From: Hermatobates lingyangjiaoensis | Lineage: Eukaryota > Arthropoda > Insecta > Hemiptera > Hermatobatidae | Direction of reading: 5' to 3' | Length of the DNA: 64,000 nt | Assembly (NCBI GenBank): GCA_026182355.1 | Contig: JAPFBL010000534.1 | Location: forward strand, 52,501-116,500 | In this document: piece by piece, positions 1 to 64,000 of the stretch | Numbering within the stretch: the first letter of the stretch is position 1 | Layout of the letters: each line of letters starts with the position of its first letter | Notes under the pieces: model-generated | What the model was told of the DNA's origin: nothing | What the model saw: only the letters and a program-made list of their open reading frames with translations | Database searches by the model: none | Program-made: the position numbers and the translations under genes

Positions 1-17
1 TGGTCGAGAAACTATAT

Positions 18-50
<33 letters not shown>

Positions 51-140
51 GATCAAACCACAATAAGAAAATGGGAAAGCAAGACTAAGATCTTTCAACC
101 GTAACAAGCTGTCTTCGTCAGAGTCAAAAACCCAACTGAC
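1..140 (-). mobile_element. Family A Penelope-like arm (antisense), preceded by (TA)n
   Basis: Positions 1-24 match the outer edge of the element at 13135-13160. A (TA)n tract fills about 20-48. From 49 to 140 lies the reverse complement of the family A terminal segment seen many times in this window, including the reverse complement of its hammerhead-like core. No matching sense arm follows directly. Confidence 0.6.
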
Positions 141-224
141 AAACAATTTTTCACTACAGTGACGAAGCAAGGAAAAAGATGACAGAAATAGGAGTAGGTA
201 TCGCACATGGTATTCATCGATAAA

Positions 225-395
225 AAGATTTCATATAAACACGTGAAATAACAATCAATGATCAAACCACAATAAGAAAATGGGAAAGCAAGACTTTCGG
301 TCTGAAAGATACGGTTGAAAGATCTTAGTCTTGCTTTCCCATTTTCTTATTGTGGTTTGATCATTGATTGTTATTTCACGTGTTTATGTGAAATC

Positions 396-436
<41 letters not shown>
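225..436. mobile_element. Family A snap-back element with (TA)n flank
   Basis: The left arm at about 228-295 and the right arm at about 316-398 are near-perfect reverse complements ending in TTTCACGTG...TGTGAAATC. A (TA)n tract follows at 402-436. The centre is deleted relative to other family A copies, so the ribozyme-like core is incomplete here. Confidence 0.8.
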
Positions 437-437
<1 letters not shown>

Positions 438-439
<2 letters not shown>

Positions 440-640
440 TTTGTGAGTTTGTTTGTTTGTTTTTTCACCTATTTTCCGTGGAGATAGAGACCTGAAATTA
501 AATATATATTATTTTTTACCTGAATATCGTTAAATAAAGGACAATTATCGGAATATTCCCAAAATTGGAGCCAAGATAGCAAGTGTCTTGCGTGCTAGCC
601 GATGTCAGTAGTGCGAATGTATTATAAATTAATGTAACAG
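438..640 (+). repeat. Dispersed repeat with TTTG tract and GGAGATAGAGACCTG
   Basis: It opens with a (TTTG)n-like stretch, then TTTTCCGTGGAGATAGAGAC and an ATTAAATATATATTATT segment. The same order recurs at 8190-8400 and 18053-18210, and its first part at 44140-44235. I cannot assign a superfamily. Confidence 0.6.
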
Positions 641-1350
641 ATATATAATAAACTACTACATTAGAGGTTAAAATTGGATAATTTTACAAACAAACTTGAA
701 CACAACTGTCAAATAAATACGAATATTCTAAGGTAATATTATAAAGACACATTCCTTTCATTAATGTTATTTTATGTTAAGTAAATAAATTGAACATTTC
801 AACTTACAAGTTTCGTTTTTTTTAAAATATATTTCAGCGTTTACATAACTTGAATTGATGTTTTACTTATTTATGTGGTAAAAATTTTTGCTAAATATAC
901 TTACTGTGTTTATATCTTGAATAATGTTAAGAATACTATACTAAGAGCTTGGGCCATATAAGAATCTGTTTCCGTGCCTTAATAACAAGAAACAACGATT
1001 AAAATTATCCCTGTCAATCATGTTCAGTGAATTTTTTCCAATAACTATTGTTATGATTTCTGAGTGACACAACGGTTCGCAGGTAGTCTAGTACCTAAAT
1101 AGTAACAATAATTATATATAATAACAAATCTGAAATAGATTAAACAATAATAAATACGGGAAACAAGAATAAAAGACGAAAGAAAACTAAGGTACGTGAT
1201 GAGAATGAACAATCTGGCCAGAGTTGATACCCGACCACAGTTATCGGAGTTCACCCGCAGGTCTCATTTCCTGTTAACTATGATTTGAAGTAAACATTTA
1301 TCTTGTCTAATTACTAAGGGTGCTTCACAATTTATTTATTATATTTTAGG
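641..1350. other. AT-rich stretch, no supported feature
   Basis: There are short spurious reading frames only, with no repeat I can match elsewhere in the window and no splice-framed coding segment. Confidence 0.5.
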
Positions 1351-1500
1351 GTAAAAAGCTAATGAAATGGTCTCCACATATAAAAATTTAATGGTATAAA
1401 CAATGCGTTTCGAACACTTAGTGTGTTCTTGTTAGGCATTAACTAAAAAAATGCAATGTCATCAAAGAGTTATCTATAGTACAAAGTAAATATAGTACAA
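1351..1500 (-). mobile_element. Family B Penelope-like arm (antisense)
   Basis: It begins AGGGTAAAAAGCTAATGAAA and contains GCGTTTCGAACAC, the reverse complement of the family B hammerhead-like core, then the AGTACAAAGTAAATA tail shared with 7180-7350 and 30530-30725. The core is slightly damaged here. Confidence 0.65.
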
Positions 1501-1599
1501 AATAAAGAAAAGAGTACGAACCTAAGGGTATAATAACTAACTGAGAATAGGATGGAAGTAGGTGAGAGTATGGAGTGTACATCTGTTCCATACATCAAG

Positions 1600-1705
1600 T
1601 CGTCTTTGTCAGAGTCAAAAACCCAACTGGATTGAAAGATCAGAGTCTTTTTTTCCCATTTCATAATGTGGTTTGATGACTGATTGTCACATTTCACGTG
1701 AATAA
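1600..1705 (+). mobile_element. Degraded family A arm (sense)
   Basis: It shows the GTCAGAGTCAAAAACCCAAC, AAAGATC...AGTCTT, TTTCCCATTTC, TGGTTTGAT and TTTCACGTG blocks of family A in order, with internal scrambling at the hairpin centre. Confidence 0.55.
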
Positions 1706-1874
1706 ATAAAAAATATTTTATTCATATTTAATTTATTTATATCATTTTTTTACCAATACATTAATTTTGTTAGAAAATTCATGCTGATTCATAGATTTGG
1801 GATAGGTAGTTTTCTAACAACATTTGACAAAAGCAATGAAAAGAAAAAAAAAGTAAGTATTTCTTCTGCTAAAA

Positions 1875-2160
1875 TCTATCTGTGATAAAATTGCTAGTAA
1901 TTCTGTTTTTTATGTGTTATGAACTTGTGGAAAATATGGAAATTAAAGTCTTTTAGTTTTTTTTTAATTTTTATTCGAAAAATACAAATTGCAATAATAA
2001 TACTATTTTTAATTGTTTTTAAACATACATACTATTTAAAAAGGTATATGAAAATATTTATATTATAATTGTATGAAATCATTGGAGTCTGGGGGTTCCC
2101 GGAGAAAGTTACTGGAACCACAAAGGGTTCCTCGTTGAAAAAAGTGTGAAAAGCTCTGAC
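1875..2160 (+). mobile_element. 3' tail of a hAT (ZBED-type) transposon
   Basis: This segment is closely similar to the non-coding tail that follows the transposase relic at 44340-44560, including TGTGGAAAATATG, TTCGAAAAATAC and TTCCCGG...AAAGTTACTGGAACC. It ends close to AAAAAGTGTGAAAAGCTCTG, matching the terminus at 45290. Confidence 0.55.
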
Positions 2161-2454
2161 TTATTAGTAAGGTTGAGTGTAGACCACTCCAGATTTTTTT
2201 ATTAATTATTTATTTTCTTACTTTTTCCTTTGCATTTGTTTAATTTTTTTGAGTTTTTTTTTTCTTTTCAAGCTATACTGTCTCTTGCATTCCCAGCTGT
2301 GTCCTTACCATCCTACGACATAACTTTTATTCTACTTTGTTTTCTTTCTGAAGACACGAGGTGGTGAAAGCCCTAACGACAATTTATTTCTTAAATCATT
2401 AGTTGTGCAATCTGTAATTGTTTTCAATGTAATCAGTTGTTTTCACTTGACCAA

Positions 2455-2580
2455 CCCAACCCGTCAGTACCACATCCTTGGTGTCTTCCTGATGATGAAC
2501 ACAAAGTGTTCGAAACGCGTTGAATAAAACTTCATTTGTGTGGAGACTTTTTTGTTTTTATCCATTTTAAATCAGAATTT
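2455..2580 (+). mobile_element. Family B-related terminal segment (sense) with hammerhead-like core
   Basis: It contains CTGATGA, T, then a 6-bp stem GAACAC/GTGTTC with an AAA loop, then GAAACGCGTTG. It continues into a TGTGGAGACTTTT segment shared with 32640-32860. Confidence 0.7.
2489..2520 (+). ncRNA. Hammerhead-like ribozyme motif, family B variant
   Basis: The core CUGAUGA is followed by one extra U, stem II GAACAC/GUGUUC, then GAA and the palindrome ACGCGU followed by U. Activity is untested. Confidence 0.5.
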
Positions 2581-2977
2581 ATTTCTTTTTTGCTTGTGAT
2601 TGTAATCTCGTTTCTGTTAAGCTTCTTCGCTATATTTCTAATATTCTCTGTTTTTCTTTTTTATTTCATAATTTCCATGAGATATAATGTTTTTTTTTTC
2701 TTTTTATTTTAAACAAAAGATAGTTCCCCCAGTTGTTTTGTTAACCTGGCGCCTGCAGTTGCCTGAATACTAAACCCTCGTAACACTCTTGCTTGGTTAG
2801 ATCCAGTTTTGTAATAACGGTATTTCTTAATCCCCCCCCCCCCTTCTCTCATCCTCTACCCAAGTCGTTTACAACACTACTATAGCTCATTATCTAGTTA
2901 GTTCTGTTCAGGTGACGGAATGTTTTGCTCATTTGTTACCTGATACCTATTTTAGTGATGATACTATAATATATATA
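2581..2977. other. T-rich and C-tract stretch, no supported feature
   Basis: Long T runs, a run of C near 2835 and no coding signal that fits a splice frame. Confidence 0.45.
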
Positions 2978-3182
2978 TGATCAAACCGCAATAAGAAATG
3001 GGAAAACAAGACTAAGATCTTTCAACCGTAACAAGGGTTTCGTCAGAGTCAACTCTGACGAAACCGCTTGTTACGGTTTGAAAGATTTTAGTCTTGTTTT
3101 CCCATTTCATTTGTGGTTTGATCATTGATAGTAATACTAACATATATATATATATATATTATATATATATATATATATTTAT
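2978..3182. mobile_element. Family A snap-back element with (TA)n flank
   Basis: The antisense arm at 2978-3053 and the sense arm at 3054-3130 fold back on each other. The sense arm holds CTGACGAAACCGCTTG...GTTTGAAAGAT. A (TA)n tract follows at about 3139-3182. Confidence 0.8.
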
Positions 3183-3330
3183 ATGTTCGAACGCCAAGTC
3201 AGTCGTTATCAGCCTTTGGAGGATTCACTTCTTTTCCTGAAGACGAGGAATCGAAATATAGTAGTGAGTTCAGTGATTTCCTTTCTATGTGTTCTTTTTA
3301 AATTCTAGTTTATATATATTATATATTTTA
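3183..3330 (+). mobile_element. Family C Penelope-like 3' terminal segment (sense)
   Basis: It carries the CAGTCGTTATCAGCCTTTGG segment, the core CTGAAGACGAGG..TCGAAATATAG and the AGTGAGTTCAGTGATTTC tail ending at TCTAGTTTATATATA. The same 3' end follows the GIY-YIG reading frame at 58800-58990. Confidence 0.75.
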
Positions 3331-3879
3331 AAATTATATTTTACCTTTTTTCGAAAAATCAGTTTTCACAATAAATTTACGTAAATAAAAAACCAACAAA
3401 AGATTTATTTTATCCAATTTTTTCCACTAACAGTTTAAATAAAAAAATTACAAACATACAAATTATATATAATTTGTTCAGTTAATTTAGAATCTTAAGG
3501 ATAATAATAAATATAAAATAAATACAATAAAAAATTTAAAATTAAACACAATATAAACCAAAAAAAAATTTTAATGAAAAAAGGATAAGGTTTAACAGGT
3601 TCCTCAAGTTTTTTGACTAACAAAGAAATTTTAGGTTAATTATCTTGTTTTCCTTTATGCAGTTTTAATATTCTTGAGAAGCTCTGGTCTGGTTGTTCAG
3701 GTTCGGCTTCTTTTCTCTTATGCACAGCGCTTCCAGAATGTGTAGCCTTCTCAGGTCATTTTCTTGATAAAGTAATACAATATTTTTATTCAATTCTTCC
3801 CTGGTTAGCTTGAGGCTATGAGTGCTCTCACACTCCTGAAAGAACACACGCAGAGCGTTTTGTATTTGAGTTCTGTGAT

Positions 3880-4160
3880 GATTTAGTTATTAGTCCCTAA
3901 GACTTCCTGAAGATGATCAGAGCTGACAGAAACGTATATAATTTGTATGTATTGTTAATTTGTTTATGGTTAAAACTTGTTTAGTGGAAAAAAAATTGAT
4001 GTCAAGAGTAAATCTTTTGGTGAATTACTTTATATTTTACCAGAAAGGTGGAAATCCATAGTCAGAAAACTTGAAAAATTAACCCGGAAAAGAACAAAAG
4101 TTAGAATTGGCATAATTTTTAATAAAACACACACACATATATATATATATAGTATACTAT
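3880..4160 (+). pseudogene. Penelope-like 5' fragment: hammerhead-like core and ORF N-terminus
   Basis: The core at 3907-3933 reads CTGAAGA, T, a weak stem, GAAACGTA. About 60 nt on, a reading frame gives KSFGELLYILPERWKSI then VRKLEKL and IIFN. It stops at the (TA)n at 4137. The pattern GELL...RKLE...FN recurs in at least nine fragments of this window and always ends at (TA)n. I read it as the start of a Penelope-like ORF. Confidence 0.55.
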
Positions 4161-4162
4161 AA

Positions 4163-4357
4163 AAAAGATTTCACATAAACACGTGAAATAAAAATCAATG
4201 ATCAAACCACAATTTGTAAAGGGAAAACAAGACTAAGATCTTTCAACCAAGTAGTATTCGTCAGAGTTGGGTTTTTGACTCTGACGAAGACCGCTTATTA
4301 CGGTTAAAAGATTTTAGTCTTGTTTTCCCATTTCATTTGTGGTTTGATCATTGATCG
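4163..4357. mobile_element. Family A snap-back element
   Basis: The antisense arm at about 4163-4270 begins AAAGATTTCACATAAACACG. The sense arm runs to 4357. The sense core CTGACGAAGACCGC...ACGGTT is followed by an altered AAAAGAT. Confidence 0.75.
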
Positions 4358-4384
4358 TATACTACATATACTATATACATATAT

Positions 4385-4860
4385 ACAAAACTAAAGTTTA
4401 TCGGGACTCTGTCATTTCTTCAGGTTCAAATTAACTCTCATTGCCAATCTTTCGGTTTTTATTTAAAACCCTTTTCATAGTCAGAAGTATCAATTTTGAA
4501 ACAGAAAAACTAAGTATTACATTACAAATTATTTTACAAAGAGAAAAATAGTATGTGGATTTCAACAACAACTGTAGTTAGAATGAACACGTGACACTGA
4601 ACTGATGAACTGATCACGTGACGTGAACTGAACAGTTCCGTGTCACGTGTTCATTCTAACTACAGTTGTTGTTGAAATCCACAGACTATTTATTTCTCTT
4701 TGTAAAATATTTTGTAATGTAATACTTAGTTTTTCTGTTTCAAAATTGATACTTCTGACTATGAAAAGGGTTTTAAATAAAAACCGATAGATTGGCAATG
4801 AGAGTTAATTTGAACCTGAAGAAATGACAGAGTCCCGATAAACTTTAGTTTTGTTTCTAT
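4385..4860. mobile_element. Family K snap-back element, arms of about 225 bp
   Basis: Both ends carry AAAACTAAAGTTTATCGGGA and its complement. The arms include a TTCTTCAGGTTCAAATTAA block and GGTTTTTATTTAAAACC. The centre near 4585-4645 is a second small palindrome built on GTGACACGTGTTC-type blocks. Copies occur at 5352, 37590, 49130 and 62398. Confidence 0.75.
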
Positions 4861-5159
4861 TCCTAGTCGATTTTTTACAAAAATATATATATTATATTAT
4901 TTGAGTTTGCTTCAGCTACTCAAAGCGACATTTTCTCCCGATGACCACGAATGTCAAAATATTTGAGTTTTTTTGTTGTATTTTTATCTGTTTTTCTAAT
5001 GTCTGGTTGAACTAAAATCATATATATATATTAATTTACTATAATAACTATCCATAAATTATATGTATTATTCATATCTAAAATGTTATATTTCTTTTGG
5101 TTTCGTACGACTATAAAATTTGTAGTACACGCTCTATATATATATTATAATAATTAATA

Positions 5160-5335
5160 TACTATAACACTTTAAATTACACAAAGCACGACACAGAAAA
5201 GAGAATACAAAGAAAACTTACAGAATTCATATTTCGAACTGTTGTTCGTCATCAGGAGAGTAGACTAGTAGATGGACGAAGTGAGAGAGATTCTCCCCAC
5301 GTCGAAGAACGGAGCGCGAATAAATTATATGATAA
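5160..5335 (-). mobile_element. Family H arm (antisense) with hammerhead-like core
   Basis: The core on the minus strand (5232-5255) reads CTGATGA, C, stem GAAC/GTTC with an AACA loop, GAAATATG. The outer part (AAATTACACAAAGCACGACA) matches the complete hairpin at 13190-13350. Confidence 0.65.
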
Positions 5336-5351
5336 TATATATATATATATA

Positions 5352-5540
5352 TTAAATATATAAAACTAAAAAATGATAGATCGGGATGCGGTCAGTTTCT
5401 TCCACTTTCAATTCAAATCTCATTGCCGACGTTTTCGATTTTATTTAAAATCTTTTTCCAAAAGCCGAAACGTCGGCAAGAAGGTTGATTGAAAGTGGAG
5501 AAACTGACCGCATCCCGATCTATCATTTTTTAGTTGTATA
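5352..5540. mobile_element. Diverged family K snap-back element
   Basis: The left arm has GATCGGGATGCGGTCAGTTT and the right arm its complement. The inner part has CGAAACGTCGGCAA. It is bounded by (TA)n at about 5336-5352 and TATATA after 5570. Confidence 0.7.
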
Positions 5541-5589
5541 TCTGTCACACGGTCGAGAATTTATTAGTGTTATTATATATATATAACTA

Positions 5590-6030
5590 GAATTTTTGTT
5601 GAATACAAAAGGAAAATCATATAAAAGAAAAAGAAATCACTGAACTCACTACTATAATTTCGATGTCCTCGTCGATACAGGGAACAAGATGTGAATCGCT
5701 GCCAATCAGGCCTGAAATAACGAGACAGACACATCAAACACATTCACACATCACACATTACATATTAATGATATAATATAATATATAAAAAACACGAAAA
5801 AGGAATTCGAGAATTAACAAAGAGCAAACACACAAAGTAGGGAAACACACTTACAGACTCAAATATATTCAAGGGTAATATTAACCATGTGAAGTGAGGT
5901 ACTTTGCTCGTTATGGCAGTCTACAACTGTGCAATTGGGTCTCCCATTCTCTTTTCTCCTGAGGGATTGACGGATTTACCCGAAAATTAAAGGTGACGTT
6001 CTGTAACGGGTGATGTTGTCCCTACTTTGT
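5590..6030 (-). mobile_element. Family C arm (antisense) followed by a family E/F relic
   Basis: Positions 5600-5700 are the reverse complement of the family C 3' end, including GAAATCACTGAACTCACTAC and the core reversed. From about 5800 there are CACACTTACAGACT and CAAGGGTAATATTAACC blocks resembling family E/F arms, degraded. Confidence 0.5.
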
Positions 6031-6719
6031 CGTGTTGGTCCCTCTTTGTCTAAAGTTCATCGAAACTACGTATTGTTTGTTCCAGTTTTTGTTTGATCGT
6101 ATTTTTTTTTATCTATGAATTATATATATATATATATAACACTACTGCAGTAGAAACTCATATTACGAGTTCCTCACTGCACAAGCAATTCGCGTCACGA
6201 GCAGCCATTGTAAGATTTTTGATTGATACGAAAAAGTTTGTAGTACTTTGCCTATCGTCATCCTCAAGCCTAGATGGCCTCCTTTTTATATTTAGTAGAT
6301 TAATAAAATATTATTATTTCTTGCATGGGTTTTTATTTATATTATGTATACAGTATTGTATATTTTTTTTCTAATTGCACCTTTTCTGTTTAAAAATAAA
6401 ACATGAAAACAGGCATTTTTGAGATGGAATGTATGATTAATTTTGATATTAATTTAATGCGAAAAAGTGCTTCGTAATAGGAGTAAATGGCAATACGAGC
6501 TTGATATAGGATCGAATGAAACACGTACTGGGAGGTTTGTGTTACTGTAAACTAATTTACATATTAATCTATGATAAACCGAATCTATGAGATAAAGAAG
6601 TGTGCATTCCTCACTCTAATTACATTCTATGACGTGCACATTCTTTGACCTATTTGTTATGTTTATTAAATATTTATAATACGTAATACATAATAATAAT
6701 AAAAAAAATAAGAATTAAA
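6031..6719. other. AT-rich stretch, no supported feature
   Basis: It contains a short (TA)n at about 6121-6140. The reading frame of about 93 codons across it is low-complexity and ends in poly-F; I do not support it as a gene. Confidence 0.4.
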
Positions 6720-6830
6720 AAGAAGGTAGCACAAAGGAATAAATAACTCACTTCTATATATTTCAACCATTGTCGTCATCAGGAGGCGAAGAGTCCCGCT
6801 GGAAGGTAAAGCGGTGACCTTACTATTTGG
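6720..6830 (-). mobile_element. Family D arm (antisense)
   Basis: It carries AATAACTCACTTC, TTTCAACCATTGTCGTCATC and AGGAGGCGAAGAGTCCCGC, the reversed family D core and flank seen intact at 8575-8815 and 42045-42295. Confidence 0.6.
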
Positions 6831-6895
6831 GCAAGAATTTTAACGTATTGCTTGAAATAAATTCTCTTTTATTTCAATCTCTGTATCTTTTATAC

Positions 6896-7156
6896 CAGGG
6901 ATCTTCAACCTTTTTTACATCGCGACCCATTTTTAACGCCAAAATTGATTCGCAACCCTTTAGTGAGAACAAAAATAAAATTAACAACAAATTAGAGAAA
7001 GGGAAAATTAAAATAAATTTAATCAATAGTAACTTTAATGAGTTTGATGTGCCGCCTTAATAATAAATAAATTATTTTTTTAATTTAGTCCTTTATTTTC
7101 TATTTAAAAATAAATAATATCAAACATTTCGTGACCCACCGGTTGAAAAACCCTTG
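6896..7156. mobile_element. Short hAT-like MITE
   Basis: It starts CAGGGATCTTCAACC and ends GGTTGAAAAACCCTTG, the hAT-type inverted termini. The flanks ttttatac and ctttacag agree at only 5 of 8 positions. Its relative at 33457-33740 shares the CATCGCGACCCATTTTT and GATTCGC blocks. Confidence 0.65.
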
Positions 7157-7179
7157 CTTTACAGTATAAAATATGTATT

Positions 7180-7660
7180 GTAGGGTAAAAAGCTAATGAA
7201 ATGGTCTCCACATATAAAAATTTAATGATAATAAACAACGCGTTTCGAACACGTAGTGTTCTTCTTCAGGTATTATTAACTAAAAAATACAATATCATCA
7301 AAGAGTTATCTATTGTACAAAGTAAATATAGTACAAAATAAAAACACTATGTGTTCGAAACGCCTTGTTTATACGATTAAATTTTTCTAACGTAGTGCAA
7401 TCAGTTATTATGTGGTATTTACTCATTGTAGGGTAAAAATGCTAATGAAATTGTCTCCACAAATAAAAATTTAATGGTATAAACAACTCGTTTCGAACAC
7501 TTAGTGTTCTTCCTCAGGTTTTGTATTTTTTTTAGTTAATGCTTGAAGAATAAACACTACGTGTTCGAAACGCGTTGTTTATACCATTACATTTTTATAT
7601 GTGGAGACCCATTTCATTAGATTTTTACACTACAATTAGTAAATACCACATAATAACTGA
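7180..7660. mobile_element. Two adjacent family B snap-back copies
   Basis: Antisense arms start at about 7180 and 7435; sense segments lie at about 7345-7430 and 7550-7660. Each has ACGTGTTCGAAACG and the TATGTGGAGAC block. The copies are nested or tandem, and the second sense core has lost CTGA (it reads CTTGAAGAATAAACAC). Confidence 0.65.
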
Positions 7661-8189
7661 ACTATAAAACCATTTTCAATGGCTTCTTAACATAAATTTT
7701 ATTATTTTAAGTATATATTTCTTTCTTTTATTTAAAATGTCACTAGAACTAGAGTTGAAATTTATCGAAAGCTAGTAGCTTTAAATACAGCGTTAAAAAT
7801 GAACTGTTCGTTGCGTTTACAGGAATGTTTGTGCGAAATAAATATTTAAATTACGCTATAATTTGTTCAATTCAGCAACTGTACGAGTTTAGCAGAAAGG
7901 TTTTTTGCCTCGCAGATTCCCCAGACATATGTGTCAAAACACGCGGTCACCAACACACATATTTTTACTGATTAAGTTCACTACAATGCCACTGGTTGTC
8001 ATTACTCGAGCTGTACAGTCAGACCTTTTAGGTCCGACTCCAGCTCCCCTTTTTATTATTAAAAAGAAAAACAGATGACGCATAGACAATAATATTAATT
8101 AGTACTTCGTAATCATAATAATAATTAGCAATGTATAAAAAAAAACGTGAAATTTCAATTATCGCAAAGTGTAATACAACTATAATCTC
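7661..8189. other. Unassigned intergenic or intronic stretch
   Basis: I see no repeat match and no coding segment. The AT content is moderate. Confidence 0.4.
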
Positions 8190-8400
8190 TATATAAAGTT
8201 TCCAGTTTGTTGTTTGTTTGTTTGTTCTCTCATTTTCCGTGGAGATAGAGACATGACATTAAATATATATTATTTATTACCTGAATAATGTTAAATAAAA
8301 GAAAATTATCGCTATACTCACAATATTGGAGCCAGGGTAGCCCACTGGCTTGCATGCTCACCGATGGCAGTGGCACAAATATATTAAAAGTACGACTAAA
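8190..8400 (+). repeat. Dispersed TTTG/GGAGATAGAGAC repeat, second copy
   Basis: It is collinear with 438-640 over about 190 bp, including TTGGAGCCA...TAGC and the GATG.CAGT end, so the repeat has a defined right part as well as the left one. Confidence 0.6.
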
Positions 8401-8574
8401 TGTAATTTAATTTATTAATTACGTTTTTATTAATTGGTTTATATATATATCAATTAAATAACACAATAAACAATATATATTAATTAAATGGTTTATTGTG
8501 GTATTTAATTCATATATTATATCAAGAGTTATTGTTGATTATTAATTTATATATATACAATTAAAAGAAACGGT

Positions 8575-8805
8575 CCAGCGGACTTTTTAAATAAAATAAA
8601 TTCAAAACGAAAGAAACACACAGAAAGACACAGACATAACTCACATCGATATTTCGATGTGACACCGCCATCGATATATTCGGGTGACACCGCCCTGCCT
8701 TCTTGCGTGACTCTTCGCTCTTCACACCTCCTGATGACGATTATGGTCGAAATATCGATGTGAGTTATGTCTGTGTCTTTCTGTGTGTTTCCTTCGTTTT
8801 GAATT

Positions 8806-8815
<10 letters not shown>
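8575..8815. mobile_element. Family D snap-back element
   Basis: The left arm (AAACGAAAGAAACACACAG) pairs with the right arm (CTGTGTGTTTCC.TCGTTTT). The sense core at 8731-8753 is CTGATGA, C, GA..GGTC, GAAATATC. It is followed by a (TA)n tract at 8811-8840. Confidence 0.75.
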
Positions 8816-8844
<29 letters not shown>

Positions 8845-8867
8845 TCGATGAAACGATTCTTCGAACT

Positions 8868-9105
8868 GAATAAACTAGAATTTAAAAAGAACACATAAAA
8901 AAGAAATCACTGAACTCACTACTATATTTCGATGTCCTCGTCTTCAGGAAAAGATGTGAATCGCTCCACATAACGACAGTCGTTATCAGCCTTTGGAGCG
9001 ATTCACATCTTTTCCTGAAGACGAGGACATCGAAATATAGTAGTGAGTTCAGTGATTTCTTTTCTATGTGTTCTTTTTAAATTCTAGTTTATATATATAT
9101 ATATA
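8868..9105. mobile_element. Family C snap-back element just upstream of exon 1
   Basis: The antisense core (8927-8947) and sense core (9015-9035) face each other around GAGCGATTCACATC. The arms end at ATAAACTAGAATTT and AAATTCTAGTTTATATATA. It lies 70 bp before the exon 1 acceptor. Confidence 0.8.
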
Positions 9106-9174
9106 ATCATTCCTTTCGGTAGTTTGTCTGAGTCATTTTTGAATGGCTTGTTGATTAAAACTTTTTTTTTTCAG

Positions 9175-10944
9175 GAAGTAACGTGCAGATATCACGAAGA
9201 GGCAAAAGAAGGGGGGATGCTGTTTTAAGGAAAGCGAAAAATATAAAAAATTCCAGCTTGATTGAAGAACTTTCTGCTGATGGAACGGAAAAAAGGTTTA
9301 CTTTTCCAAATTCTTTTTGCGGTGGAACAACAATTGAAAACAACAATGGAAACAAGGAACAGCTTGATGCCATTGATATGTTAAGGAAATTAGGTACTGA
9401 TGTGTCTGTAGAAGCAATTAGATCAAGAGAAGTCAGTGGGCCTGCAAGAGTTGTTGTATGCTCTGAGGAATCATCAATCAGTGAAACTCCAACAATTAAA
9501 CTTCTTGAGGACATGACTCTCGGAGAAAACCTTCCAATTTCACCTGTTTTAACTGCTCTTGGCCATCAACCAAGAACAAAACGAAAACAACAAGATTTCC
9601 CTGATTTAGAATCCTCTATATTAGAACCGCTTGTCGATATTGTTGAAGAACCTCAAGTGGATAGATTTTTAATTTTCAAACCAGAATCGTTTTTAAGAAC
9701 AAATGATAACGAATCAGAATGGGCCTGTGATATTTGTACAGCTGTTTATAATCAACCGGGGAATTTAAAAAAGCATTATCTTCGACTTCATGTTGCCAGG
9801 CAGTTTATCTCTGAACGCGACATGGAAATCTGTAACATTGATTCAGAACAAGAAGGTGAAAATGATCTTCTTTTTCGTTGTCACGTTTGTAAAAAACTTT
9901 TCCCAAATAAATTAGAAATCAAAAAACACCTGAACGATCATCCACCTGAAACTGTTTTTACAGATACGAAAAATTTCAATCAATATGTTTGTAATAATTG
10001 CGATTCAGTTTTTAAATGGAGAAAATTATTTGGAAAACATAAAAAAGAATGTAAAATCATTTGCGATAAGCCAATTCATCATTGCCTTTATTGCAATGAG
10101 ACATTTTATTCTGCTTATCGTAAGAAGAATCATATACTTAGTAGTCATCCGTATACGAGGAAAAAACATACTTGCGTTTTTTGCTCGAAAGTCTTTCAAA
10201 GTAATAATTTATCGTTGTTTGTTCATTTGATTTCCGATCATAAAGATGTTTATTTCGGTTGTTTGAATTGCAAAGAGAGATTTATATCGAAAGATGAATT
10301 GAATCAGCATTTATTGAAAAGTCATCCAGAGGAGAAAATCGTTGATGGAGAAAGCAAGGAAGGGGAATTTTTCAAGTGCGATAAATGCGGGAGGATGTTT
10401 CTTCGCGATTTATGCCTTCAAGAGCACGACTGTTGTGGATTTGTTGATACAAGCAAAGATAGATTTGTTCGCGATAAAAAGACAAAAGTTATTGAAAGAA
10501 GAGTAGAAGCGGATTTCTTTAGTAGAGTTGTTGATAATGTAAGAGATAATTTAGCTTTTCATTTAGATGGTAAATTAGAACCTGATGATAAACTTTCCTC
10601 AGAACTGCCTGCATCAAATAGGACTATTTTACGATTTTCCGCTGCTGTTCCACCATCAGTAACAACTGTTAAACCACCTGATCCGCCAACATCAAGGCAT
10701 CATCCTTGGGAGAAATTCGCTTTTCCTAAAGAATACGATGGACGGTGCGGTCTTACTTCATATATAAAGGATACTTCTTATCTTGATCTCCATACACAGT
10801 TAGTTATGAGAAGGAATCTTCAAAGGCTTGAAATCATTCCTAATCAAGATGCTGAATCAAGTTGGACTGATGTACCAAGTGTTTTGGCTCTTGAAAGGCT
10901 GGCTGCCCAATGTGCTGAGTCATTTGGCGTCTTCTCTCCTGAAG
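9175..10944 (+). CDS. Exon 1 of traced gene: seven zinc fingers
   Basis: The acceptor is a T-run plus CAG ending at 9174; the donor is GAAG|GTAAAT. The exon starts with 2 nt of a split codon and leaves 1 nt. It gives about 590 residues with no stop. Fingers in order: ACDIC...HYLRLH, FRCHVC...HLNDH, YVCNNC...HKKEC (C2HC), HCLYC...HILSSH, TCVFC...HLISDH, FGCLNC...HLLKSH and FKCDKC...HDCC (Cys as last ligand). The first 180 residues are acidic and Ser/Thr-rich with basic patches (RRGKRRG, TKRKQQ). The C-terminal 150 residues hold no finger. There are no TGEKP linkers, so this is not a KRAB-style array. The paralogue or orthologue is unknown; a DNA-binding role is inferred. Confidence 0.85.
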
Positions 10945-11124
10945 GTAAATAATAAGTGGTTTTTTTTTTCTGTATATAGACGCTCCCCAACTAACGAACA
11001 TTCGATTCGATACGATACAGACTTTGTCAATACATTTATCAAATTTTTATATATACGTAAAAACAATGAAACGCTGTAAGTTAGATTTTGTATTGAGCAC
11101 TTTATGTTTCCAATATGTTATGTT

Positions 11125-11250
11125 GAGACCACTTGTTATGTTACGGTTGAAAGATCTTAGTCTTGTTTTCCCATTTCATATTGTGGTTTCATCATTGATT
11201 GTTATTTCACGTGTTCATGTGAAATCTTTATATATATATATATATATATA
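11125..11250 (+). mobile_element. Family A arm (sense) with (TA)n
   Basis: It starts inside the core (TTACGGTTGAAAGATCTTAG) and runs through TGGTTTCATCATTGATTG to GTTCATGTGAAATC, then (TA)n at 11229-11250. The 5' half of the core is missing. Confidence 0.65.
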
Positions 11251-11702
11251 TTGTGTACAAAGGCAGCAGGTCTTCCCTTAAGCATATGTTATTAAAATAA
11301 GCAGCAGCTTCTGCATTGACCAGTTTCTTGTTGACACTCTCTAGTTTTCGTATCACTTTGCGGTGAGACTCTGGTAGCTTCCAAAGAAGGTTAGCAAAAG
11401 ACATTAACACACACATTAAACATAGGTCAAACACGAAAAACTAAATTTTAATCACTGTTTTAATCACTAAATTAACAAACTAAATAAAAGTACGTACAAG
11501 GTACGTATTTTTTTGTACGTATTTTTATTTAGTTTGTTAATTTAGTGATTAAAATTTAGTTTTTCGTGTTTGACCTATGTTTATTGTGTGTGTTAATGTC
11601 TTTTGCTAACCTTCTTTGGAAGCTACCAGAGTCTCACCGCAAAGTGATACGAAAACTAGAGAGTGTCAACAAGAAACTGGTCAATGCAGAAGCTGCTGCT
11701 TA

Positions 11703-11762
<60 letters not shown>
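11251..11762. mobile_element. Inverted pair of Penelope-like 5' ends carrying an ORF start
   Basis: The minus-strand copy (11251-11460) and plus-strand copy (11535-11710) are near-identical and meet head to head around GTACGTACAAGGTACGTA. Each encodes MSFANLLWKLPESHRKVIRK, then LESVNKKLVNAEAAAYFN. The minus copy continues to CLREDLLPLYT and the plus copy ends at (TA)n. This matches the recurrent N-terminal module. No hammerhead core is visible at this centre. Confidence 0.65.
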
Positions 11763-11763
<1 letters not shown>

Positions 11764-12932
11764 GTATAAATAGGCAGCAGATCCTCTTTTAAACAAGTAT
11801 CATTAAAATTAACCACAGTCTCGGCATTCACGATCTTAAGACTGAGAGATTCGATCGTACGAACTAACCTCCTGCTAACAGGGTTCAACTGGAAAAGGAG
11901 TTGACCAAGCGACATGTTAAATTAAAATCGATGACTCATGCTTAGTCATTGCTATAAATAGATTAAAAGGATAGTACAGGTTAATATAAAGAGAAGGTCA
12001 AAGGTCAATAATGAACAAGCGGTTAGAATAAAAGAGTTGAAAGGTCAACGGTATAACTGGACTAATAGAGAATAAATAGATTAAGAATATTAAAGTAAAT
12101 GAAGGATACTGTACAGGTTTATATAAAGAGAAGGTCAAAGGTCAATAATGAACAAGCGGTTAGAATAAAAGAGTTGAAAGGTCAACGGTATAACTGGACT
12201 AATAGAGAATAAATAGATTAAGAAATTAAAGTAAATGAAGGATAAGGTACAGGTTAATATAAAGAGAAGGTCAAAGGTCAATAATGAACAAGCGGTTAGA
12301 ATAAAAGAGTTGAAAGGTCAACGGTATAACTGGACTAATAGAGAATAAATAGATTAAGAATATTAAAGTAAATGAAGGATAAGGTACAGGTTAATATAAA
12401 GAGAAGGTCAAAGGTCAATAATGAACAAGCGGTTAGAATAAAAGAGTTGAAAGGTCAACGGTATAACTGGACTAATAGAGAATAAATAGATTAAGAATAT
12501 TAAAGTAAATGAAGGATAAGGTACAGGTTAATATAAAGAGAAGGTCAAAGGTCAATAATGAACAAGCGGTTAGAATAAAAGAGTTGAAAGGTCAACGGTA
12601 TAACTGGACTAATAGAGAATAAAATTTTGTATTGAAAATAAAAATTATTCTCTATTAGTCCAGTTATACCGTTGACCTTTCAACTCTTTTATTCTAACCG
12701 CTTGTTTCTTGTTCATTATTGACCTTTGACCTTCTCTTTATATTAACCTGTACTATCCTTTTAATCTATTTATAGAAATGACTAAGCATGAGTCATCGAT
12801 TTTAATTTAATATGTCGCTTGGCCGATCCTTTTCCAGTTGAACCCTGTTAGCAGGAGGTTAGTTCGTAGGATCGAATCTCTCAGTTTTAAGATCGTGAAT
12901 GCCGAGACTGCGGTTAATTTTAATGATATATA
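11763..12932. mobile_element. Inverted Penelope-like 5' ends with an expanded 137-bp array in one arm
   Basis: The minus arm (from 11763) encodes MSLGQLLFQLNPVSRRLVRT, then IESLSLKIVNAETVVNFN and CLKEDLLPIYT. The plus arm (12645-12930) is its reverse complement, with a frameshift after MSLG. Five tandem copies of 137 bp fill the left arm, whereas the right arm holds one. (TA)n bounds both ends. Confidence 0.7.
11974..12620 (+). repeat. Tandem repeat, 137-bp unit, about 4.7 copies
   Basis: The GTACAGG start recurs at 11974, 12111, 12247, 12384 and 12521, so the period is 136-137 bp. Units are nearly identical and contain AGAGAAGGTCAAAGGTCAAT and GGTCAACGGTATAACTGGAC. The array is confined to the left arm of an inverted element. 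Confidence 0.85.
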
Positions 12933-12949
12933 TATATATATATATTAAA

Positions 12950-13165
12950 AGTTCACAGAAGGGGTTCTTGAAGATTTTGGTGATAAAAATTCAACTCCTG
13001 ATTATATACCGACGTTTCGCTATATGTTGTATGGCATTTTCAAGACTAAAAAACAATTTATTAACGACATAAGTAAAGCAAGACAAATAATGTATTACCA
13101 AAATCCTCAAGAACTCCTGTGAACTCCAAGAAATCAGTGGTCGAGAAGCTATATCAATATATATT
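12950..13165. mobile_element. Snap-back element with CUUGA-type core (family L)
   Basis: The ends TTCACAGAAGGGGTTCTTGA and TCAAGAACTCCTGTGAA pair. The minus-strand core (13014-13045) reads CTTGAAAATG...ATAGCGAAACGTCGG, a variant of the usual CUGANGA. A related terminal block recurs at 59280-59310. Confidence 0.65.
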
Positions 13166-13189
13166 ACTAAATTTAAGAAACGGCCCACA

Positions 13190-13380
13190 AGGACTATAAA
13201 ACTTTAAATTACACATAGCACGACACAGAAAAAAGAATAAAAAGCAATTCTCAATATATCGAACAACAGATCGAAATATTGAGAATTCTGTAAGTGAGAT
13301 TTTCATTCTTTTTTCTGTGTCGTGCTTTGTGTTATAAAGTGTTTATATAACTTTATAACACATATAAACACTTATATAAC
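13190..13380. mobile_element. Family H snap-back element
   Basis: The left arm (AAATTACACATAGCACGACA) pairs with the right arm (TGTGTCGTGCTTTGTG). The inner arms carry TTCTCAATATATCGA and TCGAAATATTGAGAA, so the core has collapsed to a perfect palindrome. Confidence 0.7.
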
Positions 13381-13402
13381 TTTAAAGTTATATATATATA
13401 TA

Positions 13403-13431
<29 letters not shown>

Positions 13432-13433
<2 letters not shown>

Positions 13434-14200
13434 AAACACTTTTTCTTTTTCTCGGAGTTTGGTCAGGGTAAATATATGGAATCACCTTTTTGCCAACGTT
13501 TCGTCTTTATTTCAAGACATCCTCAGGGCTATAAACTAACAAAAAACAATAAACAATGGACATTTTTTCATTTCTACTTTAAAAACATCATAAACAAATT
13601 GAAAAAAGAACTTACTGAAGGCTTGGTTCTGTTACATTTGCAAACAACCGTTAACTGTCATTACATGTGCTGTTCCAAGCGACATATTATTGAACCACTG
13701 TTTTTTTAGTACAGTCATATATATATATAAACATATATACATATACACATATTATAATATATATCTATTATAATATGTATCACCATAATATGTATTATTA
13801 ATGTATTATTAATGTATTATAGATATATATTATGGTGATACATATTATAATAGATATATATTATAATATGTATATATGTTTATATATATATATATATGAT
13901 TGTACTAAAAAAACAGTGGTTCAATAATATGTCGCTTGGAACAGCACATGTAATGACAGTTAACGGTTGTTTGCAAATGTAACAGAACCAAGCCTTCAGT
14001 AAGTTCTTTTTTCAATTTGTTTATGATATGATGTTTTTAAAGTAGAAATGAAAAAATGTTGTCCATTGTTTATTGTTTTTTGTTAGTTTATAGCCCTGAG
14101 GATGTCTTGAAATAAAGACGAAACGTTGGCAAAAAGGTGATTCCATATATTTACCCTGACCAAACTACGAGAAAAAGAAAAAGTGTTTTGTGAATATTTT
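13432..14200. mobile_element. Family J long inverted repeat (about 300-bp arms)
   Basis: Arms 13432-13725 and 13895-14200 are almost perfect complements. The inside is a further AT palindrome of about 170 bp. Antisense and sense hammerhead-like cores sit at 13498-13526 and 14096-14124. The outer ends read ACACTTTTTCTTTTTCTCGG. A partial antisense copy lies at 37985-38060. Confidence 0.85.
14096..14132 (+). ncRNA. Hammerhead-like ribozyme motif, family J
   Basis: All three stems can be drawn: stem I GCC/GGC, core CUGAGGA plus an extra U, stem II GUCUU/AAGAC, GAA, and stem III as the palindrome ACGU followed by U. Predicted cleavage would follow the U after ACGU. Confidence 0.55.
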
Positions 14201-14259
14201 GTGGTAAAGAAAACAGTACCGTTATATATTATATATTATATATATATTTATAAAAAAAA

Positions 14260-14455
14260 GATTTCACATAAACATGTGAAACATCAATCAATGATCAAAC
14301 CACAATAAGAAATGGAAAACAAGACTAAGATCTTTCAACCGTAACAAGCGGTCTTCGTCAGAGTCAAAAACCCAACCTCAGTTGGGTTTTTGACTCTGAC
14401 GAAGACCGCTTGTTACGTTGAAGATCTTAGTCTTGTTTTCATTATGTTATCATTA
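14260..14455. mobile_element. Family A snap-back element
   Basis: The antisense arm (14260-14375) and sense arm (14376-14450) carry the full core CTGACGAAGACCGC on the sense side; the sense tail is truncated after TTGTTTTC. A long (TA)n follows to 14512, reaching within 16 bp of the exon 2 acceptor. Confidence 0.75.
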
Positions 14456-14457
14456 TA

Positions 14458-14515
<58 letters not shown>

Positions 14516-14528
14516 GGTGTCATTTCAG

Positions 14529-14716
14529 AGAAGAGCCGTGAAGAAGGCGTTTTGTCTGGCGAATGGGTCAGAGAAAGAACGTATGTGTGCAGCGTTTGTC
14601 GACTGGAAAGCAATTGTCTTTGGGCCATGGAAGACCACAAGTATTCAGCTCATCCGCATATCTGGTGTCCTCAACATGAACTCCTTGTACCTGACCACAA
14701 GAAGCTTGCTTCTCAG
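14529..14716 (+). CDS. Exon 2: one C2H2 finger
   Basis: Acceptor TTTCAG|AG, donor CAG|GTGAGT. It takes 2 nt for the split codon and ends in phase 0, fitting exons 1 and 3. It encodes a finger CSVC-x12-HKYSAH preceded by GEWVRERTYV. The following 40 bp lead straight into a long GA array. Confidence 0.8.
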
Positions 14717-14744
14717 GTGAGTGGATATGGGTGGGGAGAATTGT

Positions 14745-16745
14745 GCTAGAGAGAGAGAGAGAGAGAGAGAGAGAGCAGAACGAAGAGAGAGATAACAAAA
14801 TAAAGATGATTAATGGTTGTAATGGCATTGTAGAGAGAGTGATAACGTGGGAGAGGAGGTGAAAGTAAAGAAAATATAGGTACAGGGAGAAGAGCGTCAG
14901 AGAGACAGAGAGAGAGGGTGGATGACGTAGAGGGAAGAGAGGGGAACGTGAGTGAGAGAGAAATCGAGATAGGAGCAGGAAAAGGTTAGTTAGAGGGAGT
15001 ATAACGTGAGTACAGGGAGGGGAACGTGAGTGAGAGAGAGTGATGAGAAACAGGGATGCGAGTGTGGGTGAAGGGAGGGGACGTGAGAGAGAGAGAGAGA
15101 GAGAAGTCGGGATTAGAGCAGGAGAAGGTTAGGTAGAACGAGAGGAGCGTGAGTGAGAGAGAAAGAGAGAGAGAAACAGAGATGAGAGGGTGGGTACAAG
15201 GAGGGAACGTGAGAGAGAGAGGGGGGGAGAGGGTTTAGGGAGGATAACGTGAGTGAGAGAGAAATCGAGATAGGAGCAGGAAAAGGTTAGTTAGAGGGAG
15301 TATAACGTGAGTACGGGGAGGGGAACGTGAGTGAGAGAGAGTGATGAGAAACAGGGATGCGAGTGTGGGTGAAGGGAGGGGACGTGAGGGAGAGAGAGAG
15401 AGAGAGAGAGAGAAGTCGGGATTAGAGCAGGAGAAGGTTAGGTAGAACGAGAGGAGAACGTGAGTGAGAGAGAAATCGAGATAGGAGCAGGAAAAGGTTA
15501 GTTAGAGGGAGTAAAACGTGAGTACAGGGAGGGGAACGTGAGTGAGAGAGAGAGTGATGAGAAACAGGGATGCGAGTGTGGGTGAAGGGAGGGGACGTGA
15601 GAGAGAGAGAGAGAAGTCGGGATTAGAGCAGGAGAAGGTTAAGTAGAACGAGAGGAGCGTGAGTGAGAGAGAAACAGAGATGAGAGGGTGGGTACAAGGA
15701 GGGAACGTGAGAGAGAGAGGGGGGGAGAGGGTTTAGGGAGGAGAACGTCAGAGAGACAGAGAGAGAGGGTGGATGACGTAGAGGGAAGAGAGGAGAACGT
15801 GAGTGAGAGGGAAATCGAGATAGGAGCAGGAAAAGGTTAGTTAGAGGGAGTAAAACGTGAGTACAGGGAGGGGAGCGTGAGTGAGAGAGAGTGATGAGAA
15901 ACAGGGATGCGAGTGTGGGTGAAGGGAGGGGACGTGAGAGAGAGAGAGAGAGAGAGAGAGAAGTCGGGATTAGAGCAGGAGAAGGTTAGGTAGAACGAGA
16001 GGAGCGTGAGTGAGAGAGAAACAGAGATGAGAGGGTGGGTACAAGGAGGAAACGTGAGAGAGAGAGGGGTGGAGAGGGTTTAGGGAGGAGAACGTCAGAG
16101 AGACAGAGAGAGAGGGTGGATGACGTAGAGGGAAGAGAGGAGAACGTGAGTGAGAGGGAAATCGAGATAGGAGCAGGAAAAGGTTAGTTAGAGGGAGTAA
16201 AACGTGAGTACAGGGAGGGGAGCGTGAGTGAGAGAGAGTGATGAGAAACAGAGATGCGAGTGTGGGTGAAGGGAGGGGACGTGAGAGAGAGAGAGAGAGA
16301 GAGAAGTCGGGATTAGAGCAGGAGAAGGTTAGGTAGAACGAGAGGAGCGTGAGTGAGAGAGAAACAGAGATGAGAGGGTGGGTACAAGGAGGAAACGTGA
16401 GAGAAAGGGGGGGGGGGCAGGGTTTAGGGAGGAGAACGTCAGAGAGAGAGAGCGAGTGGGTAACGTAGAGGGAGGAGAACGTGAGAGAGAGAGCGAGTGG
16501 GTAACGTAGAGGGAGGAGAACGTGTGAGAGAGAGAGAGGGGGGAGAGGGTTTAGGGAGGAGAACGTCAGAGAGAGAGAGAGCGAGTGGGTAACGTAGAGG
16601 GAGGAGAACGTGAGAGAGAAGGAGTGGGTATACGGAGGCAGTAAAAAATCTAGATAAGAACAGGAAAAGGTTAGGTATGGTAGAGGGACGGGAGAGTGTC
16701 TGAGCAGGGAGAGGACGTGAGAGAGAGAGAGAGGGTAGTGAGAGG
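14745..16745 (+). repeat. Purine-rich (GA) complex minisatellite, about 2 kb
   Basis: Sub-units of (GA)n are separated by AACGTGAGTGAGAG, GAAGTCGGGATTAGAGCAGG, AAAAGGTTAGTTAGAGGGAG and GGTTTAGGGAGGAGAACGTC. The last of these recurs at about 15730, 16079 and 16424, giving a higher-order period near 345 bp. Apparent reading frames on either strand are low-complexity artefacts. Confidence 0.9.
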
Positions 16746-16760
16746 AGGGCGTCTGGAAAT

Positions 16761-17245
16761 GAGTTCATCGACCACTGGACGACTCAAGTGCTCACAGGGC
16801 ATGGGGACTTCGGAAGTTATTTACACCGCTTCAAGCGAGTGGAAGATCCTACATGTCTCTGTGGGTGGAGCCCTGAGACAGTCCAGCATGTGATTGAGGA
16901 GTGCCCCAGATATGACTATGAAAGGACAAAGGTCGAGGCGATAGTTGGCAAAGAGGCAAGCGAGCTTTACGAGGATGCGTGAAGGCATACCTCGAGTTCA
17001 TCCACGAGGTGGGCAGGAAAAAGAGAGCTATTGCAACCCAGCGTTAAAATGTTTGGTAGTGAGGTAAATGAGCCACCTTATACCAGGATTATAACTGCCG
17101 TTTTTGTTGTTTTCCCCCGGTACTAATTGCGTGAATTAGTTAATTTAATTTTTGGTCTAATGCGCGCCGTAGAATCGTGGTGCCCGCCTCCGCGAGGTCC
17201 ACCTCGGACACCCCAAGTTTTCAAAATTCAAGATCAAAACAGGTA
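16761..17245 (+). pseudogene. C-terminal end of an R1/I-type LINE ORF2, with 3' UTR
   Basis: The frame gives FIDHWTTQVLTGHGDFGSYL, then HRFKRVEDPTCLCGWSPETV and QHVIEECPRY. This is the LTGHG...YLHR...C-x-C...H...CP module typical of ORF2 C-termini in R1/I-type non-LTR elements. A stop after EDA at 16980 is bypassed by a 1-nt shift into AYLEFIHEVGRKKRAIATQR and a second stop. The 3' UTR (to about 17245) is shared with 47216-47560 and ends at GATCAAAACAGG. It is 5'-truncated and sits inside GA-rich sequence. Confidence 0.8.
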
Positions 17246-17910
17246 GTGAGAGGAGACCATGAGAGAGAGACACGATAAGTGGAAGGAAAGGGTGGATATA
17301 ATTCGAAACATTCTTTCAAAAATAATAAATAAAATTATCCTATATCTTAAAACTACATTTTTTCTTACATGTTTCTGACATTTTTTTAGACAAAATAGGT
17401 ATATTTTCAGGTTTTAAATGGGAAACTTTGTCTTAAATATTTAATGCAGTAAGTAGGGGGTCAGGGTAAAGTATGTAAGAGATCCACTTGCTATTGGAAC
17501 AAAGGCCTGTTCTCTTGTAAAAGATTATTTCGTAACACGAAATCTACCATTTCGATTTTCAAAAATGTTATTACTGCTGTAGTTATACTAATGATATTAT
17601 ATGCATCAGTGGTGTGATATACAAAAATAAGCGTATATATTGATAAGTCGATCAATCACTATCTGTACTACCTGCAGGAATGAAAGACTAAACAGCTCTC
17701 GTTTAAACATTTATGTTATACCTAAATGGAACATTATATAGTATATACCTAAGAAGTATGATATTACGTTTACTAATAATAAAGTTGAGAGTAGGCCACT
17801 CCAGATTTTTTTCTAATTATTTTGCCTTAAAATTATTATTTTTATTTATTAATATGGAATGTTCCTTTGATGTGATTATTATAAATAATTTATATATATA
17901 TTTTTTTTAG
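17246..17910. other. Intron 2 remainder, little structure
   Basis: GA-rich to about 17300, then AT-rich. The block TTGAGAGTAGGCCACTCCAG at 17785 recurs in altered form at 2175 and 40878, so a further dispersed repeat edge lies here. No coding segment. Confidence 0.4.
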
Positions 17911-18038
17911 ATTTACCAAAGGTTGAAACATGATGAACCAACTAAAGCAAACAGTGGCATTTCCCCTAGGCAGGATGACAAGTTGTTTTGCTCAAAATGC
18001 CAAGCAGTTGACTTTAAGACGTGTAAGGAATTCCACAG
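17911..18038 (+). CDS. Exon 3: first half of a split C2HC finger
   Basis: The acceptor is T8AG at 17910; the donor is CACAG|GTCAGT. It is phase 0 in and leaves 2 nt. It encodes IYQRLKHDEPTKANSGISPR, then QDDKLFCSKCQAVDFK and TCKEFH. CSKC and the His are the first three zinc ligands; the fourth (Cys in HLVEC) comes from exon 4. Confidence 0.75.
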
Positions 18039-18052
18039 GTCAGTATTATGTG

Positions 18053-18210
18053 TGTCTCTATATAAAAAAGTTTGTAGGTTTGTTTGTTTGTTTGTTTGTT
18101 CATGCATTTTTCCATGGAGATAGAGACCTGAAATTAAATATATATTATTTATTATCTGAATAATGTTAAATAAAAGAAAATTATCAGTATATTCCTAACA
18201 TATCAGGATA
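18053..18210 (+). repeat. Dispersed TTTG/GGAGATAGAGAC repeat, third copy
   Basis: It begins TCTCTATATAAAAAAGTTTG only 14 bp after the exon 3 donor and runs through CATGGAGATAGAGACCTG to TTATCAGTATATTCC. Confidence 0.6.
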
Positions 18211-18519
18211 TCACATCGCTGCATCCCTCTGCTAGAACAAGGGCTGTTGGGAGTGTGGGAGAAAATGGATTTAAAGGTTGGAAGGTCTACGGTAGGAAAA
18301 AGGTAGGAGGCTGACTGAAAATGGGAGAAGTAGAGACGAAGAAGAAGAAAGTACTCGTATAGGAAAGCGAAACGCCGGTATAGAGTTTTTGATTTTTGAA
18401 CGTAGAAAATTTTTGGAGCCTCGATTATTTAAAACTTCTATAAATTATACATTTGTTGCATTTCATCATTACCACAGAGCTTAGTATTATTAATACTAAA
18501 CATATAATATACCGTCATA

Positions 18520-18780
18520 AGAACAAGTTCTTGTTGAAGATGGGTGACACCTGAAACCGGTCCGAGAGCTACGGCAGCAATGTACGAGGTAAGACGGTAT
18601 CTTATGTGTTTAATAGTTAATATACATTTGATTGAACAACAAATGACGGTATTTTGCTGCGGTAGATTTCTTCACTAGATTTCTTTTCTTCATCTAAACT
18701 TTGAAGAATATTTATTAAGGTGGATCAAAACATGTTTCGACCGGCCTTCAGTCATCTTCAGGGTGAATTATGTAAAATGT
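18520..18780. mobile_element. Two Penelope-like terminal relics with hammerhead-like cores
   Basis: A sense relic at about 18530 reads TTGAAGATGGGTGACACCTG followed by AAACCGGTC. A minus-strand core at 18734-18761 reads CTGAAGA, T, GACT/GGTC stem, GAAACATGTTT. The palindromes ACCGGU and ACAUGU would serve as stem III. Confidence 0.5.
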
Positions 18781-19500
18781 AATGCGTTTAGAGCGATGGT
18801 ATTGAAAGACTGTTTGGAGTAAGCGCTGTAGTGTGGCTACTATCCCAGTGGAGTTTCATTTACTGGTGGACTGAGGTGGTTAAGTGCGTTGGTGGGGGTG
18901 GATGTGTTGGTAGTTAACGGTCCCTTGGTCCTTACCAAAGATGTGTAACTTAAGTTCTCTCTTGCTATTACCCAAAAGGATATTTATTGTAAGTTTATGT
19001 TTATTTAATTATTAGCGCTTGTGCGATTTCTAACCGATTGAAGCTATTTTCTTTTCTGATTATTTACGAGTATAAAATACAGTCATTTACTCAATAAAAT
19101 ATCTTTAAAATGAAGGACTGCTCAATATATATGAATATCAATGTTTCTTATCTCGACTACATATATTCAACACTATTTTTCTATTTAATCCACGTTTGCT
19201 CTAGCATGAAACAGTAAAACACATTTAAACCAACGTCTATAATTGCTTAGTCTATATTTGTAGTCATCTTCAAGTTTACATCAATACTGATGTAATCAAT
19301 TAAAGTAAAGTATTAAAAAAAGTTAAAACATAAATTACATGAAAAAAAGTTGTTAGTTTATTTAAATGAATATACATAATCACCTTGATTATTTTTCTAA
19401 TGCAAAAGATATACAAACCACAGTGGTATTTATGTACCTTATTCATATAAATAATGTAAAATAACTTTTTTTCAGTTATAAAAGTTACATTATAAAAAGA
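18781..19500. other. Intron 3 stretch without a clear feature
   Basis: There is no repeat match except a family A-like edge near 19540 (GGTCAAACTTCATTGATTGC...CGTGTTTATTTATTG, similar to 31510-31550). Confidence 0.35.
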
Positions 19501-19576
19501 TTTCACACAAACCCTGGTAAAATTTACCACTTCGATTGGTCAAACTTCATTGATTGCATCGCGTGTTTATTTATTG

Positions 19577-19870
19577 TCATTTTACTGCATATATATGTAT
19601 ATTGGTGTATGAAGGCAGCAGGTCTTCTCTTAAACAGGTATAATTAAAGTTGGCAGCAGCTTCTGCGTTGACCAATTTCTTACTGATGTTCTCTAGTTTC
19701 CTAACTTGTTTTCGGTAACTTTCGGGTATTTTCGAAAGGAGTTCTGCTAACGACATGAAAGGAAAGAAGTTGAACACTAAACACTTTAAACTAAAACTAT
19801 AATTTGAAATTTAATCTAAAACACAAGCTTTCGGCTCACATTAGCCATCATCAGGTAAAAAACGAAAATA
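19577..19870 (-). pseudogene. Penelope-like 5' fragment: hammerhead-like core and ORF N-terminus
   Basis: On the minus strand the core lies at 19828-19854, then about 75 nt, then ATGTCGTTAGCAGAACTCC. The frame gives MSLAELLSKIPESYRKQVRK, LENISKKLVNAEAAANFN and CLREDLLPSYTN. It ends in ATATATGTATATT-like sequence. This is the cleanest single copy of the 5' module. Confidence 0.65.
19820..19860 (-). ncRNA. Hammerhead-like ribozyme motif upstream of a Penelope-like ORF
   Basis: Core CUGAUGA plus an extra U, stem II GGCU/AGCC, GAA, stem III palindrome AGCU followed by U, and stem I AC/GU. It lies 5' of the ORF start, where Penelope-like terminal repeats are expected. Confidence 0.55.
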
Positions 19871-20129
19871 TTAAACAAGGCAAAAAGGTACAGTACAAAG
19901 GGCAGTTAACAACTAACTATTATAGAAAAGCAAGAAATGCGGAAGGGAGGGAGGTGTGAGTGGGAGGGCATGCAGGGCAGGGCACTGCACCCCAACTACC
20001 TGCCTGTCCTCTCACCTCATTTTAAGATAGTAAGAGAGGTCGGTGTCTTAACAACATTGATTTTTCATAGGTAATAAATTTAGCTCCTGTCCAATCAATA
20101 TGATGATTTTCATTTTTTATATGCATTTT

Positions 20130-20360
20130 TACTCTTTCTTACTGTCTCCTTTGTTTCTCCAAACATCCCTTTCTGGTCATTAGTCCTTTCCTGCGCTTAC
20201 CACTCTTCCCTCCCACTCTTCTCAACCCTGACCAGATAGTCTTTCTGCGCTTACCTAGTGTTCTCCCACTCGGGTTCTTAACTCTGACCGAAGACAGCTT
20301 GTTACGGTTGCAAGATCTTAGTCTTGTTTTCCAGTTGGGTTATTGTGGACTCTGATCATT
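20130..20360 (+). mobile_element. Family A 3' UTR and degraded core
   Basis: The CTTACTGTCTCCTTTGTTTC...CCAAACATCCCTTTCT...CACTCTTCCCTCCCACTCTT block recurs at 57390-57500, directly upstream of a family A core. Here the core is GACCGAAGACAGCTTGTTACG with damage. This shows what precedes family A ends in longer copies. Confidence 0.55.
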
Positions 20361-20569
20361 TATATATAGCTATAAGTTACACGTATGATATAGATCTATA
20401 GTCTAATGTTTATCCATATATATCTTATATAGTAGATTGATCATTTATATATATATACATAAGTTACATTCTGTTACAAACTATGCTATATCATATGCCG
20501 TATTACTTGTGTTTACTGAATGATGTGCATCAAGATGTCCTGAAGATTTTTTTTTTTTTTTTCTTAAAG

Positions 20570-20788
20570 GCATTTAGTTGAGTGTGCTGGAGAAGACCTT
20601 GCCGCCTTGGAGTTAGCACACAATGCAGCTGTTGTAAGACCTTGCGGAGGCCGAAGACGGTCAAGATGGCGCGGAGGGTCGAGAAGAACTAGGCAAGGGT
20701 TTGAAGAGAAACATTCCGTCGACACCGCCGTCTCACTCAAAACTGAAGAGAAGCAGTAACACCAGCAACAAGTCTAGACCTGGCGACA
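20570..20788 (+). CDS. Exon 4: end of the split finger, with an apparent 1-nt frameshift
   Basis: The acceptor is TTCTTAAAG|G. The donor GACA|GTAAGT is strong. One nt completes an Arg codon, then HLVECAGEDLAALELAHNAAV supplies the last zinc ligand (Cys). Kept in that frame, the exon hits TAA at 20757. Shifted by one nucleotide from about 20634-20638 it reads DLAEAEDGQDGAEGREELGK, then NIPSTPPSHSKLKRSS and runs open to the donor, leaving exactly the 1 nt that exon 5 needs. An extra A in GTTGTAAGAC is the simplest place. This could be an assembly indel, a polymorphism, or a different splice pattern. Confidence 0.6.
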
Positions 20789-20799
20789 GTAAGTCAGAG

Positions 20800-22811
20800 G
20801 GATGGGGAGGGGGGGGGGGTAATTGTGAGATTAATGAGTCGTCATTGATAACCTGACAGTTCGATCAGTACTTGTTGTTTGAAGGGATAATAAAAGATTG
20901 TAGGGTGCTGCTATGTCTATTGATTGTGAGTGTGAAAGAAATGATAAACAGCGTTTGGGGGGGGGGGGGGAGCGGCAATGAAATAACATATTGAGGACGA
21001 GGCTGATGCTTGTCTCAGGACAGGTGGCAGGAGGGAGAATGAATAACTTTGGTGTAAGTGAGAGGGGGTGGCGTGCGGAGAGAGATAGGGAGGGAGAAAG
21101 TGGCAACGAGAGTCCTGAGGGGGGGGGGACTGAAATACATAGAGAGAGAGAGAATGAATATACGGTGTTGGTGAGAGAGTGAGAGACTTCGAGAGTCCTG
21201 GGGGGAGGGAAGACTGAAATACATAGATAGATAGAGAGAGAGAATGAATGTACGTTGCTTGGTGAGAGAGAGAGAGAGAATGAATATACGGTGTTTGTGT
21301 GTGTGAGAGAGAGAGAGAGAATGAGAGACTTCGAGAGTCCTTGGGGGGGAGGGGGGGCACTGAAATACATAGATAGAGAGAGAGAGAGAATGAGAGACTT
21401 CGAGAGTCCTTGGGGGGGAGGGGGGGACTGAAATACATAGATATATAGAGAGAATGAATATACGGTGTTGGTGAGAGAGAGAGAGAGAATGAGAGACTTC
21501 GAGAGTCCTTGGGGGGAGGGGGGGCACTGAAATACATAGATAGAGAGAGAGAGAGAGAATGAGAGACTTCGAGAGTCCTTGGGGGGGAGGGGGGACTGAA
21601 ATACATAGATAGAGAGAGAGAATGAATATACGGTGTTGGTGAGAGAGAGAGAGAGAGAATGAGAGACTTCGAGAGTCCTTGGGGGAGAGGGTACTGAAAT
21701 ACATAGATATAGAGAGATGAGAGACTTGAGAGTCCTGGGGGGAGGGGGGGGACTGAAATACATAGATAGAGAGAGAGAGAGAGAGAGAGTGAGAATGAGA
21801 GACTTCGAGAGTCTTTGGGAGGGGAGGGAGACTGAAATACATAGATAGAGAGAGAGAATGAATATACGGTGTTGGTGAGAGAGAGAGAGAGAGAATGAGA
21901 GACTTCGAGAGTCCTTGGGGTTGGGGGGAGGGGAAGTACTGAAATACATAGATAGAGAGAGAGAATGATATGAGAGAGAGAGAGAAATGAGAGACTTCGA
22001 GAGTCCTTGGGGGGAGGGGGGGGACTGAAATACATAGATAGAGAGAGAGAATGAATATACGGTGTTGGTGAGAGAGAGAGAGAGAAAGAGAATGAGAGAC
22101 TTCGAGAGTCCTGGGGGGAGGGTAGACTGAAATACATAGATAGATAGAGAGAGAATGAATGTACGTTGTTGGTGAGAGAGAGAGAGAGAGAGAGAATGAA
22201 TATACGGTGTTTGTGTGAGAGAGAGAGAGAGAATGAGAGACTTCGAGAGTCCTTGGGGGAGGGAAAACTGAAATAGATTGAGAGAGAGAGAGAGAGAATG
22301 AGAGACTTCGAGAGTCCTGGGGGGAGGGGGGCTACTGAAATACATAGATAGAGAGAAGAAGGTTAGAGAGAATGAGAGAAGACTTCGAGAGTCCTTGGGG
22401 GGAGGGAGGGACTGAAATACATAGATAGATAGAGAGAGAATGAATGTATGTTGTTGGTGAGAGAGAGAGAGAATGAGAGACTTCGAGAGTCCTGGGGGGG
22501 AGGGAAGACTGAAATAGATTGAGAGAGAGAGAGAGAGAATGAATTCGAGGTCTTTGGGGAGGGATGGGGGGGGGAGGGAACGAAATACATAGATGATAGA
22601 GAGAGAATGAATATACGGTGTTTGTGAGAGAGAATGAGAGACTTCGAGAGTCCTGGGGGGAGGGAAGACTGAAATACATAGATAGATAGAGAGAGAATGA
22701 ATATACGGTGTTTGTGAGAGAGAGAGAGAATGAGAGACTTCGAGAGTCCTGGGGGGAGGGAAGACTGAAATACATAGATAGATAGAGAGAGAATGAATGT
22801 ACGTTGTTGGT

Positions 22812-22842
<31 letters not shown>

Positions 22843-23060
22843 TATACGGTGTTGGTGAGAGAGAGAGAGAGAATGAGAGACTTCGAGAGTCCTGGGGGAG
22901 GGAAGACTGAAATAGATTGAGAGAGAGAGAGAGAGAGAGAATAAATGCATTGTGTTAGTGAGAGAGAGAGAGAAATAAATGCATGGTATATTGGTGGGAG
23001 AGCGAGGCATTAAGAGTCTAGTGGAGGAGGAAGAGGAAGTGAGATAGAAAAGGATAATAA
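20800..23060 (+). repeat. Purine-rich (GA) complex minisatellite, about 2.2 kb
   Basis: Repeating blocks are GAGAGACTTCGAGAGTCCT, a G-rich run, ACTGAAATACATAGATAGA, (GA)n, and GAATGAATATACGGTGTTGG. At least 12 blocks are visible. The G-runs reach 10-12 bases. Long minus-strand frames here (up to about 500 codons of SLSLSL) are artefacts of the repeat. Confidence 0.9.
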
Positions 23061-23374
23061 ATACATAGAGTGGGTGAGGAGAGAGGGAGAGGTGCATGAG
23101 AGTAGTGGAAAAGTGAGATAGGGAGAGATGCGACCAAAAAGAGACTCGGCGAGAGGACCAAAACGAGAAATACTTGCGTGACAAAGACAGTCGATTGGAA
23201 ACTGAGTCATCATCAAAAGTGCTGAGACTGGAGCAAGTGAAAGGCGAAAGAGAAATATTGAAAACACCCTGCAAGTCACCTCGACCTTTGTTCTCTAATC
23301 CACTTAGATTCTAAACACAACACTGTATTTATACATCAAACCATATTTTTTTGTATTTTTTTGTTTCTTTTCAG
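23061..23374. other. Intron 4 tail
   Basis: GA-rich to about 23260, then a pyrimidine-rich tract leading to the exon 5 acceptor. No other feature. Confidence 0.4.
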
Positions 23375-23487
23375 CTGACACAATAGAAAAAATGATAGCC
23401 AACCTTCCAGCGAAAAGATCAACTCGAAGGGTACTTGGTTTTGAAGAAGTCGAAATCAAGACAAGAAGTCAAGCAACAATACAAAAT
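23375..23487 (+). CDS. Exon 5: linker exon
   Basis: Acceptor TTTTCAG|CT, donor AAT|GTAAAT. It takes 2 nt and ends in phase 0. It encodes DTIEKMIANLPAKRSTRRVL, then GFEEVEIKTRSQATIQN. There is no zinc ligand; the sequence is basic and probably unstructured. Confidence 0.65.
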
Positions 23488-23799
23488 GTAAATATTTATA
23501 TATATGTATATCTTGATAAGTTAAACCTATTCCCAGTCCTACCAACCGCCTTTAATATCAACAATAAAGTACACTAGTAGTAGCAGTTGCCAGCTCTGGT
23601 TCATCAAAATGGACATTTTTAGTTTTAAATTGTTGTCAACACTGGGGAAGCGATGTTTTGGCGAGAACAAGGGCATATTACCAAAAATTGATAAAAAAAA
23701 AAGAAGCATATAATTTGACTTTATTGCAATAAATTTAGTCGCTATTTTAACTCGTAAATATTGCTGTGTGTGTGTTGTGTGTTTTTATGTTACAGGCAA

Positions 23800-24240
23800 A
23801 GTTTGAAAGCTCGCGTTCTATAAAATATCAAATGAGAACTTATTTCTTACTTGTTATGCGGAGCTTCCAAAGCTGTTTGCTTCGATGGCTCGTTGTCTCC
23901 GGTTTCAGAGTGGCCTCATCTCCTAGCTTTTTGTTTAGTACTTCTCGCTCCCGCAGGAGATATAAACCTTTTGTTGATATACTTATTTCTTACTTCTTAG
24001 TTAGAGCTTCCAAAGCTCTTTGCTTCGATGACTTGGTGTCTCTGGTAAAGGTCGGCAGCTATTTGTCTGAATTTCGTGTTGGTCAGGATTCTTTTCAGAG
24101 TGGCCTCATCTCCTAGCTTCTTCTTTAATACTTCATCGCTCGCACAGGAAATGCGAACACGCGAGAAGAATATGCTCTAGACTTTCCTAGTCTAGTGGAA
24201 TAAGCAGAGTCCACATAGGGCACTCACTGTCAGTAAGTTA
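23800..24240 (-). pseudogene. Degraded LINE ORF2 C-terminus, partly duplicated
   Basis: On the minus strand the frame contains ESLEHILLACSHFLCER, the Cys/His knuckle typical of LINE C-termini, then (after a shift) DEVLKKKLGDEATLKRILTN, TKFRQIAADLYQRHQVIEAK and a stop. An in-frame stop precedes ESLEH. The 23815-23945 segment is an altered second copy of 23995-24125. Confidence 0.55.
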
Positions 24241-24384
24241 AACCGGTGTAAATATTTATTCGTCACAATATAAAGCCCGTTCGCGATCTTGCTGCAAATG
24301 TTGAGACTGACATTAAAACCGATTTGAGTAAGTGAGGATCACTTGGAGAGCCTTAAATCTCGTAGTATGTTCGTCCGGTATCAT

Positions 24385-25058
24385 AGTTCTGCTACCTGAG
24401 GTTCCACAAACTTTTAAAGCAGTTTGCAGCAGCCCTTTCTAATATATTAGGTGTTATGGCCGGAAGGCTTGGGAGCACAGCGATCAAAACAGCCCTTCTA
24501 ATATAGGAGGGTTGTAGTGGGCTTGCTGATGCGGCTAAAGGGTCGCACGTTAAAAAAGCATCGATCTGTTGTGCTTTACTCATAGAATGACTGAAAGGTT
24601 GATAGACATGATGATAAATCAAAACAGGTCAAGGGTGGAATGGTGCATCCGTGGCTCGTCGCAGCCCTTCTAATATAGGAGGGTTGTAGTGGGCTTTGCT
24701 GATGCGACTAAAGGGTCGCACGTTAAAAAAGCATCGATCTGTTGTGCTTTACTCATAGAATGACTGAAAGGTTGATAGACATGATGATAAATCAAAACAG
24801 GTCAAGGGTGGAATGGTGCATCCGTGGCTCGTCGCAGCCCTTCTAATATAGGAGGGTTGTAGTGGGCTTTGCTGATGCGACTAAAGGGTCGCACGTTAAA
24901 AAAGCATCGATCTGTTGTGCTTTGCTCATGGAATGACCGAAAGGTTGAGTGACTTGATGATAAATCAAAACAGGTCAAGGGTGGGATGGAGCATCCGTGG
25001 CTCGTCGCAGCCCTTCTAATATAGGAGGGTTGTAGTGGGCTTGCTGATGCGGCTAAAG
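24385..25058 (+). repeat. Tandem repeat, unit about 172-175 bp, about 3-4 copies
   Basis: The CAGCCCTTCTAATATAGGAG start recurs at about 24490, 24665, 24836 and 25011. Units include GGGTCGCACGTTAAAAAAGC and AATGACTGAAAGGTTGA. The array is preceded by the LINE tail GGGAGCACAGCGATCAAAAC, also at 47540, so it probably grew from a LINE 3' end. The last unit is interrupted by a hAT element. Confidence 0.75.
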
Positions 25059-25578
25059 CAGGGGTTCCCAACCTTTGTTTGCTTGGGGACCCCCTAAAAG
25101 CTACTTGTGGACCCCCACTCCCCCGGATACTTAAAAAACATAATTATACAAATTTATAAATAAATATTTGTTTTTTGGTAAATGAATATCGTTAATTATG
25201 AAATAATTTCATTACATCTACAACGCATGCCGAAATACAAAAATGTTTTTAAAACAATAACAAAATATTTCATTATTAACATTTTATAAAGTACCCTGAA
25301 ATAAATTGTAACAGAATCAATTTTGAATGTACCATAAAGAGAAGTGCAATAGAAAATTTTAAAACATTGGAATATTTTAACAAACTGACGAGGATATTAG
25401 GCCTTATATTTTAATTATGTTTGAATATTGTACGGCCAAAGCTTACTACGCTTTGATTTATTTTTGGTTTGCTGATAAATTCATTTAAACTTAACATAGA
25501 GCCCTAACCACGTGTCATGGACCTTCAGAATACTACTTTCCTCATGGACCCCCAGTAATCCTCTGTGGACCCCTTATC
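25059..25578 (-). mobile_element. Non-autonomous hAT element, right end truncated
   Basis: It begins CAGGGGTTCCCAACCTTTG right after ggctaaag in the tandem array and is the reverse-oriented sister of 39969-40494. It ends at about CTCTGTGGACCCC without the last 40 or so bp, so no target duplication can be shown on the right. Confidence 0.7.
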
Positions 25579-25619
25579 TCTTACCCCTTATTTCTTATTG
25601 TGGTTTGATCATATGATGA

Positions 25620-25850
25620 TAATCAAAACAGCTCTCTGACACTGCTCTAAAGAATAGAAGTTACCTTGCTAATGCGTCTGCTTTTTCATTACCTGGGATG
25701 ACACAGCGGCTTGGGATCTATTGAAATACAATATTCCTGTCAAACGAGAAACCGGCAAAGATAAGTGGTTTCGAATGATACGTGCCTGAATGAACGCGCG
25801 CCTGAAGCTCAGAATTACCAGTTGCAGTTTTATACTGGAGTGTTAACATT
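25620..25850 (-). pseudogene. LINE RNase H-like fragment
   Basis: The minus strand reads IPGNEKADALAR at about 25675-25710, the GNE-x-AD motif of RNase H domains in R1/I-type LINEs. Flanking frames are broken. It fits with the LINE C-terminal pieces elsewhere in the window, though not necessarily the same family. Confidence 0.5.
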
Positions 25851-26376
25851 CATAATTTCTTTTTAGACGGTTCAAACTGCAAATTAGAGACTATAAGTAA
25901 GTGTTTTTAATTACTCTATGTTTCTTCATCTATATTGAACTAAACAAACATTAATAATTATATTAATTAATTAAAAGTTGATATTTTTGTTAATAATACG
26001 AACATTTGTAGTTTTCAATGCCCTCAAATGAAAATTTTACCTTTGGTTGATATATTTTAGGTTGGTGGGGAGAAGTTTGGCTCATTTATTAATTGAAACC
26101 CCTTTTACTCCTGGTTGAGTCACATTACTGGGTCGTTTACTGCACTGTATTCAAATTCTTTAATAGTGTAGATATTTGTTGAGTGCCTGACATGGTAGAG
26201 GCTCGGGCCCGACGTATTTATTTTTCCTTTCCGAAGGACGACATGCTATATGGTTTTTCATCACCCACAAGAAATTTTTGTTGTTGTCAAAAACAAGCAT
26301 GTCCTTCTAACCCTACTGTACTAAAGGCAATAACACAATAGTTAGATCTGTTATATTTTTTTAAAAAAAAGACGGG
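25851..26376. other. Unassigned intron 5 sequence
   Basis: AT-rich, with no repeat I can match and no coding segment. Confidence 0.35.
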
Positions 26377-27281
26377 TAGAAATGTAGATCCGGGTACCCC
26401 TTGTAAATATGGCGACTTGAAATAAATCCGACATATTGAGGGTTTATGTATCGATATATTGTTCTAATTGACAAGTATATGACGTCATAAACGTAAATAG
26501 ATTGAAATTAATTAAAATGAATTTTTTTAATGCGAAATATTAAAAAATGAAGAATAAGATAATATAAAGGTTATAAAATAGAAAGGGAAGTATGAAATAG
26601 TAAAAGACAATGTGTATACGAGATACTATTATAAATTTTTTGAATGGAAATAAAAAAAAAATCCAGAAAGGGATATTATGACTAACCTCTCATCAAATCA
26701 CTAAAAAAGCTCTCATCAAATCGTCAGTATCTGAATGAACTCGTTTCCACATGTACTCCGCGAGGTACGAGTCAAACTGATCTCTGACGGTCCGATTAGA
26801 CAGACTCCTTTTTATGGCAGACCATGTTCCCTCAATTGCATTAGTATGCACTTCATTTTCAGGGTTTTTAAAATGAAGGGAATGATTGACTGTGAGATGC
26901 CTGAAGCCCTCATCTGCTAAACAATCACACGTTCCGCACTAGCACCCATCAATGGTGTAAAAAAAAACAAACCTAAAGGTTCCATACCCAAAAAAAGAAA
27001 TAAGCTGGCTACTTTGGAAGCAACGGGAAAAAAAAGAGGCACAAACTAAACCACATGGAGCGTGTAAGAAGGTTATGAAGAGGTATTTAGTTCCTGTTTT
27101 TGCCGGTAGTTTGAACAATAGACCAATTACAATGAAGGATTGCTCTGGAATATTGACATGCGGAAATAACATCGACTGACTCCAATATCAATAGTAGATA
27201 TCGATATCGATTCCCAACCGACTGTCTCCCAGCTATTAGCTAGCCGCCATGTCGGGGGTACCCGGATCTACATTTCAGCCA
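26377..27281 (-). mobile_element. Merlin-type DNA transposon with decayed transposase
   Basis: Terminal inverted repeats match: GAAATGTAGATCCGGGTACC near 26377 and its complement ending near 27281, each followed inward by a C-run and ATGGCG. The minus strand between 26960 and 26715 translates to HLTVNHSLHFKNPENEVHTN, AIEGTWSAIKRSLSNRTVRD and SYLAEYMWKR. This is the HLTVNHS...HTN-IE-x-W...K signature of Merlin/ISXO2-like DDE transposases. The upstream half is frameshifted. The whole element is about 0.9 kb. Confidence 0.75.
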
Positions 27282-27417
27282 AAAAATACGTTTTGATATT
27301 AATGTGATTAATATTTCTTTACATAAACATAATTGACTGGGAATTGTTTTAATTTATCAAAATTTATTTATATTGTTGAATTATATAATATTTGTTTATT
27401 TGCTTCATGCAGAACAG

Positions 27418-29115
27418 GCTGTTGAGGAAAAGGCAAAAGGTAACTGTAATTTGGGATGTGGGAGGTTATATAGTGGTTATCGCACTCATAAAGGTTATTT
27501 ATTTCAGCCTAGCCTGATGGGACCCATTCGTAAATCAGTGGGAAAGAAATTGATCGACACTTCAGCTGAAAAAGGGGATGTTTTGAGCAGTTTAAGGATG
27601 ATGCCGGTGAAGAAGGAAGATGAAATGCCAAGGTTAGAGATTGAAGAAGACCGAGAACCGGTTTGCAAGAGCGAAATACCGGTTTTATCGCCTGCCGATA
27701 TTATTCCAAATTCAAGTTCGTTTATTTGTGGAATTAGTTTTGTTCATGGTACCATTAAATATGAAACGCCTTCTTCAGTTACTGAAGAAACTAAAAGATT
27801 ATCTGATTTAGCTGTACAAAAAGAGATACTTAATATTCCTGACCCAAGTAAAATAAAAAGAAAACAAGTAAAAGAAAAACGGAAACGTGGAAGACCATTT
27901 GGATCGAAAAATAAAAATGCAAAAAATACACCTACTGAAGGAGTGAAAAGGAAACGCGGATGGTGGCTAAAGGAAATGAAGAGGAAATACATGGAGGAAA
28001 AAGAAAAGAACAACGAAGTGATTGAAACACCGAAAAGGAGAAAGAAGAAAAGCTTGCGATTTACTCGAGTGAAAAAACATTTTGAAAAACCAGAAGGCAA
28101 AGAGAATGATAGTAAGAGTTCAACACCTAGTAGCCAAACAGGATCAGAAAGCCCTTCAACTTGCTCTTTAGAAAGAACTCCGAGGAGTTTAAGAAGGAAA
28201 GTAGGTGGAAAGAGTCCTGCAACAAGTTCGACAAGATCTGAAGCGGAAACACTATCAGCATCGCAGCAGTCAAGTGATTCGCCCAAGTCTGTTAGCTCTA
28301 GTGGAACTGAAAAGAAGTCAAGTCCAAAAAAACTTAAAATCGAATTAGAAAAGCAAAAGAAGCTGAAATCAAAGGAAGAAGAGGAGGAGAAGAAGAAGAA
28401 GAGGAAGAAAGAGGAGGAAAAGGAAAGGAAATTGGAGGAAAAGAGGAAATTGGTTGAGGAAAGAAAGAAGAAACATAGATTGGTTGAAGAGGAGAAGAAA
28501 AGAAAGGTGGAAGAAGCAAAGAAAAAAGAAGAAGAAAAGAATAAGAAGAATTTGATGACAAGAAGGAAAAAGATGTTAGAGGAAAGGAGAAAGAGAATGA
28601 TGGAGGATAAGAGGAAAAGAATGTTGGAAGAAAGAAGAAAAAAGATGGAAAGAGAGAGGAAAAGGAGAAGAGTAATGGATGTAAGGAGGAAAGCAGAAGT
28701 GAAAGATATTGAGCAAGAGGAAAGGAGGAAAAGGCTAGTGGATGAGAAAAAGAAAAGAATGATTGAAAGGGATAGGAGACGAAGGAAAGTAATGGATGCT
28801 AAAAGAAAGACAGATGGTGATGAAGAAGAAGAAGAAGAAGATAAAAAAGCAGACTATGATGATGGAGAAGAAGAAGAAGATGTTGTAGCAGTAGAAGAAG
28901 ATTTAGACAAGAATAAAGAAGTATTAAATATTGGTGGAATGAAGTGGGAAGTTGAAGATGTTTTAGGTAGAAGTGAAGAATTGGTTAGTGTTGAAGAAGA
29001 GGTTAAACAGGAACAGGTTGATGTTGAAGTCGCACCAGTTGTGGATACTAGCAGTGCGCAGGTCTGGCCCCAGGCTACTCCGAGTCTAGGCTCTATTCTC
29101 GACTCTGTCAACAAT
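27418..29115 (+). CDS. Exon 6: AT-hook and long charged helix
   Basis: Two acceptors 5 nt apart fit CAG: 27412 and 27417. Only the second (AACAG|GCT) keeps phase 0 with exon 5. The donor is AAT|GTGAGT. The exon gives 566 codons with no stop. Residues about 8-25 hold a lone NCNLGC...H. An AT-hook core KRGRPFGSKN sits near residue 155, followed by a second basic patch KRKRGWW. From about 300 to 470 the sequence is nearly all K, R and E with periodic M/V/L (for example MLEERRKRMMEDKRKRML), predicted to be a single alpha helix or coiled coil. It then becomes acidic, with VKQE (a SUMO-type motif) near the end. Chromatin association is inferred from the AT-hook. Confidence 0.85.
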
Positions 29116-29146
29116 GTGAGTATCCTTTATTCTATATATATATATA

Positions 29147-29352
29147 TGATCAAACCACAATAAGAAAATGGGAAAACAAGACTAAGATCTTTCAACTGTA
29201 ACAAGCGGTCAGAGTCAGAGTCAAAAACTGAGTTGGGTTTTTGACTCTGACGAAGACCGCTTGTTACGGTTGAAAGATCTTTGTCTTCTTTTTCTATTTC
29301 ATATTGTAGTTTGATCATTGATTATTATTTCACGTGTTTATATATGAAATCT
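29147..29352. mobile_element. Family A snap-back element
   Basis: It starts 32 bp after the exon 6 donor, behind a short (TA)n. The antisense arm (29147-29228) and sense arm (29229-29352) are both nearly complete. The sense core is CTGACGAAGACCGC...GGTTGAAAGATC. Confidence 0.8.
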
Positions 29353-29519
29353 TTTTATTGGTATATGTAGATATAAGCATTTTCGGTTTCATGATTCACA
29401 AGAAATATAGAATAAAGCCATACCCACAAAAAAAATTTTTTTTAGAAAATTGTTTTTCACAGAACCCCATACAGTCCGTTAAAGAACCCCTGGGTTCTGC
29501 GGAACCCACTTTGAGAACC

Positions 29520-29521
29520 TT

Positions 29522-29562
<41 letters not shown>

Positions 29563-29575
29563 TATATAATGAAAA
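29520..29575. repeat. (TA)n tract
   Basis: Simple (TA)n at 29524-29569 behind a block GGGTTCTGCGGAACCC (a 6-bp hairpin). It is the probable right or left edge of a decayed element that I cannot delimit. Confidence 0.6.
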
Positions 29576-29809
29576 ATGAACTGACTCAACGTGGAAGTTG
29601 TTATTGTTGTTGTTGTGTCAACGAATACACCTGGTATAAACAATGTGTTAATAAAAACAATGAACACTACTGTACATGTTTGTTTCCTTTAATTTTTTTG
29701 TGTACTGTCGCTTGTTTTTGTTTTCTGTTAGTTAATATTCTTTAGAGGTATTTGTTTTAAGAGTTGTTTGTAGTAGTACTAATTTTTTTTTTACCACATT
29801 ATTTCTAGC

Positions 29810-29845
29810 CTTGAGAATGATGAATAATCTTCGGCGAAACGTCGT
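29810..29845 (+). ncRNA. Degraded hammerhead-like core, CUUGA variant
   Basis: It reads CTTGAGAATG...TCTTCGGCGAAACGTCG. The ACGU palindrome and GAAAC are kept; the 5' core has CUUGAGAAU like the cores at 13014-13045 and 35441-35469. It is probably a lone Penelope-like terminal relic. Confidence 0.35.
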
Positions 29846-29995
29846 CGATTAGTAAGGAGTAGTTTATCCTTGGATGAAATCCTCAAGAAATGTATTTTGA
29901 ATATCTTAGTTAGCCTGAGCAAAGCTAGACTTTAATGGATAGAGAGTGGTGCGAGATCGGAGTGATTTGAAACAATTTTTCTTTTTTTTTTTCAG

Positions 29996-30148
29996 CTGTT
30001 AAATGATTCAGAAGGGAACAATTTCTACCCCATGTCTATTCCTGCTCAATACTCTTTGGCTGATCTTCAGATGGCCATGGGGGCCTCTGATGCAGAAATG
30101 GCTGTTCTTCAGCAACTAGGTGAAGCCAGCCTTCATATGAACTCTAAG
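29996..30148 (+). CDS. Exon 7: linker exon
   Basis: Acceptor T-run plus TTCAG|CTG, donor AAG|GTGAGA, phase 0 at both ends. It encodes 51 residues beginning LLNDSEGNNFYPMSIPAQYS and containing AMGASDAEMAVLQQLGEASL, an amphipathic-looking segment. It has no known domain. Confidence 0.7.
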
Positions 30149-30529
30149 GTGAGACATCGAGTATGTATGTATGTATGTAATGTTTCTCTAAGAAAGAAAC
30201 ACATCTGTTATTTTTTAAGAATTGAAAAATAGAATTATACCCGTCCTGAATGGAAAGTGCAACACAATGATGGCACATACTTCTAAATATCGACAATTTT
30301 CTCCTGATGACGACGATTGTACAAGCAGTGCACGTTCAATGTAAATATCTTCAGTTTAAAAGATATGTAAATTTATATCTTTGTTAAATACATGCATATT
30401 GTTAATACCACTGAGGTTATTATGATTTTTATTAGAAATAAGTAAAACCGTCATACCTCGTAAGATGATCATGGAGTTGGAGCGCTTTCGGACGTTGTCC
30501 ATCTTCAATCGTAACAAATCTAAAATCAT

Positions 30530-30965
30530 TGTAGGGTAAAAATCTAATGAAATGGTCTCCACATATAAAAATGTTAATGATATAAACAACGCGTTTCGAA
30601 CACAAAGTTTTCTTCCTCAGGCATTAACTAAAAAATACAATGACACCAGAGAGTTATCTATAGTACAAAGTAAATAAGTACAAAAAGTAATATAAAATAA
30701 AATAAGGCAGAAAGTACGAACCTAAGGATGAGTGCCTCTGAAGGTTCGTACTTTCTGCCTTATTTTATTTTATATTAATTTTTGTACTTATTTACTTTGT
30801 ACTATAGATAACTCTCTGGTGTCATTGTATTTTTTAGTTAATGCCTGAGGAAGAACACTACGTGTTCGAAACGCGTTGTTTATATCATTAAAATTTTTAT
30901 ATGTGGAGACACCATTTCATTAGATTTTTACCCTACAATGAGTAAATACCACATAATAACTGATT
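30530..30965. mobile_element. Family B snap-back element, arms of about 195 bp
   Basis: The left arm (30530-30725) and right arm (30740-30935) are almost perfect complements. They carry CGCGTTTCGAACAC and GTGTTCGAAACGCG, TCTATAGTACAAAGTAAATA and AGTTAATGCCTGAGG. The outer sequence (30925-30965) is the unit that later forms the 57-bp minisatellite at 54514. Confidence 0.85.
30838..30878 (+). ncRNA. Hammerhead-like ribozyme motif, family B
   Basis: Core CUGAGGA plus an extra A, stem II GAACAC/GUGUUC with a UAC loop, GAA, stem III palindrome ACGCGU followed by U. Stem I is weak (GC/GU). Confidence 0.55.
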
Positions 30966-31019
30966 GCACTACATTAGAAATCTAAAATCCTATAGACTGT
31001 TTCATTTATATATACATAT

Positions 31020-31520
31020 AAATATTAGTGAAGTTTAAACCACAATGGAAAAAGGAAAATAATAGAAATAAATGCTCTGAGGTCTTTAATTTTATGTCAT
31101 CAGAGAACAAAACAAAGTAAAAACTGAGAAGCTAACATAAAAGTAATGGAGAATGAAGGTAACAAAACCGCTGGAAACTCAATATGACAATATAGCTTGA
31201 TAAGAAGAAATACCCTGTAAAATTAAATAGAATTATAATTCAATAATAATTAAAAGAAAAGAAAAAAAAATATTAAGCTACATTGTTTGAATCAACAATC
31301 TGGTCAGAGTTCATGTCCAAAGATACTCGTACATTTCCAAGATCACCCCCAGGTCCAATTTGCTTAACTATCCCTTGAATTAAGATAGTTTAATTCAATT
31401 TTAAGATAGTTGATATTCCTTTTAATTCAACATTGAAATTTTATTTGATTCATAAATTGAAAGGTCTCAGAGTATTTATTTCTATTGTTTTTCTTTTTCC
31501 TATTGTGGTTTAAACTTCAT
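31020..31520. repeat. Foldback with short arms and a long loop
   Basis: Arms 31025-31080 (GTTTAAACCACAATGG..AAAGGA...CTCTGAGGTCT) and 31465-31520 pair. The interior of about 380 bp is unmatched. A relative with the same AATGCTCTAAGGTCTTTC theme is at 44724-44925. Confidence 0.6.
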
Positions 31521-31569
31521 TTATTGCATAACGTGTTTATTTATTGTGATTTTTCTGCATAAATAGTAG

Positions 31570-32330
31570 TAAAAAGATTTCACATAAACACGTGAAATAA
31601 CAATCAATGATCAAACCACAATAAGAAATGGGGAAACAAGACTAAGATCTCTCAACCGTAACAAGCGGTCTTCGTCTAGAGCAGTGTTTCTTAAACTTTT
31701 TTACTTCAGGGCGCACCTATGAAACCAAACTAAAAATTTGGGGAGCATCACTGATTTTAATATAGAAAATTTAGTCCTGAGATTTGATAACAGGAAAATG
31801 ATTGGAAATTAAAATGTATATTTTTTTTTTAAGAAAAAGAAAGAGAGAGATAGACAGAGAGAGTGAGAGGGAGGGAGGGCTAGTAAAAATGAGTTAAATC
31901 CCCTAGTAAAGGCAAAGAGGAAGTATTATCCATTAATGCTTAAAGATTAAAGAAATTTACCTTCCAGTTCAAAATATCAAGTGGCCGAGACTTGACTCAG
32001 ACTTGGAAACCACATACTTGGTGTTTTCTCAAATAAATTAAAATGATGCAAAAACTAAAATATAAATCTGTTATATAAACTGAATCTTCCGTTATCTTGG
32101 AGCGCACCTGGCTACCTTCCAGCGCGCACCAAAACTGCGCCCGGGCGCACCGTTTGAGAAGCACTGGTCTAGAGTCAAATACCCAACTAAGTCAGTTGGG
32201 TTTTTGATTCTGACGAAGATCGCTTGTTACGGTTGAAAGATCTTAGTCTTGTTTTCCCATTTTCTTATTGTGGTTTGAACATTGATTGTTATTTCACGTG
32301 TTTATGTGAAATCTTTTTACATATATATAT
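31570..32330. mobile_element. Family A snap-back element split by a hAT insertion
   Basis: The antisense arm starts near 31570; the sense arm is 32175-32330. The antisense arm is broken inside its GTCTTCGTC...AGAGTCAAA block by the 31682-32166 element, with the target duplicated. Confidence 0.85.
31682..32166. mobile_element. Non-autonomous hAT element with 8-bp target duplication
   Basis: It begins CAGTGTTTCTTAAACTTTTT and ends GTTTGAGAAGCACTG. The duplicated target gtctagag flanks both sides exactly. The interior is non-coding, with GGGCGCACC blocks at both ends. It is younger than the family A copy it interrupts. Confidence 0.9.
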
Positions 32331-32334
32331 CTGA

Positions 32335-32545
32335 TAAACGAAATATAGTCCGGCAGGACAGATTAGACATAGAATAAACTGTGACCAAAAGAAAGAAACA
32401 TAACAAAGACTCACTTTTCAATATTCGACCGCCATAACGGTCGAAATATTGAAAAGGGAGTCGTTGTTATGTTTCTTTCTATGGGTCATAGTTTATTTTA
32501 AGTGCTATCAGTCCTTCTGGGTCGTATATCGTTTAACACACACAT
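32335..32545. mobile_element. Snap-back element with TCGAAATATTGAAAAG core
   Basis: Arms around GACCGCCATAACGGTCG pair: AAGAAAGAAACATAACAAAG on the left and TGTTATGTTTCTTTCT on the right. The left edge GTCCGGCAGGAC... pairs weakly with GTCCTTCTGG. The core is collapsed and no CUGA remains. Confidence 0.65.
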
Positions 32546-32564
32546 ATGTATTTCTAACAAGATT

Positions 32565-32860
32565 TCATATAAACACGTGAAATAACAATCAATGATCAAA
32601 CCATTGGTTTTTCTTTGTTTGATCACTCATATGTATTTTGAGGTAAAATGGATAAATAAGCAAAAGTCTCCACACAAATGAAGATTTATTCAACAACAAC
32701 AACGCGTTTCGAACACTTTGTGTTCATCATCAGGAAGACAAAGTGTTCGAAACGCGTTGTTGTTGTTAAATAAAACTTCATTTATGTGGAGACTTTTGTT
32801 TGTTTATCCATTTTACATAAGAATGAGTAAATACTAAAGAATTACAGATTGCACAACTAA
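32565..32860. mobile_element. Partial family A arm and family B-variant snap-back
   Basis: Positions 32565-32610 are an antisense family A end. From 32640 a hairpin carries CGCGTTTCGAACACTTTGTG and, at 32735, GTGTTCGAAACGCGTTGTTG, with arms ending TGTGGAGACTTTTG. The antisense core (32704-32732) is intact; the sense side has lost CTGATGA. Confidence 0.7.
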
Positions 32861-32929
32861 TGATTTTGATATGTATTTTGTATACTTAGGTAGTACAGCT
32901 CCGTCAATACCTACGCAGTTAAATTGTTG

Positions 32930-33900
32930 ACCTGTTTCTCTTGTTACAATTTTTCGAGATAGCTTCTCCAGTTTTCCTCAGAGTTCCACACATCAGCTAC
33001 TAAGTATAATAACTCTCCTAAAGATTTACTTATTAAATCCATTTATTCTTTAGTATATGAAATAGACAATGAAAATAAAAGCAACGTTTCGGTCTTCTTT
33101 GACCATCTTCAGACTGTAAACAAATATAAAACTACTTACTAGACAAAATTATAAAAGTTATACACTACAATACTATAGAAAAGTTCAGAATAAACAACCA
33201 ACATTGTAGAACTATTCAGTAAGCTTCATATATTTGATGGTTTTTGGAAATTTGAAATTAGAACCTTCAAATTATAAAGTTGACGCAATAGTTCTACAAT
33301 GTTATTTTTTATTTTCAACCTTTATATAGTATGTGGTGTATGATTTTTATAATTTTGAGTAGTAAGTAGTTTTATATTTAATAATGTTATATTTGTTTAC
33401 ACCCCTGAGGATGGTCAAAGAAGATCGAAACGTTAGTTTATTTTTATTGTCTATTGCAAGGGTCTTCGACCTATGGGTTTTATCGCGACCCCCTCGGGTC
33501 GCAAATAAATATTTGAAATTGTTTATTATTAAAAATAGAAAATAAAGGACTAAATTAAATAAATAATGTATTTATTATTAATGCGGCACAGCAATTTCAT
33601 TAAAGTTACTGTTAATCAAATTTATTTTAATTTTCTCTTTTATATTTGTTGTCATTTTTATTTGTGTTCACACTAAAGGGTCGCGAATCAATTTTGGCGT
33701 CAAAAATTAGTTGCGATGTAAAAAAGGTTGAAGATCCCTGTTCTATTGCATCTACTGAAGAATAGATGGATTTCACTAGTAAATCTTTAGGAGAGTTATT
33801 AAACTGAGTAGCTGACGTGTGGAACTCTGAGATAAGAAAACTGGAGAATCTATCTCGAAAAATTGTAACAAGAGAAATAGCTAATCAACGTTCTGCCGTC
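32930..33900. mobile_element. Inverted Penelope-like 5' ends (ORF start plus core), with internal hAT
   Basis: Minus copy: core at 33086-33112, then ATG and KSLGELLYLVADVWNSE. Plus copy: core at 33405-33431, then (after the hAT) ATGGATTTCACTAGTAAATC, KSLGELLN with a stop, and RKLENLSRKIV. Both frames are broken. Confidence 0.65.
33457..33740. mobile_element. Short hAT-like MITE inside a Penelope-like copy
   Basis: It starts CAAGGGTCTTCGACC and ends GGTTGAAGATCCCTG. The flanks gtctattg and ttctattg match at 7 of 8 bases. It is related to 6896-7156 but in the opposite orientation. Confidence 0.8.
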
Positions 33901-33959
33901 GGTCCCGAGCCTATACGATGTCAGGTAGTCGTATAAATACACTTGAGTTAGGCAAAAGT

Positions 33960-34035
33960 TAGGACTGCCTGTGCTGTGCCCCATGTAACCTCTCAGTCAT
34001 ATTTACGGTAGTCATCCATCAATGTAGTGCTTTGT
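33960..34035 (+). repeat. Diverged copy of the exon 8 splice-donor region
   Basis: GCCTGTGCTGTGCCCCATGT..ACCTCTCAGTC and CATCAATGTAGTGCTTTGTG recur 401 bp downstream across the real exon 8 donor (34386). Here the donor reads CAT|GTAACC instead of CAG|GTAACC. Confidence 0.75.
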
Positions 34036-34280
34036 GATTAACTACATTGGCTCACCCATAAACTAAAAATGGGTGACAAATAATAAATGAGCCGCAATTC
34101 CCACGTTTAGAACAGCGCTAAAAGGTGAAAGCCTAACAAGTGTAGTTGTTGTAAAACAGACATTTGTAGTGTCCTATCTTGCCAGGTACTTGTGCTTTTG
34201 TAAGCTGTAATGTGGATAAGTAAATGTTTATGGTATTACTCTTGAAGATATTTGTTTTAATCTGTGATTTTGATGGACAG

Positions 34281-34385
34281 ACTGAAATAAAAGAAGAAGA
34301 CGAGTGGAGTGAGTTGATTATCATGGACTTAGACAAGCAAGAGGTGCAGCCGAGGTCTCAGTCACCTGCCTGTGCTGTGCCCCAG
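34281..34385 (+). CDS. Exon 8: acidic linker exon
   Basis: Acceptor GACAG|ACT, donor CCCAG|GTAACC, phase 0 at both ends. It encodes TEIKEEDEWSELIIMDLDKQ, then EVQPRSQSPACAVPQ. IKEE fits a SUMO-type consensus. The 3' end and donor are duplicated upstream. Confidence 0.7.
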
Positions 34386-34479
34386 GTAACCTCTCAGTCC
34401 TGTTAACACTAACCATCAATGTAGTGCTTTGTGCTTAGTGCCCATGTCCATTTTGTAAAAAATATTGTAAGAAGAATTC

Positions 34480-34675
34480 CTTGACTTATTAGTCAGTGGA
34501 GACCGAAACGTTGGCCCTCTCTAAATATCGAAAATAGAAATATAAACAAATAATTCGGTGAGTTGATTTATATGGTACCGGAAAGATGGAGGAATAATAT
34601 AAGGAAACTTGAGAAGGTATGTAACAAACATACTAGACTTACAGTTGGCAAGTTATTTAATGATATATATATATA
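34480..34675 (+). pseudogene. Penelope-like 5' fragment
   Basis: A damaged core (GTGGAGACCGAAACGTTGG) at about 34497 is followed by a frame with LIYMVPERWRNNIRKLEKV and VGKLFN, ending at (TA)n (34663). It has the same PERW..IRKLEK module as 3977-4137. Confidence 0.5.
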
Positions 34676-34677
34676 TA

Positions 34678-34927
34678 TGTTTCACGATGAATCACAAACA
34701 CAGAACTAAGGAAAAAACAGACTCACTGTCTCTAATTTTTGGTTAAACCGTCATCAGGAGAGTTGATTCCAACCGTCGCTTCACAAGTGCGCTTGGTGTC
34801 CCTATCTCAACTCTCCTGATGACGGTTCAACCGAAAATTAGAGACAGTAAGTCTGTTTGTTCCTTAGATCTGTGTTTGTGATTCATCGTGAAACGTTTGT
34901 TGCCCTTTCGGATCGTTTTCCTGTTTA

Positions 34928-34935
<8 letters not shown>
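34678..34935. mobile_element. Family E snap-back element
   Basis: The arms carry TTTCACGATGAATCACAAAC and its complement. The sense core at 34816-34836 is CTGATGA, C, GGT/ACC stem, GAAAATTA. Stem I CUCU/GAGA is complementary. (TA)n of about 45 bp follows to 34978. Confidence 0.8.
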
Positions 34936-34977
<42 letters not shown>

Positions 34978-34982
<5 letters not shown>

Positions 34983-35104
34983 TCGTTATCAGCCTTTGGA
35001 GCGATTCACTTCTTTTCCTGAAGACGAGGACATCGAAATATAGTAGTGAGTTCAGTGATTTCCTTTCTATGTGTTCTTTTTAAATTCTAGTTTATATATA
35101 TATA
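34978..35104 (+). mobile_element. Family C 3' terminal segment (sense)
   Basis: From GAGTCGTTATCAGCCTTTGG through CTGAAGACGAGGACATCG to TCTAGTTTATATATA. It lies between two (TA)n tracts. Confidence 0.75.
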
Positions 35105-35990
35105 TGCTGAATGCCAGATTAGAAATTGAAAAAGACGAGCCAATCCCTGTTGCGTATTCCTTTCGACATTTCTTATTGGTTGTGGGTGTTTTTTTCGTTA
35201 AACACGTTTTGGCCGCCTCAGCCTTCACTCCAGGAGAGGGCTCGCAGTCCCTACTTAATTTTCCAATAGAGTTGAAACACGGAGTGTGCTAAGGAGAAAC
35301 GTGTTTAACGAAAAAACCCCCACAACCAATAAGAAGTGTCGAAAGGAATACGCAACAGGGATTGGCTCGTCTTTTTCAATTTCTAATCTGGCATTCAGCA
35401 TATAATAACGCACAATCCAGCCAGGAACTACACCCACCAGCTTGAGAATGACCGAGGAACGGTCGAAACCGGTCGCAATGACACGAGGAAGGCGCCACGC
35501 ATTCTTCAAGAAAACACTGCAGAAAAGGGTCTAACGACAAACGCCACACACACTCAAACTTCAACTCATAATGTCCATAGCCCGGACCAGATTCTTACGA
35601 GGAACTCTTCTGCGTGAGGACGCCTATGCCATTCCTGCCCTCTGTGAAATTAAAGTAGGGACTGCGAGCCCTCTCCAGGAAGGACGGCGGATGCGGCCAA
35701 GCGTACAAGGAAACCGACGAGGAAAGGTTCTACATACACCCACAACAATAGAATCTACAGAAAACACCAACAACCAGTATGTAATGAAATCCACCAGGAC
35801 GCCAAGACCTTCATTCAACTCTATTGGAAAATTAAGTAGGGACTGCGAGCCCTCTCCTGGAGTGAAGGCTGAGGCGGCCAAGCAGACGGAGTGTGCTAAG
35901 GAGAAACGTGTTTAACGAAAAAACACCCACAACCAATAAGAAGTGTCGAAAGGAATACGCAACAGGGATTGGCTCGTCTTTTTCAATATA
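35105..35990. mobile_element. Penelope-like element (family P), rearranged copies
   Basis: An antisense terminal copy (35105-35210) is followed by two sense copies of the same segment (35285-35400 and 35890-35990), sharing AAGGAGAAACGTGTTTAACG and GGAATACGCAACAGGGATTG. The CUUGA-type core at 35441-35469 reads CTTGAGAATGACCG...CGGTCGAAACCGGTC. A 114-codon frame (35571-35915) overlaps the second copy; I cannot match it to a known domain. Confidence 0.6.
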
Positions 35991-35994
35991 TATA

Positions 35995-36350
35995 TATATA
36001 TATATTATTGAAATGACACCAAATTTAGCTGATACCTGTTTCTTAACAAGTTTCTCAATTTTTCTAAATAACACTCTCGTTATTTCGTCTACACAATAAA
36101 GTACATCTCCTATGGTTGACCAGATATTTCACCTTAGATCTTATTCGCGTCCTGATGATCAATGTTGATCATTCGAAACATGTCGACCATAGGAGATGTA
36201 CTTTATTGTGTAGACGAAATAACGAGAGTGTTATTTAGAAAAAGTGAGAAACTTGTTAAGAAACAGGTATCAGCTAAATTTGGTGTCATTTTCAATAATG
36301 TGTGTGTCAAAGAAGGACTGCTACCAAAATTTACGAATATATATATATAT
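35995..36350. pseudogene. Inverted Penelope-like 5' ends (ORF start plus core)
   Basis: The plus copy has its core at 36152-36179 (CTGATGATCAATGTTGATC then GAAACATGTC) running straight into ATGTCGACCATAGGAGATGT, then TRVLFRKSEKLVKKQVSAKF and CVKEGLLPKFTNIY before (TA)n. The minus copy (35995-36110) repeats LVKKQVSAKFGV. Stem I GUC/GAC and stem III ACAUGU are present. Confidence 0.6.
36145..36190 (+). ncRNA. Hammerhead-like ribozyme motif overlapping a Penelope-like ORF start
   Basis: Core CUGAUGA, long stem II built on GAUCAA/UUGAUC, GAAACAUGUC. The palindrome ACAUGU contains the AUG that opens the adjoining frame. Confidence 0.45.
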
Positions 36351-36352
36351 AC

Positions 36353-37390
36353 GTTTCATGATGAATCACAAACACAGAACTAAGGAACAAACAGACTTAC
36401 TGTCTCTAATTTTCGGTTGAGTCATCAGGAGAGTTGAGGTAGGGAAACCAAGCGCACTTGTGAAGCGACGGTTGGAGACCAACAGTGTTGTCACACGCGT
36501 GCCCGGTTCAAGTCAAGTATGAAAAATAAACTAAGAATAATCAAAGAGCTAAGAAATAGAAAGTGAAAATGAAGTAGATTAGGAAATATAAATAATAAAA
36601 ACTTAAAAGGTAATAATGAAGAAAATTATGAGGAAAATAGCTGAAACAAAATAAAATCCAGGGAAATAAATAATAAATACTTAAATAATAATAATGATGA
36701 AGATGATTGGAATAAAGTTGTATAAATAATAATTTAAGATAAAACTAAAAAGATAATAATCAAATAATAATAGTCAAAGCTAAACTAATCTCTAAAAATT
36801 CAGAACAGCCCTATCTTTTTTCTGTTCTGAATGGTTAGAGATTAGTTTACCTTTGACTATTTGTTATTATTATTATTATTTTTATTTTAAAATAATATAA
36901 AATTATTATTATTTATTATAATAATAATAAGTATTATTTATTATTATTTATTATTATTATATTATTGTAATAACGATCTGTATTATTATTTTTATTTTAA
37001 ATTATTATTTATCCTGATCATCTTCATCATTATTATTATTTAAGTATTTATTATTTATGTTCCTGTATTTTATTTTGTTTCAGTTAATTTCCTCTTAATT
37101 TTCTTCATTATTACCTTTTAAGTTTTTATTATTTATATTTCCTAATCTACTTCATTTTTACTTTCTATTTCTTAACTCTTCGCTTATTCTTAGTTAATTT
37201 TACTTACCTCACTTGAACCGGGCACGCGTGTGACAACACTGTTGGTCTCCAACCGTCGCTTCACAACTGCGCTTCGTGTCCCTTGCTCAACTCTCCTGAT
37301 GACGGTACAACCGAAAATTAGAGATAATAAGTGGGTTTATTCCTTTTTTCTGTGTCTGTGATTTACCGTGAAACGTTTGTTGTCCTTTAT
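36353..37390. mobile_element. Family E giant snap-back, about 1 kb
   Basis: Arms of roughly 400 bp: the left begins CGTTTCATGATGAATCACAA, the right ends TTACCGTGAAACGTTTG. Inner arms share CTAATCTACTTC...TTTTTATTATTTATATTTCC and CAGAACAG...CTATCTTTTTTCTGTTCTG at the apex. ATT-rich microsatellite fills part of the right arm. The two family E cores sit well inside the arms. Confidence 0.8.
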
Positions 37391-37399
37391 ATATATAGA

Positions 37400-37570
37400 T
37401 ATATCAATGATAAAACCACAATAATAAAATGGGAGTCAGTTGGGTTTTTGACTCTGACGAAGACCGTTTATTACGGTTGAAAGATCTTAGTCTTGTTTTC
37501 CCATTTCTTATTGTGGTTTGATCATTGATTGTTATTTCACGTGTTTATGTGAAATCTTTTTATATAGATA
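37400..37570. mobile_element. Family A snap-back with shortened antisense arm
   Basis: The antisense part is only 37405-37435; the sense part is complete from CAGTTGGGTTTTTGACTC to CGTGTTTATGTGAAATC at 37557. Confidence 0.75.
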
Positions 37571-37589
37571 TATATTTATTAATAAAAGT

Positions 37590-37913
37590 ATCGACCGTGG
37601 AATAGAAACAAAACTAAAGTTTATCGGGACTCGGTCAGTTCTTCAGGTTCAAATTAAACTCTCATTGCCAACGTTTCGGTTTTTATTTAAAACCTTTTTC
37701 ATAGGCAGAAGTATAAATTTTGAAACAGGAAAAACTAAGTATTATATTACAAATTATTTTTCTTTGTAAAATAATTTGTAATGTAATACTTATTTTTTAT
37801 GTTTCAAAATTTATACTTCTGCCTATGAAAAAGGTTTTAAATAAAAACTGAAACGTGGGTAATGAGAGTTTTTGAACCTGAAGAACTGACCGAGTCCCGA
37901 TAAACTTTAGTTT

Positions 37914-37955
<42 letters not shown>
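37590..37955. mobile_element. Family K snap-back element with (TA)n
   Basis: The ends carry AAACTAAAGTTTATCGGGAC and its complement; the apex is ACAAATTATTTTTCTTTGTAAAAT. (TA)n lies at 37922-37955. Confidence 0.8.
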
Positions 37956-37958
<3 letters not shown>

Positions 37959-37969
37959 CGGTACTGTTT

Positions 37970-38600
37970 TTTTAACCACAAAATATTAACAAACACTTTT
38001 TCTTTTTCTCGGAGTTTGGTCAGGGTAAATATATGGAATCACCTTTTGCCAACGTTGTGTCACAACCGAAACATGTCATGTTATGTTATGTTAATCATTA
38101 AATATTGATGGCTTACCAGAGTTTCGCTCAAATAATCCACCAGCTAAATCAAGACGATTTAAAATTAGAAAGGAAATATGAAAAACTGCTCAAAAAAAAA
38201 GGTATGTTTAATTAAGGCAATTCAGTTCAACACAATATATATATATATATATATATATATACTTTTTCATTGGAAAGACGATCTGAAACAGACAAATATA
38301 GTTCAATATAGACAAAGAAACATAGAGAAATTAAAATCATACACTTACTATGTTTCTGTATGTTTCTTTTCCTACATTGAACAATATATATATCGAAGTT
38401 TAGTCGAAGGTTTTATCTGGTTAAGATTGTTATTCCTTTAAATAATGTAAAATTCATTTTGTTAGTTTAAAAAAATTCTTACTTCTGCCTATGAAAAAGG
38501 TTTTAAAATAAAACCGAAACGTCGGCAATGAGAGTTTGATTTTTGAACCTAGAAAATTTGACCTAATCCCGATTAGATAACACACCTAATCTATCAAACG
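37970..38600. mobile_element. Partial family J, F and K relics
   Basis: 37985-38060 is the antisense outer end of family J. 38263-38390 has the TTTTCATTGGAAAGACGATC and GTTCAATATAGACAAAGAAA blocks seen at 46108-46180. 38470-38580 is a sense family K core region (CTATGAAAAAGG...ACCGAAACGTCGGC). Confidence 0.55.
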
Positions 38601-38898
38601 GTCGATATATTATTGAATCTGTTTATATTTATATATATAAAATATATGTTCCTTGTGTTTATTTCTAGAACTAGTATATAAGAAACTGCAGTTTTTTTAC
38701 AAAGGGTTGATTGTATCTTGTTGAATATTAAGTCAGTTATATTGAAGTACAGTTCCGCAGTGCTTGTGCATGCCAGCACTGCTGAAGGCTACCTGTAGTA
38801 GGCTTGTTTTGTTTTTGATTCGTCAGTAGCCAGGGGAGCAGTGTCTGCCCGTATACAGATCTCTGCAGTAGACTAATGCCTTGTGTTCTGCTTTCCAG

Positions 38899-39199
38899 GA
38901 GCCAGTTCCCATTGGTAGTAACAACGGCTGGACTGACATCTCCCTACCACCCCCACCTCAAGCCATTCGCCCCACAGAACAACCCCCACCCGCCATCCCC
39001 TCGCCCAAGCCAATCCACTCGAGCAACTCGTCTTCATCCTCGACAGACAGCCTGCTGGCAGCTCACCTCGGCAAGGAAGTCGTCTGCCCCACCTGCTGCC
39101 GCCACTTTATGGGCTTTCCCGCCCTCCAGAAGCACATTTCCAACACTCATCACCAGTCTCCGGCTTCCAATGTCCAGCAAGCCAACTCCTCTGACCAGT
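38899..39199 (+). CDS. Exon 9: Pro/Ser-rich stretch and one C2H2 finger
   Basis: Acceptor CTTTCCAG|GAG, phase 0. It encodes EPVPIGSNNGW, a PPPP-rich and SSSSS-rich segment, then VCPTCCRHFMGFPALQKHIS NTH (a C2H2 finger, C-x2-C-x12-H-x4-H). GC content is clearly higher than in neighbouring exons. For the model to continue, the weak donor CAGT|GTCAGT (39200) is used, leaving 1 nt as exon 10 needs. If unspliced, the frame ends DQCQ-stop at 39206, so an alternative last exon is possible. Confidence 0.75.
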
Positions 39200-39249
39200 G
39201 TCAGTAACCCCACAATAACCTGCCCACTTTGAAACCTTGCTTCAACCAA

Positions 39250-40625
39250 TAAGAATCTTGTCTTGACCCAACTCATACAGAAATGTCATCCAAAAGAGTA
39301 CTATTTCTTTGTTTTTGGCAACACTGATTAATATGCGACTGTTACTACTCAGTGTTGCTCAATAAAACTTGAACAGCTCTATGTGGTTGGTCTAAGTTCA
39401 TTCAAACTAAAGGAACAATAAATATCATCCAAAGGTATATCATTTCTTGGTTTTTGGCAACACTGATTTGTAAGCGACTGTTACTACTCAGTGTTGCTGA
39501 ATAAACCTTGAACAGCACTATGTGGTTGGTCTACGTTCATTCCAACTAAAGGAAGCATCAATATCATCCAAAGTCATATCATTTCTTGGTTTTTGGCAAC
39601 ACTGATTAATATGCGACTGTTACTACTCAGTGTTGCTCAATAAACCTTGAAGAGCACTATGTGGTTGGTCTACGTTCATTCCAACTAAAGGAAGCATCAA
39701 TATCATCCAAAGTCATATCATTTCTTGGTTTTTGGCAACACTGATTAATATGCGACTGTTACTACTCAGTGTTGCTCAATAAACCTTGAACAGCTCTATG
39801 TGGTTGGTCTACGTTCATTCCAACTAAAGGAAGCATCAATATCATCCAAAGTCATATCATTTCTTGGTTTTTGGCAACACTGATTAATATGCGACTGTTA
39901 CTACTCAGTGTTGCTCAATAAACCTTGAACAGCACTATGTGGTTGGTCTACGTTCATTCCAACTAAAGCAGTGGTTCTCAACGTGGTCCATATGGACCCC
40001 CAGGGATCCACAGAGGATTACTGGGGGTCCATGAGGAAAGTAGTATTCTGAAGGTCCATGACACGTGGTTAGGGCTCCATGTTAAGTTTATATAAATTTA
40101 TCAGCAAACCAAAAATAAATCAAAGCATAGTAAGCTTTGGCCGTACAATATTCACACATAATTAAAATATAAGGCCTAATATCCTCGTCAGTTTGTTAAA
40201 ATGTTCCAATGTTTTAAAATTTATATTGCACTTCTCTTTATGGTACATTCAAAATTGATTCTGTTACAATTTATTTCAGGGTACTTTATAAAATGTTAAT
40301 AAAGTAATATTTTGTTATTGTTTTAAGAACATTTTTGTATTTCGGCATGCGTTGTAGATGTAATGAAATTATTTCATAATTAACGATATTCATTTACCTA
40401 AAAACAAATATTTATTTATAAATTTGTATAATTATGTTTTTTAAGTATCCGGGGGAGTGGGGGTCCACAAGCAATCAAAGGTTGAGAATCCCTGAACTAA
40501 AGGAACCATAAATATCATACAAAGGCATATCATTTCTTGGTTTTTGGCAACACTGATTAGTATGCGACTGTTACTACTCAGTGTTGCTCAATAAACCTTG
40601 AACAGCTCTATGTGCTTGACAATAT
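39250..40625 (+). repeat. Tandem repeat, 139-bp unit, six copies, split by a hAT
   Basis: TTTTTGGCAACACTGATT recurs with GGCA at 39317, 39456, 39595, 39734, 39873 and 40546. The spacing is 139 bp, and the last gap equals 139 plus the hAT and its target duplication. It begins about 50 bp after exon 9. Confidence 0.9.
39969..40494 (+). mobile_element. Non-autonomous hAT element with perfect 8-bp target duplication
   Basis: It starts CAGTGGTTCTCAACGTGGTC and ends AAAGGTTGAGAATCCCTG. aactaaag flanks both sides (39961-39968 and 40495-40502). It is 526 bp with no coding capacity. It is the same family as 25059-25578. Confidence 0.95.
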
Positions 40626-41039
40626 AGTCAGAGAGTCTAGGTTTAAAAAAAAAAAAAAAAAATCGAAAATTAAATATTTTAAAATCAAATGACTACATAT
40701 TTTATTGTTTATCACTTTTAATAGAATGAAGTGCTCCGGGACTTATCTAAGCCCTGGAATCTTAAAAACTTTTAAAATTGACTGAACAGTCATTCCAAAT
40801 ACATTTTCATCATTATTAACCATTTTGAAAGTAAAATCTATGAAGTAACTTTTTCTAATAATGGATTTTCTTAGAGTAAAGTTGAGTGTCGACCACTCCA
40901 GATATTTTTTTGATATCTCCTGCAGTTCGGATATGCCCTTAGAGTAAAGTTGAGTACTCATATTTTTTGTTGATATTGTATTTGTAACAATGTCGAATCT
41001 TCACTTAGAGCGTCGGTGTTCCTTTATATAGTATTAGAT
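40626..41039. other. Intron 9 sequence with small repeat edges
   Basis: A poly-A tract near 40650 and two copies of an AGAGTAAAGTTGAGT block at 40873 and 40940, related to the edge at 17785. No coding segment. Confidence 0.4.
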
Positions 41040-41250
41040 AAAAAGATTTCACATAAACGTGTGAAATAACAATCAATGATCAAACCACAATATGAAATGT
41101 GAAACAAGACTAAGATCATTCAACCGTAACAAGCGGTCAGAGTCAGGTCAGGTTGGGTTTTTGACTCTGACGAAGACCGCTTGTTACGGTTGAAAGATCT
41201 TAGTCTTGTTTTCCCATTTCATATTGTGGTTTGATGATTGATAGTATTAG
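41040..41250. mobile_element. Family A snap-back element
   Basis: The antisense arm 41040-41140 and sense arm 41150-41245 both end in the CACATAAACGTG/TGATTGATAG family A edges. The sense core is intact. Confidence 0.8.
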
Positions 41251-41303
41251 ATGAATTGTATTTCTCTTTTGTATATCGTTGACTGTATTATTTTGTGTTG
41301 TAG

Positions 41304-41357
41304 GCTTTAAACTTAAACTTCCCAGAGGAGCTTCGGGAGCATCCCTTAAAACTGATC
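41304..41357 (+). CDS. Exon 10: 54-nt micro-exon
   Basis: Acceptor TTGTAG|GC, donor GATC|GTAAGT (strong). The neighbouring phases select the frame with 2 nt in and 1 nt out: FKLKLPRGASGASLKTD. Phase 0 would also be open (ALNLNFPEELREHPLKLI) but does not join exon 11. Confidence 0.6.
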
Positions 41358-41404
41358 GTAAGTATACATGCTTTAATTATACTGAAAGTAAACTGTTACT
41401 GATA

Positions 41405-41640
41405 TAAAGAGTGAGAGCGAGAGATTTGTGGGCCGAGAGAGAGAGTGATGTGGGCTGAGAGAGAGAGAGTGATGTGGGCTGAGAGAGAGAGAGAGAGAGA
41501 GTGATGTGGGCTGAGAGAGAGAGAGAGTGATGTGGGCTGAGAGAGAGAGAGAGTGATGTGGGCTGAGAGAGAGAGAGAGAGTGATGTGGGCTGAGAGAGA
41601 GAGAGTGATGTGGGCTGAGAGAGAGAGTGATGTGGGCCGT
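41405..41640 (+). repeat. (GA)n minisatellite with GTGATGTGGGCT spacer
   Basis: About eight units of (GA)n plus GTGATGTGGGCTGA, unit length 20-35 bp. It abuts exon 11. Confidence 0.9.
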
Positions 41641-41700
41641 AGTCTGCCCTAATGAAGCAAGCCTTTGCCGAGGATTGTACAGGAAGATGTTTGCTTTCAG

Positions 41701-41872
41701 TGAGCTGCCTGAATAGAAGAGTAGTTCTGGAATCAGTGAAAGAGTTAAGACTGATCTGCTACCTCTGTCAGCAAATCCTCTCCTCCAACCTGATGTCCAA
41801 TCACTTGATGATGGAGCACAACCTGACAGGAGCCGAGGTCTCCCAGTGCACGTCTGTCACCGGAGTCCCAGG
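41701..41872 (+). CDS. Exon 11: one C2H2 finger
   Basis: Acceptor TTTGCTTTCAG|TG (41700), or alternatively TACAG|GA at 41682; both take 2 nt, so phase does not decide. The donor is CCAGG|GTCAGT. It encodes LNRRVVLESVKELRLICYLC, then a finger C-x2-C-x11-H-x4-H ending HLMMEH, then NLTGAEVSQCTSVTGVPG. It leaves 2 nt, matching exon 12. Confidence 0.75.
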
Positions 41873-41988
41873 GTCAGTGATACATGTCTCGAAAAATCTA
41901 ACATATACAAGTGAACAAACTCAAACTTTATGCCAATCTGTCTTCAACAGAGAACAGAAAGCACGCTCTTTTCGATATTATAGTGAAT

Positions 41989-41999
<11 letters not shown>

Positions 42000-42052
<53 letters not shown>

Positions 42053-42300
42053 TCAAAACGAAGGAAACACACAGAAAGACACAGACATAACTCACATCGA
42101 TATTTCGACCATCGTTGTCATCAGGAGGTGCGAAGAGCGAAGAGTCCCGCAGGAAGACAGGGCGGTACTCCCTGTCTTCCTGCGGGACTCTTCGCTCTTC
42201 GTTCTTCGCACCTCCTGATGACGACGATGGTCGAAATATGGATGTGAGTTATGTCTGTGTCTTTCTGTGCGTTTCCTTCGTTTTGAATTTATTAAAGGAC
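42000..42300. mobile_element. Family D snap-back element with (TA)n
   Basis: (TA)n at 41995-42042; antisense core at 42103-42124 and sense core at 42215-42236 (CTGATGA, C, GAC/GTC stem, GAAATATG). The arms end CAAAACGAAGGAAACAC and TTTCCTTCGTTTTG. The apex holds GGGACTCTTCGCTCTTC. Confidence 0.85.
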
Positions 42301-42499
42301 TGATTTATTTTTTATAAGTAAATATATAATACATTAAAATATTTATATATAATATACAAACTGTGTTATCTGATGTTCGCCCTATCTCTGTTCTCTCGTA
42401 GAACTACCACTACGACCTTAACTTAATACATACATATACAGATTAAGTTTATATACCTGTATCAATGACTTAGAAATACAACATATCATATATACATAT

Positions 42500-42725
42500 A
42501 TATATATAACAAAATTTGACATAAACATGTGAAATAGCAATCAATGATAAAACCACAGAGTGAAATGGAAAAAAAGACTAAGATCTTTCAAACACAACAA
42601 GCGGTCTTCGTCAGAGTACGACCAAGTTCGTTTTTTTTTTACTCAGACGAAGACCTTTTGTTGTGGTTGAATGATCTTAGTCTTTTTTCCCCTATTTCAT
42701 TTTGTGATTTGATCATTGAACCAAA
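42500..42725. mobile_element. Diverged family A snap-back element
   Basis: The arms keep AATCAATGATAAAACCACAG, AAAAGACTAAGATCTTTC and CAAGCGGTCTTCGTCAGAGT. The core is CAGACGAAGACC, with CTGA lost. Confidence 0.7.
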
Positions 42726-42785
42726 ATGTATTTATGTAGAGTATTTTTTTATTTAAATAAATTGAATTTATTTTTTGCATTTTAG

Positions 42786-42890
42786 GTCTGAAGCACAAGA
42801 AAGACTGAAAAATAAAATGTCCACTGCCCTTGGTGACCTTTTAGATAGGGCCGTTACCAATTTATTAAATGCTAAAGATGCCAACACCAG
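42786..42890 (+). CDS. Exon 12: helical linker exon
   Basis: Acceptor CATTTTAG|G, donor ACCAG|GTGACT. It takes 1 nt and leaves 2. It encodes SEAQERLKNKMSTALGDLLD, then RAVTNLLNAKDANT, a likely amphipathic helix. The AG left over joins G of exon 13 to make Arg. Confidence 0.75.
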
Positions 42891-42955
42891 GTGACTTGCA
42901 AAATATCAGTCATTTCATTGCACTAGACATAGAGCTAGTCTACATCAGTGTTTCC

Positions 42956-43417
42956 CAAAGTGGGCGGTACCTCTCCCCTGGGGGCGTTGCTTTGATATCG
43001 GGGGGGGGGGGGGGGGGGGGGGGGGGCGGTAATGCAAAAACGAGCAGGGATTCTATTTCCATAAATTGAAAATGTTCATGCAATATAATTTCTAAATTTA
43101 AGTGAAAACACAACATGTAAACTTCTAGTAAATGGTTTCTTAAAATTATTGGTTTTGATTATTCATTTTTATGCTAAAATTATATTCTCACCTAAGTTTC
43201 TTTTATTGTGTATTAATTCTTTTGCATAAATATGCTAAGAAACAATACATCTATTGGATTCTAAATAAATATTCGATTAGTAATTATTTTAATTTAATTA
43301 TTAAAATGTTACTCATTTGGTTATTTATTCTAGGAATCTGATTATTATTCAAGGGTGTTGAGTTATAGGTTTATGGACTCAAGGGGACGGTCACTCGAAA
43401 AAGTTTGGGAAACACTG
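42956..43417. mobile_element. Non-autonomous hAT element with 8-bp target duplication and G-run
   Basis: It starts CAGTGTTTCCCAAAGTGGGC and ends AAGTTTGGGAAACACTG. gtctacat flanks both sides. A run of about 25 G at 43001-43026 lies inside. It is not coding. Confidence 0.9.
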
Positions 43418-43499
43418 GTCTACATACATGTATATACAAAAGTCGTTGTCTATTTACTGTTTATCTCTAGTTTACCCTGAATCGTTTATTCATATATTT

Positions 43500-43760
43500 A
43501 TATATTTAGGCAGCAGATTTTCCTTGATACATATTTCATTAAATTCTCTTTAGATCCTTCTTCTTTTCACTTTTTTTAAATAACTTTATAATAAGTTGTT
43601 TAAAATTTTCAGCTATACGTAATAACAATTCTTACGTAATGTTTTATTCACAATCCTTGTAGTTATTATTAACAGCTGTTTACAAAAATAACTTTTTTTA
43701 CAATTAACCGACGTTTCAAGTCACCATTGACCATCATCAGGTTATTATTATATTCTGACT
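43500..43760 (-). pseudogene. Penelope-like 5' fragment
   Basis: The minus-strand core at 43713-43740 is followed after about 150 nt by a decayed frame that ends EFNEICIKENLLPKYI at a TATATAAATATA edge. This is the FN..C.KE.LLPKYT module. Confidence 0.5.
43706..43748 (-). ncRNA. Hammerhead-like ribozyme motif
   Basis: Core CUGAUGA plus an extra U, stem II GGUCA/UGACU (5 positions), GAA, stem III palindrome ACGU followed by C. Confidence 0.5.
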
Positions 43761-44139
43761 AATACTAGGAATTGTTCATAAATATATAAAATAAAATTAA
43801 ATGATTTTATGAAAGCAATAACGCAATCGGTGGCCTAGTGCAAGTCGGTATTGACTCATCTGGAACTGTTTTCACTATTGGTTGCTAGCCTTTTGTGCCG
43901 ATACAGACAAATCCAGAGCCGGTTTATTGAAACACTGGCAATATTTGCTGAGTTTTAAGCTAAACCATATTTTATCCCCTGTCATGACACCAGTGAATAA
44001 AGGAATGACAAGCATAAATATAAACCTTTGTCAAAATCAGAAAAGGTTAAAATTTTGAAAAAAAAAACAAAACTAAGATAAAGTGTATTTCTGAGAAGCT
44101 TGCGTGAATTCTATAGCATTAGGTCATCAACAGCTTATG

Positions 44140-44235
44140 ATATCTCTATCTATAAACTTCGTGAGCTTGCTTGTTTGTTTGTTTGTTTGTGTTCACCCAT
44201 TTCCCGTGTATATAAAGACCTGCTTTCTTTTTGTG
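44140..44235 (+). repeat. Dispersed TTTG repeat, left part only
   Basis: ATCTCTATCTATAAACTTCG, (TTTG)n and CCCATTTCCCGTG match the left part of 438-640, then the similarity stops near 44225. Confidence 0.5.
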
Positions 44236-44334
44236 GGTATAGATTTATTCTATATTTCCTGTGAATCATGAAACCGAATAATGTTTATATCTACATACAC
44301 CCATAAGTTACAAGTAATCCAAATTTTATTCATA

Positions 44335-45290
44335 TTTAGGATGAATCGCTAGTGAGTTTTTGGAACTATCTGTTTCCCGAATTTCCTGCTATTTGCAAAA
44401 GTAGTACTTCACATATTGCTGCCATTTCCCACTACCTACTTATGTGAAACTGGATTTTCCCTTTATACTGTCATAGAAACCAAATACCGAAGCAGACTTA
44501 ATGCTGGGGCTAACTTGAGAATCGAACTCTCAACTATAAAGCCAAAAATGATTACAAAACAAACTCTGTGTGAACATTACTAGTAATTCTGTTTTATGTG
44601 TTATACATTTGTGGAAAATATGAAAATTAAAATCTTTTATTTTTGAATTTTTCTTCGAAAAATACGCATTGCAGTAATTTTACTTTTTTTCATTGTTTTT
44701 AAATATACATACTGTTTGAATTAATTTACCACAATGAAACTAATTTGGAAACAATGCTCTAAGGTCTTTCGTCAACACATCGATAGAGAGCAAGTGAATT
44801 AAAAAAATATATTTGTGTGTTATTAAACATTTTTAATGTTTTAAAAAAAAAACTAAAAATGTGTTGACGAGAGAGGCCTTAGAGCATTGTTACCAAATTA
44901 GTTTCATTGTGGTAAATTAACCCATCTATTACATCAAGTGTTATTTTGATTATTGTTCAAACATACAATTTAAAAAGGCTATGAAAATATTTATATTATG
45001 AATTGTATAAAATCATTAGAATCTGGCGTTCCCGGGAAAGTTACTGGAACCAAAAAAGGTTCCGTAACTTTGGAAAAAAATGTGTCGAAAAAAATTTGAA
45101 CAACTGTTTCAAAAGGAATAAGGAAAAACATTTTTTATTGTTATTAAACATGTATACATACTATTTAAAAGGGCGTACGAAAATATCTTTATTATGATTG
45201 TATGAAAGCATTAGAATCTGGAGTTCCCGGGAAAGTTACTGGAACCAAAAAGTGTTCCGCGTCGAAAAAAGTTTGAAAAACTCTGTTTTA
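44335..45290 (+). pseudogene. hAT (ZBED-type) transposase C-terminus with 3' tail
   Basis: The frame contains LVSFWNYLFPEFP, then after a shift FPTTYLCETGFSLYTVIETK, then YRSRLNAGANLRIELSTIKP. This is the CETGFS...KYR-RLN...LR..LS.IKP signature of the hAT C-terminal dimerisation region. The non-coding tail contains a foldback insert (44724-44925) and two partial copies of GTTCCCGGGAAAGTTACTGG, ending GAAAAACTCTG at 45285. Confidence 0.75.
44724..44925. repeat. Foldback inserted in the hAT tail
   Basis: Arms 44724-44790 and 44860-44925 pair (TTACCACAATGAAACTAATT with its complement; GCTCTAAGG...GTCAACACAT). It interrupts the collinearity with 1875-2160. Confidence 0.7.
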
Positions 45291-45890
45291 AAGGAATAAG
45301 CAAGAAACATTTAATGAAGAACTCAAATGAGGGTATTTTAAATTTGAAATGATGTGGTTAGCTACTTGATTTTCTGTATGATAGACTAATCTATCACTAA
45401 TTGGGAAAAATGTATAATCCGGTACCCTCCTTATTGCAAAGTTGCGTATTAGTATGGCTGACCGGTACAGTGTTCTCTAGCTTAGTCTACACCAGAATTA
45501 GTCTACACTCGTTTTAAGGAATATTCGGTTGTGACGACACTTAACATTCCGTTAATTATTCAGAATGAGTTGCATGTTTATTATTCTGGTATAATGTTGT
45601 ACAACCTCTGCTCAACATTTTTGTTTCAAAAAAAAAACCACTGTTTTGTCTCAACATTTTTGTTTCCTAAAAAAGCACTGTTTTTTTGTAATTTTAAAAA
45701 TAAGTTTGTGTTTTAATATGTTTAACTGGAATGGTATTTGACGGCAGGTCTCCGCAAGGACCACTAGGTTATCAGTATTAAACATCTATGTAAGTATGTG
45801 CAGATGTATGCATGAGATTGCACTGTAGCCATTGCTTGTAAATATAAAACGTAAAGCCTTGTAGCATTATATCACAAAGATTTACTTATA
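45291..45890. other. Unassigned intron 12 stretch
   Basis: No repeat match. A 61-codon frame at 45531 is low-complexity. Confidence 0.35.
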
Positions 45891-45974
45891 TATATAGTTC
45901 AAAAACTGAAAATCAGTCAAAAAAAAATCAGTTTTGAACTGATTTGCGTCCAGTTTGGATCGTTTTTTCGAATT

Positions 45975-45986
45975 TTGAGTGAATAT

Positions 45987-46033
<47 letters not shown>

Positions 46034-46100
46034 ATCAAACCACAATGATGGTTTGATCATTGATTGTTGTTTCACGTGTTTATGTGAAATCTTTATATAT
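45975..46100. mobile_element. Minimal family A snap-back between (TA)n tracts
   Basis: After (TA)n (45990-46027) only the outer end of family A is present: ATGATCAAACCACAATGATGG then TTTGATCATTG...CGTGTTTATGTGAAATC, then (TA)n. Core and centre are lost. Confidence 0.75.
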
Positions 46101-46107
46101 ATATATA

Positions 46108-46430
46108 TACACTTTTTCGTTGGAAATACGATCCAAAACGGACAAATATAGTTCAACATAGAAAAAGAAACATAGAGAAATGAAAAGAACACACTTACAG
46201 TCTCTGATTCTCGGTTTGAACCGTCTTCAGGAGAGATAAGAGAGGGAAACCAAGCCCACTGGTTCAGAGACGGTTGGGACGGTCTCTGTACCAGTGCACT
46301 TGGTTTGCCTCTCTTATCTCTCCTGAAGACGGTTCAAACCGAAAATCAGAGACTGTAAGTGTGTTCTTTTCATTTCTCTATGTTTCTTTTTCTATATTGA
46401 ACCATATATATATATAGTTCAATGTATGTA
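46108..46430. mobile_element. Family F snap-back element
   Basis: The arms carry TTCGTTGGAAATACGATCC and GAAAAAGAAACATAGAGAAA with complements. The sense core at 46323-46344 is CTGAAGA, C, GGTT/AACC stem, GAAAATCAG. The apex is AAGTGCACTGGT-like. Confidence 0.8.
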
Positions 46431-46489
46431 TATAATGATCAATATAGTTCAATCATCAAAAAAGTATATATATATATATATATCTTCAC

Positions 46490-46810
46490 TTAATAAAACG
46501 AAACACGATCCAAACTGGACACAATACGAGTTCAAAATTCAAGAAGAGTAACACACAGAGTAAGGAAACACACTAACAGACTAAAATTTTCGGGTAATCC
46601 GTCTTCAGGAGAAAAGAGAAAGGGAGACCAAGCACGTTGTAGACGCAACGGCAAGTAACCCTGACGGATTACACGAAAATTTTAGTCTGTAAGTGTGTTT
46701 CCTTACTCTGTGTGTTACTCTTCTTGAATTTTGAACTCGTATTCTGTCCAGTTTGGATCATGTTCGTTTTATTAAGTGAAGAAATATATATATATATATA
46801 TATATCAGGA
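46490..46810. mobile_element. Family F-related snap-back element with (TA)n
   Basis: Arms TAATAAAACGAAACACGATC and ATCATGTTCGTTTTATTA pair; the inner parts pair through AAATTTTCGGGTAATCCGTC and GACGGATTACACGAAAATTT. (TA)n is on both sides. Confidence 0.85.
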
Positions 46811-47119
46811 AATGCTTCAAATATAATTTAAAAAAAATTATTGTTGCTAATTTTTGATGTTGTGAAAGCATTTTTCATGGGGTTTCCACGATTTTAGGGT
46901 AGTTTAATGATGATATGTCAGTTTTGACTGTAACTCTTTCATGTGAGAGGTTAAAAGTCCTTTTGTATGCCTTCTCTGGGAGAGAGCGTACAGGTGTAAT
47001 CTTCCAGCATGTATGGTATCAGGTGGTACTTACTAAAGATCTAGGAATCTCGATATGTATTTTACAAGCCTATATATGATTGGTTATTTTATCAATCTCT
47101 CCCTGAGGAGGCAGAGGAA

Positions 47120-47122
47120 CAG

Positions 47123-47176
<54 letters not shown>

Positions 47177-48485
47177 GTGAGTGGATATAGAAGAAGAGGG
47201 GGTTAGGAGAGAGACATACCTAGAGTTCATCCACGAGGTGGGAAGAAAAAAGAGGGCCATGGCAACCCAGCGATTGTAAATCGTTGTGAGGTAATAGAGC
47301 CACCTTTGTACCGGGGGTTTAACTGTCGTTTTGTTGCTTTTCGCCCCCTGTTATAATTGCGTGAATTAGTTTAGATAATATTGGTCTAATGCGCGACGTA
47401 GAATCGTGGTGCCCGCCTCCGCGAGGTCCACCTCGGACACCCCAAGTTTGGGTGGCTAAACTTGGAGGTGACAAAAGGGCAACATGTTAAATCGTCGGCC
47501 TGATTTGATCTTTAGGTGTTATGGTTGGAAGGCTAGGGAGCACAGCGATCAAAACAGGTTAGGAGAGAGAGTGAGAGATTGAATGAGGAGGAGAGGGGGT
47601 TAAAAGAGGCAGTGGAGGGGAGGAAATAAATAGAGTGATACAGAGTGGGTTGATATAGAAGAAGAGGGAGTTAGGAGAGAGAGAGAGAGAGAGATTGAAT
47701 GGACGAGGAGAGGGGGTGAAAAGAGGCAGTGGAGGGGAGGGAATAAAGAGAGTGAGTGGATATAGAAGAAGAGGGAGTGAGGAGAGAGAGAGATTGAATG
47801 GACGAGGAGAGGGGGTGAAAAGAGGCAGTGGAGGGGAGGGAATAAATAAAGAGAGTGAAACAGAGTGGGTCGATATAGAAGAAGAGGGGGTGAGGAGAGT
47901 GAGAGAGAAACAGAGATTGAGTGGAGGGGAGAGGGGGTTAAGAGAGGCAGTGGAGGGGAGGAAATAAATCGAGTGAGACAGAGTAGATATAGAAAAAGAG
48001 GGTGAAGAGAGAGAGAGATTGAATAGAGGAGGAGAGGGGGTGAAAAGGGCTGTTGGTGGGGAGGGAACAAATAGAGTAAGACAGAGTGAGTGGATATAGA
48101 AGAAGAGGGGGTAAAGAGGTAGTTGAGGGGAGAGAATAAATAAAGAGTGTGTAACAGAGTGAGTGGAAATAGAAGAAGAGGGAGTGAGGAGAGACAGAGT
48201 GAATTAATATCGAAGAGAGACAGAATCAGTGAACGGATGGGGAGAGAAGGACCGGTTGGAAAGAGAGAGACAGAGATAAATATAGAAGGAGTGGGGGTGA
48301 AAAAAGACAGTGGGAGAGAGTATGTAAAGGGAGAAGTAGATATGAGTGAGTGAGGGAATACAGAAGGAGAGAAGAGGTAGAGGGAGAAAGAGGATCAGAA
48401 GGGATGAGGGAAACACATTGGCAGTGGAAGAGAGAGGTAAGATGTCGAGAATAGACCGGTGATGTGGAGAGGAAAAGAGACAGAG
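47120..48485 (+). repeat. Purine-rich (GA) complex minisatellite, interrupted by a LINE end
   Basis: (GA)n at 47126-47170, then after the LINE piece units such as GGAATAAAGAGAGTGA, GGATATAGAAGAAGAGGGAG and GGTGAAAAGAGGCAGTGGAG to about 48480. Frames in it are artefacts. Confidence 0.85.
47216..47560 (+). pseudogene. Second R1/I-type LINE 3' end inside a GA array
   Basis: YLEFIHEVGRKKRAMATQRL then stop, followed by the same 3' UTR as 17050-17245 (GTGGTGCCCGCCTCCGCGAG and CCACCTCGGACACCCCAAG) and ending GGGAGCACAGCGATCAAAAC AGG. GA-rich DNA resumes at once on both sides. Confidence 0.75.
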
Positions 48486-48899
48486 GAGGAAGTGAGAAAG
48501 GTTACATTTCAGATGAAGAAATCAATATGGAACCGCAAAGTTACGTTATATTATCAATGTGCTTGTTTGATCACTTGATTCTTAGCAATAGTAGAGCATA
48601 TGCTTCTCAAGACCACTCATTCTATGCCACCTCCTTTCTTTTGACGTCATTTCACACCAATCTTCCTCTTTGCTTTCAGATTATCTGGTGGAGCTGTACA
48701 ATTATTAAATAGGTTAAGTACTATTAAAAAACGGGAGGGATCCCCTAAACAAAGGTATTTCAACAACTTTTACATTCACTATTACTAAATACTCTTTTTA
48801 ATTTGAAAAAAGATATGTAGTTTGCCTTTGAATATAGAAAACTAAACCAATCCCGATTGCATGATCAAATGTTTGATATATTATTGAATTTGTTTTATA

Positions 48900-49130
48900 T
48901 ATAAAATCAAACAATGATCAAACCACAATAAGAAAATGGGAAAACAAGACTAAGATCTTTCAACCGTAACAAGCGGTCTTCGTCAAAAACCAGTTGGGTG
49001 TTTGACTCTGACGAAGACCGCTTGTTACGGTTGAAAGATCTTAGTCTTGTTTTCCCATTTTCTTATTGTGGTTTGATCATTGATTGTTATTTCACGTGTT
49101 TATGTGAAATCTTTATATATATATATATAA
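48900..49130. mobile_element. Family A snap-back element, well preserved
   Basis: The antisense arm 48905-48990 and sense arm 48991-49112 are nearly identical. Sense core CTGACGAAGACCGCTTG...ACGGTTGAAAGATCTTAG; stem I GACU/AGUC. (TA)n follows. Confidence 0.85.
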
Positions 49131-49690
49131 AACACTAAAGTTTATCGGGACTCGGTCAGTTCTTCAGGTTGAAATTAAACTCTCATTGCCGACGTTTCGT
49201 TTTTTATTTAAAATCGATTTCAGAAGTCTAAAAAAAGAGAAAATATAAGAAATAATACAATCATTCAAAAATTAAAAAAAAAAGGACAAAAAGTTACAAA
49301 TAAGAAAATATAGTAGAAGTTTTGTCAAGTGAGTGAAAGAACTTACAGAAGTATAAAATATGGAAACGGAACTTGAGTCATACATTAGAGTTTTTTTTTC
49401 TTTAAAGCAAACAATTTCCGAATATCAACAAACTGTCGTCTCGTTTGAACAAAGCCATGTCACTGAACTGCAACCAAGCATAGCTACCAAATTTTACCAG
49501 ACAAAACAAATATTCACATTGTGTTTAAGTGAATGCTCTATTGTTTAAGTGAATTTTTCCTTTGTCTAGTGAAATTTCGTTGTTTTGTTCTTGGTTGAAG
49601 TTCAGTGACTATAGACTATTTAAATTTAAATAAATATAAATTTAAACCGAAACGTCGGCATTTCGAGTTTATTTTGAGAGTTGTATTATT
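49131..49690. mobile_element. Family K element with diverged interior
   Basis: The antisense end 49131-49215 (ACTAAAGTTTATCGGGACTC) and a sense remnant 49625-49680 (TAAACCGAAACGTCGGCATT) enclose about 400 bp, including a small inverted pair near 49440 and 49580 (GTTTGAACAAAG/CTTGGTTG). Confidence 0.5.
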
Positions 49691-49759
49691 TTTGATATTT
49701 ATTCTTTCATGTTTGTTATGTTTATTTATGTGTATTAATCTGTGTTTATTTGGTTTCAG

Positions 49760-49900
49760 GCTTCATCCAGTAACTAAAGAGATTATATTTAAGATGAACG
49801 TCAAGAATAGGCTGGAAGATTTAACTTCGGATAGAAATAAATTAAATAGTGGGAACAATAATCTTAAGACGAATTTTACTTGTAACGTCTGTACTCTTAG
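49760..49900 (+). CDS. Exon 13: first half of a split C2H2 finger
   Basis: Acceptor TTTCAG|G, donor CTTAG|GTAATG. It takes 1 nt and leaves 2. It encodes RLHPVTKEIIFKMNVKNRLE, then NFTCNVCTL. The CNVC pair is completed by HISTVH in exon 14. The 3' end and donor are tandemly triplicated. Confidence 0.8.
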
Positions 49901-50035
49901 GTAATGTCAGTTATAACTTTCTCTTATTTTACTTGTAACGTCTGTACTCTTAGGTAATATCAGTTATAACTTTCTCTTATTTTACTTGTAACGTCTGTAC
50001 TCTTAGGTAATGTCAGTTATAACTTTCTCTAATTT
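49876..50035 (+). repeat. Tandem triplication of the exon 13 end and its splice donor
   Basis: The 53-bp unit contains ACTTGTAACGTCTGTACTCT, TAGGTAAT and GTCAGTTATAACTTTCTC. Donor GT positions are 49901, 49954 and 50007. Using the second or third donor shifts the frame and meets a stop. Confidence 0.95.
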
Positions 50036-50080
50036 CATTTAATCTTAAAACTCTACTGGGAAAGGTCCAAGGCAATAACG

Positions 50081-50220
50081 CTTTTATATTTCGACATTAG
50101 TCGTCATCAGGAGAAGAAAATATCTCATTGGAGTTACTCAAACCTCTCAGTTCATCTCTCTTGATGACAACCGATTGTCGAAATATAGAAGTGTATCTGA
50201 TTTCTTTCCAAGTTTTCTTT
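50081..50220. mobile_element. Snap-back element with hammerhead-like cores (family N)
   Basis: The minus-strand core at 50087-50110 is CTGATGA, C, GAC/GTC stem, GAAATATA. The sense copy at about 50158 reads CTTGATGACAACCGATTGTC then GAAATATAG. Confidence 0.6.
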
Positions 50221-50319
50221 CTACTTTCGTAGTTTGACCCTTTAAGGATATAAAGATGATTGTCTGACTATTTCGACTAAATTGTTTTCTTCTTTTCCTC
50301 TTGGGTTTCTTAACATTTC

Positions 50320-51234
50320 CGGCTCTAACAAAAGCCATTCACTCAATGTATCTTCCATGAAGTCACTTCCACCAGCATGACAGATATTGGAGGGCTCACA
50401 GTCCCTCGTAAACCCAAACTGAAAATCCTGCGGTGTTAGCTTCTCCACTTGGAGGTCTCACGGTGCGGTCCCAATTAGTGCTGAAGTTCTGTAGTTGTGG
50501 TCTTGTGAAGACTAGAAACTAAAGAATGGAGCGGCTGCCTTCATGAATTCTGACCAAAAAAGTCAGCACTTTTGCTGGGTCCAGTGGTAAAAGTTTTTCT
50601 ATGGTTTTGTTGAGTGTCTGAAGCACCTACCTCTGTGCAGTAAAGTTGGCTGATAGTCAGTCAGTAGGTGCAACGGTGTTTCTTCCTCTTCTTTGTAGAA
50701 TCTGTATAAACCATCATTGATAATGTCCATTCAGGCTTCTTACGTTTCGGGAAAAAGTAACTACCTTTCTCCTTCTTCGGGTTCTTAGGTGAACTTGTGG
50801 GAGGTTGGCTCCCACTAGTTAGCGCTTTTGGACCCTCTCCGCTTCCGGAGGATGGTCTCTGGACTTCCTTCTTCTTAGTATCATACAGGGGAAAATCCCT
50901 ATATCTCTATCGGTGGTATTTTGATTGCTCCGGCAGAGTACCGCATACCGGAGTAAGGCTATTTACTCAAGGGGTTCACCTGGTACCCTTGAGGCTCCGT
51001 TCATAATACAGTAACCCCTGTATCATTCATCCTTCGGCACGGATCGCATAACACCTTAGATTGGAGCTGGGATAAAAGGAGGGGATTTGGGGATTAGGAA
51101 GGATGTGAAACCTTCTCCTTCTCTTTCGTTTGTCCCTGCATATAGCAGGTCAACAGGGTAGCCTTGTGAAGGCCGAAAGTCGGAGTTGAGTGTTAGAGGC
51201 TATTAGAGACGCTTAATCACTCCATTACTACAAA
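50320..51234. other. GC-richer unclassified block
   Basis: A block of about 0.9 kb with clearly higher GC than its flanks, including TTTTGGACCCTCTCCGCTTC and TGTGAAGGCCGAAAGTCGG. It looks like part of an old retroelement, but I find no conserved protein motif. Confidence 0.3.
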
Positions 51235-51340
51235 CCCTTTCAACCGTAACAAGCGGTCTTTGTCAGAGTCAAAAACCCAACTGAGGGTTTTTCGTCAGTT
51301 GATTGTTATTTCACGTGTTTATTGTGAAATCTTGTTTTAT
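51235..51340. mobile_element. Truncated family A element
   Basis: Antisense core TTTCAACCGTAACAAGCGG..TTTGTCAGAGTC, then a short bridge into the sense outer end GATTGTTATTTCACGTGTTT. Confidence 0.65.
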
Positions 51341-51511
51341 ACATAAATCAAACATAAAGCCACTTTTATGTTACGAGGAATCTTCATATATCGAGCTTTC
51401 TTGACATGTCTTAGAACTTTTTCATGTTTGTATTGTATTTGCGGTGATTAGGAAATAACTTTCTTTTTTTTCACTTGTTCATTGCTGATGATTACTTGAT
51501 GATGATTTCAG

Positions 51512-51618
51512 CTTTATTTTTGAATCCTCCTACCAAAGGCACATTTCAACTGTACATGGGTCAATTCGATCAAGCAAAGGAACTGTTTCCCCTGATCTTG
51601 AACAAGATTTGGGAGATG
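51512..51618 (+). CDS. Exon 14: second half of the split finger
   Basis: Acceptor GATTTCAG|C, donor GATG|GTAAGT. It takes 1 nt and leaves 1. It encodes FIFESSYQRHISTVHGSIRS, then SKGTVSPDLEQDLGD. With exon 13 the finger is C-x2-C-x12-H-x4-H. Confidence 0.8.
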
Positions 51619-51639
51619 GTAAGTTCAACTTGTGTTATC

Positions 51640-51905
51640 ATATGAGCCGCTTATTTTGAAAGTGGCCTAATTCCATTTATGTTAAAATCGAGATATTTAA
51701 GGGTTTGCGTTTTACAAAATTTAAAAATATTGTCATTTTATTTATCAACTAATTTTTGTTATAAAAATTCTTAGTAATTTTAAATAAATTTTGTACAATT
51801 TGCTGCAAAAGGTAAAGATAACGTAAAAATGTAATTATTTAAATAGCTAGCTAAATTTTTTTGGAAAATGGAATTAGGCCACTTTCAAAATAAACGGCTC
51901 ATATT
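51640..51905. repeat. Inverted repeat with ATGAGCCG(T/C)TTATTTTGAA ends
   Basis: ATGAGCCGCTTATTTTGAAA, GTGGCCTAATTCCATTT at 51641-51680 is mirrored at 51868-51902. The interior is AT-rich. It is a small MITE-like unit; class unknown. Confidence 0.6.
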
Positions 51906-51919
51906 AAACTTTTTGTATC

Positions 51920-51976
51920 CTCCCTCCCTCTCTCTCTCCCTTTGATTCTTGTCTGCATTCTATGTCACTGATACCT

Positions 51977-52021
<45 letters not shown>

Positions 52022-52193
52022 TCCCTCTCTTTTCACTTTTTCCCTTTAACTCCCTCCCACTCTAACCCCCTCTACTCTATCTCTCTTTCTCTAACCCCCC
52101 ACTCCCTCTCTCTTTCTCTAACTCCTCCTTCCACCTGAATGGCACTCATATCTCTCTCTCTCCTTCATTCTTTATCTCTCCTTGTCACTGCCG

Positions 52194-52242
<49 letters not shown>

Positions 52243-52381
52243 ATTCCCTCTCTCTTTCTCTAACTCCTCTTTCCCCCTGAATGGCACCCATATCTCTCTC
52301 TCCTTTATTCTTTATCTCCTTGTCACTGCCGTGTTCTCTCTCTCTCTTTCTCTGTCTTTCTAAATCCCCCTCTCGCTCTAA

Positions 52382-52417
<36 letters not shown>

Positions 52418-52489
52418 ACCCCCTCTACTCTATCTCTCTTTCTCTAACCTCCTCTACTCTATCTCTCTTTCTCTAAATCCCCCTTCCCG

Positions 52490-52523
<34 letters not shown>

Positions 52524-52697
52524 TCCTCTCTCTAACCCCCTCTACTCTCTCTCCCTCTGTTTCTCCCCCTCCCCCTTTATGCTCATCTCTTGACCTCTTT
52601 CTGCCCACTCTGTATAATTTCGATTTTAACCCCCTTCTCGATCGAACTCCTCCCTCTCTCTAACCCCCTCTACTCTATCTCTCTTTCTATAACCCCC

Positions 52698-52753
<56 letters not shown>

Positions 52754-52927
52754 CCTCTCTCTAACCCCCTCTACTCTCTCTCCCTCTGTTTCTCCCCCTC
52801 CCCCTTTATGCTCATCTCTTGACCTCTTTCTGCCCACTCTGTATAATTTCGATTTTAACCCCCTTCTCGATCGAACTCCTCCCTCTCTCTAACCCCCTCT
52901 ACTCTATCTCTCTTTCTATAACCCCCC

Positions 52928-52983
<56 letters not shown>

Positions 52984-53700
52984 TCTTTCTTCCTCTCTCT
53001 AACCCCCTCTACTCTCTCCCCCTCTGTTTCTCCCCCTCCCCCTTTATGCTCATCTCTTGACCTCTTTCTGCCCACTCTGTATAATTTCGATTTTAACCCC
53101 CTTCTCGATCGAACTCCTCCCTCTCTCTAACCCCCTCTACTCTATCTCTCTTTCTATAACCACCCCCCCTTTCTCTCTCTGTCTCTCTCTCTAATTTCCT
53201 CCCTCTGTCACTCTTTCCCCTTTAATCTCTCTCTTTTTTCTAACTCCCCCTCCCTCCTGACTCACGCTTATCTCTCTCTCTACTCTATCTCTAACCCCCT
53301 CTCTATCTCTCTTTCTCTAACTCCCCCTCCCTCCTGACTCACACTTACCTCTCTCTCTATCTATATATCTATCTATCTATCTCTCTTTCTCTAACTCCCC
53401 TCCCCCTCACTCTCTTTTTTTCTCTCTCTAACCTCCTCTACTGTTTCTCTTTCTCTCTCTCTCTCTCCCCCCCTCCCCTTATGCACTCTCTCTCCCTCCC
53501 CTCCCCTTCTGCACTCTCTCTCCCTCCCCTCCTCCTTATGCACTCTCTCTCCCTTTGTTTCTCTCTCTCTCCCCCTCCCCCCCTTATGCACTCTCTCTCC
53601 CTTTGTTTCTCTCTCTCTCCCCCTTCCCCCCTTATGCACTCTCTCCCTTTGTTTCTCTCTCACCCCCTACCCTCCCCCTCCCTCTTTATCTCTCCCCTCC
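51920..53700 (-). repeat. Pyrimidine-rich (CT) complex minisatellite, about 1.8 kb
   Basis: (CT)n with CTAACCCCCTCTACTCTATC blocks. A larger block of about 230-240 bp recurs three times (CTCATCTCTTGACC at 52582, 52811, 53049), each with TTTCTGCCCACTCTGTATAA and CTTCTCGATCGAACTCCTCC. It is a GA array on the minus strand. It abuts exon 15. Confidence 0.9.
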
Positions 53701-53760
53701 AGCCTGCCCACTCTGTATCATCTGCCTCTACATGTTCAAGTCTTCCACATGACATTGTTG
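53700..53760 (+). pseudogene. Possible dead zinc-finger exon
   Basis: After CTCTCCCCTCCAG, a good acceptor, the frame that fits exon 14 reads ACPLCIICLYMFKSST, a stop, then H: C-x2-C-x12-H if the stop stood for a residue. No donor is visible. The TGCCCACTCTGTAT part is the same as in the CT-array units. Confidence 0.35.
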
Positions 53761-53785
53761 TTTTTTTTTCTTCTTCTTCTTCTAG

Positions 53786-53872
53786 ATTGGAGGTCTAATG
53801 AAGACGATACTAGTAATCACAACTCTGATGACATGGCCTGTAGTAAGCCTGCCATTGTGCCAACCTGTTCAG
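53786..53872 (+). CDS. Exon 15: first half of a split C2H2 finger
   Basis: Acceptor TTCTTCTAG|AT, donor TTCAG|GTATCT. It takes 2 nt and leaves 1. It encodes DWRSNEDDTSNHNSDDMACS, then KPAIVPTCS. The TCSDC pair is completed by exon 16. Confidence 0.7.
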
Positions 53873-54018
53873 GTATCTCCTCTAAATTCTTTCTTTTATT
53901 TTACTTTTCCCCTTACTACAAAACATCTATTTTAAACTCAATGAACTGCTAACTACCATGGTGTTTTTGAGATTGATTTATATATGTTGTATAACCACTC
54001 TCCATATGTATCATCCTT

Positions 54019-54222
54019 ATCCTAAAATATAAACATTGTAGTGTTGCCCACTTTCCTCATCCTAAAATATAAACATTGTAGTGTTGCCCACTTTCCTCAT
54101 CCTAAAATATAAACATTGTAGTGTTGCCCACTTTCCTAATCCTAAAATATAAACATTGTAGTGTTGCCCACTTTCCTCATCCTAAAATATAAACATTGTA
54201 GTGTTGCCCACTTTCCTCATCC
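54019..54222 (+). repeat. Tandem repeat, 40-bp unit, five copies
   Basis: The unit includes CATCCTAAAATATAAACATT and GTAGTGTTGCCCACTTTCCT. Copies start at 54019, 54059, 54099, 54139 and 54179, almost without variation. Confidence 0.95.
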
Positions 54223-54513
54223 TCGGATATATTGTTTGTGAGGAGGATGCTTGTAGTTTCAAAAATCTAGAAATATGATGTAGATTTAGTAACTTTAATT
54301 ACATTACATATATAATAGTCCAGAGGTAACAGGGACGTTACCATTGAGTTAACCTAGTCCTCTCAGATGATATTGATAAAGGAATATTATAAACATTAAC
54401 TTATCGAGTTTTACTTTTCTATAGAACACATTTTATTTTAAAATAACAATAATGGGACCATTAAAGGAATAGGTCCTTCATACAAATAAGTTTTACGACA
54501 AAAGTAATAACAA

Positions 54514-55185
54514 TACATGTTTTCTAAGGTAGTATAATCAGTTATTATGTGGTATTTACCCTACAATGAATACATGTTTTCTAAGGTAGTGCAATCAGTT
54601 ATTATGTGGTATTTACCCTACAATGAATACATGTTTTCTAAGGTAGTGCAATCAGTTATTATGTGGTATTTACCCTACAATGAATACATGTTTTCTAAGG
54701 TAGTGCAGTCAGTTATTATGTGGTATTTACCGTACAATGAATACATGTTTTCTAAGGTAGTGCAATCAGTTATTATGTGGTATTTACCCTACAATGAATA
54801 CATGTTTTCTAAGGTAGTGCAATCAGTTATTATGTGGTATTTACCCTACAATGAATACATGTTTTCTAAGGTAGTGCAATCAGTTATTATGTGGTATTTA
54901 CCCTACAATGAATACATGTTTTCTAAGGTAGTGCAATCAGTTATTATGTGGTATTTATCCTACAATGAATACATGTTTTCTAAGGTAGTGCAATCAGTTA
55001 TTATGTGGTATTTATCCTACAATGAATACATGTTTTCTAAGGTAGTGCAATCAGTTATTATGTGGTATTTATCCTACAATGAAAACATGTTTTCTAAGGT
55101 AGTGTAATCAGTTATTATGTGGTATTTATCCTACAATGAATACATGTTTTCTAAGGTAGTGCAATCAGTTATTCTGTGTTATTTA
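54514..55185 (+). repeat. Tandem repeat, 57-bp unit, about 11.5 copies
   Basis: The unit includes GTAGTGCAATCAGTTATTAT, GTGGTATTTACCCTACAATG and AATACATGTTTTCTAAG. Since 57 is 3 x 19 an open frame results, but it is not a gene. The unit is the outer flank of family B elements (30925-30975, 7400-7440). Confidence 0.95.
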
Positions 55186-55254
55186 CCCATGTTTTGTTAG
55201 AGTGGGATATGTGGCAAGAGAAGACCAGTTGAATCTGGTTAGGCTGTCAACAAA

Positions 55255-55300
55255 TGTGACCTGAAGAAGAACACCAAGTGTTTGAAACGACTGGCTATTG
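55255..55300 (+). mobile_element. Family B-like terminal relic
   Basis: The core at 55261-55288 reads CTGAAGA, A, GAACACCAAGTGTTT, GAAACGACTGG. It lies directly after the 57-bp array, as expected if the array arose at the edge of this element. Confidence 0.55.
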
Positions 55301-55669
55301 TTCTTGTTTTCCATAAATAGAATTTGCGCGGAGAATAAATTCCAGGTAGTAGTTGATAAATAAATATTAAAATAACTTCCGCTAATTACTGATGAGGATG
55401 TTGATTATTATTCGAATTCTTAAAGGGTATTTAATTTTCATCGACTAATTTCATATCTTAGGATTTTAATACGAGATAGTGACTACTACAAGTGGAATTT
55501 AATTGTTTCGATCCTGCGATAATACGGAATTTCTGTTGTATATCGTGTTTTCTCGTAATGTTGTGATGTGTATCGTAATTCCTAATTTATATCGTACAAT
55601 ACTAAATGTGTACGTTAAAAAGTAAACTACATATAAAAAAACAGATTCACACACTTGGAGTGTCTTTTT

Positions 55670-56181
55670 GCGCGAGCTCAGTAGCAATGTGCTTGCCTCT
55701 GGACTGGTAGGTTGTGGGTTCAATTCCGACTCTAACCCTTTATTTATTCAAGCGGGAGATGATAAATAAATCTGAGAACGTTGTCCGTTCCTCGGAGAGG
55801 ACGTTAAGCCGTTGGCCTCGAGCCCTGACGATGTCAAAGACCCTCTGCTCTAATGTAGTAGAATTCATTATGTGGTATCACAAAAGTAAACTTATAGTAT
55901 TAAGTTTAAGTTTAGGTTAGTTGTACTATGCTGCGCATATACGACTAATAAAAAAGAGTTACACGGGATTTTTCCACCCTTAGTACCGAGATAATAGATT
56001 AACGTACCCAGTGTAACCGTTGCGCGAGTACCGTCGAGTTGCCTGCCTCCGAATGGTCCACCTTGGGCGTCACCACGTAGACCATGGGACGGCTAAAGGG
56101 CAAATCGTCCAATTGACAACCTGACTTGATTAAAAAGCGCTATGGCTTAACGGCTCAGGTACGCATAAAGGTCAACACAGG
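55670..56181 (+). mobile_element. tRNA-derived SINE with LINE-like 3' end
   Basis: CGCGAGCTCAGTAGCAATGT resembles an A box region and GGTTGTGGGTTCAATTCCGA a B box (GGTTCAATTCC). The body has a 3' part CCATGGGACGGCTAAAGGGC, AAATCGTCC and CCTGACTTGATT ending GGTCAACACAGG, similar in order to the R1/I-type LINE 3' end at 47450-47560. It is too long and divergent to be a working tRNA gene. Confidence 0.6.
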
Positions 56182-56249
56182 TATCACGAAAGGAGAGAGT
56201 ATGGCCTGTGTGTCCCTTGTGGGACTGCCACTGCCACCTAACCTACATG

Positions 56250-56395
56250 TCTACTTTCCGGTTTAACCATCATCAGGAGAGAAGACAGTGCGTTTGTTAT
56301 CTCACTCTCTTCTCCCCTAATGACAATTAAACTGATTATTAGAGACTGTAAGTGTGTGTTATCTATTTACTGTTTACCCTTAAACGTTTTGTCCC
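56250..56395. mobile_element. Degraded family E snap-back
   Basis: GTTTAACCATCATCAGGAGAGAAG and CTCTCTTCTCCCCTAATGAC face each other; TTAGAGACTGTAAGTGTG follows. CTGATGA is mutated on the sense side. Confidence 0.55.
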
Positions 56396-56457
56396 CTTCT
56401 TGGATGATTTTCTTTATGATACTATATATATATATATATATATTTAATTTTATTCAG

Positions 56458-56538
56458 ATTGTGGTCTGGGTTTCGAGTCTGTAGCAGTACTGATGTCTCA
56501 TAGGGCTGAATACCATTCCAGGCCTTCTAATGCCAGAG
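56458..56538 (+). CDS. Exon 16: second half of the split finger
   Basis: Acceptor TTATTCAG|AT, donor AGAG|GTAATC. It takes 2 nt and leaves 1. It encodes DCGLGFESVAVLMSHRAEYH, then SRPSNAR. With exon 15: C-x2-C-x12-H-x4-H. Confidence 0.8.
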
Positions 56539-56633
56539 GTAATCTAACTTATTTATATTACAATATCTGGTTAGAGTCAAAATGCACGGTGTCAGTGAAA
56601 CAAGTATTCTATAATTACGAATATAAATGACAG

Positions 56634-56800
56634 TATAGTAGTACCCCGAGATACGAATTTAATTGGTTCCAGAACCCCCGTCGTATCTTAAAAAATTCGT
56701 ATCACGAACATATAAATTACCATAAGAATTAATGGAAAAAAAATTAATTGGTTCCACAGCCCAAAACCCGTATATAATTTCCTATTTTACGTTATAAAAC
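56634..56800 (+). mobile_element. Left end of a mariner-like MITE
   Basis: TATAGTAGTACCCCGAGATACG and AATTGGTTCCAGAACCCC resemble the GTGGTACCTCG terminus of 62676-63117. I find no matching right end. Confidence 0.45.
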
Positions 56801-57281
56801 TAACAAAAGTACACTAAAAAACAAACATTTAACCATACAAATACAAAAGAATTGAATAAATAATGAATTAATATGTAAAAACAGAGTTTCAGGTGCATGA
56901 TTTTGGTACGTGGGTGGTTTTCAGGTGGAAGATTTTGGTACACGGGTGTCTCCCGCTAGCGTACGTAAACGTACGGTAGTGTAGGTCACGTCTGGTGCTT
57001 AATTTTGTCGTGCAGAGTTTGCCATGTTTGTTTTTGTTTACCAATCCTAGTACGGCCTAGCCTACCGGGATGAAATTTTTTCGTGCAAAGTTTTCCAGGT
57101 TTCATTTGATCAATTTTTCGTGTTGAGTCTGCCATGTTTTTTTACCTATCCTAGTCAGGCCTAGCCTACCGGGATGGAATTTTTTGGTGCAGAGTTTGTC
57201 AGGTTTGTGCATTGGTTTGAGCCTTTTTTTCGTGCAGAGTCTGATACCCTATGCTACGGTAGGACTAGCCAACATTAATGT
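56801..57281. other. Unassigned stretch with TTTTTCGTGCAGAGT repeats
   Basis: Blocks such as CGTGCAGAGTTTGCCATG and CCTAGCCTACCGGGATG occur two or more times (57010, 57065, 57130, 57165), so a short irregular direct repeat of about 110 bp is present. Confidence 0.45.
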
Positions 57282-57387
57282 AAAGTAAAAAACTATCCGC
57301 TAGCTGTCAACCCTCTTTGAAGAGGGTAATACGAGGGCAATAGCCTCTTCAAAGAGGGTTGACAGCTAGCGGATAGTTTTTTACTTT
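57282..57387. repeat. Perfect 44-bp inverted repeat
   Basis: 57282-57325 and 57344-57387 are exact complements with an 18-nt spacer. The right side continues directly into the family A 3' UTR block, so it is likely part of that element rather than a separate RNA gene. Confidence 0.85.
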
Positions 57388-57640
57388 TTCTTACTGTACT
57401 CCTTTGTTTCCCCAAACATCCCTTTCTAGACATTAGTCCCTTCCTGCACTTTCACCCTTTTAAAATACCACTCTTCCCTCCCACTCTTCTCAACTCCTCA
57501 CCAGATGTTTTCTGCATCTAGTGTTCAGTTGGGTTTTTGACTCTGACGAAGACCGCTTGTTACGGTTGAAAGATCTTAGTCTTTTTTTCCCATTTCTTAT
57601 TGTGGTTTGATCATATATATATATATATATATATAATTCT
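57388..57640 (+). mobile_element. Family A 3' UTR plus complete sense end and (TA)n
   Basis: CTTTGTTTCCCCAAACATCC...CTCACCAGATG is followed by TTGGGTTTTTGACTCTGACG, the core, and TGGTTTGATC, then (TA)n at 57614. It is collinear with 20130-20360. Confidence 0.7.
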
Positions 57641-57654
57641 ATCTTTTTTCCGAC

Positions 57655-58025
57655 CACAAAAAATAACATTAAACAGCAGAGGATATTGAGGATTGGTCCA
57701 CACACACAAACACTTCACTTACGCCAACGTTTCGCTATATTTTTATATCATCATCAGGGCTTTACAAATAACAAGATATATGTCCGACAGATAGACACAA
57801 CGAAAATAGTAGTAAATATTACAAAACTTTTACATTGTAAATATAACTTACAATATATACTAACTTACTTACTTACTTACTTACTTTCTTTCTTACATTG
57901 GTCTTTCAGAGCAATGATGCTACAAAAATATAGCGAAACGTTGGCGTAAGTGAAGTGTTTGTGTGTGTAGACCAACCCTCAATAACCTCTGCTGTTTACT
58001 AATATATATATATATATATATATAA
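57655..58025. mobile_element. Snap-back element with ACGTTGGCG core
   Basis: Arms CAGCAGAGGATATTGAGG and CCTCAATAACCTCTGCTG pair, as do CACTTCACTTACGCCAACG and its complement. The minus-strand core at 57729-57757 reads CTGATGA, T, AT-rich stem, GAAACGTTGG with stem I GCC/GGC. The interior carries an (ACTT)n microsatellite. (TA)n follows. Confidence 0.75.
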
Positions 58026-58300
58026 ACCAGTTCAAAATCAAAGAAGAGTAACACAAAGAGTAAGGAAACACATAGAACTTCCATCTTCAGGAGAAAAGAG
58101 AGAGGGAGAGACAAGAATGTTGTAGGCCTAACGGCAAGTAACCCACAAAGTGCGCCTATAACGTGCCTGGTCTCCCTCTCTCTTTTCTCCTTAAGGAGGT
58201 TTGTTCGAAAATTTGAGTGTGATAAACATATTTCTTTTCTTTGGGTATTACTGTTCTTCGATTTTGAACTTGTATATGTCCAGTTTGGATGGTCCTTCCG
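58026..58300. mobile_element. Family F-related snap-back, degraded
   Basis: CAGTTCAAAATCAAAGAAGA and TCTTCGATTTTGAACTTG pair across a variable centre containing CTTCAGGAGAAAAGAGAGAG and CTCTCTTTTCTCCTTAAGGA. Confidence 0.65.
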
Positions 58301-58324
58301 ACTTTAAAGTTTATCTATATAAAC

Positions 58325-58995
58325 TAGATTTTTCAAAAGAACACACAGAAAAGAAATCACTGAACTCATTAAGACCTCTTGTACCTCTGGTAACTGCGTT
58401 TACCGTTTGGATTGCACCCAGTGTGATTCTTTTTATGTGGGTTTGGCTTCCACCAAGCTAAGCCTGCGTATGAATAATCACAGGTCATCCGTTGGCAAAC
58501 GCAGTGACCTTCCCGTTGCTACTCATGCCAGTTCTCACGGACTCAGTTTTAATGACTGTTTCCGTGTACAGGTCCTGAGGCAGATTGATCAGACTAATTC
58601 GAAAGTTACTCTGAGAGCTTCAGAAGAAGCACTTATTAGTCTTCTGGGCAGTAGATCGGCTCCTGGGCTTAACCTCAATCGTTGATTTTTTTTTTTTTTT
58701 TTTTAAAGTTGTTATCAGCTTTTAATTTTATTTTAGTTAAATGTTTTCATTTTTTAATTTTTATTTGGCTTTTATTTCTTTATCTTCCTTGTTTCCCTTT
58801 CCTCTGAAAGTTGGCTACACTGTTTGAGTGCTTCAGTTTGAACGCCAAGCCAGTCGTTATCAACCTTTGGAGCGATTCACATCTATTTCTGATGACGAGG
58901 ACTTCGAAATGTAGTAGTGAGTTCAGTGATTTCTTTTCTGTGTGTTCTTTTGAAAAGTCTAGTTTATTCAGTTCGAAGAATTTTTTCATCTAATT
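58325..58995 (+). mobile_element. Penelope-like element: inverted end, endonuclease ORF, 3' end (family C)
   Basis: 58325-58368 is an antisense family C end. Coding sequence runs to a stop at 58684, then a T-run and an AT-rich 3' UTR, then the complete sense family C end with core at 58889-58909 and TCTAGTTTATTCAGTTCG. This ties a snap-back family to a coding retroelement. Confidence 0.8.
58371..58684 (+). pseudogene. GIY-YIG endonuclease fragment of a Penelope-like ORF
   Basis: The frame reads KTSCTSGNCVYRLDCTQCDS, then FYVGLASTKLSLRMNNHRSS and later VATHASSHGLSFNDCF. GNCVY..C..C...YVG...L..R...H is the zinc-binding plus GIY-YIG start of Penelope-like endonucleases. The C-terminus is ASEEALISLLGSRSAPGLNL NR-stop. 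It is 5'-truncated: no reverse transcriptase is present. Confidence 0.85.
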
Positions 58996-59004
58996 GGTTA
59001 TATA

Positions 59005-59380
59005 TATATGATCAAACCACAATATGAAATGGGGAAAAAAGATCTTTCACCCGTAACAAGTGGTCTTCATCTGAGTCAAAAACCCAACTGAAAATCCCAA
59101 CTGCAACACAAGATACAGAAATGTTATGAGATTATTATTTTACAGAACTTCTTTCTCTTCAAGTTTATCTATTTTTCTGAATAACGTTTTCATTATTGCT
59201 TCTAAAATAGATAACATATTTCCTACTGTCAAAATGTTTCAACTCTTTCCTAGAGCTATCTTCATTGTGAATTTTTATGACCTCAAGAACTCCTTCTGTG
59301 AACTTAATAAGTATTACTGTAAATAACTAACTGGTAACACTGACTGGTAATGTATTGGTGTGCCATGTTTTAAACAGATT
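59005..59380 (-). mobile_element. Family A antisense arm and a Penelope-like 5' fragment
   Basis: 59010-59100 is a degraded antisense family A end. On the minus strand, 59236-59266 has ATGAAGA, T, AGCTC/GAGTT stem, GAAACATTTTG and then a frame VGNMLSILEAIMKTLFRKID, KLEEKEVL, akin to the 36152-36345 module. Confidence 0.5.
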
Positions 59381-60505
59381 CAGGTAGTCACATGATATTG
59401 TGACACGTCACATGATATTGTGACACGTCACATGACATTGTGACACGTCACATGAAATTGTGACACGTCACATGACATTGTGACACGTCACATGACTGTG
59501 GCACGTCACTGACTTGAGACACGTCACATGACATTGTGACACGTCACATGACATTGTGACACGTCACATGACATTGTGACACGTCACATGACATTGAGAC
59601 ACGTCACATGACATTGTGGCAGTCACATGACATTGAGACACGTCACATGACATTGTGACACGTCACATGACATTGTGACACGTCACATGACATTGTGACA
59701 CGTCACATGACATTGTGACACGTCACATGACATTGTGACACGTCACATGACATTGTGACACGTCACATGACATTGTGACACGTCACATGACATTGTTGAC
59801 ACGTCACATGACATTGACACCATATGAATGGGAAAAAAGACTTCACCCGTAACAAGTGGCTCACGTCAAAAACAATGACATCCAACTGAACACAGTCACA
59901 GACATTTATGACATTCATTACAGACACTTTTTCTACTTCACAGTTTATCTATTTCTGAATACACGTTTCATATGACATTCTAAAAAGATAACATATTTCC
60001 TACTGTCAAATGTTTCAACTGACTTTCTAGAGCACTCTTCATTGTGAATTTTTATGACCTCACAGAACTCCTTCTGTGAACGTCACATGATATTACTGTA
60101 AATAACTAACTGTAACACTGACATGTAATGTATTGGTGTGCCATGTTTTAAACAGATTCAGGTAGTCACATGATATTGTGACACGTCACATGATATTGTG
60201 ACACGTCACATGATATTGTGACACGTCACATTACATTGTGACACGTCACATGAATTTGTGACACGTCACATGACATTATGACACGTCACATGACATTGTG
60301 GCACGTCACATGACATTGTGACACGTCACATGACATTGTGACACGTCACATGACATTGTGACACGTCATATGACATTGTGACACGTCACATGACATTATG
60401 ACACGTCACATGACATTGTGACACGTCACATGACATTGTGACACGTCATGTGACATTGTGGCACGTCACATGACATTATGACACGTCACATGACAAGTGA
60501 CATGT
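59381..60505 (+). repeat. About 20-bp satellite (CACGTCACATGACATTGTGA) in two blocks
   Basis: Blocks at 59381-59815 and 60165-60505, dozens of units with small variants. Between them (59816-60164) lies a second copy of 59010-59380 scattered with CACA, GACAT and GTCAC pieces of the satellite. Confidence 0.9.
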
Positions 60506-60642
60506 CACATAGACACCCTATTGAGGAGGAAAGTAAATTTACCACCATTGAAGAGTTTATATTTCTAAATAATATATCTAAAAATATTTTCAGAGGTCTA
60601 ACAACTTTACAATTTCCTTCATTTTCTCTTTTTTCTTTTAAG

Positions 60643-60744
60643 GTAACTCTGAGACTGAGAAAGATAAAAAAGACACCAAAACTGAATTGAATACCAGAAG
60701 AAAAATTACCAGGTCTTCATTGAATTCCATTCAACATAAACCAA
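60643..60744 (+). CDS. Exon 17: basic linker exon
   Basis: Acceptor TTTTAAG|GT, donor CCAA|GTAAGA. It takes 2 nt and leaves 1. It encodes NSETEKDKKDTKTELNTRRK, then ITRSSLNSIQHKP. KDKK and TRRK are possible nuclear-localisation patches. Confidence 0.65.
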
Positions 60745-60814
60745 GTAAGAGAACTTAGTAGAAAAAAAATAAATTGTTTTACTTTTCTATTAATTATATA
60801 CATGTACATAAATG

Positions 60815-60950
60815 TTCGAACTTCAATAAGAAATAAGAAAAAAGATAAGACCTTTCAACCATAACAAGTGGTCTTCGTCAACTTAAGTTGATGTTAGACT
60901 CTGACGATGACCGCTTGCACGGTGAAAGTTCTTTTTATTTCATTAAAATT
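60815..60950. mobile_element. Degraded family A snap-back
   Basis: AAGACCTTTCAACCATAACA..GTGGTCTTCGTC and ACTCTGACGATGACCGCTTG...GGTGAAAGTTC face each other. Confidence 0.6.
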
Positions 60951-61234
60951 TATTTAATTTTATCTAATTTAATTTATTTAATTGAATAATAAATTTATCA
61001 ATTAGTTTGTTTTTTATTACTTATGATTTTTTATTTAATTTATATATTTTACGGTTTTTTTACACTAATCCTTTTTTTATATATACACTTACGTTTTTAT
61101 TTTATTTCATTTTTGTCTTTCTTTTTAAACTTTTCTCCAATTCCCTTTGATTCTTTTATATTTACCCAACTTGTACTACTTGTATAAACTTCTGTTTTAT
61201 CTTCTCTTAATTCTATTATATATAATGGAAACTA

Positions 61235-61755
61235 GGAATGGTTGGTCGTATAAACACATAGAAAAGAAATCACTGAACTCACTACTATATTTCTTGATGT
61301 CCTCGTCGGTTCAGGAATAGATGTGAATCGCTCCAAGGTGATAACGATCTGCGTTTGGCGTTAAATGAAGCACTCAGAACAGTGTAGCCAACTTTCGGAG
61401 GATAAGGTAGACCAAGTGAATATAAAGAGATAAAAGCCAATTTCATAAAAATAAAAGAAATGAAAACAATTTAACCTGAAAATTAAATTCAAAAGCTGAT
61501 AACAACTGTATGAGTAAAAAAAAAATCCAACGATTTGAGGTTAAGGTCCAGGAACCGATAAACTAAACGCCAAAAAATAACAGAAGAAATTAACTAATTA
61601 AATTAAAGCTTAACTTCTGAAAAAAAAAGCTTTCAGGTAGTCGGAACCTTACCGCCAATTAGTCTAATCAATTTCTAAGCCTCAGGATTCATCATTCGGC
61701 TACACGGAAACAGTTATTGAAACTGAGTCCGTGAGAACTAGCATGAGTAGCAAAT
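61235..61755 (-). pseudogene. Penelope-like 3' part (family C), minus strand, decayed
   Basis: Reversed family C end at 61255-61345 (TCACTGAACTCACTACTATA), then 3' UTR. 61535-61560 is the reverse complement of the ORF end seen at 58655-58684 (CGATTGAGGTTAAG in altered form), and 61700-61750 of the ATHASSHGLS region. The middle is scrambled. Confidence 0.65.
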
Positions 61756-61764
61756 ATATATATA

Positions 61765-62235
61765 TATATATATACATATATCTTGTTTTCTTGAGTTGTC
61801 CGGAGAAAGGAATAGATTCGTTACTATGGTGACCAATAGGAGAGTAGAGTTTGTAGATCCATGAGTGTGGTTCTTAGAAAGCTCCAGTTACCCGCTGCCC
61901 AGCGAAGCCTCCGTTATTCTGCCAATGGATGTAGAGGTTGCACAGTCCCTCTGTGATATAAGAATATTGGCAGAAAACATGAGCCTCACTTTGCAATGAA
62001 ACTCCTGTTCCCTTTCTATTTCTGATTTTTGTGAGGTACATTTTTTCTGCCAATAATCTTATTTCACAGAGGGACTGGGCAACCTCTATACCCATTGGCG
62101 GAATAACAGAGGCTTCTCTGGACAGCGGGTAACTAGGGCTTTCTAAGAAACAGCACTCATGGACCTACAAACTCTACTCTCCTATTGGTCACCATCGTAA
62201 CGAATCATATATACATATATATATATATATAAATT
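61765..62235. mobile_element. Foldback element with about 170-bp arms, (TA)n-bounded
   Basis: Left arm 61805-61985, right arm 62040-62205: TTCGTTAC.ATGGTGACCAATA, GCCAATGG, CACAGTCCCTCTGTGATA with complements. No CUGANGA/GAAAC core is present, unlike the other snap-backs. Confidence 0.75.
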
Positions 62236-62237
62236 AA

Positions 62238-62395
62238 AACGAAGGTAGCACACAGAGAGACAAAGGAATAACTCACTCCTATTCGACGATCGTCCTGACC
62301 AGAAAGCGAAGAGTCCCGGAGGAAGACAGGCCGGCGATCGATTCGTTTTTATTTAAAAGTCCCCTGGACCGTTTCATTTATTTACTATATATATA
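62238..62395 (-). mobile_element. Family D-like arm
   Basis: AAACGAAGGTAGCACACAG, ATAACTCACTCCTATTCGAC and GAAGAGTCCCGGAGGAAGAC match antisense family D with deletions. Confidence 0.55.
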
Positions 62396-62397
62396 TT

Positions 62398-62640
62398 GCT
62401 AAAAGTATCGACCGTAGAATAGAAACAAAACGAACGTTTATCGGGACTCGGTCAGTTCTTCAGGTTTAAATTAAACTCTCATTGCCAACGTTTCTGTTTT
62501 TATTTAAAACCTTTTCAATAAGCAGTAGTATAACATGTTTTACTGCTGCCTATGAAAGTTGTTGGCAATAAGAGTTTAATTTGGACCTTAAGAATTGACC
62601 GAGCTCTGTTCAACTTTAATTTTAATATAACTGATTAATT
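62398..62640. mobile_element. Family K snap-back, diverged
   Basis: GAACGTTTATCGGGACTCGG on the left; CCGAGCTCTGTTCAACTTTA on the right; inner GCCAACGTTTCTGTTTTTAT. Confidence 0.65.
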
Positions 62641-62675
62641 TTTAAAATTAATTAATATTAATTAATTTCTGAATA

Positions 62676-63117
62676 CAGTGGTACCTCGGTTTTCGACCTC
62701 CTCACTATTCGAACAATTCGGTTTTCGACCAAAAAATTCGAGCTAAAAATGCTTCCGAATTGGAACAATTTCGGTGTTCGAAAACTCGGGCTGGGAACCG
62801 AAAATAGCCGAGTGGAGCCGAAACGTACGCAGCGTCACCCTGTATGCCATCACACCGCCGTTCAAAAGGTATATAAATGATATAAAATGGTTTATATTAC
62901 TTCTTTTTTATGTTTATTCTATATTATGTACACATTTAGGTCTTTAATGTTGTTTAGATACACGTTTTTCTTAATTTTTTAGGTATTTTTCTTTGGGTAA
63001 AACGGATTAAAATACTTACCATTGTTTCTTATGGGAAAAAGTGTTTCAGTTCTCGAACAAATCGGTTTTCGACCAACAAACTCGAACGAATTATGGTCGA
63101 CAGCCGAGGTACCACTG
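62676..63117. mobile_element. Mariner/Tc1-like MITE with TA target
   Basis: It starts CAGTGGTACCTCGGTTTTCG and ends CAGCCGAGGTACCACTG, flanked by TA on both sides. The sub-terminal GTTCGAAAACTCG and TTCTCGAACAAATCGG also pair. It is 442 bp and non-coding. Confidence 0.85.
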
Positions 63118-63378
63118 TATAGCTATCATGTTGGGACTACGGAAGTAGTCACTCCTCACTGCCCGAGAATACCTAATATTGTTTTCTGATGACTCTTTTC
63201 TTTTAGTCGTTGCTGTTATTTCGGAGTTTTCATCACTGTTGTTAACAGTTTGTTTATCTATGTTTGTTTATTATTATTCATTATCATAATCTATATTAAA
63301 CGAAGTTAAAACAATCTATCTACCAGCCTTTTTAAATCACCCCTCCTAATTGAACAACTCCTGACTCTGTTGATACAG

Positions 63379-63518
63379 TTGGAGAGAGCAGAGGGAGACG
63401 CAAAGGAAACAGCGAAGTTGAAAAGTTGAATTTGACTTGGTTGAGGAGTAGCCCGGAGTCGATGAGGAAGAAAGCGGAAGCAGCACTCCGCGAGTTGGAG
63501 GGAACAGTGCAGACCCAG
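63379..63518 (+). CDS. Exon 18: helical exon with repeated splice donor
   Basis: Acceptor GATACAG|TT, donor CCCAG|GTATTT. It takes 2 nt and ends in phase 0. It encodes GESRGRRKGNSEVEKLNLTW, then LRSSPESMRKKAEAALRELE GTVQTQ. Basic, probably alpha-helical. Whether this is the last exon is unknown. Confidence 0.65.
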
Positions 63519-63862
63519 GTATTTGTGAATCTATTCAAAACCCGCGAGTTGGAGGGAACAGTACAGACCCAGGTATTTGTCGAATCTATTCAAAACCCGC
63601 GAGTTAGAGGGAACAGTGCAGTCCCAGGTATTTGTCAAATCTATTCAAAATCCGCGAGTCGGAGGGAACAGTGCGGTCCCAGGTATTTTTCGAATCTATT
63701 CAAAACCCGCGAGTTGGAGAGAACAGTGCAGACCCAGGTATTTGTCGAATCTATTCAAAACCTGCGAGTTAGAGGGAACAGTGCAGTCCCAGGTATTTGT
63801 CAAATGTACTCAAAACCCGCGAGTTAGAGGGAACAGTGCAGACCCAGGTATTTGTCAAAATA
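63484..63862 (+). repeat. Tandem array of exon 18's end with splice donor, 55-bp unit, seven donors
   Basis: CGCGAGTTGGAGGGAACAGT, CAGACCCAG|GTATTTGT and ATCTATTCAAAACC repeat. Donor G positions: 63519, 63573, 63628, 63683, 63738, 63793, 63848. The first step is 54 bp (in frame, no stop), the rest 55 bp. Confidence 0.95.
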
Positions 63863-64000
63863 TTGAAGTATTGAAGACTCCCAATAGTAGGAATCAAGCC
63901 AGGTAATGTGGTTCCCCTCAGTAAAATGGGTGCCAATAATAATGACCACAATTCCCGCTCTGAGGACACCACAAAAGGTGATATGTGAATGTACTTGTAA
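63863..64000. other. Right edge, no supported feature
   Basis: GGTGCCAATAATAATGACCAC and similar; nothing I can assign. Confidence 0.3.

What the first reader, a model, noticed from the sequence alone, without database searches (positions are those of the whole stretch)
2489..58909. Ten or more unrelated repeat families share one hammerhead-ribozyme layout with an extra core nucleotide
Seen directly: cores at 2489(+), 3907(+), 5232(-), 8731(+), 9015(+), 13498(-)/14096(+), 18734(-), 19828(-), 30845(+), 33086(-), 33405(+), 34816(+), 36152(+), 42215(+), 43713(-), 46323(+), 50087(-), 57729(-), 58889(+) and most family A copies. Each reads CUGANGA, then one extra base (U, C or A), then a stem-loop of 2-6 bp, then GAA, then in nearly all a short palindrome ending in U (ACGU, ACGCGU, AGAUCU, AGCU, ACAUGU, AUAU, AAUU), then a non-G base. 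Stem I also pairs in several: GACU/AGUC in family A, GCC/GGC in J, CUCU/GAGA in E, GUC/GAC at 36152. Stem, loop and palindrome differ between families while the invariant hammerhead bases stay. Known: hammerheads are reported in Penelope-like elements, and an extra base after A9 is known in a viroid hammerhead. Inference: these are (ex-)ribozymes of Penelope-like terminal repeats, and the extra base is a shared trait.
Basis: partly seen in the sequence, partly recalled or inferred. Interest (0 to 1): 0.85.

Follow-up and report, generated by a model that had tools for sequence, protein, structure and literature searches.

The report
Ribozyme-bearing Penelope-type retroelement ends
This stretch of animal-like DNA is littered with broken ends of what look like Penelope-type jumping genes, most of them carrying a tiny hammerhead ribozyme motif with one extra core letter; the kind of element is already known, but the constancy of the extra letter across many families is informative.

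Summary
A descriptor scan finds 48 hammerhead-like cores; 39 have exactly one base after A9, against about 1.2 expected. Across 17 groups unlinked by BLAST, stem II pairs in the one-insert register far better than with swapped strands (43 of 51 pairs; 0 of 20,000 shuffles), and 15 of 17 have a palindromic stem III. The cores sit in Penelope-like (PLE) termini: 29 of 45 lie within head-to-head inverted pairs, families A and F3 have two alternative 3' ends about 30-40 bp apart, the PLE 'tail', ends abut (TA)n runs, ORF-start peptides follow three cores, and a sub-threshold GIY-YIG match precedes another. Minimal dimer-type hammerheads of PLEs are known. Corrections: the families are diverged ends of one kind of element; stem I support is weak; the extra base is not PLE-specific (10 of 19 phage-type hammerheads score best with it). 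Copies rarely start at the predicted cut, and one related family (F20) has the scaffold without CUGANGA. Catalysis is untested. New member of a known kind, moderate interest.

The parts
57543..57577 (+). Family A hammerhead core to H17: CUGACGA+A, 5-bp stem II, GAA, AGAUCU, U; stem I GACU/AGUC
2489..2521 (+). F2 core, insert U, 6-bp stem II, palindrome ACGCGU
3907..3936 (+). F4 degenerate core; stem II poor in the one-insert register
3974..4159 (+). ORF-start peptide downstream of the F4 core, running into a TA-rich end
   Evidence: PLE assignment inferred
5228..5255 (-). F5 core, insert C, 4-bp stem II, AUAU, G at position 17
8731..8756 (+). F6 core, insert C, 3-bp stem II, AUAU
8870..9092 (.). 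F3 head-to-head palindrome (93%) with cores at 8947(-) and 9015(+); the two arms have the long and the short 3' end
13425..14197 (.). F8 head-to-head palindrome (94%) with cores at 13526(-) and 14096(+); insert U, 5-bp stem II, ACGU, stem I GCC/GGC
18729..18761 (-). F9 core, insert U, 5-bp stem II, ACAUGU; no stem I pairing
19825..19854 (-). F10 core, insert U, 4-bp stem II, AGCU
19580..19810 (-). ORF-start peptide downstream of the F10 core (MSLAELLSKIPESYRKQVRKLE...LREDLLPSYTNI)
   Evidence: PLE assignment inferred
30526..30941 (.). F7 head-to-head palindrome (94%) with cores at 30620(-) and 30845(+); insert A, ACGCGU
33058..33458 (.). F11 head-to-head palindrome (76%) with cores at 33112(-) and 33405(+)
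34679..34894 (.). F12 head-to-head palindrome (83%), core at 34816(+), insert C, AAUU, stem I CUCU/GAGA
36004..36299 (.). F13 head-to-head palindrome (86%), core at 36152(+), with an ORF-start peptide (36159-36380)
43710..43740 (-). F14 core, insert U, 2-bp stem II in register, ACGU; a degenerate ORF start lies downstream
46146..46407 (.). F15 head-to-head palindrome (92%), core at 46323(+), insert C; no exact palindrome in stem III
50085..50110 (-). F16 core, insert C, 3-bp stem II, AUAU
55261..55291 (+). F17 core, insert A, 6-bp stem II; stem III not palindromic (ACGA)
56251..56276 (-). F18 degenerate core: one more G before GAA, no palindrome, G at position 17
57670..57998 (.). F19 head-to-head palindrome (76%), core at 57757(-), insert U, ACGU, stem I GCC/GGC, one mismatch in stem II
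58372..58682 (+). C-terminal ORF piece with a sub-threshold GIY-YIG match, about 207 bp upstream of the F3 core at 58889(+)
   Evidence: Pfam PF01541 on 58374-58682: E=0.0013, 19.4 bits, cut-off 22.6; part of a second copy at 61701-61754(-)
58319..58371 (-). inverted F3 tail arm at the left end of the same insertion
58889..58913 (+). F3 core downstream of the GIY-YIG-like piece; insert C, AUGU in place of an exact palindrome
11290..11710 (.). head-to-head palindrome (91%) with ORF-start peptides on both arms; no core match inside it
37560..37956 (.). F20 head-to-head palindrome (85%): GCC-UAUGAAAAA-GGUUUU..AAAACC-GAAACGUUGGC on the minus arm, scaffold without CUGANGA
4379..4860 (.). second F20 palindrome (94%) with CUAUGAAAA on both arms

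Best explanation
The motifs are minimal type I hammerheads, many of them decayed, in the pseudo-LTRs of diverged Penelope-like elements that inserted preferentially at AT-rich sites. Each insertion would start by reverse transcription at one of two sites just downstream of the hammerhead (giving ends with or without the 'tail'), run upstream through the hammerhead and the pLTR, and often be made from both target strands or by self-priming, giving head-to-head inverted copies. Shown here: the motif, its one-insert register, stem II covariation, the palindromic stem III, the inverted architecture, two alternative 3' ends in families A and F3, and (TA)n flanks. Inferred: PLE identity, the insertion route, and that living copies cleave weakly as dimers (palindromic stem III) or with protein help, as published for other PLEs. 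The extra base after A9 is a tolerated core variant kept through this diversification.
For: 39 of 48 cores with one insert against 1.24 expected. Stem II in the one-insert register: 17 groups, 43 of 51 pairs, 0 of 20,000 shuffles; for 0 inserts 149 and for 2 inserts 11,814 of 20,000. Covariation score 0.443 against 0.187 shuffled and at most 0.145 when slid; 14 cells changed on both sides against 4.5 (16 representatives, two linked pairs among them). Palindrome in 15 of 17 groups against 151 of 1,217 window GAAA sites. 29 of 45 cores within an inverted pair. Two 3' ends: A short in 121, 3046, 57543, long in 14361, 29247, 32210, 37454, 42614, 49008; F3 short in 3237, 9015, 35018, long in 8947, 58889. 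35 of 66 palindrome ends near a (TA)n run of at least 10 nt, against 3.7 random, 0 of 2,000. GIY-YIG-like ORF end upstream of 58889. ORF-start peptides downstream of F10, F13 and F4 and in two further elements. Same architecture in PMC3846280 (passages) and PMC11167929 (main text).
Against: The GIY-YIG match is below Pfam's cut-off; protein searches with the ORF start and the GIY-YIG piece found nothing at E<=1; no RT piece was identified. Minimum-energy dimers do not show the full double hammerhead (0 of 20; F2 forms stems II and III but not I). Stem I is weak. Of 31 family-A matched stretches only 1 starts at the predicted cut. Family F20 and the 11290-11710 element lack the core. The host genome could not be searched and the host is unknown.
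Confidence: 0.9

Rival explanations
1. Some or most families, A above all, are non-autonomous retrozyme-like (SINE-like) retroelements with type I hammerheads, mobilised by PLEs, rather than pLTR pieces of autonomous PLEs. (Compatible in part with the best explanation.)
For: I saw no coding sequence in family A, and 11 of its 31 matched stretches start 15-19 nt before the core, a fixed 5' end; PMC7229834 and PMC7761336 (passages) describe metazoan retrozymes co-occurring with PLEs.
Against: Published retrozymes are tandem repeats with mostly canonical hammerheads; here none of the 48 cores lies in a tandem array of period 50 or more, and copies are dispersed or inverted. F10, F13, F4 and F3 are tied to ORF pieces.
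Confidence: 0.25
2. The hammerhead scaffold in these termini works as a recognition or ORF-start structure for the PLE protein, and catalysis is dispensable.
For: F20 keeps stem I, stem II and GAAACGUUGG without CUGANGA: 5 CUAUGAAAA sites in this context, on arms of three insertions. 5' ends of family A do not mark the cut. Hammerhead mutants still insert in vitro in PMC11167929.
Against: C3, U4, G5, A6, G8, A9, G12, A13 and A14 are invariant in 16 aligned representatives, although the core was also the search criterion. F20 is not proven to be a PLE.
Confidence: 0.25
3. Chance or low-complexity artefact of a repeat-rich, AT-rich window.
For: Repeats inflate raw copy counts, and Rfam finds nothing.
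Against: Group-level tests use one representative per unlinked group, and the shuffle expectation is 1.24.
Confidence: 0.01

Closest known systems
Minimal type I hammerheads of Penelope-like elements (Cervera and de la Pena 2014; Lunse et al. 2017; neither paper held, known here through passages of PMC7761336, PMC6155905, PMC6466107 and recall)
   Same: Dispersed in animal genomes, in pLTRs, helix III minimal, cleaving as dimers.
   Different: Here the one-base insert after A9 is counted across 17 unlinked groups of one locus; whether those papers report it could not be read.
PAc, Poseidon PLE of Anolis (PMC11167929)
   Same: Hammerhead at the pLTR-ORF junction, two RT start sites in the early ORF that explain the 30-40 bp 'tail', AT-rich targets, both strands extended.
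   Different: Families here are mostly short and broken; whether the PAc core has an insert is in a figure not held.
Penelope elements of Adineta vaga (PMC3846280)
   Same: Inverted pLTRs, most often head-to-head, palindromes at the junction, AT-rich targets, optional 31-bp tail.
   Different: Hammerheads are not mentioned in that paper's main text (0 occurrences).
A viroid hammerhead with an extra core nucleotide (De la Pena and Flores 2001, seen only as a title in PMC6155905; that it is chrysanthemum chlorotic mottle viroid and the site is after A9 is recalled)
   Same: One extra core nucleotide.
   Different: Viroid, not a retroelement.
Phage and prophage hammerheads (PMC3088659, sections 6 and 8 read)
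   Same: 10 of 19 distinct ones found here by their 3' half score best with one base after A9.
   Different: Stems I, II and III complete by eye; no retroelement context seen.

Membership tests
Hammerhead ribozyme | Core CUGANGA ... GAAA with A15.1-U16.1 and H17 | tested here: met
   31 of 38 one-insert hits have a palindrome after GAA and a non-G at position 17; the one-base insert departs from the strict consensus, but PMC10085705 (passage) allows one or two bases between CUGAnGA and the stems
Hammerhead ribozyme | Stem II with covariation | tested here: met
Hammerhead ribozyme | Stem I pairing | tested here: inconclusive
   38 of 68 pairs against 31.8 shuffled, 655 of 20,000
Hammerhead ribozyme | Covariance match to Rfam hammerhead models | tested here: not met
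   the same library at gathering reported no hammerhead in 21 viral contigs, most of which hold hammerheads with all three stems by eye, so the test is insensitive
Hammerhead ribozyme | Self-cleavage | not testable with these tools
   needs a bench test; 0 of 20 minimum-energy dimers show the full double hammerhead
Penelope-like element | GIY-YIG endonuclease at the ORF C-terminus | tested here: inconclusive
   E=0.0013, 19.4 bits, cut-off 22.6; nothing in the protein search
Penelope-like element | Telomerase-like RT domain | not tested
   only 10 chosen ORFs, and part of one again, were scanned with Pfam; the ORF list (176 of 236 ORFs shown, first 100 residues) was read by eye and showed no RT
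Penelope-like element | pLTRs with inverted, head-to-head copies and AT-rich targets | tested here: met
Penelope-like element | Optional 30-40 bp 'tail' at the 3' end | tested here: met
   two 3' ends in A and F3; F12 and F15 also show a shorter and a longer end; three A copies (3055, 41167, 60901) diverge and 14396 is degenerate
Penelope-like element | Hammerhead at the pLTR-ORF junction | tested here: inconclusive
   F10, F13 and F4 cores are followed by ORF-start peptides that align with each other; their identity as PLE N-termini is recalled and was not confirmed by search
[quoted passage not shown]
   0 of 48 cores lie in a tandem array of period 50 or more

The most novel reading that the evidence does not exclude
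The single base after A9 marks a widespread hammerhead subclass, kept across PLE diversification and found also in phages, that tunes self-cleavage down so that it needs dimers or the element's protein; the scaffold also has a non-catalytic role, since a related family (F20) spread without the core.
Probability: 0.25. Interest if true: 0.6.

Novelty: new member of a known kind. Interest (0 to 1): 0.38.

Why it matters
What hammerheads do for Penelope-like elements is called unknown in the review passages seen here (PMC7761336). One locus with many diverged families allows comparative tests: the insert register stays while loop, stem and palindrome change; 5' ends of family A do not mark the cut; and one related family lacks the core. 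This argues for constraint on the scaffold without requiring cleavage in every family, and it warns that Rfam thresholds miss such motifs.

Tried and rejected
Rfam over the window and on two cores: no hammerhead. The many miRNA-family matches include several at palindrome centres (30675-30787, 32684-32775) and are read as foldback artefacts. Protein searches with the ORF-start and GIY-YIG pieces gave nothing at E<=1. The zinc-finger ORF found three unnamed proteins, so the host stays unknown. The idea that insertions begin at the ribozyme cut was tested on family A and not borne out. RNAcofold on 20 representatives with 8-nt flanks: 0 full double hammerheads. Viral scans with PLE-like ends returned 5, 5, 0, 13 and 3 stretches and no recognised PLE, but led to the phage hammerheads, the pattern without the insert, no hit had more than 3 stem II pairs.

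Dropped before counts: for, 45 cores were used, that is the 48 less 2348, 4602, 9463, 55389 and 63960 (chance-like by eye), plus 36152 and the F19 core. For one search, 33 of 37 self-palindromes (53 rows), with or without a core; dropped were 7177-7636, 7213-7389, 13818-13894 and 49459-49609. For one search, F7, F15 and F15b, linked to F2 or F12. In one search, 16 of 20 representatives were aligned; F4, F13, F15b and F18 were left out. Representatives were chosen with the descriptor, so stem II counts are partly conditioned on pairing; the register comparison is the safer test. In one search the cut was set one base short for F3 and F19; family A is not affected. After this check I raised the main confidence from 0.87 to 0.90, because one search shows the PLE-type optional tail, which I had first described as one fixed end per family.
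Full report
Check of the observation. I scanned both strands for CUGANGA, then 0, 1 or 2 free bases, a stem II of at least 2 pairs and GAA. The window has 48 hits: 8 with no free base, 39 with one, 1 with two. Fifty dinucleotide shuffles give 4.46 hits on average, 1.24 of them with one free base.

Family structure. By BLAST within the window the 20 representatives fall into 17 groups without a family link: A, F2/F7, F3, F4, F5, F6, F8, F9, F10, F11, F12/F15, F13, F14, F16, F17, F18, F19. Group names are mine; some cross-matches come from neighbouring elements in the query and were not counted as links. With one representative per group, the first three stem II pairs form in 43 of 51 cases in the one-insert register (shuffled mean 32.8; 0 of 20,000 shuffles reach it), in 25 of 51 for no insert (149 of 20,000) and 19 of 51 for two (11,814 of 20,000). 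On 16 representatives 94.5% of cells pair against 71.8% shuffled, and 14 cells changed on both sides against 4.5. Fifteen of 17 groups have a palindrome after GAA, against 151 of 1,217 GAAA sites in the window. Stem I is only modestly above chance (38 of 68 pairs against 31.8; 655 of 20,000). The inserted base is U, C or A, never G, in 20 representatives.

A covariance model from the 16 representatives returns 73 window matches at E<=1, 41 of them under 0.01; the training sequences match by construction, and its E-values are rough.

What carries the motif. Of 45 cores examined, 29 lie within the span of an inverted pair, mostly head-to-head palindromes whose outer ends are the downstream ends of the element. 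In families A and F3 two alternative 3' ends occur, about 30-40 bp apart and each followed by TA-rich DNA: A is short in three copies and long in six (three diverge, one is degenerate), F3 short in three and long in two. Of 66 ends of 33 palindromes, 35 have a (TA)n run of 10 nt or more within 60 nt, against 3.7 for random placement. Downstream of F10, F13 and F4, and in two elements between 11290 and 12928, lie peptides that align with each other (consensus MSxGxLLxxLPExxRxxVRKLExLxKKxVNAExxxxFNxxCLxEDLLPxYTxI). Upstream of the F3 core at 58889 lies an ORF end with a weak GIY-YIG match (E=0.0013, 19.4 bits, cut-off 22.6), and part of a second copy lies at 61701-61754. That the peptides are PLE N-termini, and that the end SAPGLN is a PLE-type C-terminus, is recalled and was not confirmed (searches found nothing).

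Fit with the literature. PMC3846280 (passages) describes Penelope insertions with inverted pLTRs, most often head-to-head, palindromes at the junction, an optional 31-bp tail and AT-rich targets. PMC11167929 (main text) reports a PLE whose ORF begins at hammerhead stem II, whose RT starts at two sites in the early ORF that explain a 30-40 bp tail, which extends both target strands, and whose hammerhead cleaves only with protein and is not needed for insertion in vitro. PMC7761336 and PMC6155905 (passages) report thousands of minimal type I hammerheads in animal genomes and their presence in PLEs. [quoted passage not shown] The window fits this picture.

Is the extra base special? A scan of IMG/VR with only the 3' half of a phage-type hammerhead returned 40 stretches. 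Of 43 matches in the loci held, 23 had no CUGANGA upstream; 20 (19 distinct) had it, of which 10 distinct score best with one inserted base and 9 with none. Of these, L039 rests on two pairs, L025, L049 and L059 form only one pair in their best register, and L024 ties between registers 0 and 3. They keep all three stems by eye. So the insert is compatible with a full hammerhead and is not confined to PLEs. Rfam at gathering reported no hammerhead in the 21 such contigs scanned, so its silence on the window means little. I judge the contigs to be phages only by collection and by eye. PMC3088659 (sections 6 and 8) discusses core variants and tandem phage hammerheads; an insertion after A9 is not named in those sections, and its figures are not held.

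Function. If cleaved RNA were the usual template, copies would begin right after H17. Of 31 family-A matched stretches (the query among them), 11 begin at -19 to -15, 10 at -10 to +1, and 1 at the predicted cut. In F3, one inverted arm begins within 2 nt of the cut. Family F20 (4379-4860, 37560-37956, 38444-38573 and more degenerate copies) has, in its better copies, GCC-UAUGAAAAA-GG...CC-GAAACGUUGGC, i.e. the stem I and GAAACGUU of F8 and F19 and a stem II, without CUGANGA; its PLE nature is inferred from architecture alone. Together these suggest that cleavage does not define insertion ends, and that the scaffold can outlive the core.

Limits. The host genome could not be searched, the host is unknown, and no full-length element was seen. 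Lunse 2017, Cervera 2014 and Craig 2021 were not held, so whether the extra base is already described in PLEs is open.

Verdict. Real, well above chance, and best read as decayed PLE termini with minimal hammerheads: a new member of a known kind. The counted constancy of the insert and the coreless F20 family are the parts worth following.

Noticed in passing
L003 minus strand, 3687-3734, 3994-4040 and a canonical third near 3340; L001 11739-11776(+); also L028, L030, L033, L041, L042, L047, L053: IMG/VR viral contigs with hammerheads carrying one base after A9 and, by eye, complete stems; L003 has two such motifs about 306 nt apart plus a no-insert one. Rfam at gathering does not report them.
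   Followed up: partly
window 4379-4860, 37560-37956, 38444-38573, 49114-49222, 62425-62533, 5335-5458: Family F20: hammerhead-like stems and GAAACGUUGG, with CUGANGA replaced by UAUGAAAA in the better copies.
   Followed up: partly
window 54512-55188, with the flanks of 30845(+) and 7517(-): A 57-bp satellite array shares about 39 nt with the sequence just downstream of F7 copies, so F7 may have inserted into, or given rise to, the satellite.
   Followed up: no
L033 1126-1156 and 1404-1456: A twister-P5 ribozyme (Rfam 56.8 bits) lies about 250 nt downstream of a one-insert hammerhead in the same viral contig.
   Followed up: no
window 26696-26938(-): ISXO2-like transposase fragment (Pfam PF12762, E=2.3e-6).
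   Followed up: no
window 9159-10949(+): A C2H2 zinc-finger ORF with three unnamed database relatives.
   Followed up: partly
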